64,000 bases of DNA, taken from contig CP126194.1 of NCBI GenBank assembly GCA_030272155.1, positions 496,001 to 560,000 of the forward strand, read 5' to 3'. The stretch's first letter is position 1; every line of letters begins with the position of its first letter. The DNA is from Tetradesmus obliquus. Taxonomy: Eukaryota > Chlorophyta > Chlorophyceae > Sphaeropleales > Scenedesmaceae. Under the pieces are notes generated by a model. The model was given only the letters and a program-made list of their open reading frames with translations. It was not told the origin of the DNA and did not search any database. A program made the translations under genes and the position numbers. Positions 1 through 64,000 of this stretch are shown here, piece after piece.

Positions 1-130
1 ACATGCCATAACACACTAATGGCAGCAGCCACAGGCCAGTGACGTTGCTGTCAAGTCTGCCATACCAGCATGCTGTGCGCCAGCAGCTGGCAGCGGCGCT
101 GCTGTCTTGGGTGACGTGTCACCTGCTCAC

Positions 131-396
131 GGGGCAGCAGACGCACCTGCGAACCGATCATGAGACCTGGCAGCTGCTCGACATCAACAGATGCCTCTTC
201 ACCCTGCATCACGCACAGGTATGGCCCACTGTTGTCTGGGACTGTGCTGGTGCTGCTGCTGCCCTCCAGCTGCTGTAGGAAGCTAGACGTGGCCTGCTGT
301 ATGCATGCAAGCCCAAGAACCTCCGTAAGCCTGATATCGGACAATGGTTCACCGTTTACGTACAGCATGGCGCTCAAAACGTATGTGAGCGGAGAG
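131..396 (-). CDS. Partial gene: one probable coding exon, unknown function
   Basis: Exon-like stretch read on the minus strand. It is open from a possible acceptor (TTGTGTAG, AG at 398-397) to a good donor GTGAGC at 130-126. If translation starts inside it, the first ATG is at 368-366 and begins MLYVNGEPLSDIRLTEV. The protein is not low-complexity, unlike most spurious frames here, and contains a short Ser/Thr run. No family was recognised. The next exon would lie to the left of the window. It could be an internal exon or a first exon; the sequence does not decide. I am only moderately sure it is coding. Confidence 0.35.
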
Positions 397-404
397 CTAC
401 ACAA

Positions 405-1631
405 GACAGCAGCACAGTTGCTTGGTCGAAAGGGCTGGCCGTGTGAAGCAGCTGCTTAGCGACTAAAAATGCACTCGTTGCTAAGGGTGTAAGGTAGTTG
501 CTGGACCTGTACGAGAAATTCATCCGAATTCACGGGTCGATGAGGTCTACTATGTGCCAAGGTTTTACTTCCCGCCAGCCCAGCATGGCCAGGCCCGTGA
601 TCGCCTATAGCTGATCACAAGATGCTGCACAAGGGTCAGGCCAGCATATTAAAAGTTGCCGATTGCATTCATTTCAAGCATAAGCAAGCATAAGCAAGCA
701 TAAGCAAGCATGTCAGGTGGCAGGTGACACTGAATGACTGTTACAGCCAACACGAGTAGTGCAATATCTCAGCCGCGACTACCATGATCGTGCTGCAGGC
801 AGTGCCTGTAGTACAGCCATGTGATGAGCACCACCGGACAGCATCTGCTGTTGCTCTTCACCCTAACCATCCGACAACCAAAACCACGACCCACGGGACC
901 AAATTGTTAAGCCACAAAGCCAGCGCCAGCGCCGCCAAACGTCATCCCCACTTCCCCTCCACACACGCACACACGCTGACAAGGCGGCACAGGCACATGT
1001 GGTGGCATGCATGCAGGGCGCACCCTTTAGAGGCACATGGCACTCTTGGGCACTGCTGCACAAATGATGCACAACTGCCACCACACCCGCCACACACTTG
1101 CCCACACAGTTTTCGCACAATGGTTCAGCAACACTAACAATCACAGTGCTGGGACGCCTGCCTGCAAAGGACACCAAGCAGCGTCCCCACACAGACCCGC
1201 ACACACTGCACATACTCAAGCTGCTGCTGCATGCTGAAGCAGGCATGGTCACCAAGCATGCACAGCAGCCAGGCAACGCAGGCACATAAGTTGCCTTCTG
1301 CTGTTGCTGTTGCCTGGTCTTCATTCTCACAGCGCAGCTCCTGAAAACACCTCCTGAACAACACGACATGCACAAAGAGCTACTCATATATACGCATTCT
1401 CACACTCCTGCCACCTGTACTACACGCATGGCAATGCCACATTCAGCACACACTGCCTGAAAGCAACTGGCACTGTGCCCGCAAAGCATCAGCCATCACG
1501 CAGCAGCAGCTGCTGCTGCCGGCCCACCATCTGCCTCGCGCAGCACAATCTGCTGCTGCTGCTGGTGTGCTGCCAGTGAGCTGTTGCCAGCTGCTGTGCT
1601 GGTAGCCTGTGCAGCTTCGAAGACAAGCTGT
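405..1631. other. Intergenic / 3' flank of phosphate carrier, no gene seen
   Basis: CA- and CAG-rich sequence between the partial left gene and the stop codon of the phosphate carrier. A short triple direct repeat (gcataagcaa units) sits near 678-710. Open frames here have repetitive, Cys/His/Gln-rich composition and no splice-phase partners. Confidence 0.5.
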
Positions 1632-4600
1632 TTACTTGGCGGGTGTGGGCACCTTGGCGCCTGTGGTGGGCAGGCCTGCAGCCACCTTGAAGGAGTCGTA
1701 GATGCCCCACTGCAGAAGAAAGCAGAAACAGCAGGCAGGCAGAACACAGCAAACAGAGCAGCAACTGTCAGTAGACGTAGCAGCAAGGAGTCCGGCATGC
1801 ATGCAAGTGAGTGGGTGGGAAGGCGAGCCTGGCTGGGTGGGCGCATGGGCGCACAGGCTGGCATGTCAAAGTGTGAAGAGAAACCCCACACACAGCATCA
1901 AGCCATACCCTCACGCATGCCAAGGCTGTGGCTGCTGAAAGCACGCATTCGTTTGTGCTGGTTTGCTGCATTGGGCTGCACAGTTGCACGACTGGGAGCA
2001 CAGCGTGTGCGAGTACGACACTGCTGCTACTGCTGCAAACCCCCCGGCCAAGCAGACAATGTTTGCTGAGGCGAGCAGTGTGTCCCACACCTCGGACACA
2101 CTGCCGCAACCCTAAGGCACAACAGTGGCCCGTGCTACTGCCGTGCACTCCTCGCCGCACCTGCAGGCCTGTGAGCATGCCGATCATGATGATGGGCAGG
2201 CCCACACCTCTACACACCACAACCAGCCTTCTGTTCAAATCCACTACACTCCATATCATGCCTCAAGCACACCACAATGCAAACAAACGCAATCGGTCCC
2301 TTGCCGCACCTGCAGGCCAGTGAGTGTGCCGATCATGATGATACGCAGGCCCACAAATCTAGACACTACAAGCAACCTATAATATAGCGCAATACAATCC
2401 ACACCACACCGCCGCACCTGCAGGCCTGTGAGTGTGCCGATCATGATGATGCGCAGGCCCAGGCCGCGCGTGAACAGCGCGTACCAGCCCATCTGCTTGA
2501 TGATGTCGCCCGCGGTGGAGCCCTTCTGCGCGTTCAGCTTTGACACCAAGTTGTCTGCCGGGTGGGACACCACGGCACAGAACACGCCCGCGATGTAGCC
2601 GGCAGCAAAGGACACGGTCAGCTGCTCGGCCTTGCTGCACTCCTCGCGCGGCTTGGGCACTGCGTACTTGTACAGCAGCTGCACCACGTTCTCAAACGCG
2701 CCTGCGAGGGGCGGAAGAAGCAGCAGACGAGGGTGGTGTGAGGCGCGATGGTGTCAGACAGGGAACGGAGAATCCGGGGCACGTGTGTGGTTGTGATGGC
2801 ATGGCAGTGTGCAGGCATGGCTGCAAGAGCTTTGGGTGTGCGTGCGAAGATACGCAATGACGCAGGAGCCGTGGAACGCCGATTATTTGCTTGACATGCT
2901 GCCACATGCCGCAACAAGCAACAACATATAAAGCATGCGCGTCTGCAGGCCAGCCAGGTCTGCTGCTCACCGAACTTCATCATGGTGTAGGGGATCTGGC
3001 GACCCCACAGCGGCACCAGCGACTTGAACAGGCTGCGGCAGCAGCAGCAGCAGCAGGAATATGTCAGGCGAGTCGCCACGCAAAGCACACTTGACGCACT
3101 GTTCCGTGCCAGGCACTGCAAACACTTGGCATCAAAGATCTGTTGCAGTGCCAGCCGCAACACACATGATGCTGCTGCTGCCACACCCCGCCGCACCGTT
3201 CACAAACTACTGCCATGCACTGCTGCAGCAGCCACAGCAGAGGCCCATCCCGGCCTGTGCCATGCGCCCAGCTTAACATGCAGCAAAGCCAGCATCAGGC
3301 TGCTGCTGAGTGTGCACTCGTGTCACTGACATACATCTGCGTGTTGAAGTCTGTTGGTAACGTTCAGTGCTAGCATCATACTCACACGCCGGCTCCCTCC
3401 TGCTGGATGAGCTTAGGCATGCCATCACTGAGGCCTTTGGCAAAGCCTGGCCGAGTCTGCACAGCAACCTGCAGCAGCAGCAGCAGGACACGGTGCAGCA
3501 GGCAGGCAACCGCATTCATCACCCCAAACAACCGTAAATGGGGTTCCCATGCACAGTTGCTGCGTCCCATGCACCAACTGTGCGGTTCAAGTGGCCTGCC
3601 ACCTCCTGTGATTGTTGATCAGTGAGTGTTGCCCAGTTTGCACGAGTGTAGTTCTGGTCCTACAACTGAATGTGCAGTCTGGTTCACAATGTGGGAGACC
3701 ACACGTGTTGCTAGCCTGTAGCGTTACAAAGGCAATGGTAGAATGTGCCACCCCATCCCAATGCAGCCACTCACTTTGGAGTGAGTCGCTGCATCTAGTT
3801 GAGCGGCACTTTCTACCAGTGTCTGCGCAACGTCACAGACTGGCACAACGTGTGGTCGTGCTGCCCACTATATATGAATGCTGACACCTGCGTGGCCCAT
3901 CTGCACCAGATCCCCAATGACCAGAAAACCCTAAAAAGGAACCTCGTCCACTGGACACTGGGCTTGTGGCTGCATGCGACGAGTGTGCCCAGTCGTGTGC
4001 TGCAAGCCATGCCCCAGGCCGCCCCTTTGGCTCCAGCAGTTCGTCTTCCACCCACGTCTCTTGCCTCCTGTTCGCATCACCTGTCACCTGCCAAAATGCC
4101 AACCACAGCACTGACGCCACGCATGCACCGCGTCGCTGCCCAACTCAACAATCACCCAGAGCACTGATGCTTACCAACATACACATGCATCCAGAGCAAC
4201 CGCCCGTGCCCTGCTGCTCTGATGCCTATCCCTTTGCTGCACTGCACGCCACACCACACATCCCAACGCACCGCCACAAGCAGCGCCGCACCTTGACTGC
4301 TTCGAAGGGTGACAGCGCCATGTCAGCAACATGCATGTGCATCCTCACACATTTGATTACGCCCTCCATGCACTGCTGCCCCTGGTGTCACTTTGCCACA
4401 CGCTGCGCCGCACCTTGACTGCCTCAAAGGGTGACAGCGCCATGTCAGCGAAGAACTCAGCGGAGGCGGAGCCGGCCAGGAAGATGAGCGTCTGGTACTT
4501 GGCCACCAGCTCCTCACCAGCCATGTCAGCGTACGTCCTGCAGCACAACACCACACACGGCACACAGAGCAGCGGCATGACGACTGTCAGTACACCTGAC

Positions 4601-6214
4601 AGCGGATGCAGCGTTCTCTGGTACCTGGCCACCATTTCCTCACCAGCCATGTCAGCATATGTCCTGGCAGTGAGTCACACAGGAGCAGCAGCAGCAGCGT
4701 GAGTACTTGGCACATAATTTCTTGCCTGACGCGTCGACACGCTGCTGGCTGCTGCATAGATGGGCAACTGCCGTTCCCTCAAGCCTGTGCATGCACTGAA
4801 TGCCCCCAACCGCAACCACGTAGCAGTCATCAGTAGCAGCAGCAGCAGCGGCGGCGCCTTGATTTCTAAAGTACTCGCGCAGCCGTGACCCTGTGCGCCT
4901 TTCAGCATCAGCCTGTGCCGATCTGCTTGAAGCGACCCCTTGAAGTACTTGTGCAGCCCGAACCCCATGCATACCACTTGCATGCAACCACAAACACAAC
5001 ATCAGCAGCAGCAGCGCCTCACTTCTTGAAGTACTCGTACAGCCCGAACTTGAACGCGCCCTGTGCGGAGTAGCCCATGAGCGTGGGCAGCCACCCCCTG
5101 AAGAGCCCCGCGGGGCCCTGCTCCTTGAGCAGGATGGAGAAGCCGCTGCTGATGCCCTTGTACTTGGCGGGGTCGGTCTGGATGTTGCACTTGACCACGT
5201 CTGCAGCGCAGCAGGGGTGCAACAGGGCAAAGAGTATGAGGAGACAGTGGTCAGATGCAAAGAGCATGCACAGACTGTACTTGGCGGGGTCGGTCTGGAT
5301 GTTGCACTTGGCCACGTCTGCAGGAGGGCGAGGCAGCAATAAAACAGTTACAAACAGCCTTGTAAAAGTGCGGTTGAATAGGCAGTGAGACCAAGTAATT
5401 GCGGGGTTGGTCTGGATGTTGCACATAATCACGTTTGCAGGAGGGTGAGGCAGCAAGAGATGCGGCAAAGGGCATGCGGCAGCCAGGCAGTAAGCGATGC
5501 AGCAAAGGGGGTTAGAAAGGTGTGCCAGGGTGGAACACAGGGAAAATAATGTTAAGACCGACAGTAAACAACATACAATTGTGCTGCAGTCTGGATGTTA
5601 TGAACATGGTGATGGCGTGGTGGTAGCGTGGACAGCATTGCATGCAGGTTGCTGTCCCAGCCAGCCTGGCTACACATGTGTGACACAAATTAATATCAGA
5701 CAGCAGTGCGCTGCACAAAGCAGCGCATGTAGCTTCGATAAGAAAGAATGCAGACGACTGAAGCACAGACATGTGGTGCGGCAAGGCCAGGACTACACAG
5801 GAGCAGCTGATTCTCCTGCGCTGACAACTGCCACCATCCTGTTACACCAAGAGCTGATCTAGGCAGCTGCATGCGATCTGCGCCCGATCACGTGCATGTT
5901 GACAGCGTAAGACACCAGTAATGCTTACCCAGGGGCGTCACAGCTGTGTGCGTTGCTCCGCATGAGACGATTCCGCCCAGTGCGCAAGTCATGTAGTACT
6001 CTTGGCTGTACATCTTGATGCCGCCCTCTGCTGGCGCTGCAGGGACCACCTTGCTGCTGTTGTTGCCTCCCATGAGTGCTGCCACGGCGTGCTTGACGCT
6101 GGGGTTGCTGGTTGCATCTTCCTGGCGTTGGTTGCCAGCGTTCATGGAGCGCACAGCGCAACCGAAGGGTGAAGCGGCGCCAAAAAGGCCAGATATCTGA
6201 GGAAACGGAGCCAT
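1632..6214 (-). CDS. Mitochondrial phosphate carrier (SLC25A3/PHT3 type)
   Basis: Imports inorganic phosphate with H+ across the mitochondrial inner membrane for ATP synthesis. Seven exons (minus): 6214-5929, 5200-5023, 4537-4414, 3468-3386, 3032-2971, 2701-2418, 1709-1632. The joined frame is 1095 nt, 364 aa, all phases compatible. The three carrier signatures are visible: TPLDVVKCNIQ at the exon 1/2 joint, SPFEAVKVAVQ at the exon 3/4 joint, and HPADNLVSKLN in exon 6. The family hallmarks LVPLWGRQIPYTMMKF and IGTLTGLQ-WGIYDSFKV are present, the latter split between exons 6 and 7. About 70 N-terminal residues before the first repeat resemble a mitochondrial presequence. Start: the ATG opening MAPFPQISGLFG. 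The gene is divergent from the Der GTPase. Nearly every intron holds decayed copies of adjacent exon ends. Confidence 0.93.
2154..2352 (-). repeat. Splice-junction echoes: phosphate carrier exon 6 donor (2 copies)
   Basis: Two copies (2154-2203 and 2304-2352) of the last ~45 nt of exon 6 plus its donor (real copy 2412-2462) lie downstream in intron 6. They would read IIMIGMLTGLQ and IIMIGTLTGLQ and each is followed by GTGCGG. The real exon continues to TGG GGC at 1709, so these copies are intronic. Confidence 0.85.
4286..4334 (-). repeat. Splice-junction echo: exon 3 donor copy
   Basis: Copy of the exon 3 end (gacagcgccatgtcag... to gactgcttcgaagg and AAG|GTGCGG) lying downstream of the true donor at 4413. 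It differs by a few substitutions. Confidence 0.75.
4617..4675 (-). repeat. Splice-junction echo: exon 3 acceptor copy
   Basis: Upstream copy of the exon 3 start (true acceptor 4539-4538). It begins after GCCAG and reads TYADMAGEEMVARYQ before decaying, so it is a partial exon copy inside intron 2. Confidence 0.8.
4861..4970 (-). repeat. Splice-junction echoes: exon 2 donor copies (2)
   Basis: Copies at about 4931-4970 and 4861-4890 of the 3' end of exon 2 (true end 5023, encoding GLYEYFKK). They retain the TTCAAG-like core with substitutions and lie downstream of the real donor. Confidence 0.65.
5273..5445 (-). repeat. Splice-junction echoes: exon 2 acceptor copies (2)
   Basis: Copies at 5273-5325 and about 5395-5445 of the intron-1 end plus exon 2 start (true acceptor at 5202-5201). 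They read DVAKCNIQTDPAKY and NVIMCNIQTNPA, each preceded by CTGCAG or TTGCAA-type sequence. They lie upstream of the real exon. Confidence 0.8.
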
Positions 6215-6636
6215 GGCGCGATCACGTAGCAGCGGGCACTCCGTTGCTCGGGAGCTGAAGGGAGGGCGGGCGCGAGATCGGCTTGCAGAAGTGCAACACG
6301 CCACCTCAGCAGCGGTTCTTGAGCACACACTCGACTTAGCTGTCGTTACTGCCGGCGACCTGGGCCTAGATAGCTGCTGGGTTGTTATCTTTACCAAAGC
6401 TGACAGAGCTGACACCCGAAAAGTTTAGTCATCCGCCATGTGAGCGCGCAAACCGCGAACAAAATGATGTTTGTGTTAGTAATGCATTAGCCTGTCATGA
6501 CGCTTGCCGCCGTCATCAGCCAGATCAAAAGCCCCAGTCGCGTCCGGCCTGTCTTCAGCGCTTTTGTCAGAAGTTATAGAAAGGTTTCACGTTTAGAAGA
6601 CTTACCGGACTCGTACCTGCTACCTACGGTGTGTGC
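6215..6636. promoter_or_regulatory. Divergent promoter region, phosphate carrier / Der GTPase
   Basis: About 420 bp between the two divergent start codons, with little low-complexity sequence. No convincing core element was identified. It is called only from gene geometry. Confidence 0.4.
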
Positions 6637-8958
6637 ATGTCGGTGACCATTCGGTTGACCGGGCGGGCAGCAGTAGCAGCAGCAGCAGCAGCAGCCCTAG
6701 CAGTCAGACCTCGCTTGCGGAGTTGTCCACTGTGGTGACTCTGGTGCTGTGACAGGTGGCCATTGTTGGAAGACCCAATGTAGGCAAATCTGCGCTGTTC
6801 AATCGGCTGGTCAGGAAGCGCGATGCACTGGTGAGCAGCAGGCAGGCCACAGCGCCTGCAGGCACTCGCCACATCGCGGCAAGTTACCTGTACGCTGCCT
6901 GCAACCTTCGTGTTAGGCATGCTAGCCCAGCTTCTGCAGCAGCTGTGCATGTGCTGCAGTGCAAACTGATAATCTGACATGTAGTTGACGTCTCTGCGTC
7001 ACCCACAATGCTTGCTTGCGCGCACAACAAGCACAACCATTGCAAACGCCTCACACACAGCAGCAGAACTCATGCTGCGTCAACAAACAATCTATTCCTG
7101 CAGGTGTTTGACACGCCGGGCGGTCATGTCACGCGTGACTACCGTGAGGGCCTGGGCCAGCTGGCTGACCTGTCCTTCAGGCTGCTGGACACCTCGGGGC
7201 TGGAGCCGACAGCACACCCCACCAGCCTGCAGGTGGGGTGCGGCTGTGGAATTGGATTGTTGTCAATCAGTGCTGTGTGATGGGAGCTGGCTCAGCAGCA
7301 GCAGCTGGGGTGGTGTGGTTGTGTGGCAGGCAGGCATTGCAAACAGGCGGAAATGGTGCCACCATTTCAGCAGTGCTTAGGACGCAAGCAGGCGAGCGCA
7401 CAGCCTGCACGTGACGAATGAAATAGCACACGGTTGGACATTTCGGGGCTGCAGCCGACAGCGCACCCCACCAGCCTGCAGGTGGGGCTGAGTGCTAGGT
7501 GTCTAGACAGCTTGGTGAATGCGTGCCTGATGTTGGTGGTTTGGTGGTTAGCAGCAGCTGCGTTTGTGGGGTTGTGCGACAGGCAGTGCTGAACACCTCG
7601 GGCCTGCAGCCGGGCGCACACCTCACCAGCCTGCAGGTGGGGCTGGGCTGTGTGGATGGGCCTCTGGTTTCCATTGCGATGTGTTTGATGTCGAGTGAGT
7701 GCTGGCACAGCAGCAGCAGCAGCAATGGGGCTGGGCCGTGTGGATCGGCTGCTGTTGTCCAGCCCAGCTTTGGTGCTATGTATGCTGTGCTGGCGCAGCA
7801 GCAGTTGCGCTGGTGTGGCTGTGTGGCAGGGGATGTGGCAGGGTGGCGCTTGGTGCGGTGGAGCAGGCAGGCCGGCAGGCCGGCACACAGTCAGCCCGCA
7901 TGTGGCAAGAGCGCAGCACATGGTGCAGTGCGTGATTGCTCTCAGAGAGTGCGACACAGCAACTGCAGCAGATGCTTGGAGTGTATGGGAGGTTACAGTG
8001 CATCCGTGCAAGTGCTTGTGGTACAACGTCTGCAGCAAACATGCTGCTCAGTTGGCTCAATGAAAAGCATGTCATCCTAATACCCGCACGATAACACCAC
8101 CCTGCTGCTCTGCTGCTCTGCTGCTCTGCTTCTCTGCTGCTCTGCTGCTCTGCTGCTGTGCACTGCCTGCTCATCAGGGCCGTGCAGCAGCGCTGACTCG
8201 AGGCGTGCTGCAGCACAGCCATGGAGTGCTGATGCTGCTGGATGCAAGGTATGCGCCCGGCTGCAGGCCGCAGCCAACACAGCAGCAGCTGCCTCAACCT
8301 AGCTGCAGGTTGTATGGTTTGTATCTCTTGTCACAACCTGCTGGGAATCGTTTTGAACAACACTGCAACCGTGCTCGAGTGTGCTGGGCCTTGCAAGGCC
8401 ACCAGCACAGCCTGTGTGCGATCCCATGCAATACACTAGCGTGATGACAGCAAACCTCACAGCCGCCACTGCCCTGCCGCTGCTGCCGCTGCTGCTGCTG
8501 CTGCTGCTGCTCCCCTGGCTGCCTGCCTCCCCATCAGGCAGGGCCTGGTGCCGTCTGACGAGGAGCTGCTGGGCTGGCTGCGGCGGCACTGCAGGGCGCC
8601 GCTGCTGCTGCTGGCCAACAAGGCAGACACGGCAGCAGGACGCAACAGTGAGCCACCTACTGTGATTCACAGTGCTGAGCTAGTTGCTCTGCACTGCTGC
8701 CTGCTACAGTTCTTCTCCTTGTTGCTGTTTTTAGCATGTGTGTTGCCCAGCATTCTGCCATGCCAAGGTACCCATGTACTCAACAACTGCCCTACATATC
8801 ATAGCTTTGACTTGTCCTGCAGCCACAGTGTAGATGCGTGTCTGTGGCTGAAGCCGTGTGGTGAGTGCTGCTCATGTGTCTCCTGTGCATCCCGTGCTGC
8901 AGACCTGGACCAGCTGCAGGCTGACCTGGCAGGGGTGGGCTGGGAGCCCGCCACACTC

Positions 8959-8996
<38 letters not shown>

Positions 8997-9935
8997 TCTG
9001 TGTGCATGCTGCATGCAGACCTGGACCAGCTGCAGGCTGACCTGGCAGGGGTGGGCTGGGAGCCCGCCACCCCAATCAGCGCCACCAGCGGGGAGGGCAT
9101 GGCCGACCTCTACCAGCTGCTGCAGCCACTGGTGGACGGCGCAGCACAGCAGCAGCAGCAGCAGCAGCAGCAGCATGAAACTGGCCCGCGAAAGAGCAGT
9201 AGCATCAGTAGCAGTAGGCATGTACCGGGTGACTTCCGCTTCTCAGGTCAAGGCCTGCTGCAGCAGCAGGCGAATGAGCAGCAGCATCAGCAGCAGGGGG
9301 TACAGCAGGATAGTGAGCTAGCAGGTGATGCAGCAGTAGCAAGAGACGCAGCGCAGGCGCAGCAGCAGGACGCTGCGGAGCAGGCAGCAGCAGCTGCTGC
9401 TGCAGCAGCAGAGGAGGCAGCAGTCGACCGCCTGGTGCAGCAGCAGCTGGCAGCAGCAGCAGGCTCCGACAGCGACTCAGAAGATGCTGCTGCTGCTGCT
9501 GCCGGTGGTGATGCTCTACAACCAAACTGTAGCAGCAGCAGCGATGTTGAGGAAGCAGCAGAGGAGGATGAGGCTGCTGCTGCTGCTGCTGCTGAAGGGC
9601 CTGCTGCTGCTGCTGCTGCTGCTGGCCCGCTGAGAATGGCCATCTTGGGGCTGCCCAATGCTGGCAAATCCACACTGATGAACACACTGCTGGGCTATGA
9701 GCGCAGCCTCACCGGTGCGGCCTGCTTTTTTCTTGTTGCGTTGATTGCAGCATTAGGTTCAGTGCTGCTCAGCATATGGTTGGTGGAGGCCTCCCGCAGG
9801 CCCTCGCCGCGGTGTGCTTTACCGTGCTTTTAGTGCGCATGCGCTACGGCAGTCTGCGTTTACGCCATGCTACCCACCATAAGCAGCACCAGCCACACTG
9901 TGGGGGCCTCTGCGTGCATTCAACTGCTCTGACGA

Positions 9936-9970
<35 letters not shown>

Positions 9971-12900
9971 AGGGCCTGAGCCCGGCCTCACCCGCGACCC
10001 TACTTCAGGCTGGCTGCAGCACGCAGGGCTCACCCTGCAGCTGGTGGACACTGCAGGCTGGAAGCGGCCTAACGCAGCAGCACCCACACAGTCACCCACA
10101 GCAGCCCCACAAAAAGGACCCCCTGCAGCAGCATCCAGCCAAGACAGCAGCAGAGACAGTGATTTGGATGGTGGTAAGGCGAAGGCAGGGGCGAAAGGGG
10201 GCGTGCCGACGCCCAAGGTGCTGGCGGATGCGTCGCTGCTGCAGGCCAGGCGGGCGCTGAGCGCGGTGCATGTGGCGGTGCTGCTGCTGGACGCGCCGCG
10301 GCTGCTCACCATCGGCCAGGTGCGCTGCTGTGCTGTCCGCACACGTTTTAGCAGAAGGCGCATGAGGTGGTGTGGGGTGGCAAGCGGCAGCACGTGTTAT
10401 GAGGAGGCCCTGTGAACAGGCAGCTTCTCGGCATGGTTAGCAATACCTGGCTGCAATTCAGGCACTGGCAGCAAAAGCGACACCTCCTCTTACGCCCTCT
10501 CACTCTTGCTTTGCTGCTTGCTGGCGCCTGCTGCTGCCTGCTGCTGCCTGGCGCTGTTTTGTTGTTGCCTGCTGCTGCTGCTGCCAGGCCATCACCCGGC
10601 TGGAGCTGCAGCTGGCCGGCCTGGCCCTGCAGCAAGGCAAGGCCCTGGTCATAGGCCTCAACAAGGCAGATGCAGTGCCGGGGGGAGCAGCAGCAGCAGA
10701 GGCGCTGCGAGAGCAGGTGGCTGAGGCGCTGGAGGCTCGCTTCCTGCAGGCTGGGCAGCTGCCTGTGGTGGCGCTGAGTGCGCTGCAGGGGCAGGGCAGT
10801 GAGGCGCTGCTGGAGGCGGTGGCTGACGCGTACAGCAAGTGGAACAAGCGGTGGGTGTTGTGTGCTGTACGGTGCGGTGGTAGGTGTGGGGGTGGCTGCA
10901 GGGGCAGGGCAGTGAGGCGCTGCTGGGGGCCGTGGCTGACGCGTACAGCAAGTGGAACAAGCGGTGCGTTTGGTTTTGGTGCAGTGCTGGGGTTCAATTG
11001 TGTTATGAATGTGCTACTCCATGCAAAGAGGGACCTGGATGATGCAGCATGCAGCTGAACACGTGCGTTTGGCCACACATGATAGGTGGAACAGGAGGGG
11101 GTTGGGGTGCTGTACGGTGCGGCGCTGGGTGTGGGGGGTGATGCAGGGGCAGGGGCAGCTGCTGGAGGCGACGGCTGGCGCATACAGCAAGTGGAACAAG
11201 CGGTGGGTTGGGGCTGGGTTGGATTTGGAGTGCAGTGATGGGGTTTGATTGTGTTTTGATTGTGCCATCCCATGCAAAGAGTGAGCTGGATGATGCAGCA
11301 TGCAGCTGAACACGTGCATTTGGCCCACGCACCAATACTTTGAACAGGAGGTGGGTTTGGTGCTGTGCAATGCGGCGCTGGGTGTGGGGGTTGCTGCAGG
11401 TGCAGGGGCAGGGGCAGCTGCTGGAGGCTGTAGCTGACGCATACAGCAAGTGGAACAAGCGGTGGGTTGGGGCTGGGGTGCGGTGCTGAGGGTGGATTTG
11501 AGTGATGTGACCTCAAGCTGTGCTGGCAAATGTAGGTTGCCTTGTTTGCCACATTGCATACTTGTTGCATCAAAGCACGATGTGTGCTGTATGCCCTGCA
11601 GTGTACCCCCGCCCCTTGCAAGCATCAAGATTAGGCACACAAACACCGCATTTCTGCTCCCCCTGCTGCAGTGTGTCGTCCTACAAGCTGCAAGCCAGCC
11701 TGGCCAAGCACGTGCTGCGCTCCTGTGCCCAATAATGTCGTATCGCTGCCCTTCTTGCAGTGGACGGGCCTGCACTGGTTTACATGTGCGCACAAACACC
11801 ATACACCTTCCTCTGCTCCCCTGCCTGCAGTGTGTCGGCCTACAAGCTGCGCGCCAGCCTGGCCAAGCATGCGCTGCGCTGGCTTTGTTGAAAGCAAACA
11901 CTGCTGCCATGCGTCCCCTCTCCTTCTCCTGCAGTGTGTCTGCTGTCCCAGCAGAGGCAAACCAACACGGTGCTTCTGTCCTCTTTGCCTGCAGTGTATC
12001 TTCCCACAAGCTGCGCGCCAGCCTGGCCAAGCACGCGCTGCGCTCCTGTGTTGCTGATGCAAGCACTGCTGTCATGCCCTCTTGCTCCCCCTCTTCCGCC
12101 CTGCCTGCAGTGTCTCTGCCTACAAGCTGCGCGCCATCCTGGCCAAACATTTCGTCCGGTTTTGTGCCACTGCCAAATGTGTGCTTGCCGTCCCTTCATG
12201 CAGTGTATCTTCCCACAAGCTGCGAGCCAGCCTGGCCAAGCACGTGCTGCGCTTCTACGGCACAGGCGGCACCGCGGGCCTGCTGCAGCGCGTCAAGTGG
12301 GCCACCCAGCTCAAGCCGCGCCCGCCCACCTTTGTGCTGCTGCTGCGCGGGGCCGAGGAGGTGGATGAGGGCGGGCAGCGCTTCCTGGCCAACCTGCTGC
12401 GGCAGAGCGTGGGGCTGCAGGGCGTGCCGCTGCGGCTGTACCTGCGGTGAGTGTGCATGGGGCTGCTGGGTGTGGTGGGGCGGCTGGTGTAGCTGTTGAA
12501 GTGCGGTGTCTGTGCTACCACTATTGGGCATTGTCGCCGTTTCAGGGCTTACAGCGTTCGTGCTACACAAGCGGCTGGTGGTGGTATTCTGCGGTTGCCA
12601 GTTTGATGCTGTGTTACCCCTGTCTTTGTGGGCTGTGCATTTGCTGGCTCGGTATCTGAGGGTGGCCTGTGCACAGCTGCTTTGCAGGGTTATGTGTGCG
12701 TGTAAATTGACAAATTTATGCAGGTGAATGCACAGCTGCGCACCTTAAAGTAATGCTTGGCCAGGAGAGCCTCTGCCATACTCCCGATGCTCCAAGTGGG
12801 CTGCGATGCAGGCAAGTGCTTTGCAAAGCATGTGGCTCACCAACGTATGGCCCCCTGCCTGCGTGTGTGCTGCTGCTGGCAGGTAGCTGAGGATGACTTG

Positions 12901-13087
12901 TGCACAGCTGATGTGGTTCATGCTGTGTGCCACACATGCGGCATGTGGCTCACTATCGCATGCCCCTGCTGCCTGCCCGTGTGCTGCTGCTGGCAGGTAC
13001 AACAAGCGGCCGCCGGCACAGCGCCAGCAGCAAAGCAGAGGCAGAGGCAGGGGCAGAGGGAGAGGGAGAGGCACAGCCAGGCGTTGA
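6637..13087 (+). CDS. Der/EngA-type double GTPase (ribosome assembly, probably organellar)
   Basis: Tandem-GTPase factor for 50S ribosome maturation. Exons: 6637-6702 (tentative), 6756-6830, 7104-7232, 8178-8248, 8538-8647, 9019-9714, 9973-10319, 10588-10850, 12204-12446, 12997-13087; about 696 aa. Domain 1: VGRPNVGKS (G1), [16 protein letters not shown] (G3), NKAD (G4). Domain 2: [28 protein letters not shown]-like domain follows from YSKWNKR through [16 protein letters not shown]. Unusual features: a ~170-residue Gln/Ala/acidic linker between the GTPases, a Lys/Gly/Ser insertion after DTAGW, and an RG-repeat basic tail ending GTARR. The start is uncertain. The ATG at 6637 gives an Ala/Arg-rich leader, spliced through a 53-nt intron (donor GTCAGA) or an alternative donor (6643 or 6673). 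All three donors keep phase. Confidence 0.9.
7441..7646 (+). repeat. Splice-junction echoes: Der exon 3 donor copies (2)
   Basis: Copies at 7441-7490 and 7590-7646 of the exon end encoding [16 protein letters not shown] (true donor at 7233). Both keep CTGCAG|GTGGGG. They lie in the intron before the GRAAALTR exon. Confidence 0.85.
8896..8960 (+). repeat. Splice-junction echo: Der exon 6 acceptor copy
   Basis: Nearly perfect ~58-bp copy of GCAG plus the exon start [17 protein letters not shown] (true start 9019). It then runs into a (CTG)n tract instead of continuing the exon. It is likely a recent duplication. Confidence 0.88.
10899..11467 (+). repeat. Splice-junction echoes: Der exon 8 donor array (3 copies)
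   Basis: Three copies (about 10899-10968, 11142-11207, 11395-11467) of the exon end encoding [15 protein letters not shown] plus its GTGGGT/GTGCGT donor. They recur every ~245-255 bp together with intervening intron sequence containing ccatgcaaagag and gatgatgcagcatgc. Confidence 0.88.
11667..12165 (+). repeat. Splice-junction echoes: Der exon 9 acceptor array (4 copies)
   Basis: Four copies (about 11667-11715, 11829-11880, 11994-12050, 12107-12165) of TGCAG plus the exon start reading [16 protein letters not shown] variants. They precede the true acceptor at 12202-12203. They share the intron with the donor array. Confidence 0.9.
12845..12885 (+). repeat. Splice-junction echo: last Der intron acceptor copy
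   Basis: A copy of the tract cccctgcctgc...gtgctgctgctggcag|gta, which is the true acceptor context at 12965-12999, lies ~120 bp upstream. Only the intron end and first exon bases are shared. Confidence 0.5.
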
Positions 13088-14040
13088 AGGCTTGACTGGG
13101 GCCGGTGGCGCCATCGCTATTGCTTCATTGCTACTGGTAGTAGTGTGATGGTGAGGCGTTGAGAGCTGCAGCGGCCGTGCTAGCAGCCTGTCACAGCGCA
13201 GGAGCATCTCTCTTGCTGCGGCTGCAGCAGTGACTGCCAAAGCTGCCAGGAGAAGTTGTGTGTCACGCGACGGGAACACGGCCCTTTTTTGAGCAGCAGT
13301 ACTAGTGTGTGGTGTGTTGACACAGAGATTGTGTCTGGAAGCATGCAAGCAGGGTAGCTACATGTGTGCGCTACCGCATAGGCGCGGGGCCGCTGGCGTT
13401 TATGCTTTGGCTAGATGGGTGACAATATGATGATGATGTGTGTGCTACTGCGCGTAGGCATGCAGAATGGCCTGCAGTGCTCATCCAGCACACAGGCTCT
13501 CAAACTCGTGTTGGAAAATGCAGCAGGGACCCTGAGGTGTTTCACTGTTAATCAGCTGCGCTTTGTGTGCTGGTGTTCCTCGAGTAAGGCTCACACACGT
13601 ACATGTGTAACTGATGTCAACGTATATACAAGGAGATTGACTTTGAGCGGCACTCGTTGCGCGGCGGCACTCCCTTCCAAAACTGCGGCAGCTCTGCCTT
13701 TTACAACGAAAATCACGATTGCAGCGTCAGACTGGTACAGCGCGCAATATCACAATCGTTGATGATGTTACATAACGGGGCCACAGCCCGTTCCCCAATC
13801 CTTAAACTGCCGCCGCTCCATCCAAGCCCATCCCCTTGTCCCTGCCGCTGCCGCTGCTGCACCACATCCCCAGCAGCCAGAGCAGCACCAGCAGTGAGCA
13901 CACGTGCGCTCCACGTGATGCACCTCCCGCTGGTTGCACCCCATCCAGGCCCATCCCCTTGTCCCTGCCGCTGCCGCACCCCAGCCCCAGCAGCCCCAGC
14001 AGTACAGCAGTGCGCACACGTGCGCGCCACATGATGCACC
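13088..14040. other. Convergent 3' regions of Der and MATE genes
   Basis: No gene was seen. A TGTAA motif (13606-13610) could serve as a green-algal polyadenylation signal for Der. The right part holds the tandem repeat described separately. Confidence 0.45.
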
Positions 14041-14075
14041 TCATGCTGGCTGCACCCCATCAACGCCCAGCCCCT
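13800..14075 (-). repeat. ~110-bp direct repeats at the MATE 3' end
   Basis: Two full copies and one partial of a unit containing cacacgtgcgc, gatgcacctc, gctggctgcacccc and catccccttgtccctgccgctgcc. The most upstream copy (minus sense) supplies the stop codon and last residues (VDGVQPA) of the MATE reading frame. The others lie in the 3' UTR. Confidence 0.6.
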
Positions 14076-17000
14076 TGCTGCCGCGCCCCAGCCACAGCAA
14101 CCTTCCTAGGCTCTGGCAGCAGCGCAGCGCAAAGAACAGCACCAGCCCCGCCCACACGCCCTGCAGGCCCCAGCCGGGCTGCTTGGCCCCCAGCCACATG
14201 AACAGCCACAGGCTGCTGAGCGTGACGCAGTAGGCGCGCGCAATGTAGGCCAGGTCGCGCCGCGCAAGCAGCACGCCGCTGGCTCCTGCAGGCATGGAGG
14301 TGATGCGCATTTGCCTCAGTTAGCCACCGCCAGGCCAGACAGAAGCGATCAGCCCAGTGAGTGGGTCACCGCTGGAACAACATTTGCTGCAGCATGCGCC
14401 GAATGCTGAATGAAAAATCCACCCAGACTGCCAAACAGGTGCGTATGGTGTTGCATGTTCCGCGACCGATGCAAGCGCCATGTCACACGCCCCTCACCAA
14501 CATCAGCAGCCGTCAGCAGCATGTTTGTTGATGCATCACACAACATGGCATTACATGCTCCACTCAAACTTATGCAATCAATGCAAGCAACAGCCCATCC
14601 CCACTCACCGACATCAGCAGCTGTCAGCAGCATGTTTGTTGATGCATTACATTACCTTGCATTACATGCTCCACTCAAACTGATGCAATCGATGCAAGCA
14701 ACAGCCCATCCCCACTCACCAACATCGGCGGCAGTCAGCAGCATCGCAACCAGCGCCAGCGGCGCCACGCTCGCCATGTGCTGCCACACCGCAGGGTCCC
14801 TCGTCAGCAGCTGCGGCGCCAGCAGCGGCACCCCTGTGGCCAGCAGCCCACATGCTACGCCTATCACGACAGCGATGCTCAGCAGCAGCTGCACGGTGGC
14901 GCGCTGCTGCCAGCCCGGCGCTGCTGCGGGCACGAATGCGAGTGCTGCTTGCTCCAGCGGCGTGGTGGTGAAGGCGAGTAGGTTCCACACGGAAAACACC
15001 GCCTGGGGCAGCGCAGGGCAAGGGATGCAAGAGGTGCAGTTACACAGCAGCAGAGGGCAATGCGCGCATTGCGCAACCAGGCCACAAGGTGGCAGGCGGC
15101 AACAGATGCGATACCAGCGGGTTTGTTTGCCGCATGGAGACATTGCTAGCAGCGTAAGGAGCTGAACACTTTCACTGCAGCAGTGTCGCGCCACACGCGT
15201 CATGTCCACATTTGTAATGTACACACAGTGCTGACGTATGTCGATTGGACAGATTGTTGTCCCATCGAACTTGCTGCACATGGGGTCTCATGTGGCTGCA
15301 TGGTCACCCACCTGGTGTGCTGCCAGCTGCACCCAACTCAAGCTGGCGGCAGCAGCCTGCAGCAGCATCGAAGCACACAGCAGCACACAGCAGCGCACAG
15401 CAGCAGACACGGCGTCATCATAACATGCCTGGCAGCCAGTTGAATGGTGAGAACAAGGCAGAAAAGACCAAAGTGGTGGCGCAGTGGTGCCGCACCCACA
15501 GCAAGGCTGACAGCAGCTTCAAAGCACACACATTCCTTCACAGTCCAGCGCAGAAGGTGCAGCACAGCAAGGCAAGGCAACTACCATTGCCGTATTGCAA
15601 ACAAAGCCTGCCAAACCGCCGCAGAGAGTGCAGGTATGAACCCAGGAAGCTGGCTTCAACAGCAACACTGCTACAGCGCAGCAGCACTGCATGGTGCAGC
15701 AGTTGCCTGCCCATAACTTCAACAGGACATGCTGTTGGGCAGACAGCCGTCAGCACAGCAACAAAACACATTGCCATGGTGCATACTAGCCTGCAAAAAC
15801 AACCGCAGAGAGTGCAGGCGTAAACCCAGGTAGCTGGCTTCAATGGCACCACTGCTGCAGCGCAGCAGCACTGCATGGTGCAGCAATTGCCTGCTTGTAA
15901 CTTCAACAGGACTTGATGTTGAGCAGTCTGACGTCAGCACAGCAACAAAACCCATTGCCATAATGCATAATAGCCTGCTAAAACAAACCGCAGAGAGTGC
16001 AGGTGCAAACCCATGAAGCTGGCTTCAGCGGCACCACTGCTGCAGCGCAGCAGCACTGCATGGTGCAGCAATTGCCTGCTTGTAACTTCAACAGGCCATG
16101 CTGTTGGGCAGGTAACCGACAGCAGAGCAACAAAACCCATCGAATGGTGCATACAAGCCTGCAAAAACAACCGCAGAGAGTGCAGGCATAAACCCAGGTA
16201 GCTGGCTTCAACAACACCACTGCTACAGCGCAGCAACACTGCATGGTGCAGCAATTGCCTGCCCATACCTTTAACAGGACATGATGTTGGGCCGTCAGCC
16301 GTCAGCACAGCACCAAAACCATTGCATGGTGCATACAAGCCTGCAAAAACAGCCGCAGAGAGTGCAGGTATAAACCCAGGTAGCTGGCTTCAACAACACC
16401 ACTGCTACAGTAGTAAGTAGGCAACGCGCGTTGCCTACTTACTACTGCTACAGCGCAGCAGCACTGCATGGTGCAGCAATCGCCTGCCCATAACTTCAAA
16501 AGGACATCATGTTGGGCCGTCAGCCGTCAGCACAGCAACCAAACCCATCGACAGGATGCATACTAGCCTGCAAAAACAACCGCAGAGAGTGCAGGTGTAA
16601 ACCCAGGAAGCTGGCTTCAACAGCACCATTGCTACAGCGCAGCAGCACCGCATGGTGCAGCATTTGCCTGCTTGTAACTTCAACAGGACATGCTGTTGGG
16701 CAGTCAGCTGTCAGCACAGCAACAAAACACATTGCCATGGTGCATACTAGCCTGCAAAAACAACCGCAGAGAGTGCAGGTGTTAACCCAGGTAGCTGGCT
16801 TCAATGGCACCACTGCTGCAGCGCAGCAGCACTGCCAGTTGTAGCAGTCGCCTGCCCATAACTTTAACAGCACACTACCCCGCAATTTTCCCCATAAATT
16901 ACCCTGCAACCCAAACTTCCACCCAGCACACTCCCCCGCAACTTTCCCCAAACACCCCCACTCCTGCTAGCATACTATCCTGCAAACCACCACGCATGTT

Positions 17001-20000
17001 ACCCCGCAAGATATCCCGCAAAAATCCCCTCGCACACCACCCCATCCAGCACACTACCCCTCAACTTACCCCGCCAATTACCCCGCCAATGACCCCGCAT
17101 GTTACCCCGCATGTTACTCCGCATGTTACCCCGCATGTTACGCTGCATGTTACCTCTCATGTTACCCCGTATGTTACCCCGCATGTTACCCCGCAAAATT
17201 ACCCTGCATGTTGGCCTGCATGTTAGCCCGCATGTTACCCCGCATGTTACCCCGCAAATTACCCTGCATGTTGCCCTCATATTACCCCGCATGTTACCCC
17301 GTATGTTACCCAGCCAGTTACCCCGCATGTTACCCCGCATGTTACCCCGCATGTTACCCCGCATGTTACCCCGCAAACTATCCCGCAAAATTACCCCGCA
17401 TGTTACCCCCCAGATTACCCCGCATGTTTACCCCGCAAATTACCCCGCATACATGCATAGTATCAGGCTGCCGCCGCACCTGCAGCAGGATGTAGCACAG
17501 GTTCTTGCACACGTAGGTCACGCTGAGGGGCCCCATGGTGGCGGCAAAGGCCTGCAGGTCAGGTAGCGACGGCAGCCGCAGCCCGGGGGTCAGCCCGCCA
17601 GACCTGCCAGCAGCAGCACCAGCACATGTGTTAGTGTTTACAGCAGTACCGCGCCAGCAGCCCTGCTGCATAGAGGCATGCACATTGCTTGTTGACCCCA
17701 GCTGCAAGCAAGCATGAAGGGCCGCAGGTCAGCAGGCAGGCAGTCATGTGCTCTTCGCCCCCAGCACCAGCCAGCCCAGTACAGAATAGTACTAAACACC
17801 ACGGTAGACAGGGGGATAAACCCTAAACACCACTGTAAACACCACCCTCACACTGCATGTGCTGCCAGCTCCTCACCTGCGTGCCACCAGCACCAGCACC
17901 GCACAGCCCAGCAGCTGCGTCGTCACAGTCGTAGCAGCCGCGCCCTGCAGCCCCAGCCCCAGCCAAGCCACTGCCACCAAATTGCTGCACACATTCACCG
18001 CCACAGACAGCGCCACAGCCAGCGCAGGCGTGCGGCTGTCTTGCTGTGCCAGCTGCCCCCCCTGGCACACCATTGTGAGCAGCACTGCAGGCTGCGCCAG
18101 TGCGCGGATGCGCATGTAGGAGGCGGCTAGGGGCACCAGCACTGGGTCTGCGCCTGTGCAGCCGATCAGCTGGTCTGCTGCCACCTGCGACATGCGCAGC
18201 AGGGTGGCAGGGTGTTGTGCAGTTGGTGTGAAAATTCAAGCAGTTGCATGCGCAGCAGGGCGGGAGGGTGCCACAGGAACCCAGAGTCTAATCATGAAGC
18301 GCAGCACGCTGCTGTGCAAATGGATGACCATCACTATGGCAGCGTTGGCTTGGCTGTGATCAAGCTTCGGTGTAAGGACAGCTGAACCATTGCTGCTGCT
18401 GCTGTGCAGATGCGTGGGTATAAGGGTGGCCAAGCACAGCAGCATCTGCTGAATTGAATAGCTGACGCTGCTTCACGGTCCTCCACCGTAACAGCAGCAG
18501 GTGTGTCTGCTGCTGACAGCTGCCCCTCACCTCCATGAGCAGCATCACCGCCACGCCGGACATGACAGCCAGCCCTATGGCCACGCTGAAGGTGTGCTCA
18601 GCTCGAGCGCTCTGGCCCCGCCGCAGGTCGTCACTGATCAGGCTGCGGCGAGCAGCAGCAGCAGCAGCAGCAGCAGGGCAGCAGCAGGGTTCTTCACCAA
18701 GCCTGTGATGCAAAGGCCTTGCATGGTGCTGGCAAAGGCAGGGCGACAGCCAATGCATGTAGTCACCAGAGACCCAGTCGCACCGCGCACACAGCGCTTG
18801 CTAGGGGCGACAGGTTCATGTGCATGGACTGCAGCAGGCTGTGCTTCCCACCAAAGCACTGTTGTAATCTGTGCCAACATGACCTGCCATAGGCGCATGC
18901 TTTGTGCAGTATGGGCATGTTATGCTGCCGCACACGGAACCTATACAGCCCCACAACGCACATAACTGTCTTCCCACCCTCAGGCCAACAGGCCACCTTC
19001 ATACATTACTCATTCTAACATACAATTATCTCCTGCAGCCTCATCCTCCCCCTGCTGCTCTGTCTGCACAGGGAGACCGTACCGAGTGACAATCTGTGCC
19101 AACATGACCTGCCATAGGCGCATGCTTTGTGCAGTATGTGGTATCCCCTGTACTGCAGCTGCTGCTGCTACACCTGCACTGCCTGCTGCTGCTGCTGCTG
19201 CTGCTGCTGCTAGCCTGCTCACTGCAGCCTGCAGCGCCTGCGCTGTAGCGTGGCAGGAGCGCTGCGGCTGTCTCTCGAGCAGCCTGGCATCTGGCACTAC
19301 TGCCGCTGCTGCTGCTGCTGCTGTACACAGTCAAGACCTGTATGCTGTCGGTATGTGCTACTATTCTGTGCTGCGTGGCATCTGGCACTGCTGCTGCTGC
19401 TGCTGTACCTGATTGCTGCTATCTGCAGCGCCTGGAAGATGTACTGGCAGAAGCTGAAGATGATGTTGGCGGGGCCCATGGCGGCCAGCTCCTTGGTGCC
19501 AGCACACTGCGGTGCAGCGCAGCACAGTCCAGTACAATCACAGTACAGTTACAGTGCAGTGACGTACAGTACAGTCACAGTGCAGTACTATTAAGTGCAG
19601 TGCAGATGTTGGCTGGGCCCATGGCTGCCAGCTCCTTGGTGCCGGCACACTGCGGTGCACAGCAGTGCAGTACAGTCACAGTGCAGTGCCGTATAGCGCA
19701 TTACAGCTCAGTACAGTACAGTTACAGTGCAGTACGTTTGAGTGAAGTGCAGATGTTGGCGCCCGCACACTGCGTTGCACAGCAGAGCAGTGGTCAGCAG
19801 TGCAGTACAGTATTGGTGACAGTGCAGCACATGTGAGTGGGGTTGCAGCTAGTTGCAGATGTTGGCGGGGTCCATGGCACCCGGCTCCTTGGTGCCAGCA
19901 CACTGCGGTGCACAGCAGTACAGTGGTCAGCAGTGCAATACAGGACAATCAGCCAGGACAAGCGCAGCTGTGGGTGGCAGCAGTGGTGTTCAGCAGGAGG

Positions 20001-20244
20001 CTGCACAAACAACAAATGCAGAGGCCCCCAGGCAACCCACCAGCAAACCAAACCATGAAAGGGTTCAGGCAGCACGCCAGCCGCACTGTGGCTAGCACCC
20101 AACGTGTGCAGCACACTCACCTTTCCCTAAACATTATTTATACATTTTTAACAAATGCAACAGCAATGGCTCACCTGCCCGATGAAGATTGTGTCAGTCA
20201 GCGTCATCAGGGGGTCACCCAGGGGGATGATGACAGCGGGACCC
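14041..20244 (-). CDS. MATE/DTX family efflux transporter (5' end unresolved)
   Basis: Secondary transporter of the multidrug and toxic compound extrusion family. Exons (minus): 20244-20175, 19506-19409, 18642-18531, 18184-17877, 17603-17480, 15002-14720, 14285-14041. These give 412 aa with all phases compatible; the first exon begins one base into phase. Family signs: GDPLMTLTDTIFIGQ in the first helix region, then GTKELAAMGPANIIF, then the DDLRRGQSARAEH loop, then repeated helices such as LAVALSVAVNVCSNLVAVA and LLLSIAVVIGVACGLLA. The C-terminal helix is WGLQGVWAGLVLFFALRC. It resembles the plastid or EDS5-like plant group rather than vacuolar MATEs (inference). About 60-100 N-terminal residues are missing and should lie between 20245 and 21421. 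A large intron carries satellite DNA. Confidence 0.87.
14496..14645 (-). repeat. Splice-junction echoes: MATE exon F donor (2 copies)
   Basis: Copies near 14496-14540 and 14602-14645 of the exon end MLLTAADVG plus donor GTGAGTGGG or GTGAGGGG (true donor at 14719). They are separated by ~106 bp with shared flanking sequence (catgtttgttgatgcat). Confidence 0.82.
15610..16850. repeat. ~185-bp satellite, 7 copies, inside MATE intron
   Basis: The marker cgcagagagtgcagg recurs at about 15618, 15803, 15988, 16172, 16349, 16581 and 16768, a spacing of 177-189 bp once the 43-bp insertion in one unit is removed. Units share aacccaggaagctggcttcaac and gcatggtgcagcaattgcctg. Copies differ by scattered substitutions. 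It lies in the intron between MATE exons at 17480 and 15002. Confidence 0.9.
16401..16453. mobile_element. 40-bp perfect palindrome flanked by 10-bp direct repeats
   Basis: Positions 16408-16447 are a perfect inverted repeat centred on GCGC (half-site cagtagtaagtaggcaacgc). The flanking actgctacag occurs at 16401-16410 and 16444-16453, whereas the other satellite units have it once. This reads as a 33-nt insertion with a 10-bp target duplication. Confidence 0.65.
16985..17455. repeat. 12-bp minisatellite (catgttaccccg)n in MATE intron
   Basis: Dozens of imperfect head-to-tail copies of CATGTTACCCCG, with variants containing caaattacc, abut the donor of the MATE exon at 17480. The minus strand reads as NMRG repeats, which is a by-product and not a protein. 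Confidence 0.9.
18866..19138. repeat. 48-bp perfect direct repeat pair in MATE intron
   Basis: Positions 18866-18913 and 19091-19138 are identical (aatctgtgccaacatgacct ... gcagtatg). They lie between MATE exons at 19409 and 18642. They do not match either neighbouring exon edge. Confidence 0.85.
19604..19915 (-). repeat. Splice-junction echoes: MATE exon B acceptor (3 copies)
   Basis: Copies near 19604-19672, 19750-19790 (shortened) and 19852-19915 of GTGTGCTGGCACCAAGGAGC... (true exon start 19506). They encode AGTKELAAMGPANI-like text and are embedded in cagtacagt-rich short repeats. Confidence 0.85.
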
Positions 20245-20579
20245 CTGCAGCCCAGCAATGTAATATGATGATTACAGCGAGCCCAGGCTCAGCCGGGTGA
20301 CTGCTGCTGACTCACAGCACAACAAGTCCACTGCTACAGCTGAATTGTGCAACTAAAAGCGCATGTGCACATGTGCGCTGCTTGATGGTGCTGCAATGAA
20401 TAGCACCAGGGAGGGCTGCAAGTATGCTTGCACGACATGGTGTCAGCCTGCTGGATCGGCCACGGCACAGAGCATGTACATGATCGCAATTAGCTGTTGC
20501 TCACATGAATGCTGCCATGCGGCGTAACGTATCCCATCGCCACTCAGCTTCCACAGCAGCACTACCACTGCTGCCGCTA

Positions 20580-20628
<49 letters not shown>

Positions 20629-21421
20629 TGCAAACAGTCGTGCTCCTGCTGCGTCTGTTGCTGTTGTCTGCGACTGCCTGCCTGCCACCAAAACAAAGCC
20701 TGTAACATTTGTTTGTCTTTATGCATTGCATCCTGAGCAGTTGAGACTGCCAAGGTGCAGCAGGTGCCGTGTAGTGAAGAGCCTGGGCGGGCATGTGGCC
20801 CCATAGCCCTACTTTCGAACCAGTCAGTTGCTGCATAGCCTGCATCGACAGATCGTCAGTGTACGTTGACAGATGAGCTCTGAACGACTCCAAGCACAGT
20901 GAAGTGCAGTAAAGTGGAAAGCACGTTGGAGCACAGGCTGAAAGCGTGCGGATCTCCTGGTTCGGACAACCAACCACTGATTATACAGCATGACAAAACT
21001 TTTAGATGTATCGAACATTCAGTTGCCACGACTGTGCTCACATGGGCGTTACACTAAAAACCCTTGTGAAGGGCTGTGGTACATTTCCCAACATGCATGC
21101 CAAGTCGCTGATTCGACAGCCTTCTGCAGAACCCACCAGCATACCACAGCAAATTTGTAAAGCTGTCTTCATTTGACTGCACAGATAACAGCCACAACTG
21201 TATGCCATGCCTTCAGAGGCATCGCTGGCAAGGGGACACAATGTCAACCATGATGGGTGCAAAGCTGCCTAACTCCAGCAGCTGCTGGTCTGCATATCGC
21301 TCATAGACAGATGTCCAACCAAAATACCAACCCAGCAATAAGTTGGTGCTGCCAACCAGTGCTGTGATCACTGCTGTCGTCCACGCTTTGCGTGCCATCC
21401 AATGTAACCGTGTTCTGCTGC
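20245..21421. other. Unassigned: expected MATE 5' exon(s) and tRNA-binding gene 3' UTR
   Basis: Contains a (CTG)15 run near 20581-20625 (poly-Ala on the minus strand) and a 61-residue minus-strand frame at 21213-21398 with one hydrophobic segment. No joint in phase with the MATE exon at 20244 could be defended. Confidence 0.35.
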
Positions 21422-21507
21422 TCAGTGGATCTCGCTGCCGTCGGGAATCTCTGGTGGTAGCATCACCAGGCCCTGAGACGTCACCAGCGGCGTGCCCTCA
21501 AACGTAG

Positions 21508-21546
<39 letters not shown>

Positions 21547-24500
21547 GGTGGCGGTGCAACCAAGTCAGTGCACAGCAGCAGCAGCCTTCACGCCTAGCGG
21601 GCATGCGGCCAAGGAACCACCTTCCACCATGTTTCTCAGCTTCCGCCTGGCACCAACTCCCTCTGCATGACACCAAACCAAAGCAGCCTGCAGTGTCCAA
21701 GGATCATCCTGCAGTGCAGCTGCTGCTGGCAAACAACAGGTGTGAAGATTGCCACCACGTGCGCTGCCCCTACCTTGCATCCACACTGCCTACTCCAGCT
21801 ACCAGCATCAAATATGCGTGAAAAAAACTGCTAGCTATGCCTGCCATCATCATGCATGCTCCGCCCACCTTGCCGCCCTTGGCCACCACCAGGCCCGGCA
21901 CCACCTTGCGCCACTCATCTTGCACAGAACACCAGCCATGCCGCTGCTCGCTCATCTTCTTGGGCACCACCCGCTGTCGCCTGCATCACCCGCCTCGCAT
22001 CCCCCCACTACGATATCAACCATCCTGCAGGGACTGCTGCCGCTGCTGCCAGCACCCTATGGTGCTAGTCTCTCCCCTCACCTTGCCGCCCTTGGCCACC
22101 ACCAGCCCCGGCACCACCTTGCGCCACTCATCCAGCTTGGCACAGAACACCAGCCGCGCTGCCGCTCGCTCATCTTCCCGGGCACCACCCGCTGTCTCCT
22201 GCATCGCCCGCCTCGCATCTCCCCACTGCATGCCTCCATCCTGCGGGGACTGCTGCAGCTGCTGCTAGCAACCTCATCATCGTGTTACCATTTAAGCCAT
22301 AGCAACATCGCCATCGGCTGCTAGCACCCTACTGTACTGGTCTTTCCCTCACCTTGCCGCCCTTGGCCACCACCAGGCCCGGCACCACCTTGCGCCACTC
22401 ATCCAGCTTGAGCACCTTGGGGTAGGCGGCTGGCGCGGTGCTGCCATCCAGGTGCACCAGGTCACCGGGCTGGCTGCCCTCTGCAGGCACAAGACAGCAG
22501 CAGCAGATGTGGTTGTTACAGTGCAACACATTCTAAGTAACACCTGGTGCTTTTGCTGCGCTGCCGTCATGTGCTGCATGCCAGAGCTGCCTCATGCGGT
22601 GCTGCCACCCAGGTGCACCAGGTTGCCCGGCTGGCTGCCCTCTGCAGGACAGCAGCAATTGCAGTTGATTTTGTGGAGGACACGTGCATGATCTTCGGCT
22701 GGTTCACATGTTGTGTATACTAGCATATGCTGCCGTCCAGGTGCACCAGGTCACCAGGCTGGCTGCCCTCTGCGGGCACAGGCGCAGGACAGCAGCAGAT
22801 GCAGTCTTATCAGTGAGTTAACATTACCGATGTTTACGTGTTACCATTGCTGATGCATATGCCGTGCAGGTGCACCAGGTCGCCAGGCTGGCTGCCCTCT
22901 GCAGGCGCAGGCACTGCATGCCGTTACCTCAGGCACATCAAAGGCACGGCGTACTCGTTAAACCACACCACCCTGAGCTGAAACTTTCAGAACTGAAGAA
23001 ACATGACGATACTTATATTGTAGACATTCGGAACGGACAGCAAGCGTCAGGAGGACGCTATTTATAATGTCGAGTGTACTGGTTGTCACTCCTCACCTGG
23101 CGGTAGCAGTGTCCTTACAATGACGTGCCCCGCTGCATCTGCTGCCTCAGCCGCCAGCACCATCGCCTCACTGGCCTGGCCAGCCAGCTTGGCTCGACCA
23201 AATAAGTGTCCTGCCTCCTCACCTGGCAGCAGCACCGTCCGCACGATTCTCTGCCCCGCTGCATCTGCCGCTGGCCTCCCTGGCAGCTGCAGCGCCGGCA
23301 CACCAACAGTGTACAGTACACTGGCCATCACCCCTCACCTGGCGGTAGCAGTGTGCGCACGATATTGTTCCCCGCTGCATCTGCTGCCTCAGCTGCCAGC
23401 ACCATCGCCTCACTGGCCTGGCCAGCCAGCTTGGCGGGCTTCAGGTTGGACGCCACACACACCAAGCTGCCGGTCAGCTGCTGGGGGCTGATGAACTGCG
23501 CCAGGCCTGCGGAGGGGCCAGGCAGGCAGGCAGGCAGGGGAGGTGCATACACAAGGTGACTGTGAGCAGCGTGATGTGATACACCAACGGGCTGCCCACG
23601 AGCTGCTGAGGGGAGATACACTGCGCCAGGCCTGCAAAAGGGTAGGCAGGAGCAGATGGAAATCAAACAGTGATGAGGACAAACTGCCGCTTTAGCCGAA
23701 TGGCATGAGTTTGAGGCAGGTGAGCTGTCACCTGTGCTCTCCCAGCTCTGACAGAAAAAAAAACTTGTGCTGTGCAAGCCTGTCCTGCTGCGCAACCAGC
23801 AGTACGTCAGCTGTAACAGTGGAAGCGCGCATGCGCCTCCAGCGCAGAAACGCACCTGCCGTGACTGCGGAGGGCGGCCAGGAGGTGGATATGCAACAAT
23901 GGCTGCTGCTGTGAGCAGCGAGACGGCCACAACAGCACCACTGAAGCTGTCACCCGTGCCCTGCAGCGGTACTGCTAGCTGTTACAGCCAGCCTTTTGCT
24001 GAGAGTGCCTGTCCCGCTAGATGCGCGCATGCTGCCCGAAGTGCAACCCACCTGCCATGACCTGGCGCGTTTCACCGCCGCCCAGGTCGGCCTGCAGCCG
24101 CAGCAGCTTGGCGCTGTTCTCCAGCGGCTCCGCTGACACGATGCGCGCCACCTGCAGCACACACAAAACTGAATTGTACAGGTGTGCTGGGCCTGGCGGT
24201 GCACGCAGGCCGCGCTGCGCCAGCAGCCTGCTGATGGCGGCGGATGGATACTCAGGTCGTTCATATGCGCAGCAGCTGCTGCATGATGCCCAACGTCTGG
24301 CTTGGCGAGTGCGCCAACGGGTCCAAGTCCATACCGTCCATTCAATGCTGATCAAGTGAATGCTGCCTACCCACTGCGTAGCATGGCGTACAACTGCAAG
24401 TGTGGCGCTGTCGAACAAGCTGCAAAGTGTGCCAGCTGCAACAACCCACCTTTATCTGTGCCTTTGTAGTGAGCACCTCACGCGCGCCCTCTGCTGCCTT

Positions 24501-24831
24501 GCCAGCTGCTGCCTTGACAGCTGCTGGCGCTGCCGCTGCTGGCAGGGAGCTGGTTGATGCGCTCCCTGCAGAAAGATAATATAAAATGTATGCGTTGAAA
24601 GCACCTGCTGGCGCGCTCAATTGGTGCTGCAGGAGCTGGTGCTAGCTACTGGATTGCTGTCTGGCAGTAGCACGGATTGCTACAGCAGCTGGGTGAGTCA
24701 CCTGTGGAGTTGCTTGTTGGCAGCGACTTGGCAGGAGCAGGAGCAGCAGCAGCAGCTGCTGGCGCAGGTCCAGTTGCTGCTAGCAGAATCTGGTCCAGCT
24801 TGGCGATAGCCTTGTCAATACTGCTAGCCAT
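21422..24831 (-). CDS. Free-standing tRNA-binding protein (EMAP-II/AIMP1/Arc1p C-domain)
   Basis: Binds tRNA through an OB fold and typically delivers it to aminoacyl-tRNA synthetases. Exons (minus): 24831-24702, 24565-24450, 24151-24052, 23506-23339, 22480-22353, 21508-21422; 729 nt, 242 aa. An Ala/Pro/Lys-rich linker covers about residues 20-70. The tRNA-binding domain runs from VARIVSAEPLENSAKLLRLQ through FISPQQLTGSLVCVASNLKP and KLAGQASEAMVLAA, to a C-terminus of TFEGTPLVTSQGLVMLPP. No synthetase catalytic domain is attached in this window, so it is a stand-alone cofactor rather than a MetRS fusion. The ATG start follows an in-frame GTG-led extension that I did not use. It is divergent from CCZ1. 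Introns are full of exon-edge copies. Confidence 0.9.
21866..22140 (-). repeat. Splice-junction echoes: exon 5 donor of tRNA-binding gene (2)
   Basis: Copies at about 21866-21930 and 22079-22140 of the exon end LDEWRKVVPGLVVAKGGK plus GTGAGG or GTGGGC (true donor at 22352). They are followed by similar CAGCAG- and CCACCCGCTGTC-containing intron sequence. Confidence 0.88.
22261..22326. repeat. Dispersed ~67-bp repeat, copy 1
   Basis: The core tttaagccatagcaac-tcgccatc is flanked by gctgctagca-like direct repeats. A second copy with the same arrangement is at 48546-48612. Confidence 0.7.
22600..22912 (-). repeat. Splice-junction echoes: exon 5 acceptor of tRNA-binding gene (3)
   Basis: Copies at about 22600-22645, 22730-22782 and 22866-22912 of CTGCAG plus the exon start EGSQPGDLVHLDG (true exon start 22480). 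All are ~130 bp apart and lie upstream of the real acceptor. Confidence 0.88.
23092..23295 (-). repeat. Splice-junction echoes: exon 4 donor of tRNA-binding gene (2)
   Basis: Copies at about 23092-23195 and 23216-23295 of the exon end ASEAMVLAAEAADAAG..IVRTLLPPG plus GTGAGG (true donor at 23338). They keep long in-frame similarity. Confidence 0.88.
23595..23640 (-). repeat. Splice-junction echo: exon 4 acceptor of tRNA-binding gene
   Basis: Copy of TGCAGGCCTGGCGCAGT... (true exon start 23506). It diverges after about 45 bp. Confidence 0.75.
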
Positions 24832-25460
24832 GGCTGCTGTGTGCTGCTGCTGTCTTGCTGTCGGATTACTTGCTGCTGATCGTTCAGGAAGCGTCACAAG
24901 CACGTTCAGCACGTTTTAAAGTCCAGTTCTATGCCTTAAACGTGCACAAGGCAGGTCAATTGGCTCATCAGGCTGGGATACACGCCACGTAACTGACACA
25001 GCGACGTTTGTTCAACTTCTACGCTACCGTCCCTGAGCGTGTTCACAGAATCTTGTAGCACTAGACGTAGAGGGTTTGAAGTTGGACCTTGTCTTGGCGG
25101 TGTTGGAAAGACACTTTGCTGACCTCTGCCACTTCCTGTTGTGAACTCTCCTCCTGTTTGTCTCTCGTGCATGCCGAGTCATTGTGGCACGCAGATCTCC
25201 TTCATAAAGTCTTCAACTTTGCATCTGCAGCACAGCAGACACGTGAACAGAAAGAGGCGGTACTACAGCTTCACCAACAGCATCTAGTGCCACACAGCAA
25301 GACCGCAAGCTCTGCTGAGCTCTATGTAGCTGCATCAACCAATGGTGCTCTGAACACATGGTTTTAGTGGAGGTTTAAGGCTAACAATAGCAAGCTGGAT
25401 CACCGCGCTGCCTAGTGCGTGCTAGCTGCCTGAGCAGCAGCACGAGCAGCAGCAAGCGAC
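24832..25460. promoter_or_regulatory. Divergent promoter region, tRNA-binding gene / CCZ1
   Basis: About 630 bp of non-repetitive sequence between two divergent start codons. No specific element was recognised. Confidence 0.4.
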
Positions 25461-28400
25461 ATGCACAGCAATCATGCAACGCGAGCTTTCTTCAAGTCTG
25501 GCACTGGAGTGGTGCTGGCCGTGTATGACGCACGGAAAGGGCAGGTGGGCTGCAGCTGCTGGTTTTTGCAGCAACACATGCTTCACTCAGCTGCTGTGTT
25601 GTGGCATCTTTGTGCAGCTAGCTGGCAGCGGGAGGTTCCTGCAGCACCATGAGCGTGGCGCATAATTCGGCAGCTGGGATGAGCTGCAATGCAACACATG
25701 CACCAGCAGTATGTGGCACCCTTGCATAGCAGCTGTTGTGCAGCTGTGTTTGACTGCTTTATTATGTAATCATCAATCCCAGTAAATAGTCGCTACAACA
25801 TATTCATGCTGGCTTGCTGCCTCAACGCCTCACCCACATAACCTGCCCACCCTGCCACTGCTTAACGGCCGACGGCCGGCCACATTGCTCTGCTGCCAGT
25901 CTGAGGGCGCTGAGGCCGAGAAGGTGCTGGCCTTCTGGCCGCCCTCAGCCAGCCCCGCCATGCAGAGCAGCATCGTGGGCCTGGCGCAGGCGCTGACCAT
26001 GTTCGCCGGCACCTTCAACAAGGTGAGTGCGGCAGCAGCAGAGTAGTTGGCAGCGTAGCGTGGGGCCGGCTGGTGTCTGTGGCAGTTGCAGCAGGTGTGT
26101 GGTGCAGGGGCTGACCATATCTGCGGGCACCTTCAACAAGGTGGGTGCGGCAGTGGCAGCGCAGCTTGGGGCCGGCTGGTGTCTGCGGCAGCTGAAGTAG
26201 GTTTGTGGTGTGGGCGCTGACCATGTGTGCGGGCACCTTCAACAAGGTCGGTTGGTGGGCCAGCGGCAGCATTATGTTTGGTGTTCAGGGGTGAGGGGAG
26301 AGGGTTGGTGAGCAGTGCTGACCATGTTTGCAGGCACCTTCAACAAGGTGGTTTGGTGGGCCAGCGGCAGTGTTATGTTTGGGGTTCAGGGGTGAGGGGA
26401 GAGGGTTGACGGAGCAGTGCTGACCATGTTTGCGGTTACCTTCAACAAGGTGGGCGGCACTGACCACGTTACGCTTGGGGCTCAGGGGAGAGGGTTGGGT
26501 GAGCAGTGCTGACCATGTTTGCGGGCACCTTCAACAAGGTGGGCGGCGCAGCATATGTTGGCAGCGCAGCATGGGTGGGGCAGCGGCAGCGCAGCGCGGG
26601 GCCGGCTGGGGTTCGTGCGGCAGTTGCAGCAGGACAGGTGTGTTGTGTGGGCTGGCCATGTCTGCGGGCACCTTCAACAAGGTGCCTGCGGCAGCATTTG
26701 CGCTGCGCCTCACTGGGCAATGCTGCAATGTTGCAGACTCAATCGCAGCTTGCTCTCTGGTGCAGCAAGCTTGCGGAAGGCCACATTAGCACCTGCACAC
26801 CCGCGATTTAGCAGCTTCAAGGCACTGGATACCTTCCCAAAGTTTTGCAAGAACGCACGCAACCCGCTCTGCTCGCACAAGTGCCCGTTCACAGCATGCA
26901 GGTGCACAGCAAACTGTCAGCATCACTAGTGCGGCAGTCTGTAGGCACTAGCCGCACTCTGATTCCAACCACCACGCATGCCCCCCCCCCTCCTCCTCCT
27001 GCCTGCAGGAGTGCTCCTTCCACAGCATGCAGGCACACGCCAGCCTGTCATTGTCAGCTGTGTGGCGGTTTGTGGCCACCAGCCGCGTAAACTCATTTCA
27101 CCTGCCTCATTGCATTTTTGCTTCCGCCTGCCTGCAGGAGTGCCCCTTCCACAGCATGCAGGCGCACCTGAAAACTCACCGTGTAGCAGTTGATAAGCAC
27201 CAGCAGCAAGCATGCACTCCACCTGCTTCATCCTATTTCCGCCTGCCCGCAGGAGTGCCCCTTCCACAGCATGCAGGCGCACGGCCACAGCTGGGCCATG
27301 TACCACGCTGAGCCCGACCTGTGGCTGCTGCTGCTGGTGGGGCGGGGGCTGGTGGGCCCGCACTGCCTGCCAGGCAGCCTGGCGGGCTGTTTGAAAGGGT
27401 TGCATGCGCTGGTGGTGCTGCTGCACGGCCTGCTCAGCAGCCAGCAGGAGCAGGTGCGGTCATGCAGGGGGGCACGGGGTGGCGGGCTGAGGGGCAGGGC
27501 AGTAATCACACTACTTACAAAAAGGGGCCGAGGGGTGGTGAGTAGCCTGTGAGTGGGGTGCACGGGGACAGGTTCTTGGCTGCGTTGGTGCTGCTGCTGT
27601 GGCCGGGTGGGTAGGTGTAGGGTGGGGCAACTTAGCATACACAGCAGCAGCAGCAGCTGGCATACCGGGCTCTGCCACAGTCCCCTGCCATATGACGCCT
27701 GCTGCACACTGCCCACCTCACCCGTTCTCCCCGCCCACCCCCCAGCAACATGTGAGTTCCCGCCTGGCCCGACCAAGCAACTCCCACCCCACCGAACCCC
27801 ACCTATAACCTGCCCCTGCAGGGCCCCTCAGGCTTGCGGCTGCTGCGCTGCTGGCGGCAACTGCCCTCACATCTGCAGCGCGGCCGCCTGCCAGCTGGTC
27901 CTACCTGTTCCCGCGTGCCGGCCTCAAACCCACTCTTTGCATACTGCAGGACCCGTCAGGGCTGTGCCTGCGTGCCCGCCTGCAGCCGCTGCTGGCGCAG
28001 GCAGCGTCCAGCCTGCCAACTGGCCTTACATGTTCCCTCGTGCCGTCCCTCAACCCCCACTCTTTTCATCCCTACAGGACGGGCTGCGGCTGCGTGCGCG
28101 GCTGCAGCCGCTGCTGGCCCAGGCTGCTGCCAACCTGCCTGCTGCACTTACCTGTTCCCGCATTCCGCCATGAAACCCCACTCGTTTTCCTGCAGGACCC
28201 CTCTGGCCTGCGGCTGCGTGCGCGGCTGCAGCCGCTGCTGGCCCAGGCTGCTGCCAGCCTGCTCACACCGGATGCATGCGGGCTGTGGCCCATTGCCTGC
28301 CCCCTGGGGCTCACTGGGGGTGTGCCGCTGCTGCCGATCTCGCCGGCGGCCTTCACACGTGAGTGCGGGCCTGCACGCTGCAGTTAGCACATGCTGCGTG

Positions 28401-29745
28401 GGCTGCTGCTGTGGTGTGGTGTGGTGTGAGCTGCAGTGTGCAGTGGCGTGGCAAGCGTCAGGTGTGTGTAGCTGGAGACGGCTTTTAAGCGTGAGTGGGG
28501 GCAAAGCAGCTGTGCGTGCTCACTGCTGCATGGTGTTGGCATCAGGTGAATTGCATTGCGCTGACTTGGCCACAGACAGTGCTGCATGAGGGGCAGGCCT
28601 GTAGCCAGGCACATGCTGCAGCAGGCAGCTGCACAACAACACGCTGTGCAGGACAGAGCGCTGCTGCTGGTGCTGACCGTGCCGCGCGCATCCTCGCTGC
28701 CGCCGCCGCTGCTGTCGCTGCTGCTGCTGCTGCCCCCACAGGCCTTCAGAGCCTGGCCAACAGCCTGCTGGTGGCGCGCCTCTTTGGCTCCCGCCCAGTG
28801 CTGGGGCTGCTGGCGGCCTGGCAGGGCTGCCTGCTGTGGAGCAGCATGGGCAGCGGTGACACAGCAGCACTGGCCAGCCTGGCGGTGAGAGCACTGGAGC
28901 CGGCAGCACGCGAGGGGCCGCGGCACAAGACAGTGAGTGAGGCGATTGGTTGGCTGGGACTGTGACAAGCAGCATGACACACAGCACTTGATAGCCGTCA
29001 CATGCGGCTACCATGCACATGCTTGCGTGTCACTATGGCCGGACTTCCATAGGCCCCTGAGCAACAGAAGCAGCAGATCAGCCGCTGGTGTGGTGAGCTG
29101 TCACGAGGCATGCCGCTGGTTGCCCTGGCTGAGCAAGGGGCGTGCGCTTCTTGCTGCTTTTGTCCCTGCAGGTGCGGCGGCCTCTGGGGGGCGCTGCGCA
29201 GCACCCGCAGCAGCAGCAGCAGCAGCAGGCAGCAGATGGCTCAGACCCTCACGGCAGCAGCAGCAGCATCTGCCTGGCCAACCCTGCTTGCTGGTACAGC
29301 AGGCAGGATGGGCTGCTGCTGCCGGTTGCTGCTGCTGCAGGAGAGGGCAGCCCTGCTGGTGCGGCTGCAGGTTTGGAGTTTCCGGAGGTGTGGCTGCAGG
29401 TAAGCCGGATGGCACAGCGGGCTGCATGTGTACCAGTCATCATGCGCAGCAGCGTCACTAGCTACAGATACAGGCACTGCCAGCTGAATCTGTTGCATAC
29501 CGCGTCCAACACCGCCACTTGTTGTTGCTGTTTCGCGTGCTGCTTTGTGCAGTCGGGCTGCGAGCGTGCGCAGCTAATGGCATGGCACAGTGGGCCGCTG
29601 CTACTGCTACTGCTGCTGGAGTGCCGCAGCCCTGCCGCCACATCAACAGCAGCAGCAGCAGGCCCGCCATCCCTACCCGTCAGCACTCCAGCATCATCCG
29701 CTGCTGACGTTAGTGCCAGCAGCAGCAGCAACCGCACTGCCAGCC

Positions 29746-29798
<53 letters not shown>

Positions 29799-30141
29799 AC
29801 TGCTGCCAGCCTGTTGGAGCTGCTGGCTGGGCCTGGTCATGCATTGGCAGGGCAGTTGGCTGGCGAGCTGCCTGCCAAGCACCTGTGGCACGTGCAGGGC
29901 CTGCGCTACCTGTACCAGGACCACCTGGCGGCAGCTGTGAGGTGCGGGGTATGGAGTCCGGCTGCTGCTGCTGCTGCTGCTGCTGCTGGTTGTGGTGTTG
30001 ATGCTGGCGGCTGCTGGGCGTGCTTGTGCTTGCAAGGGTGCCACACTTGGCATTTGATACGTGCCACATGTTGACCCTGCTGGCAAGGTTGCAAGCTGTT
30101 TCGCCGGCAGTGACTGCTGCTGCATCTGTTTCTGCCCCTGC

Positions 30142-30198
<57 letters not shown>

Positions 30199-30659
30199 AT
30201 ATCTGTTGCTGCAGGGCGTCGCCGCTGCGCAAGGTGGCCACGCTGTCGCAGCCCTCGCTGCACCTCACCGCAGACACACGCCGCTGGGCAGCCCTAGAAG
30301 CGGCAGCAGCAGTAGACCCCACGGCCCCCGCACTAGGCGAGCAGGCAGCAGCTGCAGCAGCCACAGCCGCCGCTGCAGCAGCAGCGAGCAGTCAGCGCAG
30401 CAGCGGCGGTGGCGGCGGCGCTGACAGCACGGTTGTGGAGCAGTGGGAGTCGTTTGCAGCTGGGGGTTCAGATGCTGATGTGGAGGTTGTGGTGCGCGGG
30501 GCGAATGACTGCTGGATGGTTGGGCGGCACACTGCAGCAGGGCGGCAGCTGACGGCTGCTGCGGAGGGCGATAAGGACCGCGGCATGCTAGGGTTCATGC
30601 GCAGGGTGCAGACGTTCTGCGACAATGAGGTGCCCGGCGTCTTTGAGGGGCTGTTTTGA
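25461..30659 (+). CDS. CCZ1: Vacuolar fusion protein CCZ1 homologue (Mon1-Ccz1 Rab7 GEF)
   Basis: Partner of MON1 in the guanine-nucleotide exchange factor for Rab7 on late endosomes and vacuoles. Exons: 25461-25544, 25900-26022, 27253-27453, 28196-28358, 28742-28932, 29172-29399, 29553-29941, 30215-30659; 607 aa in phase. First longin-like domain: VLAVYDARKGQ, then AEKVLAFWPP..MQSSIVGLAQALTMF, then YHAEPDLWLLLLVGRG, which matches the CCZ1 EAEPDIWMVMVV signature. Later landmarks are LLWSSMGSGD, LWHVQGLRYLYQDHL and the C-terminal [15 protein letters not shown] to VFEGLF. Ala/Gln tracts interrupt the later part. The end of exon 5 (28932 versus 28884) is uncertain, as both keep phase. Sequence conservation is modest and recognition rests on ordered motifs. 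The first intron carries nine splice-edge copies. Confidence 0.82.
26100..26684 (+). repeat. Splice-junction echoes: CCZ1 exon 2 donor array (6 copies)
   Basis: Six copies (about 26100-26142, 26213-26250, 26318-26352, 26419-26453, 26508-26542, 26652-26684) of the exon end LTMFAGTFNK, mostly followed by AAG|GTGGG or AAG|GTGCC. The real donor is at 26023. This is the largest donor array in the window. Confidence 0.92.
26870..27180 (+). repeat. Splice-junction echoes: CCZ1 exon 3 acceptor array (3 copies)
   Basis: Copies near 26870-26908, 26999-27045 and 27134-27180 of (CCTG)CAG plus ECPFHSMQAH. The real exon starts at 27253. One copy happens to read like a zinc finger but is intronic. Confidence 0.88.
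27815..28135 (+). repeat. Splice-junction echoes: CCZ1 exon 4 acceptor array (3 copies)
   Basis: Copies near 27815-27850, 27945-28020 and 28072-28135 of TGCAG/ACAG plus DPSGLRLRARLQPLLAQAA variants. The true exon starts at 28196. Confidence 0.88.
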
Positions 30660-31172
30660 TGCGGTGATGTTGGTGGGTCATTGTGCTGTGGTGGCTGTAC
30701 TGTTGGGGCTGTGGTCACTTCCAGCAGCAGCTTGATGGCGATTGCTTTGTGCTGACCAGGATGGTACACTCACATGTGAGGCACATGGTAACAGGGTTGT
30801 AGTTCAGGCGCGTGCTGTGCAGCAGGCAGCTGTATGGGTACAAAGAAACATATGAAGGCTCCGGACGAGCTGTGAGAGAGTTCGTCGCTGTAGAAATCAA
30901 AGGGTCAGCCGAGTTCCTGGCCTGACGGAGATCAGCAGCAGAAGCAGCAGTGGTACCAGGCAGCTGGTGAGTGCTACGCAAAGATATTGCAAATTACAGA
31001 CTTGTTTTGGTGAATGAGCGACTGTGCATGTCGAAACGTGGCCTGTCACCAGCTGCTGAAGCCGAGACTTTCTTGGTCCGTTTGCTGTGCCGAGATGAGT
31101 GAGGTAAATTGGTACAACGACATCTTACAAACGTACTTGTGCGATCGCAGACGTTCCCTTGCAGCAGGCACC
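30660..31172. other. Intergenic CCZ1 / cysteine synthase
   Basis: About 510 bp combining the CCZ1 3' flank and the presumed cysteine synthase promoter. No gene was seen. Confidence 0.45.
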
Positions 31173-32117
31173 ATGTTGCAATCCAGGCTACACCAGGTGG
31201 GAACGGAACCTGCAAAGATGCATACGAAGCATATGCGTAAAATGACAGAAACTTTCTGTTTACGCGGCCGTTGCCGCTACCGCACACTGCTGCTAGTGCT
31301 GCTACTACTACACTGCTGCTGCTGCTGCCGCTGCTGCCATAGTGGAAGTGAAGCCATATGTCTCATGCACCTCCCTCACCTTGTATACGCCTGCAACAAC
31401 TGTGCACCGTCTTCTGTGCAGGCAGCTGCACCTGCTGCGCAACAGCAGCGCAGCATTGCCCGCTTGGCTCCAGCAGCACTCAGCAGCAGCAGCACCTGCA
31501 GCAGCAGGCGCGGCAGCCTGGCAGCCTGCAGAGTAGCGCAGGTGGACAAGCCAGCAACAGCAGCGGCAGCAGCAGCAGCAGCAGTAGCAGCACCAGCCAA
31601 GCAGGAGGGCGTGGCAGCAGATGTGACGGCGCTGGTGGGCAACACGCCTATGGTGTACCTGAACAGGGTCACTGCTGGCTGCGCTGCCAAGGTTGCTGCC
31701 AAGCTGGAAATCATGGAGCCCTGCTGCTCAGTCAAGGTGGGAGGCTAGCAGGCAATGCGTGCATCAGTACAGTGCCATACCAGCAGTTGTTGCTGATGCG
31801 GGCTAGAGCAGAGAGCAAGAAAGAAAGCCTTTGAAGAGCAGCTGTAGACAGCAATTGCAGCAGGTTCAGGATGGTTACGAGTCAGGTTTTGTAGCAACAG
31901 CAGCTGACCCTATGGTAATGCTGTGTCAGGCAACAGTGTGCTGCTTCGAAGCGCCTGCCAGCTGTGTGGCTGCCGTCCAAGCACGCAGCACACCACCTGC
32001 CTGCGCTGCCAAGCTGTCCAGCCGCAAGCATACTGGCACATGCATATGCAGAGCCACAGCACACACCCTATGCACATGCTTTCTGCCACTGCACTGCCGC
32101 GCGCATAGCCCGCCTCA

Positions 32118-32164
<47 letters not shown>

Positions 32165-32681
32165 GACCATGCAGGACCGCATCGGGCGCAACATGATTGA
32201 CGACGCAGAGGCCAAGGGCCTCATCAAGCCAGGTGACACTGATGGGCCTGCAATACTTTCAGGCCGCATCAACATGCCCATTTCAACTAAACGTCCAAAT
32301 AGCCGTAGACAGTCTGAACCGCTTGGTTTTGGAAGAGGCCAAGGGTCTCATTTTGCCAGGCGGGGGCCGCATCACCACCCGGCAGCCAGGCGCATCGCTT
32401 TGAGGTTACAGTGGCACAGTAGCAGCTGCCGTCAGCTCAGGTTCATGCGCACAGTAGCTGTGCAGCAGCGGCACGCTCAGCAGAGCGTGCACCAGGCCTG
32501 CTTCGCCTATCAGCAGCAGCAGCGCTCGCAAAGCTGATGCTGCAGCAAGCTGCTCCTGCCATCCAGCACAGCAGACTCAGCTACTGGGCCGCTGCCTCCG
32601 CTGCCACTGCAGGCCTGACCAAATATGTTGAGCCCACCAGCGGTGACGCCACCTCTCTCGCTGCGCCTGCCACTCACACAC

Positions 32682-32721
<40 letters not shown>

Positions 32722-33062
32722 CTGCAGGCGTGACCACGCTTGTCGAGCCCACCAGCGGCAACACGGGCATCGGGCTGGCCTTTGTTGCTGCTGCGCGCGG
32801 CTACAGCCTGGTGCTGACCATGCCGGCCAGCATGAGCCTGGAGCGGCGCATCCTGCTGCAGGCCTTCGGGGCCAAGCTGGTGCTGACAGGTGCGCTTGTG
32901 TGGGGGCTGGTTGTGGCAAGCAGCAGCAGCAGCAGCAGCAGCCGCAGCAGCGGTGGCGGTGCTATAAGGAACCAGTCTCTTGTAATCGCCAGTGGTAAAG
33001 CATGCTGCAGGCCTTTGGGGCTAAGCTGGTGCTCACGGGTGCGGGTCGGGGCGCTGTGGATG

Positions 33063-33128
<66 letters not shown>

Positions 33129-33818
33129 CCTGGTACTGTTGTATCAGCTACATGCGCATCCTACTATGCTTCTATGCAGCAGCAGATGCCGCAAGAGCAG
33201 GGAATCGGTGTGCTTGCTATCATAACAGCAGCAGGAGCAGCAGCAGCCATGGGACTAATAGCATGCTGCTGCCAGCACAGCATCTCTCAAGCCCGCACCT
33301 CATTGCTCTTTTGTGCTGCTTTGTTTTGCTGTATGCCCCTTTCCTGTCAACCAACAGACCCCGACAAGGGCATGAAGGGCGCAGCATCTCTCAAGCCTGC
33401 GCTTCATTGATCTTTGTGCTGCTGTGCTGCTGTATGCCCCTTTTGTTTAAATACAACAGACCCCGCCAAGGGCATGAAGGGGGCAGTGGAGAAGGCCAAG
33501 GAGATCGCTGCAGGCACTGCCAACGCCTACATCCTGCAGCAGTTTGAGAACCCCGCCAACCCAGAGATCCATTTCAAGACCACGGGGCCGGAGATCTGGC
33601 GGGACACAGCCGGCACGGTGAGGCGATCATACAACTAACATTTCAACAACTTGCAAATGTGTTATGGTTGATTGACGAACGTCTTTTTGTTGTGTGTTGG
33701 TAGGCAAGCTCCTGGTGCAGGTCTCACAGTGCATGCAGGCTGCAAGGACGGGCTGGGGCTTCCGTGCTTGCCGACAACGCTGATAAACTGTGGCAACAAG
33801 GCAACCTCAGTTCTATCG

Positions 33819-33849
<31 letters not shown>

Positions 33850-35120
33850 GCCACAGGTTGACGTGCTGGTTGCTGGTGTGGGCACTGGCGGCACCATCAC
33901 GGGTGCGGGGCAGTTCCTCAAGGCGCAGAAGCCCGGGGTGCGGCTGGTGGCGGTGGAGCCGGCTGAGAGCCCCGTGCTGTCAGGTGGGGCTGAGGCTGTG
34001 CATATTTATGTTGTGCATATGTTGGTCAGCCAGTCTTTGAGGTTGTGTGTGTGGCAGGTGGTGGGGTTGTGTCTGTGTGTGGGTGAGTGGGTTTGTGTAG
34101 GTTTGGTGTGTATACAATCAATAGTCATGGATTGACCAAGGGCATCATAAATGCAGGTGCTGAGCAGCGGACCACCTGATGGACACTTGAAGGCAGATAC
34201 CGCAGAATCGCTGGGTGTCTTCCTACTTCTTCCGGGGTATCTTCCTATTTTTGCCACCCTCGGATCACCTGTCGTACACTTCCAGCAAGTGCTGCTGGGA
34301 GTTGTGTCGGCCATACTGCATGCCAGGCGGCTTGCATGCCAGCACGCAGATGGTCTTGCCTTCCGTGCCAGCAGCACTTTTGCGATGATTTGAGGCACAG
34401 CAGGTATCACCATTTCTTGCTCTGTTGCTGCCGCTGTTGCTGCTGCTGCTGGGTCCAGGAGGCAAGCCCGGCCCTCACAAGATCCAGGGCATCGGCGCGG
34501 GCTTTGTGCCTGGCGTGATGGACACGCAGCTGGTGGACGAGGTGCTGCAGGTGCGGCGCTGCTGCTGCCGCTGCTGCTGCTGGTCGCATCCTTGTGGGTG
34601 CTGACTCTGGTGCAGTACACAGGCAATGCACAGCTGACATTGTTGTTGATGCTGACAACTTGAGCTGCAGGGTATCTGTAGTACCATGCACTTTCGTTTC
34701 AGTTGCGTTGTTGTGCAGATGGTGGTGTCCTGCTGTGCTGAGACATGGCAGTGAAGGTGCGAGTGTTTCACCTTTGCTGCTGCTGCTGCTACTGCTGCAG
34801 GTGTCCAGCGATGACGCCATCGCCATGGCAGCGCGCCTGGCAACAGAGGAGGGCCTCTTCTGCGGCATCAGCAGCGGCGCAGCAGTCTGCGCAGCAATCG
34901 AGGTGAGAAGTGCTGCGAATGGCTGCGCAGCTGCGCCAGCCAGGCACCCAGGCAGGCGCCCTGCTCATCAGCTCTTGGCGATTGTGCCGGTCCCGCCCCG
35001 ACAGGCTGACTGATCCTACCAGTCCATGGCATGACCATATTTCATCAAGCGGCGCACATGCCGCAAACACTTGGCGCATGGCGTCAGTGCAAGTTCCAGC
35101 TGACCAGGTAACAGCACACA

Positions 35121-35162
<42 letters not shown>

Positions 35163-35245
35163 GCCAGGTGGCAAAACGTCCCGACATGGCCGGCAAGCTG
35201 GTCACCGTGGTGCTGCCCAGCTTCGGCCTGCCCCTCCATGCGCTG

Positions 35246-35289
<44 letters not shown>

Positions 35290-35395
35290 GCCAGGTTGCT
35301 AAGCGCCCTGAGATGGCTGGCGAGCTTGTAACTGTGAAGTGCTGCCCAGCATCGGCACACGAGCCATGCATGGCCTGCACTTCCATGTGCTGACA

Positions 35396-35445
<50 letters not shown>

Positions 35446-35645
35446 GCCAGGTGGCCAAGCGTCCCGACATGGCAGGCAAGCTGGTCACCGTGGTGCTGCC
35501 CAGCTTTGGTGAGCGCTACCTCAGCAGCGTGCTGTTTGCCAAAGTGCGCGCCGAGTGCGAGGGCATGGCGGCTGATGGCCGCATCAAGATGCGGGACGCG
35601 GCGGGGCGCGAGTTCTTCGTGCCGGCGCTACCTGAGGACCTGTGA
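31173..35645 (+). CDS. OASTL: O-acetylserine(thiol)lyase / cysteine synthase, probably plastid-targeted
   Basis: PLP enzyme making L-cysteine from O-acetylserine and sulfide. Exons: 31173-31196 (tentative), 31422-31736, 32175-32232, 32728-32889, 33460-33617, 33857-33983, 34459-34550, 34801-34902, 35451-35645; 410 aa, in phase. The first ~70 residues are Ala/Ser/Arg/Gln-rich without acids, as in a plastid transit peptide. Catalytic features: [19 protein letters not shown] with the PLP lysine at the end of exon 2, the PTSGNTG substrate loop, [10 protein letters not shown] for phosphate binding, [11 protein letters not shown], and GISSGAA near the end. The length fits an OAS-TL plus transit peptide. 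The tiny first exon (MLQSRLHQ) is inferred from phase and donor quality only. Introns carry (CTG)n tracts and exon-edge copies. Confidence 0.93.
32300..32375 (+). repeat. Splice-junction echo: OASTL exon 3 donor copy
   Basis: Decayed copy of the exon 3 end ([10 protein letters not shown], donor region CCAG|GCGGGG). The donor GT has become GC. The true donor is at 32233. Confidence 0.7.
32605..32655 (+). repeat. Splice-junction echo: OASTL exon 4 acceptor copy
   Basis: Copy of CACTGCAG plus [13 protein letters not shown]. The real exon begins at 32728 with [14 protein letters not shown]. Confidence 0.85.
33001..33050 (+). repeat. Splice-junction echo: OASTL exon 4 donor copy
   Basis: Copy of the exon end [13 protein letters not shown] followed by GTGCGG. 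The true donor is at 32890. Confidence 0.85.
33345..33400 (+). repeat. Splice-junction echo: OASTL exon 5 acceptor copy
   Basis: Copy of CAACAG plus [10 protein letters not shown] and the preceding tgctgtatgcccc sequence. The real exon begins at 33460. Confidence 0.85.
35123..35345 (+). repeat. Splice-junction echoes: last OASTL exon acceptor, with (CTG)n
   Basis: Copies at about 35123-35225 and 35245-35345 of the whole module (CTG)12-15, then CGCCAG, then the exon start [14 protein letters not shown]. The first is nearly perfect for ~57 bp of exon. The true module is 35397-35510. Confidence 0.92.
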
Positions 35646-37613
35646 GGAGCTGTGGAGTTGTTTGCTGGGCACTGCAGCATGTTGCACAATGCGCATGCAG
35701 CGTGCCGGCCCTGCCTGCCGACCTGTGACGTCGTGAGGAGGCTGTGGGGAGCTATGAGGTTTTTCGAGCCGACGGTAGCTGGTGCAGGGCTTGCCAACAC
35801 TTTTCAGACAGACTGCACTGCATCCACGGAGGCTGGCCTGCTGCTTTGGTGCGGGAGCAGGCATGAGCAGCTGCTGGGATGAGGCTGTTGGGGGCTGCAG
35901 CATGCTGCGCGATTTGCATGCAGCGCCATGCGGCTGACGAGCTGTGAGCTGTGTGGTTGGCCCTGGGCTTGCAAAGCCTGCGGCACTTCACTGCTGAGCA
36001 GATGTTTTTCTGCTGTGGATGTGCATGCTGCATGATGCATGGCTCGTGAGGAAGGCTGGCTTGAATCCTTTGGCGGTGCAGGAGGAGCTGTACACTGCGA
36101 GCAGCGGCTGGCTTGGGATTGTTGACATGCAGCAGCTTATATGCAGCACTATGTGTGTTTGTGATGTGCATGCAGCACCGCGCTGGCAATCGGCGGCTTA
36201 GATGCAAGCACATGTTGACATGTGATTGTTCAACAATCTCCAAGTTGGTGTGTCCCTATTGGTCAATTGGGGCACTTTTAAGCATGGCGCGTGCAGCTGT
36301 TCGGTGTGAAGGAGCGCAACCTGCACACAGCATGTCAGCCTGAGTTGGCAGCTGCCTGGCTTGCTGCAGCTGGCCGCCTGGCTGGCTGCAGCTGGCATGA
36401 TGGCCCATCACTGCGGCAGTGCACCACATAGTGCAATGCAGCTAAGCACTGTTGAATAGTAGGATCAAGAACTTGAGCTCCTGACAGCTGGCTCCTGGTG
36501 CTTCTGCTGTCCCATGTGTTGCCATATGAGTTCCACACTATGGCTTGGAGTCCGGCAGCTGCACGTTTGGCGAACGTTTGTTGTGGTGCAATGGCGCAGC
36601 CCTGCTGCTCGCTGCCTCTGTGGCTAGACAGGATCATGTTTGTTTATCGTTTGGTAAGGGTGCAGGTGCATCGTTCTGTTTCGTGCTGATCATTGAAACT
36701 CTTGATATGATCATACGCACTGCATATGCAGTGGCTGCTAGCAGCACACCAGAACATTTGCAGCTGAAGCAGCCAGGACGGCTCAGGGGGCCCTTGTAGC
36801 AATGTGAGCGAGCATTATGTAGCATGCACTTATCGCAGAATGTACTGTCTTTTCTGTAACTTGTAGACTGGTACATTGTAGCGTTAGTGGGCCACATGGG
36901 TGCCATGCGACATGGCATATGGCCTGAGGCCGGCAGCTGGGACACACAAGCAGGTGCAACTCCCCGATCGGAAATGTTTCAGATCATCAAAAGAAGACGC
37001 GTTCATTGCTTCTTTATACAATGATGTTTGTTCGAGCATCCTTTGGTGTCGGCGCGCTTGACATCAGCGTTTGCCGCCAAAGCAAAGGCGCTTACCCTGC
37101 TGACGTTGATTCCAACGTTCGGTTGTACAAAGCAAGCTTAAACAATATCTGCTGCAACTACGTCTGCGTTTGTATCAACAGTAACTGTTGTCATAGCAGT
37201 CCAACTGACTGCTGGTTGGCGAAGATGGCGGGCTTCATCTTTGCGCAGGCGCACGCCTTTTATTTACCTCTTAGCACATCGCTGTATCACGGACCACAAA
37301 CAGGTGTGTTTGTGCGCAGCGTTGTCAATTGCGACGAGCCAGCATTGCGCATGCCCTTGTTGCCAAAGCACCAGCGGACAATCGGGATGCTGCAAAACTA
37401 GTGACATTGCACGACTCATTTTTATGGCTCTCTCTCTTAGGGCGTTGATTGTGCTAGGGCAGGAGTTGTAGCAGAGGGGAGCCGAGCTACCGACTGCAGG
37501 CTGCAAGCTTGCTATTGCGTGACCGGCCTTCACCGCATTGTGTCTATACTATACAGGTACCAAAATAAAGAACGAACCCGGCAAGATCGCAGCAGCCCAC
37601 CAGCGGTGGCATC
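35646..37613. other. Intergenic, OASTL 3' flank to AGP-like cluster
   Basis: About 2 kb. The first part has diffuse internal repeats of ggctgctgcagcatg / gcatgcagc type (35650-35950, 36360-36400). No protein-like exon was found, and the longest frames have no splice or family support. Confidence 0.45.
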
Positions 37614-39156
37614 ATGGCGCGCAGGCAACTTTTGGCGCTCTGCGCTGTCCTTCTAGGTAAGGCCCCACCGCACGTCGCGATTGCTTACGTAGTAATAATG
37701 CAGCGTTACAAACACGCGTGCAGCAGCCTGCGCGCATCCTAGAGCATGTCATCCATAGTGGCTGCAGCCAACAATTACACCAGCAAGCACAGGTCACACC
37801 CTTCACTGCATCACTGACCCTAACATCCCTCCCTGCTTGTCCCCTGCAGTCGCCCAGGGTGCACTGGCTGCAGCACCCAAGCCAGCAGACATCAAGCCAC
37901 CCCAAAAGCCATCAGAGCACCTCAAGCCTGAGGCAGCTCCGCAGCAGCAGCTAGGCCTACTGCTGCCAACCGGTGGCCAACCAGGCATGGCCATGATGGC
38001 CCTGCCAGCAGCAGCAGCAACAGACCCCCGGTCAGTAAAGCCTGTAGCAGGCCTGCCAGCTGGCCTACCAGCACTGGCGCCTGCACAGCCAGCAGCAGTA
38101 CCCGGTGCATTCCCTGGAGCACTTCCCGGCATGGCTGCCCCAGGAGGCTTCCCCGCAGCAGCACCAGGATACCCAGCAGCAGCAGCAGTAGCAGGCGGCT
38201 ATCCAGCAGCAGCAGTAGGTGGCTTCCCTGCAGCAGCAAACCCTGCTGGCTACCCGGCCATTGCCCCTGGCTTCCCTGCTGCTGCCACCACAGGGCCACT
38301 GATGCCAGCCCCCCTGCAGGCTATGCCTGCCCCCATGCTGCCTACCAGCCTGCCTGGCGATGGTGTAATGGGACTGGGTGAGTGACATGAGCTGCGGCAG
38401 ACACAGCTGCATGTGCTGCCGGGCATTGCAAGATGCCTTGCTGCATGTGGAGGATGTGCAGTGGTAGACAGCAGCCAGCATGCCGTCCAGTGGCCATTTG
38501 CTTAGCGCAGCGCACACGCAGGCTCACCTGCATATTGGCTGCTGCTGCCAGCTCCAATGGCACACTCAACTTGGGTAATGCAGGCATGCTGAAGCTACCT
38601 GCTACAGCTCCCTCAGTGCTCTGAACAATGCCAGATTCACCGGCACAGTGCAATCTGACCACATCAACAGTTGCTGCGTCACACAGCAGCAGCCCAGCCA
38701 CATCTGCTGCTGCCTCACCTCCCTACACGCTCACCCAAATCCCGCCACTGGCCCCACCCCAAACTGCACCACTCAAACCATTTCTTCTTTCTTCTTGTCT
38801 TTCTTCTTTCAGGCGGCCCTCCAGTGATCCCCGGCGTCACCCCCACTGCCGGCTCCTCCAGCAAGGACATGATCGGCAGCAGCAGCTACGACAGCGTGTT
38901 TGGCAGCAGCGTGGGCAGCATGAGCAGCGGCAGCATGGCGGGCCTCTCATCATCTGACCCCTTCAGTGCAACAGCAGCCATGGGCGGCAGCGGCACGCTG
39001 GGTGGGTCAGGGGCTGGGGCACTTGGCATGGGTGCGAATGGTGATGCAAGCCAGGCGCTGAGGAACCGCAGGGCAGCAATGAATGCGGCTGGCAGCAGCC
39101 AGCTTGCAAAGGGCGTGGCGGGGTTGGCGCTGCTGGCTGCTGCGCTGCTGCTGTAA
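37614..39156 (+). CDS. AGP-like secreted protein 1 (signal peptide, Pro/Ala-rich, GPI-type tail)
   Basis: Exons 37614-37656, 37850-38377, 38813-39156; 304 aa. The first exon (MARRQLLALCAVLLG) and first residues of the second form a signal peptide. The middle is rich in Ala-Pro, Gly-Phe-Pro-Ala-Ala and Gly-Tyr-Pro-Ala repeats, the kind of Ala/Pro spacing that carries arabinogalactan in plants when Pro is hydroxylated. It has LLLPTGGQPG. The last third is Ser/Gly-rich (GGSGTLGGSGAGALG), and the end (GVAGLALLAAALLL) is a hydrophobic tail typical of GPI attachment. I see no enzymatic motif. The first member of a four-gene cluster sharing a 43-49 nt phase-1 leader exon. Likely cell-surface or wall matrix. 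Family identity is inferred from composition and layout, not homology. Confidence 0.85.
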
Positions 39157-40938
39157 GGTGGCAAGCGTGCTGAAGTTTGCCGTTGCGGCATGGTGCCTGT
39201 GTACATACATCAGGCGTGCCAATCCGGCAGAGTTTAGTTTGCATTTATCTGTGTACATGTATGGATTGATATGCATGCCAGGCTAGGCTAGCTAGCTGGT
39301 TGCTGCTGCGGGCAATGCGCATATGCCGGTGAGGGTGCTGCAGTGAGCTGTTGCATCATGCCATGATTGATTGCAGCACCTGGAGAGCACAGCGGCTGCC
39401 AGGTTGGGCTGGTATGATTCATGCAACAGCCTGGCTGCCTTGCAGCCCCCCACCGCATGCATATGGTGCGGCATGCAGCAATCCCGGTACGCTGGAAGGC
39501 GTCACCACATCGGTGTGTTTGATTTGCTGGCATTGTCTTGTGTGTTGCCCACTTGGGTTGGTTGTTGCCGGAACATCACAGCGCACACCCTTACTGCCGG
39601 ATATGGCTGGTCAATTGTAGTCTAGTGCTGCATGCGTGCATATAGGAGCTGCCACTGCTGCTTGGCAGATGCCAATGTTTGTGCAGCCACTTAGGTGCAT
39701 AGAGTGGTCTACTTTGCACCCATCAACTTGCATTGATTCTCTGCATTAGTTATGTGGCCAGAAATCAATCATTGGTTGCAGTACTGAAGCACTGGGCAGC
39801 ATGTTGAGAAGGCAGATGGAGGCCCAGGTGCCCATGCAATTAGCTCAGCTGTCACCACGCATCTTGCCACGGCAGATGCCAAGGCATTTGAGCGGTGCAC
39901 AATTCAAGGTGCCGACACATTGGAACGCGATAGCATTGTTTGTTCCCAGTAATGTTGGGTGCCAGGTATGTAAGTACTGGCAGGCTGTCCAAGTGTTGAT
40001 GGTCACCATTCTTGTGACAATTCCCTTGTGGCTTGCAGATGTAATGCTTGGCGACCTTCGCCTGGTGTATGCCCCGTCACATATGGGTAAGATCACCTGA
40101 CACAGTGTGTAGAACACAGTGTGTAGAACAGTGGAGCATTTTTCATTGGGTGCTCAGAGCCCGGGTTTTGCGGCTGCTCAAGGCCATAATGGATGCAAGA
40201 ACAAGAGTTCAAACAGCTGGCCAGGCTGCAGGTGGTCAGGGCAGTTCTCAGGCCTGGCCTGAGCATGCAGCCATACAGCCCATCAGCCCTCACACTCAAC
40301 ACCTGCAACGTCATCCAGAACGAAACAGAAGAAGCCAACAGCCTTTGCACCTCCTCTGTCTTTGCGCGAGCAGGCGCGTAAGCGCTGCGGGCAGTTATCT
40401 GCTGGTGTCACCAGGCAAGGGAAGGCCTGGACCCAGCGTTCACGGCATGTGTGGGACGTTGCGCTTTCAATCATCAAATTCTCGTGTCTGTGGACATACG
40501 GCTGTGCTGGATGAGTCAGGCATGAGCGCGCTGGCTTGCAGGACCCTGTTATACGGGACGCAAGGTCGCTGCACGGCGAAATCTTGTGAACGTAGCTCAG
40601 CAACTGCAATAAGATTCAGAGGAGGTTCAAAGAATATCACTGTTGCTTTGTTTACCGCTATACTCGACTGCTGCGAACGTCACCAAACCAGCTAGCACCC
40701 AGAGGCCGGTGCAGGGGCTCCACCAGGTAATTCAATACTCTTGTAAAAGTCTTATGCATCATTGCCGTTCAGTCTTGAAACCCATGCAGCCGCTGCACGC
40801 CTAACGTGCAAAACAGTTGGCTGGTGTCTGGTGAGACAGCAATTGTGCCGTCCTTGCCACAAACTCGCCGGTTAAAGTGTCTTTTGCTGTATTTCCTCTT
40901 TTACAGAAGAACCCCGAACCAAGCCAGAAGACACGAAC
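39157..40938. other. Intergenic between AGP-like genes 1 and 2
   Basis: A 99-residue plus-strand frame (39801-40100, one hydrophobic stretch) and a 215-residue frame (40048-40695, non-ATG start) lie here without homology or splice evidence. Otherwise no feature is supported. Confidence 0.4.
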
Positions 40939-43006
40939 ATGAGGGCGGGCGCTTTCATCAGCGCGCTTGCGCTGTGCCTATTGAGTAAGTTGGTGAACTA
41001 TAGTCTTTAACAGCATATTAAACCACTTCTATGTTGAGCGCTTGCGCTGTGTATAGTAACCAGAAGCGTGTAGCCATGTATCAGCGTCTGCGCACCAGCA
41101 CCACCGCATGGCGGGTGATTGCGGCGTGCTGACCGCGTACAAACCAAAGAAACAATAATGCAATGTTAGTACGGGCAGACCGCGCTCCGTGCTACGCTGA
41201 GCACGGGGCTATTCAGCAGTAGCAGAGGTTGGCAACAGCCAGTCCAGGCTGTGCCAATCAGCTCACAGGTGCATGTGCAACACCAACCATCAGCTTGATG
41301 GCAGCCAATAACGACTTTATGCGCACGTGCTTTGTGCAGGCGCATGCGTGACAGCACAGATCCCCATCCCCAGGGCTCCAGCTGGCGAGACAGCTCTGCT
41401 CCTGCCATCAGCAGGTGCACCAGCAGCAGCAGCTGCTGCAGCACCAGCAGCCCCAGCCGCTGCAGCACCAGCAGCCCCTGCCGCTGCCGCAGCAGCTGCA
41501 CCAGCAGCAGCAGCCAAGCCTGCCCCAGCAGCAGCGGCAAAGCCTGCAGCTGGCGAGGCAACGCTGCTGCCAACTGGTGGTGCTGGCGCTGGCGCTGCAG
41601 CTGCCTCTGCAGCAGCAGCCACTCCCCCAGGCATGGTCCCCCTGCCAGGTAGGGCCACAAGCAACGTTTTTGGTTCAACTATAGCATGAGCAGAGATGCG
41701 TTGCACAGGTAATTGCATAACAATGCCAGCACAATACAACAGAGCAGCCACAACAGACACCAACTGCCCTTGACAGCTGATGTGCAATGTTCAACTGCCA
41801 GCAGGAGGGCAGCATTGCTGCTCTTGTAACTCAATCCGCTGCTGTAACTTATCTTGCTGCTGCTGCTGCTGCTGCTGCTGCTGTAGCCGCTGGTGCTGGC
41901 CCAGCTGCCTTGCCAGCTGCTGGCCCTGCCGGTTTCCCTGCTGCTGGCCCTGCCGGCTTCCCTGCTGCTGACCCAACTGCTACCAGCCTGGCCGCACCAG
42001 GTGGGTAGACCACTGGCTCGCCTGCCCATACTGAAGCGAATCATAAGATAGTTCAGCAGTCTTGCATGATACATAAGCTGCTGCCAGATTCTGTGAACAG
42101 CTCAAACACCTGGCTGCATGCCATGCATCTATTTCACTTCAGGCCCAGCCATCTCAGCTAGCTGCAACGCATTGCATGGCCTGCTTGCGTGCACCGCCAC
42201 CTGCCTTTCCAACCACTACCCGAAGAACCATCACCTCAAAATGCACTGCTTAAAACAACTGCATGCTTCCTGCATCCGCAGGTGCGCTCACTGCCACTGC
42301 CCCAGGCTCCGGCACCACCCTCGGCATGCCAGCCGCCGGCCCCGCTGCTACAGCCCCCGGCGCATTCCCCACAGCCGGCCCAGGCGCAGCAACCATGCCA
42401 GGCATGATGCCAGCAGGCCCCGGCGCCGCTGCCATGCCAGGCGCAGCAGCAATGCCAGGGGCCCTGCCAGGCCCTGCTGCTCCTGGAGCTATCCCAGGTC
42501 TGCCAGGCACAATGCCAGGTATGATGCCAGCTGGCGTGCCAGGCCTGGCCGGCCCTGCCCCTGCAGGCCCGCTCGACGGCTCAATCTCAGGCGGCGCCAC
42601 ACCTGATCAGCTGCCGGCCGGTTACACCGGCGCCAGCATGTCATCTGACCCGAATGCAGCAGCGGGTGACAGCCTGGCACCTGGTGGTGGAGCAGGATCT
42701 GGCCTTGGCAGCTTGGCTGCTGGCCCGATGGACCCTATGGGAGCAGGAGGATCGAGCATGGGTGGAGCAGGTGGTATGGGTGGCGGTATGGGTGGTATGG
42801 GTGGGTCAGGTACCCTGGGTATGGGTGGATCTGGCACGCTGGGTGCTGGCCCTGCAGGCGGCATGGGTGGTGCTGGTGCTGGTGGTGCTGGAGGCAGCAT
42901 TCTGGCAAGGAGGCAGGCGGCCGCATCCGGTGCAAGCGCTGTTGCGGGTGCTGCTGGTGCGCTGCTGATGCCGCTGCTGCTTGCAGCCGGCGCACTGTTG
43001 CTGTAA
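40939..43006 (+). CDS. AGP-like secreted protein 2 (GPI-type tail)
   Basis: Exons 40939-40984, 41340-41648, 41887-42000, 42282-43006; 397 aa, all introns phase 1. The leader is MRAGAFISALALCLLS, with likely cleavage soon after. The middle is Ala/Pro repeats (AAPAAPAAAA type), TLLPTGGAGAG (shared with gene 1), and GPAGFPAAGPAGFPAAD from the small third exon. A second AGP-like block follows with MPGMMPAGPG units. The final block is Gly/Met/Ser-rich (GGMGGSGTLGMGG), and the C-terminus AGALLMPLLLAAGALLL is a GPI-type signal. It differs from gene 1 by an extra intron pair. The symmetric phase-1 exons of simple sequence suggest growth by exon or segment duplication. Confidence 0.85.
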
Positions 43007-44714
43007 ACAGGACCAGAACAGGTGGTGCTTCGAAGAGTGATGCCAGTGTGATTGGTGGAAAAAGAATCCTGCGGGTTCCTGCAGCGGGATGGAAAGGGCG
43101 GTGAGAGCAGCATTACGGCCAGCGTGCATGCGGAGTGTAGAGCCCGCATGTGCTGCTGTGCCCTCAGCTGTTGCCTGTTGCCATCAGCTTTGAGACGCGG
43201 CGACAATATGTGTGTTGTTGGTTATGGAATTGGAGGTGTGTTGCCTAACGGTCATAGCTGTGTCAGACAGCAACTGAAGCTCACAGCGGCTCAGTTGCGG
43301 CTGCAACAGGCAAAGCAAGCGTTCTACAGTGCAGGCTGATGGAACATCGTGCAAGCCATCCGCAGTTTTGATTTGGCGGCTCACTGGTCGCCTGCATACT
43401 GCTGCATTGCACGCATAGCCCGCACGCAGATAGTGCAACGCCACTGCACCAGTCTTAGTTGTCAGGCATGAAACTAGAGATGGCTGGGTGCCTGCAGCAG
43501 CAACGCGCGTGGCAGTGCTGCTGTGGTGCGACGTGGTTTGGTTCAACAAATGCACTTTTCATTGTGTAGAGGTGCTGCTGCAACAATGCATGTACAGTTC
43601 ATGGGTGGTGAGATGCATTCTCGCATCTTCACCCTCATGGGGCTTTGTTTAGATGGGTACGCTGTCAGACTAGCAGCTAGGCCTGGCTGTGCCATCATGC
43701 ATGTGCACCTACACACAACCAGCAGCGGAGGCGGCATGTCTTGTGGCTTCTGGCTGCCAGCCACATTGTACAGGTGTGCAGCGCGTGGTTTATTTGAGTC
43801 TGTGAATAGGTGGAATAATCAGGGGTGTGCAATGTTATGGTGTGCAGTTTCATCACAGGTCATCACACCTGGTCAGGTGTCCGGCAGCTTGTTTGAACCA
43901 GGACGGCAGGGCGCAGCCAGTCGGCATTGTGGGCGAGCATACACGTGCATACATTACTGTCATGCCGCCCCTGCACAAAGTAATGCTGGCTGCTGCAGCT
44001 CTGCTGTGCCGCACGAACCTGAGGTGCACATGCTCATACACAGCTGTGTGATGGTCATTGCTATAAATGCAGTGCTGCTTCGAAGCTGCTGCTGCAGTGC
44101 AGCTGGTGGTTCTCTGCAAACTTGTGCTGAGCAGACGGAAGCACATTGATTTGGGCAGTTTTGCGAGTGAGAGTGTAACATCCATGCTGTGACTTGTGTA
44201 TGCTGTGTTTTTAGTCATAGCCGGCCCACGGCTTGCCTGGGCTCGGCAGCAGCGCTGCTGACACGGACAGTTCCCAAGAGCTGTGTCGATACCATGCCGT
44301 ACAAGATCTGTACCTGCAACAATGTATCCTGCAAGCATTTCACGTGATACATCAACTGGCTGATGGCACGTCCTGGACCAGCCTAGTCGTGCCATGCCTG
44401 ACCTGATGGCCAGCCAGCCTGGCTGATGGACCTGCCAGGTGGATCGCCCGGTGATGGCCGGTTGCGTCCAAGTTACACCGGCCTTTGGGGCTCCAAAGGT
44501 GATACAAGACACGACACACACCAGCTTTATATTTTCAGACGACGCCTCAACTTGCGGGCAACCACTGACACCGGGTAACCAGCAACCGCTCTCATGTCGC
44601 CAACTGTCTAGTGCTGGCCGTGCTGCAGCAACTGACCAATCGCAGCTCCCTAAGTTTCCTGGTTTACGCCAAAAAAAATTTGGCGAAGGGTTCTTCCGTA
44701 ATAGAGAAGCCAAC
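43007..44714. other. Intergenic between AGP-like genes 2 and 3
   Basis: About 1.7 kb. Long open frames exist on both strands (208 aa plus, 302 aa minus) but overlap each other antisense. The minus-strand one runs through the leader exon of gene 3. I treat them as chance frames. Confidence 0.4.
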
Positions 44715-45728
44715 ATGGGGAAGGCGCTGTCGGTACTTCTGCTGGTTGCCTGCCTGTGCATCGGTAAGCGTGGTTAAGTTGAATACGTTTTGTACGCAAA
44801 ATCTGTACAATATTGCTCAACGTTTAGTGCTAGGCAACCTGCTTGTCTGCAACGGACTTTCTCGTTGCCCCGTGTCCGCACGGGCGTAGCCAAGAATGCT
44901 GTGAAACTGCACAGAGTATGCTGGCAAGATACTGACAATTGTCTTGTACACGCAGGCACCGTGCAAAGTCGGAGTCTCAACCAGCTAGGAGCAGCAGCAG
45001 CACAGCCAGCAGCTGCTGCACTGCCAGCACCAGCAGCAGCAGCACTGCCAGCTCCAGCAGCAGCAACAGCAGCAGCAGAGCCAGCAGCAGCAGGACCCGT
45101 TGCAGCTTCTGCAGCACTGCCTGCAGCTGCAGCTGCAGCTCCTGCCAAGCCTGCCAACTCTTGGGTTCAACGCGACGGTGAGTTGCTCGTGCACTGCGCT
45201 GCATCAGGGTCACCAACCAATCAGCTGTCAAGTGTCAGCGGCATTGAGTTATCTGAGCAAGAGATTATCCAGTCGTTATCGGACGTTTGATACTCCACAT
45301 GTCATTGGACGGCACAGCAAGCTGCAGCTGCTGAATGCAACATGCCCAGACAGCCTGTATTCAGTGCGCAACCATGGACAAGCGCATGCGTCACAGCAAA
45401 CTGCAGCAAAGTCAGAGCATAACTACCTAGGTGTGGCAAAGCCTGATGCTGGCAGGGGCTGGCTGGCCACCAAAGCTTGGCGCATGCACTGCCACATCCA
45501 GTCTGACCTCTCAATAAGCTTGACGTTCATGCAACTGCCCTGCCCTTTTATACAGGGTATGTGCCCCTGCCCAAGGTCATGGAGGAGCCAGCAGCAGCGC
45601 CAGCACCAGCCAGCACAGCGTTGCCCCCAGCCAACAACTTTGGTGCATTCACCGCAGAGCCTGCACCAGCAGACCCAACAGGCACTAATGTGTTTGCAGA
45701 CCCCAAGTGAGTGCTGCTGCTGATTCGA

Positions 45729-45759
<31 letters not shown>

Positions 45760-47471
45760 CAAGCACATACAACAAATCCTGTTGCAAGTGCTGCGTGCCT
45801 GAAGCAAGGCAGGTCATCTGGCCTCAAATGGTGAAACTGCTACACTCTCCAGTCAAGCACCAGCTGCTCACGTTCAGTGGCACCTTCAATTGCGGCACAC
45901 ACCACCACACTCATCACAACCGCAATGCTATGCTGTCCTGTATGCAGGTATGCTCCCGCTGCAGTACGTGCTGCTTATGAGGCCCAGAACCCCACCCCAG
46001 AAGCCAACCTGCCATCAGCGGGTGGGGTGGCAGCACCAGCACCAGCAGGTGTCATGCCAGGAGGCATGACTCCTCCAGGAGCCCAAGCTGGTGGCAGCAG
46101 CAGTGTATTTGATGGTCCTGCAGGTGGCATGGGCGGTGGCATGGGTGGTGCACCTGGTGCTGCTGGTGGTGCTGGAGATGGTGTGTTTGCCAGCAATGGC
46201 GCTGCGTGGGGCAACCGCTATGTGCCGTCTGTGGGCAATGCAATTGGCAGCAGCGACATCTTGGTCAAGATGAGTATTGATGCACCCGAGCAGCAGGTGA
46301 GCCTGACACACGGCGCTTTAGCTTGATTTGGGTTGCTTGTATTTGGTTGACATGGACGAGTCGAGCTGTGGATGCTGAATCCAATGAAACAAGCGCAGTG
46401 CAGGCTGCATGCTGGCTGCCTGTGCTGTCAAATACAGCACCAATGCATCAATGTATGGAGCTGTTACCTGACCATGTTGTGTGTGCCTGTGCTGCTGCAA
46501 CTCCCTGCGCAGGCTGCAACCTCTGGTGACTTGCTGCGGGCATCGTTCGCCAACGCCACCCAGACCCCCATTGACCGCATCTATGTGTACCAGACGCGCA
46601 CCGTCAACTCGGCTGCAGGCCAACCTTCCACTGAGGTGAGCGGGCGCGGCAACATGCGCAGCAGCGGCGACGGCGACGGTGGCCAAAACCATGCTGCCTG
46701 CTAACCAGCGATGGGCAGCTAGCAGCGCGCCTCATGATGACAAAATGACCATTTCTGGCGCCTGCTTTGGCCATGCAGCTAAACAGTCACAGCGCAGGCT
46801 GGCAAGGCAACACTGCCTGCAGCCATCTTGCTTCTTCAAGTTGCAAGCAGTGTTGCAGAGCAATGAAGCAAACATGCGTCATGTACCGCCAGCATGCTGT
46901 GTTATCAGACCAGGCCAGCAAGCCCCTCTGCCAACAGTGCGGGCCAAAGCTCACGCCTGCGGTGCTGCTGCCCTTCTGCCCTGCCTGCCTGCCTCTGCAC
47001 CTGCAGCTCACCCTGCTGTGCAAAACAACATGTGGCTGAATCCACTGCATCAAAATATCCTCTTAGCACCGAGTTCTGCACACTGCTTGCTGCGTGCAGC
47101 TCACCCTGCTGTTCAAGAACCCCAGCGACGTGGACCGCGCCCGCCAGCAGAACGTGCTGCTGAGCATCGACGTCATGCGCGGCTTCATTGCCAATGCAGC
47201 GCAGCGCACGGGCCTAAAGATCCAGCAGGGCTCTATCCGAGTAAGCCCTGCCGTTAATGACGGCGGCGCCATGACAGCAAATGGTGCCGGCCCAATGATG
47301 CCGGGGCAGCTGCCAGGGCTTATGCCGGGTATGGGTCCAGGGTTTGGCGCAAATCCCGGCGCCCCGGCAGCAGCGGAGGCGCCGGCGGCTCCAAAGAGCG
47401 GTGCTGCAGCGGCGGCTGCGCAGTTGGCGCTGCCGCTGCTGGCAGCGCTGGCGGCCCTGGTAGCGCTTTGA
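44715..47471 (+). CDS. AGP-like secreted protein 3 with ~105-residue globular domain
   Basis: Exons 44715-44763, 44956-45177, 45556-45706, 45948-46296, 46513-46635, 47100-47471; 421 aa, in phase. The leader is MGKALSVLLLVACLCIG. The early Ala/Pro block has AALPAPAAAA repeats. Then comes a mixed segment (YVPLPKVMEEP, NNFGAFTAEP), a Gly-rich piece, and a non-repetitive domain from about SSDILVKMSIDAPEQQ through RASFANATQTPIDRIYVYQ, LTLLFKNPSDVDRA and SIDVMRGFIANAAQRTGL to QQGSIRV. Its order reads as strand-helix-strand-strand-helix-strand (inference). The C-terminus LALPLLAALAALVAL is GPI-type. One possible N-glycosylation site (NAT) lies in the domain. The same kind of domain is in gene 4 but not in genes 1-2. 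Confidence 0.85.
46995..47035 (+). repeat. Splice-junction echo: AGP-like 3 last-exon acceptor copy
   Basis: Copy of TGCAG plus CTCACCCTGCTGTNCAA (true exon start 47100), about 95 bp upstream. Confidence 0.8.
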
Positions 47472-50000
47472 AGCGTTGGGTCATGAGGATGGAGGGGAGC
47501 ATGGTAAAGTGAGGTCAACACTAGTGTTTGACCAGTCTGCAGGTTGCCATGTAGATGGCTGTTGCGTGCTGTGTGTTGGTCAAGTGACAACGCATGTGGT
47601 ATGTTGGGCACTGTTGGTGTGGGGGAGGCAAGGTTTTGAGAGCACTGCTGGCAGCAGGTTGGGGGTGAAGTGCATGTACAACAAGCAGTTTTGCGACAGC
47701 ACGACGATGGCGTCGTGTACTGAGATTGAGCAGTTGGTGCTGGAAGACCTTTTCCATTTCATTGGCTCCCTGGTTGCATCACACACTGCATGCAGCCACA
47801 CACGTCTACAGTGACAATGCACTCAGCCTAAAAACAGCAGCAACCGTCCTACAGCCTAGCAGGTTGCCGACTTTGAGCTTTGTTTGGGATGGCAGTAGGT
47901 GAAGGCATATTGCGCTGGCATACACATCATGATGTTACAGCATGTTATTTGGCTGAAAATGCGCTTTAGTGAGGCACGCATCAGCATCTGCCGCTTACCC
48001 AAACTTTGGCAGCTGATGCCAACAGTGCGAAGGACAAAGCATCTACAGCACAATGCATCAAATGCACAGTTCAGGCTTGCAGCACATGTTCTGAATGGCC
48101 AGCATGACATAACTTGATGCGCGGTTGTGTTGGCATCAAACATACGTGAACAGCAGACTGAAGCAGCACTGGCATCCACCAAAATTTAGCCAAGACGCGA
48201 GTGTTGGGCGTGGGATGAGCGGCAGCAAGCTGGGTTGATAAGTGTGATGCTTGGCACAGCACTGCTGCGGCAGCATGCAGTACTGCGCAGTACTTGGTAC
48301 CAGTATGCCACCTTAGAGTCTGCCTTGCCACATGTCCCGGCAGGCTCCCTGCCGCTCTGCATTGGCGAGAGAAGGCCACACAAGCCCTGCAGCACGCTGT
48401 GGGCCTTGGCATCATGCTCAGTCAGCACATTGTCTTCCAGCTGGACAGACGGAGACGTTTGTAGATTTGCTGATATGGCGTCACTGCTGCCGCTCGATTG
48501 GTAACAAGATGGTTCTACTCAAGTTGAGCGTTTGTGGTTTGTAAAGCAGCTAGTATCATCATCATCATGTTAACATTTAAGCCATAGCAACGTCGCCATC
48601 AGCAGCTAGTATGTCATGTGGCTGAGGTCATTGGCTTATGTGCATGCCATCGGCTGCAGTTGGGTGTCTAAACTCGGTCTCAAACAAGCTCTGATGGTGA
48701 CACCTGCTTTGATGCGAGGTTGGTCAAACTGGCACAACAATCAGGAGCAAGAGGTCTGCAGCAAGCCGGATTGTCCTAGGATGACTTTGCCACAAGCATT
48801 GTCATCATCAACATCAGTGTTACCTGCCAAACCCTTTCAATGTTGTGGCTCGCTCCAACAGAACAAGGTGCAGCACAACTTCGTCACAGCTGGGGACAGC
48901 GCTGTAGCATGTAACACCTTGCACACGCATGATACACAAGCCAAGGTTGCATGCCACAGCATGTCCATGACATCTGCGATCTGCAGGCACATCTGAAAAG
49001 ATTACATCCACCTACAAAGCGCCAGCAGTACTACTACTGACTGCTACCGGCAAGCCGTCTATCCCTAGCCTTGATAAGAAAACACAAACATCAGAGCCAT
49101 TGTGCGCCAAGGCACGATCCCTGGATATACAGATTGCACACCAGAGTCACTGCTGCTGCATGTGCAAGCCTAGTCTGACACACTCTTGTGCAGCCAACGC
49201 CGCACTGAAAGTAGTATGCACATGCACCCTGACACAACATGCTGATCACACGCCATTGCAAAGCACGCCATGGTATTGTTGGTGATCAGCAGGTTTGCTT
49301 CACCCTGCACAAAGAGGATCCTTGCTGAGCCTCATGCTTGTTATGCATTAACACTTGCAGCCCGTCCTGCTCTCTGCCATCTGTGCGCAGTGTAGGCAAA
49401 CAGTCTGCAGCATGCACGCTGATGTGCAAGCTCAGTCCCCCAAAGCGTTTGTGGCAGGCTGCATGCAGCGCACATGGCATGAGATGCACGCAATGTGCAC
49501 TGTGCTGTGGCATGAGGCTGCCTGAGTATGCCCCATGCTTGCACATTGCGTACATGCTATGCACATGTGACACTGCAGTATGCGCAGACACACACTCATT
49601 GATCGGTGCCTGCATAGATATCCTGCACCAGCTTCACTCATGCAAACTGTTTCGACTGCACAAACAACAGGCGGCACGCAACCGTGCACACCACCCCTGC
49701 ACCTGCAAGCTGTATGTACTACTGACACAACTCCAAACAAACATCTACAACCTGTACACACCTCCCGCAAGGGACAATCATCACACATTCTGCTGTCATC
49801 CACATGACACATTCCAGTAGAGCAGGCCACGCCAGCATCCAGCTGCCTTTTTGCCTCCCACGCTGCTGCACGCCATTCTCAGGTGCCGCAGCTCCCACCT
49901 CCATCCTGCATGCTCGTGCATGCTGTGTCGTGCTGCACTGCTGTCTGTCACAGCCACTCGCACAGCACACCCCGCTGCAATCAACAAGCTGCCGCATTGC
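47472..50000. other. Intergenic between convergent AGP-like genes 3 and 4
   Basis: About 2.5 kb, comparatively free of CAG runs. It holds the second copy of the dispersed 67-bp repeat. Frames at 49338-49820 and elsewhere are Cys/His-rich with no family resemblance. Confidence 0.4.
48546..48612. repeat. Dispersed ~67-bp repeat, copy 2
   Basis: The core tttaagccatagcaac-tcgccatc lies between two perfect 11-bp direct repeats (gcagctagtat, 48546-48556 and 48602-48612). Its partner is at 22261-22326. Confidence 0.72.
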
Positions 50001-50959
50001 TTACAGCAGCAGCGCGCCAGCGGCGAACAGCAGCGGCAGCAGCGCGCCAACAGCCACACTGCCAGCTCCAGAGCTCTGCCTGCGACGCTCAGCCAGCGTG
50101 CCTGCCATGCCGCCACCAGCACCGGGCGCACCTGGCAGGCCTGCAGTGGATGTTGCATTACCGCCGGCTGCTGCTGTGCCAGGCAGCGGCGTGGCTGCAC
50201 CAGGCAGGCCTGCGCCAGCAGCTGCCACTCCATTCAGGCCGCCTGTTGTATCCATCATTGTGGCAGATGGCAGCTGCCCGTTGGTGCCGCGCGCTGCTGC
50301 CTTGTAGTCTGTTGGTGTCTGCGCCTTCATGGAGTCCCCGATCATGTCCAGGCGCAGCTCTTCGATGCGGTTCTTGAGGTTGTTTTGGGTCTTCTCCTCG
50401 TTGAGGGAGCCCAGCAGGTTGGTGGCCAGCTCAGGGTTGCGGTTGGAGACGACGAAGCGTACCGTGGTGAATGCGCGGCCGTACTCGTCAGCGGAGGGCA
50501 GCACCTGCAGCGGCGGCAGCAGCAGGCGTGCATGCATTTGCTGGGGGAGAGGATGCTATGTGCTGATGAACGTCAAGGTGCGTCTGCCAGCGTTTCAAGA
50601 AGTGCAGGCAGCGTTGATTTTACTGCAGAGGAGCTCGTCAGCGTAACAGTGCCTTGTGTTTCTGCCAAATCCAGCTGCATGTGCTGCTGCCGGCTGACCG
50701 GGGCACGTGCCTCTGCACCTACCAGCCCACTGTCATAAGAACGCACATGTGCAACTGCGGTGAGCATCAAGCTGAGTCCCCTCCTGCTGCTGAATCACAA
50801 GCTGCTGTTGCTGTGCAAAGAACATTTATCCGAAGAAACTGTTCCACAGTTCTATGTGCTGCTGCTGCTGCTGCTGCAGCCTGCCTCGCCTCACCTAATA
50901 GTAGCTGATGAAGGTGTGCAAGCAGCAGTTGTGCATTAAACATTGATGCGCACAAGCTC

Positions 50960-50990
<31 letters not shown>

Positions 50991-52692
50991 AGCCATAGCC
51001 TGCCCTCACCTGGTAGTAGCTGATGGAGTTGGGCAGGATGCCTCCCGCCTTGGCCATGGCCTCGCGCACCTTCTTCTGGTTCCAGTAGATCTGCTCCGGC
51101 GTGTTGGCCACGTTGAAGCTCACCTGGGGGCAGCAAGAAAGAAGCAGCAGCAGTGTTGAGGCGCAGGCGCAGTGACTGTTGAAGAAGGTGCGCTGTCAGG
51201 GCCAACTGCAGCAGCTGCTGCGTTGACTTGTTGCAAGCATAGGCTGCAACGGTGTGCCAGTGCTGACGCACAGCAACACCCAGAGGCAACAGGTGCTGAC
51301 ATTCCTCGGCAAGCTGGACTATACCTATCCCTTCAGACGCAAGGCCTGCTGCTGCCAGTGCACTGTCAAGCCCTCAACGCAAATCCTGCAGCTGGCAAGA
51401 AACTTGCTGTGTGGCCCTAGCAGGACAGCAGCAGCAGCAGCAGCAGCGCGGCAAATCACGACACATCCACGAGCTTGTACTGGTGTTGTAAACGTTCAGC
51501 CCACTCACAATGACATCGCTCTCGGTGAAGTCCTTCAGGTCATCCCACTGAGGCTTGAACCCTGAACCGCGGGGAATAGGAGGCGCAGGAGGCGCAGCAG
51601 GCCTCGCACGGGGAGGCGGCGCAGGCATCACACTGTTGATGTTGCCTGGCAGCAGACCAGGCGGCAGCGTGGGGCCGGCAAAAGCACCGGCCAGCGCACC
51701 AGGTGCGGCACCGATAGGTGCAGCACCGGCGGCAGGAGGCACTGAGATAACAGACTCGCCGGTAGCAAGCGGCATAGCTGGCAGGGCACCAGTGGGGCCC
51801 ACCATACCGGGCATTGCCGCGCCAGCTGGCATGGCGAAACCTGGCTGCGGTGCGAGTGGCTGGGGTGCTACTGGCATTGCTGCTGCTGCTGCGCTGCCGT
51901 AGCCGGCAGCTGCGAGCGGGTCGTATCCTGCAAAGCCGAGGGGCACGCCTGCTGGTGCCGGCACTGGTGCTGCTGCTGCTGGCATGGCTGCCGGCATGGC
52001 GGCTGGGAAGCCTGCTGCAGCCGGGAACGCAGCTGGCGCTGCAGCCGGGAATGCAGCGGGCGCTGCTGCAGGGAAGCCAGTTGCTGCAGGGAAGCCAGTT
52101 GCTGCAGGGAAGCCAGTTGCTGCAGGGAAGGCTGCTGCTGGCGCTGCAGCTGGGAAGCCGGCGGTTGCTGCAGCTGGGAAGGCTGCTGGTGCAGCGATAG
52201 CTGGCGCGGGCGCAGCTGTCAGTGCTGCGGGTGCCACTGGTGCTTCTGGGTCAGGGATTGGGATGATGCCAGGCGGCAGCTCAGCCTGGCATGTTGCAAG
52301 GCCTGCAGGGCATTTATACAAAGTTTGTAGTCACACACAAAGTGAAAGCGTTGAAAAGAAATTGCAGCAGCTGCTTGGCAAACTGAGGCCTGAGGGTGAG
52401 TAGGTTGCAGCAGGTACTGCTGCGCACGCTGCAGCAACGACCATTGGCAGGTAGCAAGGAGCCGAACGCACCATGCAGCGGAAAACAATTCAAATCAGAA
52501 CGATAATTCAACATCTGCGTTAGGCAGTTCGTGCATGCAGCCATCACACCAGCGGCTCTTGCGCTGGGTGACACCAAACAGTGCAGCTACGCAGCTTGTA
52601 TAGTTGATAATCAGTTATCAAAGACCGCATACTCCAGCTGTTTACTCACACAGCACCAAGAGCACGAAGGTGCTGGCTTTGGAGGGCTGCAT
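50001..52692 (-). CDS. AGP-like secreted protein 4 with globular domain (GPI-type tail)
   Basis: Exons (minus) 52692-52650, 52302-51509, 51123-51010, 50504-50001; 484 aa. The leader is MQPSKASTFVLLVLC plus the first residues of exon 2. Exon 2 encodes a ~250-residue Ala/Pro block with GFPAA(A/T) repeats, GYDPLAAAGYG and APPPRARPAAPPAPP, ending in QWDDLKDFTESDVI. The globular part follows: VSFNVANTPEQIYWNQKKV, AMAKAGGILPNSISYYQ, then VLPSADEYGRAFTTVRFVV and a charged helix (NLKNRIEELRLDMIGD). The C-terminus VGALLPLLFAAGALLL is nearly the same as that of gene 2. It shares the phase-1 leader exon with genes 1-3 but lies in inverted orientation. Confidence 0.86.
50878..50915 (-). repeat. Splice-junction echo: AGP-like 4 exon 3 donor copy
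   Basis: Copy of the exon end ISYY plus TAG|GTGAGG (true donor at 51009), ~115 bp downstream. The CAG codon became TAG. Confidence 0.7.
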
Positions 52693-53351
52693 GGCGCTCC
52701 CTCTGTAAGCCAACTTCGGTGCTATCCTCTCAAACTCCAAGTTTCTAATTATTATAGCAGTAATACGAGACGTGCGCGTTCAGCGTTTGGCCCTAGCGTC
52801 AGTTGGAAGCGGCTCAAATAGTTGGGCCTGAACTTGCCACAATCAGCTTCCTGAGCTCTGAAGCTGCAATTTAACATCACTTTCTGCTAGCGTCAAGAAA
52901 TGTGATCGCAGGTAGCTTTAGCGTGTTTGGTATGTGGGGCAGGTGTTTACAGCGCAGCGAGTGACTCTGCCACTGTGCCAAGCAATTCCAGTTACCACAC
53001 GCAGCTGCTCCAGCACGCACCAACTCAACATGTATGAGCCTTGCAGTATGATCGAAGGTGTGGGCGAGGCCGGTAGGTGCGCGGGCAAATGCCATAACGA
53101 ACCTGTTCCAACGACATCAACCATACAGGAGAACCGCAGCGCGACACGATAGCACCAGGAATGACCTGTAAGGCGCAGCGATGTGGGGTGAAAAGGCTTT
53201 CTTACGGCTGCAGCCTTCGGTCACCGCAACTAGAAACTGTCAGGCCCACCAGCCAGGCTGGATGTTCTCGCTGTATTGATCAAGTCGGCCAGCCTTCCAC
53301 GGTAAAAAACAAACACACACTTTCATTTTGGTATAAGGCATATAGCCGAGG
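52693..53351. promoter_or_regulatory. Upstream region of AGP-like 4 (possibly divergent)
   Basis: About 660 bp of lower-GC, non-repetitive DNA between the AGP-like 4 start and a plus-strand exon candidate. No motif was assigned. Confidence 0.35.
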
Positions 53352-54732
53352 ATGGCAGGGGCTGGCAGCCCACGTGCTGGCACACATCCTAGTCAGCCTC
53401 AGCCCGTGTCTGAGACAGAGTTTGAACATGTGGACATGTATCTGGCAGGTGAAACTGCGAGTTTGAGGACGATGTACGTCGATCTGCAAAAAAAGAGCAG
53501 CAAACGTGACTCGTCGAGCAGGTTGTGGTGTGAGCTGCTGACAACACTGAGCGTGCTCTTGCAGGCTGTGTTGCTTGGCAAGCTCTTGCAAGCCCAGACG
53601 CTTGCAAGCTGCTCAGCACCATGTGTATTGCTTGCAAGCTGCTCAGCTCCATCTGGTGCATGGCACCATGTAAAAGGACGACATCATACGACTCCACACG
53701 ATTCCAAAAACCGCTGTAAATGCACAGCTGCGCACCTGCAAGCAATGCCATGTCCAGCGGTGGACAGACTGCCTGCATGGCAGGACACCGCAAGCTGCTC
53801 TGAACAACATGCACTACCAGCAGACGCCGGTGTCCTCTCCCAGCCCAGCAGCGGGTCCAGCATTGCATCAAAGGGGTGCAGCTGCAGCTCACCTGATCAT
53901 TTGATGTCCACTGGGCAGGAGCCGCCTGCAATCCTTGCAAGCTGCTCAGCACCATGCGGTGCATGGTGGACAGCTGCAAGTGGCTTGCGCAAGCAAGCCA
54001 CTGCAACTTCCAGTCTGCAAGCTGCCCAGCATGACGTGCGTTGGTCTCTACTGGCGCTGCAGGGCCGGGTCCAGCAGAGAAGTGAGGGCATGCAGCTGCA
54101 TCTCACCTGACACCCACTGGACAGGAGCCGCATGCAATGTGCACTGCTGCATTTGGTCCAGCGGGTGCGGAGCTGATGGCGTCATTGCTGCAGTTGGGTA
54201 GGTAGCTTGAGAGGGGGTCGCCTGAAATCTGTCAGTCTGCTGAAAGGCACTGGTCAACTGGTATATAGCACAGCCCAGCAGCTGGTCAAGTGCCCAAACA
54301 TCCGCAGTAGTCACAGCTGTGTTGTGGGCCTTTCAAGCGGAACCTATCATGTCTTACAGGCTCATTTGCATGAGCGCAGCATGCAGGTCAAGCAGCACGA
54401 CGGCATCTGTCTGCAAAGGACTGAGCAGTATGTACTCCAACTGCCTTGTTTGACTGATGATAACAGTGTTGCTGCCAAACATCCAAAACTACACTTCACT
54501 TGCTCTGCGCGCACCGGCAGGAGTGCCGCCTGACGCCAGCACATGGTGACAATGCAACATCAGTATTTGCGGTGGTTCGCTAATCTGCATGCTGTCTGTC
54601 TGCTGCTCCTGTGTCAGCTGACGGGCCTTTTTGTGTTGGGAGTGCCTTTGCCGCCAGCCGACTGCACCAACGTTGATGACGCTGCCGAAATGGCACCAGT
54701 TTTGCCTCCCACTTCACTGATGACTTGTTGAA
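53352..54732 (+). CDS. Probable multi-exon gene, unknown function, structure unresolved
   Basis: Evidence for a plus-strand gene: an ATG-led non-repetitive frame (MAGAGSPRAGTHPSQPQPV...VDMYLAG, possible donor GTGAAA near 53450), a well-bounded exon candidate at about 54129-54199 (after CCACTGGACAG, reading EPHAMCTAAFGPAGAELMAS, then GTAGGT), and a terminal frame from about 54620 (LTGLFVLGVPLPPADCTN) to a stop at 54732. The acceptor context of the 54129 exon recurs near 53921, as in the splice-junction echoes of other genes. The middle contains repeats of gcaagctgctcagcaccatg. I could not join these pieces in phase. Minus-strand frames compete, so strand and extent are tentative. Confidence 0.28.
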
Positions 54733-56083
54733 GGGAAGTGTCTGTCCCAGGCTGTCCTTGCAGCTGTGACATGTACGTACTTGTTACTGTTTGCCATGGA
54801 CAACTGCTGAGCAGGTTGCAGTGACACTCTGTGAAAAAAATTGCAGATGATCTCCATCCTAGAAGTCTGGCATCCAATAATAGACTTGTAATTATTGTAA
54901 ATACAGCACTTACATACCACCGGCGGCAACCTAAGCACCATGCTGGGCAGGTCAAGGGGTAGCTTGGTCTAGTTCACTTGCTGTGGATCACCCGCTGAAT
55001 GTACCCTTCTTGTACTTAGCACATACCAACTGCTGGTTATTGCAGTGTCGTGCAATGTTGCTGGTCACGTGCAGAGAAGTGTCTGGTGATTCTGCTTGTA
55101 CTGGTTTGCATTCCATGCTGGTGTACAGTGCTGCTGCTTTTACACTGGCACAGTAGAACATGAAAAACAACACAGCGCTGCTTATGCCGCGACGCATGCC
55201 ATGTACGGCCATGCCACAACATGCAGAGCTCTGCTGTTTGTGAAGCACAACATGCAGAGCTCTGCTGTTTGTGAAGCACGATGAAGAGGCCTGAATTGAC
55301 TGCTGTGCGTCTTGCCTTTGAGCTTATTCTGCACCTGTCGCTGTTGCTGTGTCATTGCATCGCATGTCTTTTTCGAGAACCTGCCAGGCAGGCCAGGCAG
55401 TGCCTATTGCTGCACCACTCAACTTTGCACTGCTGACAGATTAAGTGAATGGGTAATCTTCACTCTGGCCCTCCTGTGTGTATGCTGCAGCCGTTTGTGA
55501 ATCGACCCACTGAGTAGGCTGATTAATGCTGCCCACCCTCCTGCTGCTCTGCCTGCAGCCCATCAGCTAGACTCCCCTCACAGCTTGAGCGTAAGGATAG
55601 TAAGAATAACTGTACATTAAGGCATGTTCTGCCTGGTATGTTATGTCAACATCGTGCTTTTCAAGGAGAAAGAAGTTGCCCATCAAACCAGAGTGTTGGC
55701 AGATGCGACCGGGTCAAGCTGTGTGCCAGCAAGAACGACCACAACACAGCAGATTATTGAAACAACTGAGTGTAAATGGAAAAACACAGCGTGACAGCAC
55801 AACAGACAACGGAAACGGGGAAAAGGCGGGAGAAACGGTAAAAGCATGGCCGGTGGTACTGCTGAGGTGGCTGAAGCGCTCGAAACAAGTAGCGATCGTA
55901 GCTCTGATTGGTTTTGCTAAGTGACGGACGGCTGATGAGCCATGTTATCGGGTGCCGGGCCCTGCCCAGCTTAACACTCGCCTCGCGCTGCTTTATTACA
56001 AGCCTTAGGGGCCCACACGAAGGCAGTAAGAGTCCATATAGCTTAATTGTTTACAGTTTACACGCTTTGAAGCAGCAAACAAC
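54733..56083. other. Intergenic, no gene seen
   Basis: Includes a short perfect tandem repeat, about 32 bp twice, near 55213-55277 (gcacaacatgcagagctctgctgtttgtgaa). Small Cys-rich frames only. Confidence 0.4.
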
Positions 56084-56803
56084 ATGCGGGTGCCGACAGA
56101 CCTCATCCATGAAGCAAAGTGTTCAGTCTGCTGTGCACCTTCAATAATGGAGTGTGTGGAGTGCATTAAGGAGGACACCAAGTGCAGCGAGGCGCCCAGC
56201 TTCTGCAGCAGCAAGTGCTATTCAAAGCACTTCAGCGCGCACAGGCAGCGCTCCTTCGGCAGCAAAAGGTGCGCGGAACGCTAGAAGCTGATGCTTGAGC
56301 AGCACAGCAGACGCACGGGTGGCAAGGCAGCGACTCAAGAGTTGCTTGTAGCACGGGGTCCTTCCCGGGGTCTTCCGGCGTTCCCTGCAGGCATGCTAAG
56401 CTCATCAAATACATGCACAATTTGCATAAAGCTCCGAGCAGCAACACTGCGCCCTTCATGGCCTTGGTCGTCGGTTGTCACTGATTCAGCTTTGCTCCCG
56501 TGCCCGTCCTTCCCCCGCTGCAGGTCTAGCAGTAGCAGCGGATCGTCGAGCATCAGCAGCGGCTCGAGCTCACCAAGTTTGGGGAGCAGCAGCGAGCCTA
56601 GCTCACCAAGCAGCCCCTTGATGGGTTTCCAGCAGCAGCAGCAGCAGCAGCACAGCCCTGCACAGGGCCACTATGTGCAGCAGTTCATACACATGCAGCC
56701 ACCTCCGCCACGGGGCTATCACGCACCAGTGATGATGCACAGACACCCGATTGAAGTGGGGGGTCCTGCACCGTACTGGCAGCAGCACCACAAGCGCCGA
56801 TAG
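56084..56803 (+). CDS. Small MetAP1-type C6H2 zinc-finger protein with Ser/Gln-rich tail
   Basis: Exons 56084-56268 and 56524-56803 (joint AAA AG|G TCT); 154 aa. Zinc ligands fit the C6H2 finger found at the N-terminus of type-1 methionine aminopeptidases: C13-x2-C16, C24-x2-C27, C41-x3-C45, H49-x3-H53. No aminopeptidase catalytic domain follows. The second exon is instead a Ser-rich run ([15 protein letters not shown]), a Gln tract, and a Pro/His/Met-rich end (MQPPPPRGYHAPVMMHRHP) finishing HHKRR. The finger in MetAP1 is linked to ribosome association (established for that family). Here a stand-alone ribosome- or RNA-linked adaptor is only an inference. A TGTAA motif lies at 57847-57851, possibly its polyadenylation signal but far away. 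Confidence 0.75.
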
Positions 56804-58812
56804 ACTGCTGGGCCATCAAGGTGCATGCTGCTCAGCGGTCAGGCATGCATGGGGCTGTGCTGCAGCTGCAGTGTGCTCTGTTGCAGAGGTTATATTGCTG
56901 CAGCTTGGTGCATGTGTGCTGGCAACAGCGCGGAACAATTTTGCAAGTGGACTGGGGGGCTGTTGGCATTGTGAAGCTGCAAGGAAGTGTGTGAGTCACG
57001 TGCGAGTCATGTGCGAGTCATGGCCTTCTTTGGTGCCATCCGCATCTTCAAGCAGTAGCCAAGCATCAGCAACCATTGTGTGCTTGTCGGATAGCATGGC
57101 AGTTCAGCCAAGCATGCATATGACAAGGCATGACTACCGTTGAGGGTGCAGCAGGGTGGTGTTGCTGCAGCCTGCAGTCCGCCAGGCACTGCATGTGAGG
57201 GAGGTACAGCTACTATATTTACTACTGCAGTTGATATGTTGCCTGTCTGTGCCTACATACAAAGCACTATGCTTAAACCAGCTGTGGTTCTGTGGTTAGG
57301 CTCTGACTGCCATCACCAACCCACAACTCGGGTTTCTCTTTTTTTTTGCGTGGCATGCACGAGGTGGAGCACGCACTGCCTGTTTTGTTCTGTCGACTGG
57401 ACATTACTGGTGGTGGTTGGTGCTGTTTACACTGTTGCAGCAGCAGCAGTCGTGCCTCTCTCAAAGCTGTAGTGGATGTTGGCAGTTGCTCTTGCTCGAC
57501 TGGTGCTATGGCTTGTTGAAGCTGCAGAGTGTGATGCTGCCTGTGGACGTTCAAGCCTGTTCTTGTTTGAAAGCTGTGTGTTGCATCACTCTGTTTCACT
57601 GTCAGAACTTGCGGGGAGGCGGCGTGTGTCTCCTTGGTGTTTGGGATAGGCGCTGCGCCGCGGGTTGTGTTGCAGTTGGCAGGCAAGATGGAGTTGGCGG
57701 GGATGTGCACAGCGGCAGGCTGCTGCGGCCTGACTGGTTGCAGCAGCTGCCTTGGCAAGTAGTTAGCGCCCTCACTGCTCCTGCACACAGTGAAAAAATG
57801 GATGTTTACCTTTGCAGCAGCCTTGGCGGCAAATTCTGTGCCCGTGTGTAAATTACTTGTCTGTACCAGTTTGTACTAGTTTGTCAGGGGTGCAGTTGGT
57901 GCATGCACAAGCTGCGCAGCTTGTCACACAGCTTTGTCCATCATGACGCAATCACCAGGTGTATTACGTACTATATTTTGTTAGGCTATGCCGTTTACTT
58001 GGGCCATGTGTGGCGCATGTGTAGTACTTGGACACACCACTTCGGACGCAACATCTGCTTGGCAGCTTGGCAGCACTGCACAACAGCACTGCTTGACTGA
58101 GTGGGTGGTGGCAAGTTTTGTTGTGCATGCGTTGCCGCGGTGTTGTAGGTGTGTGATGTGAGCACCGTGATGACATGTCACGGCTTGTGCTGCTTGTCGC
58201 TCTGACAGCCTTCGCTACAAACGCATGCATGGGGTTGCAAGCACACAGTGCTGTACAGTGCATTGCAGTGGATGCATCATCTGCTTGGCAGCTGCCGCCA
58301 GTTGGCGACTGTTGGTTGCCTTTGCTTAGTACATGCTGCTGACTGTGACGGTGCCCGTATGTGCTCGCTGTGCATTGCACTGCATCTTTTGACATTGTGT
58401 AAGCCAGTGCTGATCATCAAGTATATGCCTGCTTTTCTGCAAGGGTTCAGGTCTGCCTGTTGCCAGTGTCAGTGATGGCGCCACCTCGCGAGGCGTCCTA
58501 GAAGCTGCTGACAAATTGCTGCTTTAAGAGCTTAGTGCAACTCAAAACGCAAGCCCAACTAAAGGCTGTCATCGAGGCAGTTTGCAAACAGTACCAATCC
58601 TTTCACTTGACAGCTTGTGTTGGTGTCCTGGTTCAAAAGTCCCCAGCTGAACATTGATGCCAAATGCACTGAGCCGTATCAGCCATTGTAAGCAGGTGCC
58701 CAATCAGTTCACGCTATGTAAGGATGCAGGATGTGTGCAGCTTGTGCTATTACAGCACACAAACAGCGCCATATGCAAACTCTCTGTCGATAGCTGTCCC
58801 ACATCAGCGATT
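56804..58812. other. Convergent 3' regions of zinc-finger and BET genes
   Basis: About 2 kb without supported exons. TTACA at 58750-58754 (TGTAA on the minus strand), ~60 bp past the BET stop, is a good candidate polyadenylation signal. Confidence 0.45.
58750..58754 (-). terminator. Candidate TGTAA polyadenylation signal of the BET gene
   Basis: TTACA on plus (TGTAA sense) about 60 nt after the stop codon. TGTAA is the usual green-algal poly(A) signal (established for Chlamydomonas). Position alone supports it. Confidence 0.4.
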
Positions 58813-60572
58813 TCAAGCTTGCTGGCGGTCATCTGCATCCAGCATCTCAACATCTGCGACAGCTGGCACGCTTGCCGCATTTGCCTGTACGGCATCTGCC
58901 TTGCCCGTGTCTACAGCAGCAGCACCCGCGGCTGCAGCGGCTGCTGCATCACCAGCCTGCTGCTGCTGCCGCTGCTGCTGCTGGCCATCAGCATCATCAT
59001 CACTGTCGCTGCTTGAGGCACACCTGCGGCGCAACTGCTGCTGCTCCTGCTCCTGCTGCTGGTCGTCGTTGCTCCTGCCAGCACTCGCACTCCTGCTTCG
59101 CTGGCGCTGCTGCTGCTGCTGCTGTGTGCCGCCAGCTGCTGCTCCACTGTCAGCAGCACCACATGCAGCAGGACTCTCAGAGCGCTGCCGGCCCTGCGCG
59201 GCAGAGCCACTCGGGCAGTCCCCTTCACCCTCACCAGGCTGCTCCTGCTCCTGCTCCGCCTGCTGCTGCTGCTGCTCTTGCTCCTCATCCTCCTCCTGCT
59301 GCTGCTGTTGCTGCAGCTGCAGCCCCTGCTGCTGCAGGTCTGTGCTGCTGCTGGCCACAGCAAGGTTGCCGCTGCGCCGCCGCTCATGAGCTACCGGGGG
59401 CGTGCTGTCACCAGCAGCCGGCGCCACCATGGTGGCTGCCGGGCCAGCAAACGGTGAGGTGGGCATGCCAGCAGCAGCAGCAGCAGCGGCAGCGGCTGCT
59501 GCAGCAGCAGCGGCGGCAGCGGAGGAGGGTGGCTGGCCTGCTGCTGCAGCGCCCAGAGCTAGCCTGCTGGGCCGGGCTGCAGGCGGCAGCGGTGGCCTGG
59601 CAGTGCCTGTGTCTGCAGATGCACAATGAGAAACACATCAACAGGGAATGCAGGCAGCAGATGCAGCAGATAAGTGAGCGGCAGCAGGCTCATCAGCAGA
59701 TGGCGTGGCATGGAGATGCACGCAAGGTTTGGCAATGCGCAGGCCACGCCATGCTGACAGCTTGTCTGGCCTTGCCACACAAAAACGCAGCATCAAGAGA
59801 CGTGCCTCGAAGACATGACGGCCAGAACCGCAACAACCTGATGCCCAAAGCTACGGCAATGAACAGCTGCACACTGCAGGCAGGGTTGGCAATGCGCAGC
59901 CGCTCTGTGCTGCACTCAGCAACACAACAATCATGGCAGGCCATGCTGCAGCTGCCAGCACCAGCACCAGCACCACTACTGTACACAAGCTCATACCTGA
60001 GGAGCGCCGCTTCGCCAGCATGTAACTGCTCTGCTTGCCAGGTGGCCCCAGCATGCCAGCTGTCATCCCTGCACACGCTGCTGCTGCTGCTGCTGCTGCT
60101 GTGCCTGGGGAGCTGCCATGCATGCCGCCTGCTGCTGGCGGTGCCAGCGGCGGCAGCGCAGCAGCAGGCGGCTGATCTGCCTGCCCAGCCAGCAGCAGCC
60201 TTGAGCGTGCTTTTAAGCCGGCTCCTACTAGCTCCCCGGGCCAAACGATGCCTGCTCGCTCGCTCAGTGATGCTTCATGCACACACACCATGGGGAATCC
60301 GCTCATGCTGCGCGCAAGAGACTCATAGCCGGCTGCTGCAGCTGCTGCGGCGTCCTGCTGCTCAGCTGCAGCAGCAAAGGCAGTCGCAGCAGGCGTGGCA
60401 GGAGCAGCGGCAGCTGCAGCTGCTGCTGCATTGTCTTGCTGCTGAAGTTGGCTGTCTGCTGCTGGCTGCTGCTTGTCTGCAGCTGCTGCAGGTGCCTGGT
60501 CAGCGCCACCTGCTGCTGCTGGCTGCACTTCTGATGGCTTGGCACCAGCGTTACCTGCTGCTGTCGCAGCAG

Positions 60573-60609
<37 letters not shown>

Positions 60610-63600
60610 GCTGTTGGCGTGCTGGCATGCCGCCACAAACTGCTGCAGCTGTCTCAGCTCTAGTGCGCTGCAGCGGGCCAGGTCCACCTCCACCTCCAGC
60701 CTGCTGCTGCTGCCCTGCAGACACCAATGCAGCCACGAGCAGCAGCAACAATGATCATGAGAAGTAACAACAGCCAGAACATCACGTGAGTAATGTTAGC
60801 CCACAGCGGGCCAGGTCCACCTCCACCTTCAGCCTGCTGCTGCTGCCCTGCAAGAGATGAGGAGCAGCAGCGATGTTGAGGAGCAGCAACAGCCAGAACA
60901 GCAGGTGAGTGCAGGCAAGGCGTGAGGAGTGATGTCCACCTCCAGCCTGCTGCTGCTGCTGCCCTGCAGACGGCAATGAAGCCACAAGCAGCAGCAACGA
61001 TGATCAAGAGAAGTAACAACAGCAAGAACATTACATGAGTCAATGCCAGCCCGCAACGGGCCAGGTCCACAATCACCTCCAGCCTGCTGCTGCTGCCGTG
61101 CAAGGGGTGAGGAGCAGCAGCGATGATGAGCAGAAGCCACGGCCAGAACAGCAGGTCAGTGCAGGCAAGGCGTGAGTATATTTCCACCATCACCTCCAGC
61201 CTGCTGCTGCTGCTGCCCTGCTGGCGGCAGGGGGGTCAGGAGCAGCAGCAACGATGATAAGCAGAAGCAACAAGAGAATGAACGGTTGCTGGCGACTGCC
61301 TTACGCAAGGGTCAGCACAGTTGTTATGGACACAGCAGCAGCAGGTGCAAACTCGCTGCCATGCATGTGGACATCTGTCAGCACAGCCCGCGTCCATGCC
61401 GCATCAGGATGACCTCTTCCACATGCATGGCACAGCAGTACACACACATTTGCAGCGGCAATAGCAACACAGCATCCCAGCGCTGCCTCACCCCTGCCGC
61501 CTTGCTGTGCTGCTGCAGGTGGCTGTCGCCAGCCGCCATCAGCCGGGGCAGCACCAGGCCCAGCGCAGCCTCCAGCTGTTTTTGTGGCAGCCCAGCCAGC
61601 CCGGCGGCCAGCTCCTCACGTGCTGCAGCAGGCAGCGGCTCACAGCACCGCGCAGCCTGCAGGGCATTAAATGCATTCGCAGTGAACGGTGCAGGGCAGG
61701 CGGCGGCAGAGCGTTCAGATGTAGGCATGCACATGCAAGGTTTGCACTCACACACCGCTGAGCGCTTGCCCGAGTATGCCAGGCACGTAGGGATGGGGCT
61801 GAGTCAAGCTAGCCATTGTGCTGCACCACAGCACGCGGTATGCTACTTTGCACATCAGCAAAGCAACCAAGCATATACGCATAATATATTGTGCACAGTC
61901 CAAGGTTGATTATTTCAACGCCACACACACCTGCACCCTCAGCTGCGCCAGCTGCTCGTGCAGCTCATCCAGGCAGCTGGCCAGCCTGCAGGCCGCCTCC
62001 TGCGCCGCCACGTCTGCTGCCGCGCGCGCTGCCGCCGCCTTGCGCTGCCTCAGCGCGTCCTCCTCGCCCTTGGCCTGCTTGGCCTCCTCCTGCAGCTTGG
62101 GGGTCACCAGCTTGCTCCAGCGCTCCTGGAAGTACTCCTGCAGGCAGCAATGCATGATGCAAGGCAGCAGAAGAGGTGTGACAACAAGGCGTGAAGGGGT
62201 TGACCAGGACACGCATGCGCATCTGCTCCTGGAGGTACTCCTGCAGGCCGGGCAACAAAAACACGGCATCACAAGGTTCGAGAATAAGGCATAAAGAGTT
62301 GCGTAGGACATGCATGCGAGAGGGCGATGAACGTACACGGAGCGTCACATTGTCAGTGCCATGTCACCAGTTCAGCCACAGCAAGCCACAGACAGTGCCA
62401 TGCACCCGTGCTGATTGTAAATAGTCGTATCTGCTGCACGCCAGCCTGCCAAGAAAGAGTCCACGGATCAACCAGACAAATACGCACAGCAGCCAGCCCG
62501 GCACAGCACAAACAAAACACTTTCGCACCTGCAGCACGGTGGCCATGTAGTACACATCCTCTGTGGGCTGGTTGTAGGTGCGCGCATTGTTGAACACCAG
62601 CAGCGCATCGCTGTACACCTGCACAGGTCAGAAATCAGAAAATAAGATGGTTGCAAGTCAACTGTCAGGTCGTCGCTGATTTTGAATCGATGGTGTGCAA
62701 GCTGCAGATGCAGATCATCAATCACGGAACGCAATTAATCAACACAGCAGCACCGCAGCAGCCATGTCAGCCGCACCTGTGCAGGCTCCCCGTAGCCTCC
62801 TTCCTCAGCTTTGACCTTCATGCTGCCAAAGTCCATGGGCGTCTTCACGTATGAGCAGTAGTCGCGGTACTTGGTCACGTCCACGGGCGAGTTGAAGGGG
62901 AAGGCAAACTGCGGCAGCGGCAGCAGCAGCAGCAGTGAGGGTGACAGCGCACAACCGCCTGCTGGCGCCGGTGGCAGCAGTTATCTATAGCTGAGGTCCC
63001 TTCCACAGCGCGCCAACTACCACAATAGCGCCAGCAGCAGCATCTCGCTGCCGCTGATGGCCCAGAAACTAAAGCTGTACAGCAACCAGTTCATCCGAGT
63101 GCAATTGATGGTCTTCTGGCGCACACACCTTGCTCCTGCAGCACCTTGCTCCTGCTGCTGACGCGCCATCTGCTGCTGCGGTCACAACACGTAACGTTGC
63201 ATACTCACCTTGTGCGCCATGAGCGCCTTGATCACCGCCACTGCTCGACTTCCGACCGCTACAACAGCAGCAGCATATTGCTACAGCTGCTGATACACCA
63301 CACATCATCTGTTGCATACTCACCTTGTGCGCCATGAGCGCCTTGATCACCGCCAGGCACTGCTTGGCAGCCAACCACCGCAACAGCTGCAGCACCTTGC
63401 TCCTGCTGCTGAAACATCATCTACTGCTGCGGTCACAACACGTGAGTTTACATTGCATACTCACCTTGTGCGCCATGAGCGCCTTGATCACCGCCACTGC
63501 TCGACTTCCAACCGCTACAACAGCAGCAGCAGCTTGCTACAGCTGCTGACACACCATGCATCATATGTTGCTGCGCTCACCTTGTGCGCCATGAGCGCCT

Positions 63601-63975
63601 TGATCACCGCCAGGCACTGCTTGGCAGCCAACCACCGCAACAGCAGCAGCACCTTGCTCCTGGTGCGGTCACATTACATTACGTTGCTTTGATGCTCACC
63701 TTGTGCGCCATGAGCGCTTTTATCACCGCCAGGCACTGCTTGGCAGCCACCTCAGCCAGCCTCCGCGAGCGCGCGCCAGCCAGCATGCGGCGCTCACTGG
63801 CGTCCAGCCGCGGCGCCTTGGCTGCTGCTGCTGCTGCTGCTGCGCTGCGCGGCGAGAGCTTCCAGGCAGACACAGCACGCGTCTGCAGCAGCGGCAGCAC
63901 GCGCGAGGGCACAACAAACTCGGTTAGGCTTGAGGAGCACCACAGTGGTATGACAGGAGCCATGGCTAGGAGCAT
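58813..63975 (-). CDS. GTE: BET/GTE-type bromodomain protein (single bromodomain plus NET domain)
   Basis: Reads acetylated histones and recruits transcription machinery in the nucleus. Exons (minus): 63975-63700, 62908-62777, 62618-62529, 62137-61931, 61656-61492, 60714-59997, 59612-58813; 795 aa, in phase. The bromodomain begins in exon 1 (AAKQCLAVIKALMAHK), continues FAFPFNSPVDVTKYRDYCSYVKTPMDFGSMK, and contains the acetyl-lysine asparagine in FNNARTYNQP. A coiled Ala/Gln/Glu helix follows (EEAKQAKGEEDALRQRKAAA). The NET domain has REELAAGLAGLPQKQLEAAL and then EVEVDLARCSALELRQLQQFV. The last ~500 residues are Gln/Ala/acidic low complexity with a SSSDSDDDAD patch. Start: ATG 63975 or 63963; an in-frame TAG lies just upstream, but a further 5' exon outside the window is possible. 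Confidence 0.9.
60803..61225 (-). repeat. Splice-junction echoes: BET exon 6 acceptor array (4 copies)
   Basis: Copies near 60803-60860, 60938-60975, 61055-61105 and 61180-61225 of CAG plus GSSSRLEVEVDLARC variants. The true exon starts at 60714. Spacing is ~120-135 bp, and units carry gaggagcagcagcgatgatgag-like intron sequence. Confidence 0.9.
62224..62260 (-). repeat. Splice-junction echo: BET exon 4 acceptor copy
   Basis: Copy of CTGCAG plus EYLQEQ (true exon start 62137, EYFQER), ~115 bp upstream. Confidence 0.82.
63206..63632 (-). repeat. Splice-junction echoes: BET exon 1 donor array (4 copies)
   Basis: Copies near 63579-63632, 63463-63505, 63322-63378 and 63206-63250 of the exon end (KQC)LAVIKALMAHK plus GTGAGC/GTGAGT (true donor at 63699). 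Copies alternate between a long form carrying QCLAV and a short form truncated before it, so pairs of units seem to have duplicated together. Confidence 0.92.
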
Positions 63976-64000
63976 GTGCTAGGTGCAACGCTTGGTTGTG

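Follow-up and report, generated by a model that had tools for sequence, protein, structure and literature searches.

Introns of Tetradesmus obliquus carry copies of their own exon edges, probably left by local tandem duplication across splice junctions

Introns in a 64,000-nucleotide stretch of Tetradesmus obliquus DNA (hereafter the window) contain regularly spaced copies of the neighbouring exon edge together with its splice signal, and introns that hold more of these copies, here called echoes, are longer. Local tandem duplication at intron borders, combined with persistence of the echoes, likeliest by gene conversion, explains them best in our judgement, with a probability of about 0.6. 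The window (58% G+C) corresponds to positions 496001–560000 of contig C4 in a genome of 104.66 Mb and 17 contigs; its size, base composition and long introns are similar to the values tabulated for T. obliquus in PMC5966456 (GC content 57%, mean intron length 462 bp).

For annotation of the window, first gene-finder drafts were compared with solved structures, by which a cysteine synthase and a Der/EngA GTPase were identified, and four of the six drafts submitted to Pfam gave matches (MatE, tRNA_bind, longin and bromodomain proteins). The genes resemble green-algal ones, as exemplified by the bromodomain protein, whose EukProt relative is 74% identical over 98% of its length. The fifth curated gene, on the minus strand, encodes a carrier with weak structure matches, which we take to be the mitochondrial phosphate carrier. 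The homology-anchored set thus comprised the cysteine synthase and the Der/EngA GTPase (plus strand) and the carrier, the tRNA_bind protein and the bromodomain protein (minus strand). Together these provided 22 introns, the first GTPase intron having been excluded as uncertain; an echoed tRNA_bind donor at 22353 is additional and lies outside the count of 22 donors. A gene finder trained on the five curated genes was run on the window plus 250 kb of contigs C1, C7 and C12 (314 kb), yielding 51 genes, 331 exons and 270 introns; models beyond the five anchored genes are our own predictions. The curated sites were recovered at 22 of 23 donors and 19 of 23 acceptors, the same genes having served as the training set. 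Training without the curated genes had drifted to CAG-rich false exons and was replaced by the curated-gene training. Viral contigs were also scanned for a relative of one metagenome protein, and none was found in them.

Echoes in the anchored genes were called where similarity exceeded that of dinucleotide shuffles at z > 6. By this criterion, the adjoining intron repeated the exon edge and splice signal of 16 of 44 junctions (8 of the 22 donors and 8 of the 22 acceptors), and 11 of the 22 introns held at least one echo. This bears out the claim of an earlier note on this DNA that introns carry copies of the neighbouring exon edges. Reverse-complement queries of the same 44 junctions gave no match at z > 6, with one CTG-rich case reaching p 0.02. 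Two of the eight donor echoes (32334–32360 and 4939–4963) are short and weak and are absent from all curated pair sets; these sets were hand-picked and held 28 real–echo pairs, then 27 once a tRNA_bind donor copy near 23214 that aligned poorly had been left out. That the real exons join in phase without the echoes, as had also been stated, agrees with the anchored genes: their exons, once spliced, share one reading frame, and the proteins of relatives cross the echoed junctions without additional residues (cysteine synthase and GTPase; the bromodomain relative was compared by eye). The GTPase intron of 1353 bp is the clearest example, its first half holding three donor echoes and its second half four acceptor echoes. 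The features are as follows, in window coordinates.

10612..10850, plus strand: real exon of the Der/EngA-like GTPase, ending ...AYSKWNKR, with its donor at 10851
10895..10969, plus strand: GTPase donor echo 1 (69 exon nt, 67 identical to the real edge)
11141..11208, plus strand: GTPase donor echo 2
11394..11467, plus strand: GTPase donor echo 3
11667..11724, plus strand: GTPase acceptor echo (20 protein letters, not shown)
11826..11882, plus strand: GTPase acceptor echo
11990..12047, plus strand: GTPase acceptor echo
12099..12149, plus strand: GTPase acceptor echo, weaker
12204..12446, plus strand: real GTPase exon 3' of the 1353-bp echo-filled intron
2418..2701, minus strand: real exon of the carrier protein (phosphate-carrier-like)
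2303..2353, minus strand: carrier donor echo of exon 2418–2701
2153..2204, minus strand: second carrier donor echo of exon 2418–2701
4414..4537, minus strand: real carrier exon, echoed on both sides
4284..4327, minus strand: donor echo of carrier exon 4414–4537
4617..4666, minus strand: acceptor echo of carrier exon 4414–4537
23339..23506, minus strand: real exon of the tRNA_bind-domain protein
23091..23193, minus strand: tRNA_bind donor echo with a long exon part (exon 23339–23506)
23581..23635, minus strand: tRNA_bind acceptor echo (exon 23339–23506)
22353..22480, minus strand: real exon of the tRNA_bind-domain protein
22596..22648, minus strand: tRNA_bind acceptor echo 1 (exon 22353–22480)
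22728..22777, minus strand: tRNA_bind acceptor echo 2 (exon 22353–22480)
22857..22905, minus strand: tRNA_bind acceptor echo 3 (exon 22353–22480)
22075..22138, minus strand: tRNA_bind donor echo of exon 22353–22480
21866..21919, minus strand: tRNA_bind donor echo, identical to the real edge at 51 of 51 aligned exon nt
32728..32889, plus strand: real exon of the cysteine synthase
32605..32643, plus strand: cysteine synthase acceptor echo beside exon 32728–32889
33003..33043, plus strand: cysteine synthase donor echo beside exon 32728–32889
33352..33384, plus strand: cysteine synthase acceptor echo of exon 33460–33617
33460..33617, plus strand: real exon of the cysteine synthase
35160..35226, plus strand: cysteine synthase acceptor echo 1 of the last exon
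35289..35350, plus strand: cysteine synthase acceptor echo 2 of the last exon (10 of 12 differences at third positions)
35451..35561, plus strand: real last exon of the cysteine synthase (curated part; the model extends to 35645)
63700..63816, minus strand: real exon of the bromodomain protein, ending ...ALMAHK at its donor
63203..63630, minus strand: four bromodomain donor echoes, with exon ends at 63581, 63465, 63324 and 63209
62225..62248, minus strand: short bromodomain acceptor echo of exon 61927–62137

Across the 314 kb of predicted models, 54 of 258 scorable donor junctions and 53 of 249 scorable acceptor junctions had echoes. In the comparison of exon-edge similarity with shuffled introns that the earlier note had proposed, the echoes exceeded the shuffles, and the reverse-complement control over 314 kb was as empty (0/507) as that of the anchored genes. 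Echoes occur in 8 of the 11 window genes with at least three exons (predicted models) and in 25 of 40 such modelled genes over the 314 kb. The exon part spans 24–75 nt (5–95% range, its upper end set by the 75-nt query), the nearest spacing has a median of 127 bp (5–95% range, 93–224 bp), and arrays hold 1–6 copies in 106 of 108 cases, the two exceptions having 10 or 11, so the lengths, spacings and copy numbers (1–6) originally given hold. The alignment stops short of the junction in 24 of 192 echoes; where it reaches the junction, GT is kept in 70 of 77 and AG in 83 of 91 (lost in 7 and 8, respectively), and echoes do, as claimed, often retain their splice dinucleotides. Random windows matched nearby DNA in 84/600 cases for intron interiors, 94/600 for exons and 32/600 for intergenic DNA, the exon and intron windows being no clean negatives since they partly overlap the same arrays.

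Self-comparison of the window gave 93 direct-repeat pairs less than 3 kb apart and 12 farther apart. Repeat clusters lay across a predicted junction in 109 of 170 cases, compared with 50.7 ± 5.6 expected under random placement and 68.7 ± 4.9 when the 135 genic clusters are kept inside genes, an excess possibly inflated by false exons predicted within echoes; the remainder were intron-only (23), intergenic (35) or in exons (3). Judged by eye, the repeat clusters that could be placed in introns of curated genes span the real junction. A model-free motif test was applied to 219 non-redundant short repeat blocks, and the donor motif was found at the correct edge: on the minus strand, 24 donors lay no more than 15 bases inward of the left edge and none came within 25 bases of the right one; on the plus strand, 7 donors lay within 20 bases of the right edge and 1 within the same distance of the left one. 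In this profile the acceptor motif was only weakly directional. A loose-threshold edge test (138 of 265 blocks versus 37% in an upper-bound control) was uninformative because acceptor-like CAG is found everywhere. It is scarcely credible that the echoes are an artefact of gene models or assembly; the drift of the ab initio models trained without curated genes is the kind of error that would suggest it, but the five homology-anchored genes agree with the model-free motif test, and the reverse-complement controls are zero.

Direct-repeat spacing has its main peak at 110–129 bp and others near 240 and 360. No spacing below 70 bp was seen at the threshold used, and an independent run of Tandem Repeats Finder on the window returned no period between 37 and 100. 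For pairs less than 200 bp apart, the median spacing was 125 at junctions, 124 in introns and 131.5 between genes, so that one process is probably at work everywhere, and the parent duplication process looks genome-wide. Duplication at intron borders, as the earlier note had it, is upheld with an amendment: similarly spaced repeats are also found within introns and in intergenic DNA.

Intron length rises with echo number. The median is 265, 417, 489, 659 and 777 bp for introns with 0, 1, 2, 3 and 4 echoes (184, 35, 29, 10 and 5 introns, respectively), 1229.5 bp with 5 echoes (4 introns) and 852 bp with 6 (1 intron). The slope of 137 ± 20 bp per echo (introns below 2500 bp with at most 6 echoes) is close to the median nearest spacing, and many introns seem to have grown through duplications across their borders that each added about 130 bases. 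As 22 of the 184 introns without a detected echo exceed 800 bp, echoes are not the sole route to long introns. The repeats are direct, on the same strand and at regular unit spacing, as in tandem duplication, and the intron flank was included at birth: flank homology (z > 3) was present in 11 and absent in 4 of the 15 youngest real–echo pairs (exon part at least 97% identical), which indicates that echoes were mostly born as whole units. In successively older identity classes, such homology was found in 15/37, 8/38 and 18/67 pairs. The young flanks, the increment per echo and the separate echoes in each of three cysteine-synthase paralogs (see below) support the proposal that introns grow by tandem duplication across their borders.

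The locality of the echoes was assessed by searching the whole genome with five arrays, a search that skips simple repeats and scores best candidates only. Four arrays match their own locus alone, and the fifth (cysteine-synthase intron 7) also matches the corresponding exon border of the paralog on C1; no copies of the five were found at unrelated loci. Paralogs were considered as echo templates, and none was found for three arrays searched genome-wide. The paralogous cysteine synthases on C1 and C5 bear their own echoes, and by eye the three paralogs have the intron at three nearby positions, each with its own echoes. The separate echoes fit an ongoing process, and the positions hint at intron sliding, though separate intron gains at this site may also account for them. 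Introner elements are widespread intron-associated repeats in algae, and their families are common to several loci; the echoes resemble them in being associated with introns of an alga but differ in being local copies. A mobile, introner-like family, or introns newly born by AGGT tandem duplication, would accord with direct repeats carrying splice motifs at intron borders and with the three nearby intron positions of the paralogs. Such an origin is nevertheless highly improbable, given the outcome of the genome-wide search and the fact that each array reproduces its own exon.

Tandem genomic duplication of exonic AGGT is a described mechanism of intron gain (PMC3443670, with Drosophila cases in PMC2891723), and it likewise involves a tandem copy of exon sequence with splice motifs, by which the mRNA can stay unchanged. 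There, the new intron arises inside an exon, whereas here existing borders are straddled, introns are lengthened and arrays of apparently silent junctions are left behind. The echoes sit inside introns, and, by eye, AG precedes and GT follows the echoed junction at 6 of 7 donors and 1 of 8 acceptors. Direct repeats at or near intron–exon borders have also been reported in PMC11782384; those are 4–30 bp long, were sought within 80 bp of the borders and are read as insertion scars, in contrast to the exon edges of 24–75 nt found here at spacings of about 110–150 bp and multiples. Repeat expansion that alters intron content is known from Cryptococcus (PMC2395259), where it concerns one gene and a repeat that holds whole introns, whereas the echoes are partial junctions in 25 of 40 modelled genes. 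The polyubiquitin gene UBC likewise has tandem AG/GT arrays; according to PMC10809524 its dual-specific sites delimit variably spliced coding monomers, whereas the echoes are partial exon edges and AG/GT is found at just 1 of the 8 echoed acceptor junctions. Many donor echoes read AG/GT and could in principle be dual-specific and yield the same mRNA, a variant of echo usage that we hold to be rather unlikely. Searches of the open-licence literature brought up no description of recurrent duplication across junctions that extends introns and leaves arrays of echoes.

Differences between real edges and echoes fall at first, second and third codon positions in the ratio 192/190/546. A neutral echo beside a constrained real edge is expected to give at most about 1:1:2. 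The third-position share exceeds this on C12 (74%) and C1 (63%) and is near it in the window and on C7 (54% in both), and pairs at least 95% identical give 5/6/40. In the curated cysteine-synthase echo 35295, 10 of 12 differences are at third positions, and with the C1 paralog as outgroup its own changes appear by eye to be mostly synonymous; the same paralog, tried as a template for this echo, accounts by eye for two differing codons alone. Changes private to an echo number 63/58/111 where at least two echoes are present (p 1.5e-5 versus uniformity) and 35/32/51, nearer uniform, where at least three are present, multi-state columns being excluded. The C12 29495 array shows many synonymous states per codon.

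Coding-like divergence that is strongest in young pairs, the private changes at two or more echoes, the mostly kept splice signals, echo 35295 and the C12 29495 array would all suit echoes used now or recently as alternative or nested/recursive splice sites under selection. The remaining observations make such use improbable. The spacing shows no preference modulo 3 (65/64/63), which is what untranslated copies would give; 24 of 25 indels are frame-shifting, and the 3019 codons include 16 in-frame stops, of which the C12 29495 array has one. Tests of 63 donor echoes for an initial AG and of 80 acceptor echoes for a terminal GTG/GTA showed no enrichment, and the second splice site of an alternative exon duplication is thus not enriched at the inner end. 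The private changes at three or more echoes also count against use. As judged from sequence, the frameshifts, the stops and the unconstrained spacing speak against translation of the echoes, and coding use was ranked below the best explanation on the frame, stop and boundary tests. The third-position bias exceeds expectation and is the same in echoes bearing stops or indels (57/46/129, n = 32) as in intact ones (135/144/417, n = 160); conversion alone does not explain it. Possible sources are missed coding exons, allelic diversity introduced through unequal exchange and real use of some echoes.

A comparison of exon parts with flanks was informative as to the fate of the echoes. Exon-derived parts were more alike than flanks in 184 of 198 echo–echo pairs, a contrast that is exaggerated, as echoes were found by exon-part likeness and exon identity was local and flank identity global; such bias can hardly yield flanks at shuffled level beside exon parts that are 85–95% identical. 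Of 19 echo–echo pairs in the hand-picked curated arrays, 17 have exon parts that are at least 82% identical, and the 55-nt flanks range from shuffled level to clearly homologous. The earlier note had described decayed copies; substitutions and stops are indeed present, but simple decay does not hold: the DNA around the copies has decayed more than the copies themselves. Echo 1 of the GTPase array shares 67 of 69 exon bases with the real edge, whose flanks are unrelated to its own; the flanks of echo 1 are instead similar to those of echoes 2 and 3. A distant echo of the tRNA_bind array equals the real edge over 51 bases, and its flanks are closer to those of the other echo. We read these mismatches between exon part and flank as local conversion from the real edge. 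A systematic incongruence test had six usable pairs, four reversed and two concordant, five of the six coming from one array. The greater likeness of exon parts suggests exchange between echoes and real edge, and echoes seem to be partly maintained instead of simply decaying.

The echoes could also be a neutral by-product, duplications occurring everywhere and those at junctions being just easier to see, with no maintenance of echoes. Similar spacing in introns and between genes and the homologous flanks of young pairs are in line with this, as is the curated set without cysteine-synthase intron 7 (18/24/53 by codon position, near 1:1:2). Hand estimates point the same way, with 16 stops seen versus about 20 expected from first- and second-position divergence and a GT/AG loss of about 9% versus about 12% expected. 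We nonetheless consider this account unlikely, in view of the contrast between exon parts and flanks, seen also in the curated arrays, and the excess of junction clusters over 68.7 ± 4.9.

Under the preferred reading of border duplication and echo persistence, units of about 90–160 bp would frequently be duplicated locally and in tandem in this genome. Where a unit straddles a border, the intron-side copy would carry the exon edge and splice signal and lie silent within the intron, probably because only the outer site pairs with the opposite splice site of a true exon, and each repeated event would add about 130 bp of intron. After birth, the intronic flanks would diverge fast and the exon-derived part would persist, most likely through local gene conversion with the real edge, which selection would keep intact as a template; the flanks would lack one. 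The longer life of the exon parts would explain part of the junction-spanning excess. A further, tentative possibility is that echoes form a living reservoir, in which real and silent edges exchange short tracts, feeding synonymous variants into coding edges, exposing silent copies to selection and letting junctions slide; the three differing positions of the cysteine-synthase intron hint at such sliding.

Intron growth is usually ascribed to transposons or unspecified indels. The duplications described here would provide a concrete and countable mechanism, every step of which leaves a copy of the border. The arrays would also offer natural experiments, both on how splicing passes over near-perfect decoy sites at a distance of 100–150 bp and on the exchange of sequence between silent copies and the expressed edge.

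Across the window and the further stretches of the same genome analysed alongside it (L004–L028), the spacing of direct repeats had its mode at 110–129 bp, and spacings below about 90 bp were almost missing. CTG/CAG tracts were abundant throughout the window, many of them ahead of acceptors, and most curated donors followed the pattern GTGNG. One region of some 15 kb (36000–50000) differs from the remainder: low-complexity Ala/Pro/Gly-rich genes are predicted there, and self-comparison of the window returned no local direct repeats from 35509 to 50857. The same self-comparison gave 12 distant repeat pairs, one of which is listed here with two arrays.

15596–16874, 184-bp tandem array, next to the 12-bp-unit array
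17055–17450, array of a 12-bp unit, about 33 copies, consensus TACCCCGCAAAT
22261–22324 and 48546–48609, distant repeat pair, 64 bp, 86% identity, 26 kb between

The plus-strand cysteine synthase gene was compared with its paralog on contig C1, to which its exon matches were mostly 77–89% identical. Echoes (intronic copies of a neighbouring exon edge with its splice signal) aside, the only intron that aligned to this paralog was the one 5' of the last exon, through a stretch at 35363–35421 (91.5% identity over 59 bases; 94% across 34 bases in a second comparison).

Comparison by eye of three cysteine synthase paralogs placed an intron at three positions, at most about 20 nt apart: after LVLT, after EGRK and after DPAKGMK. 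The loci concerned are as follows.

32890–33459, window
3575071–3578128, contig C1
752205–755763, contig C5

Each of the three introns carried its own junction echo, and the nearby positions possibly reflect intron sliding via echoes.
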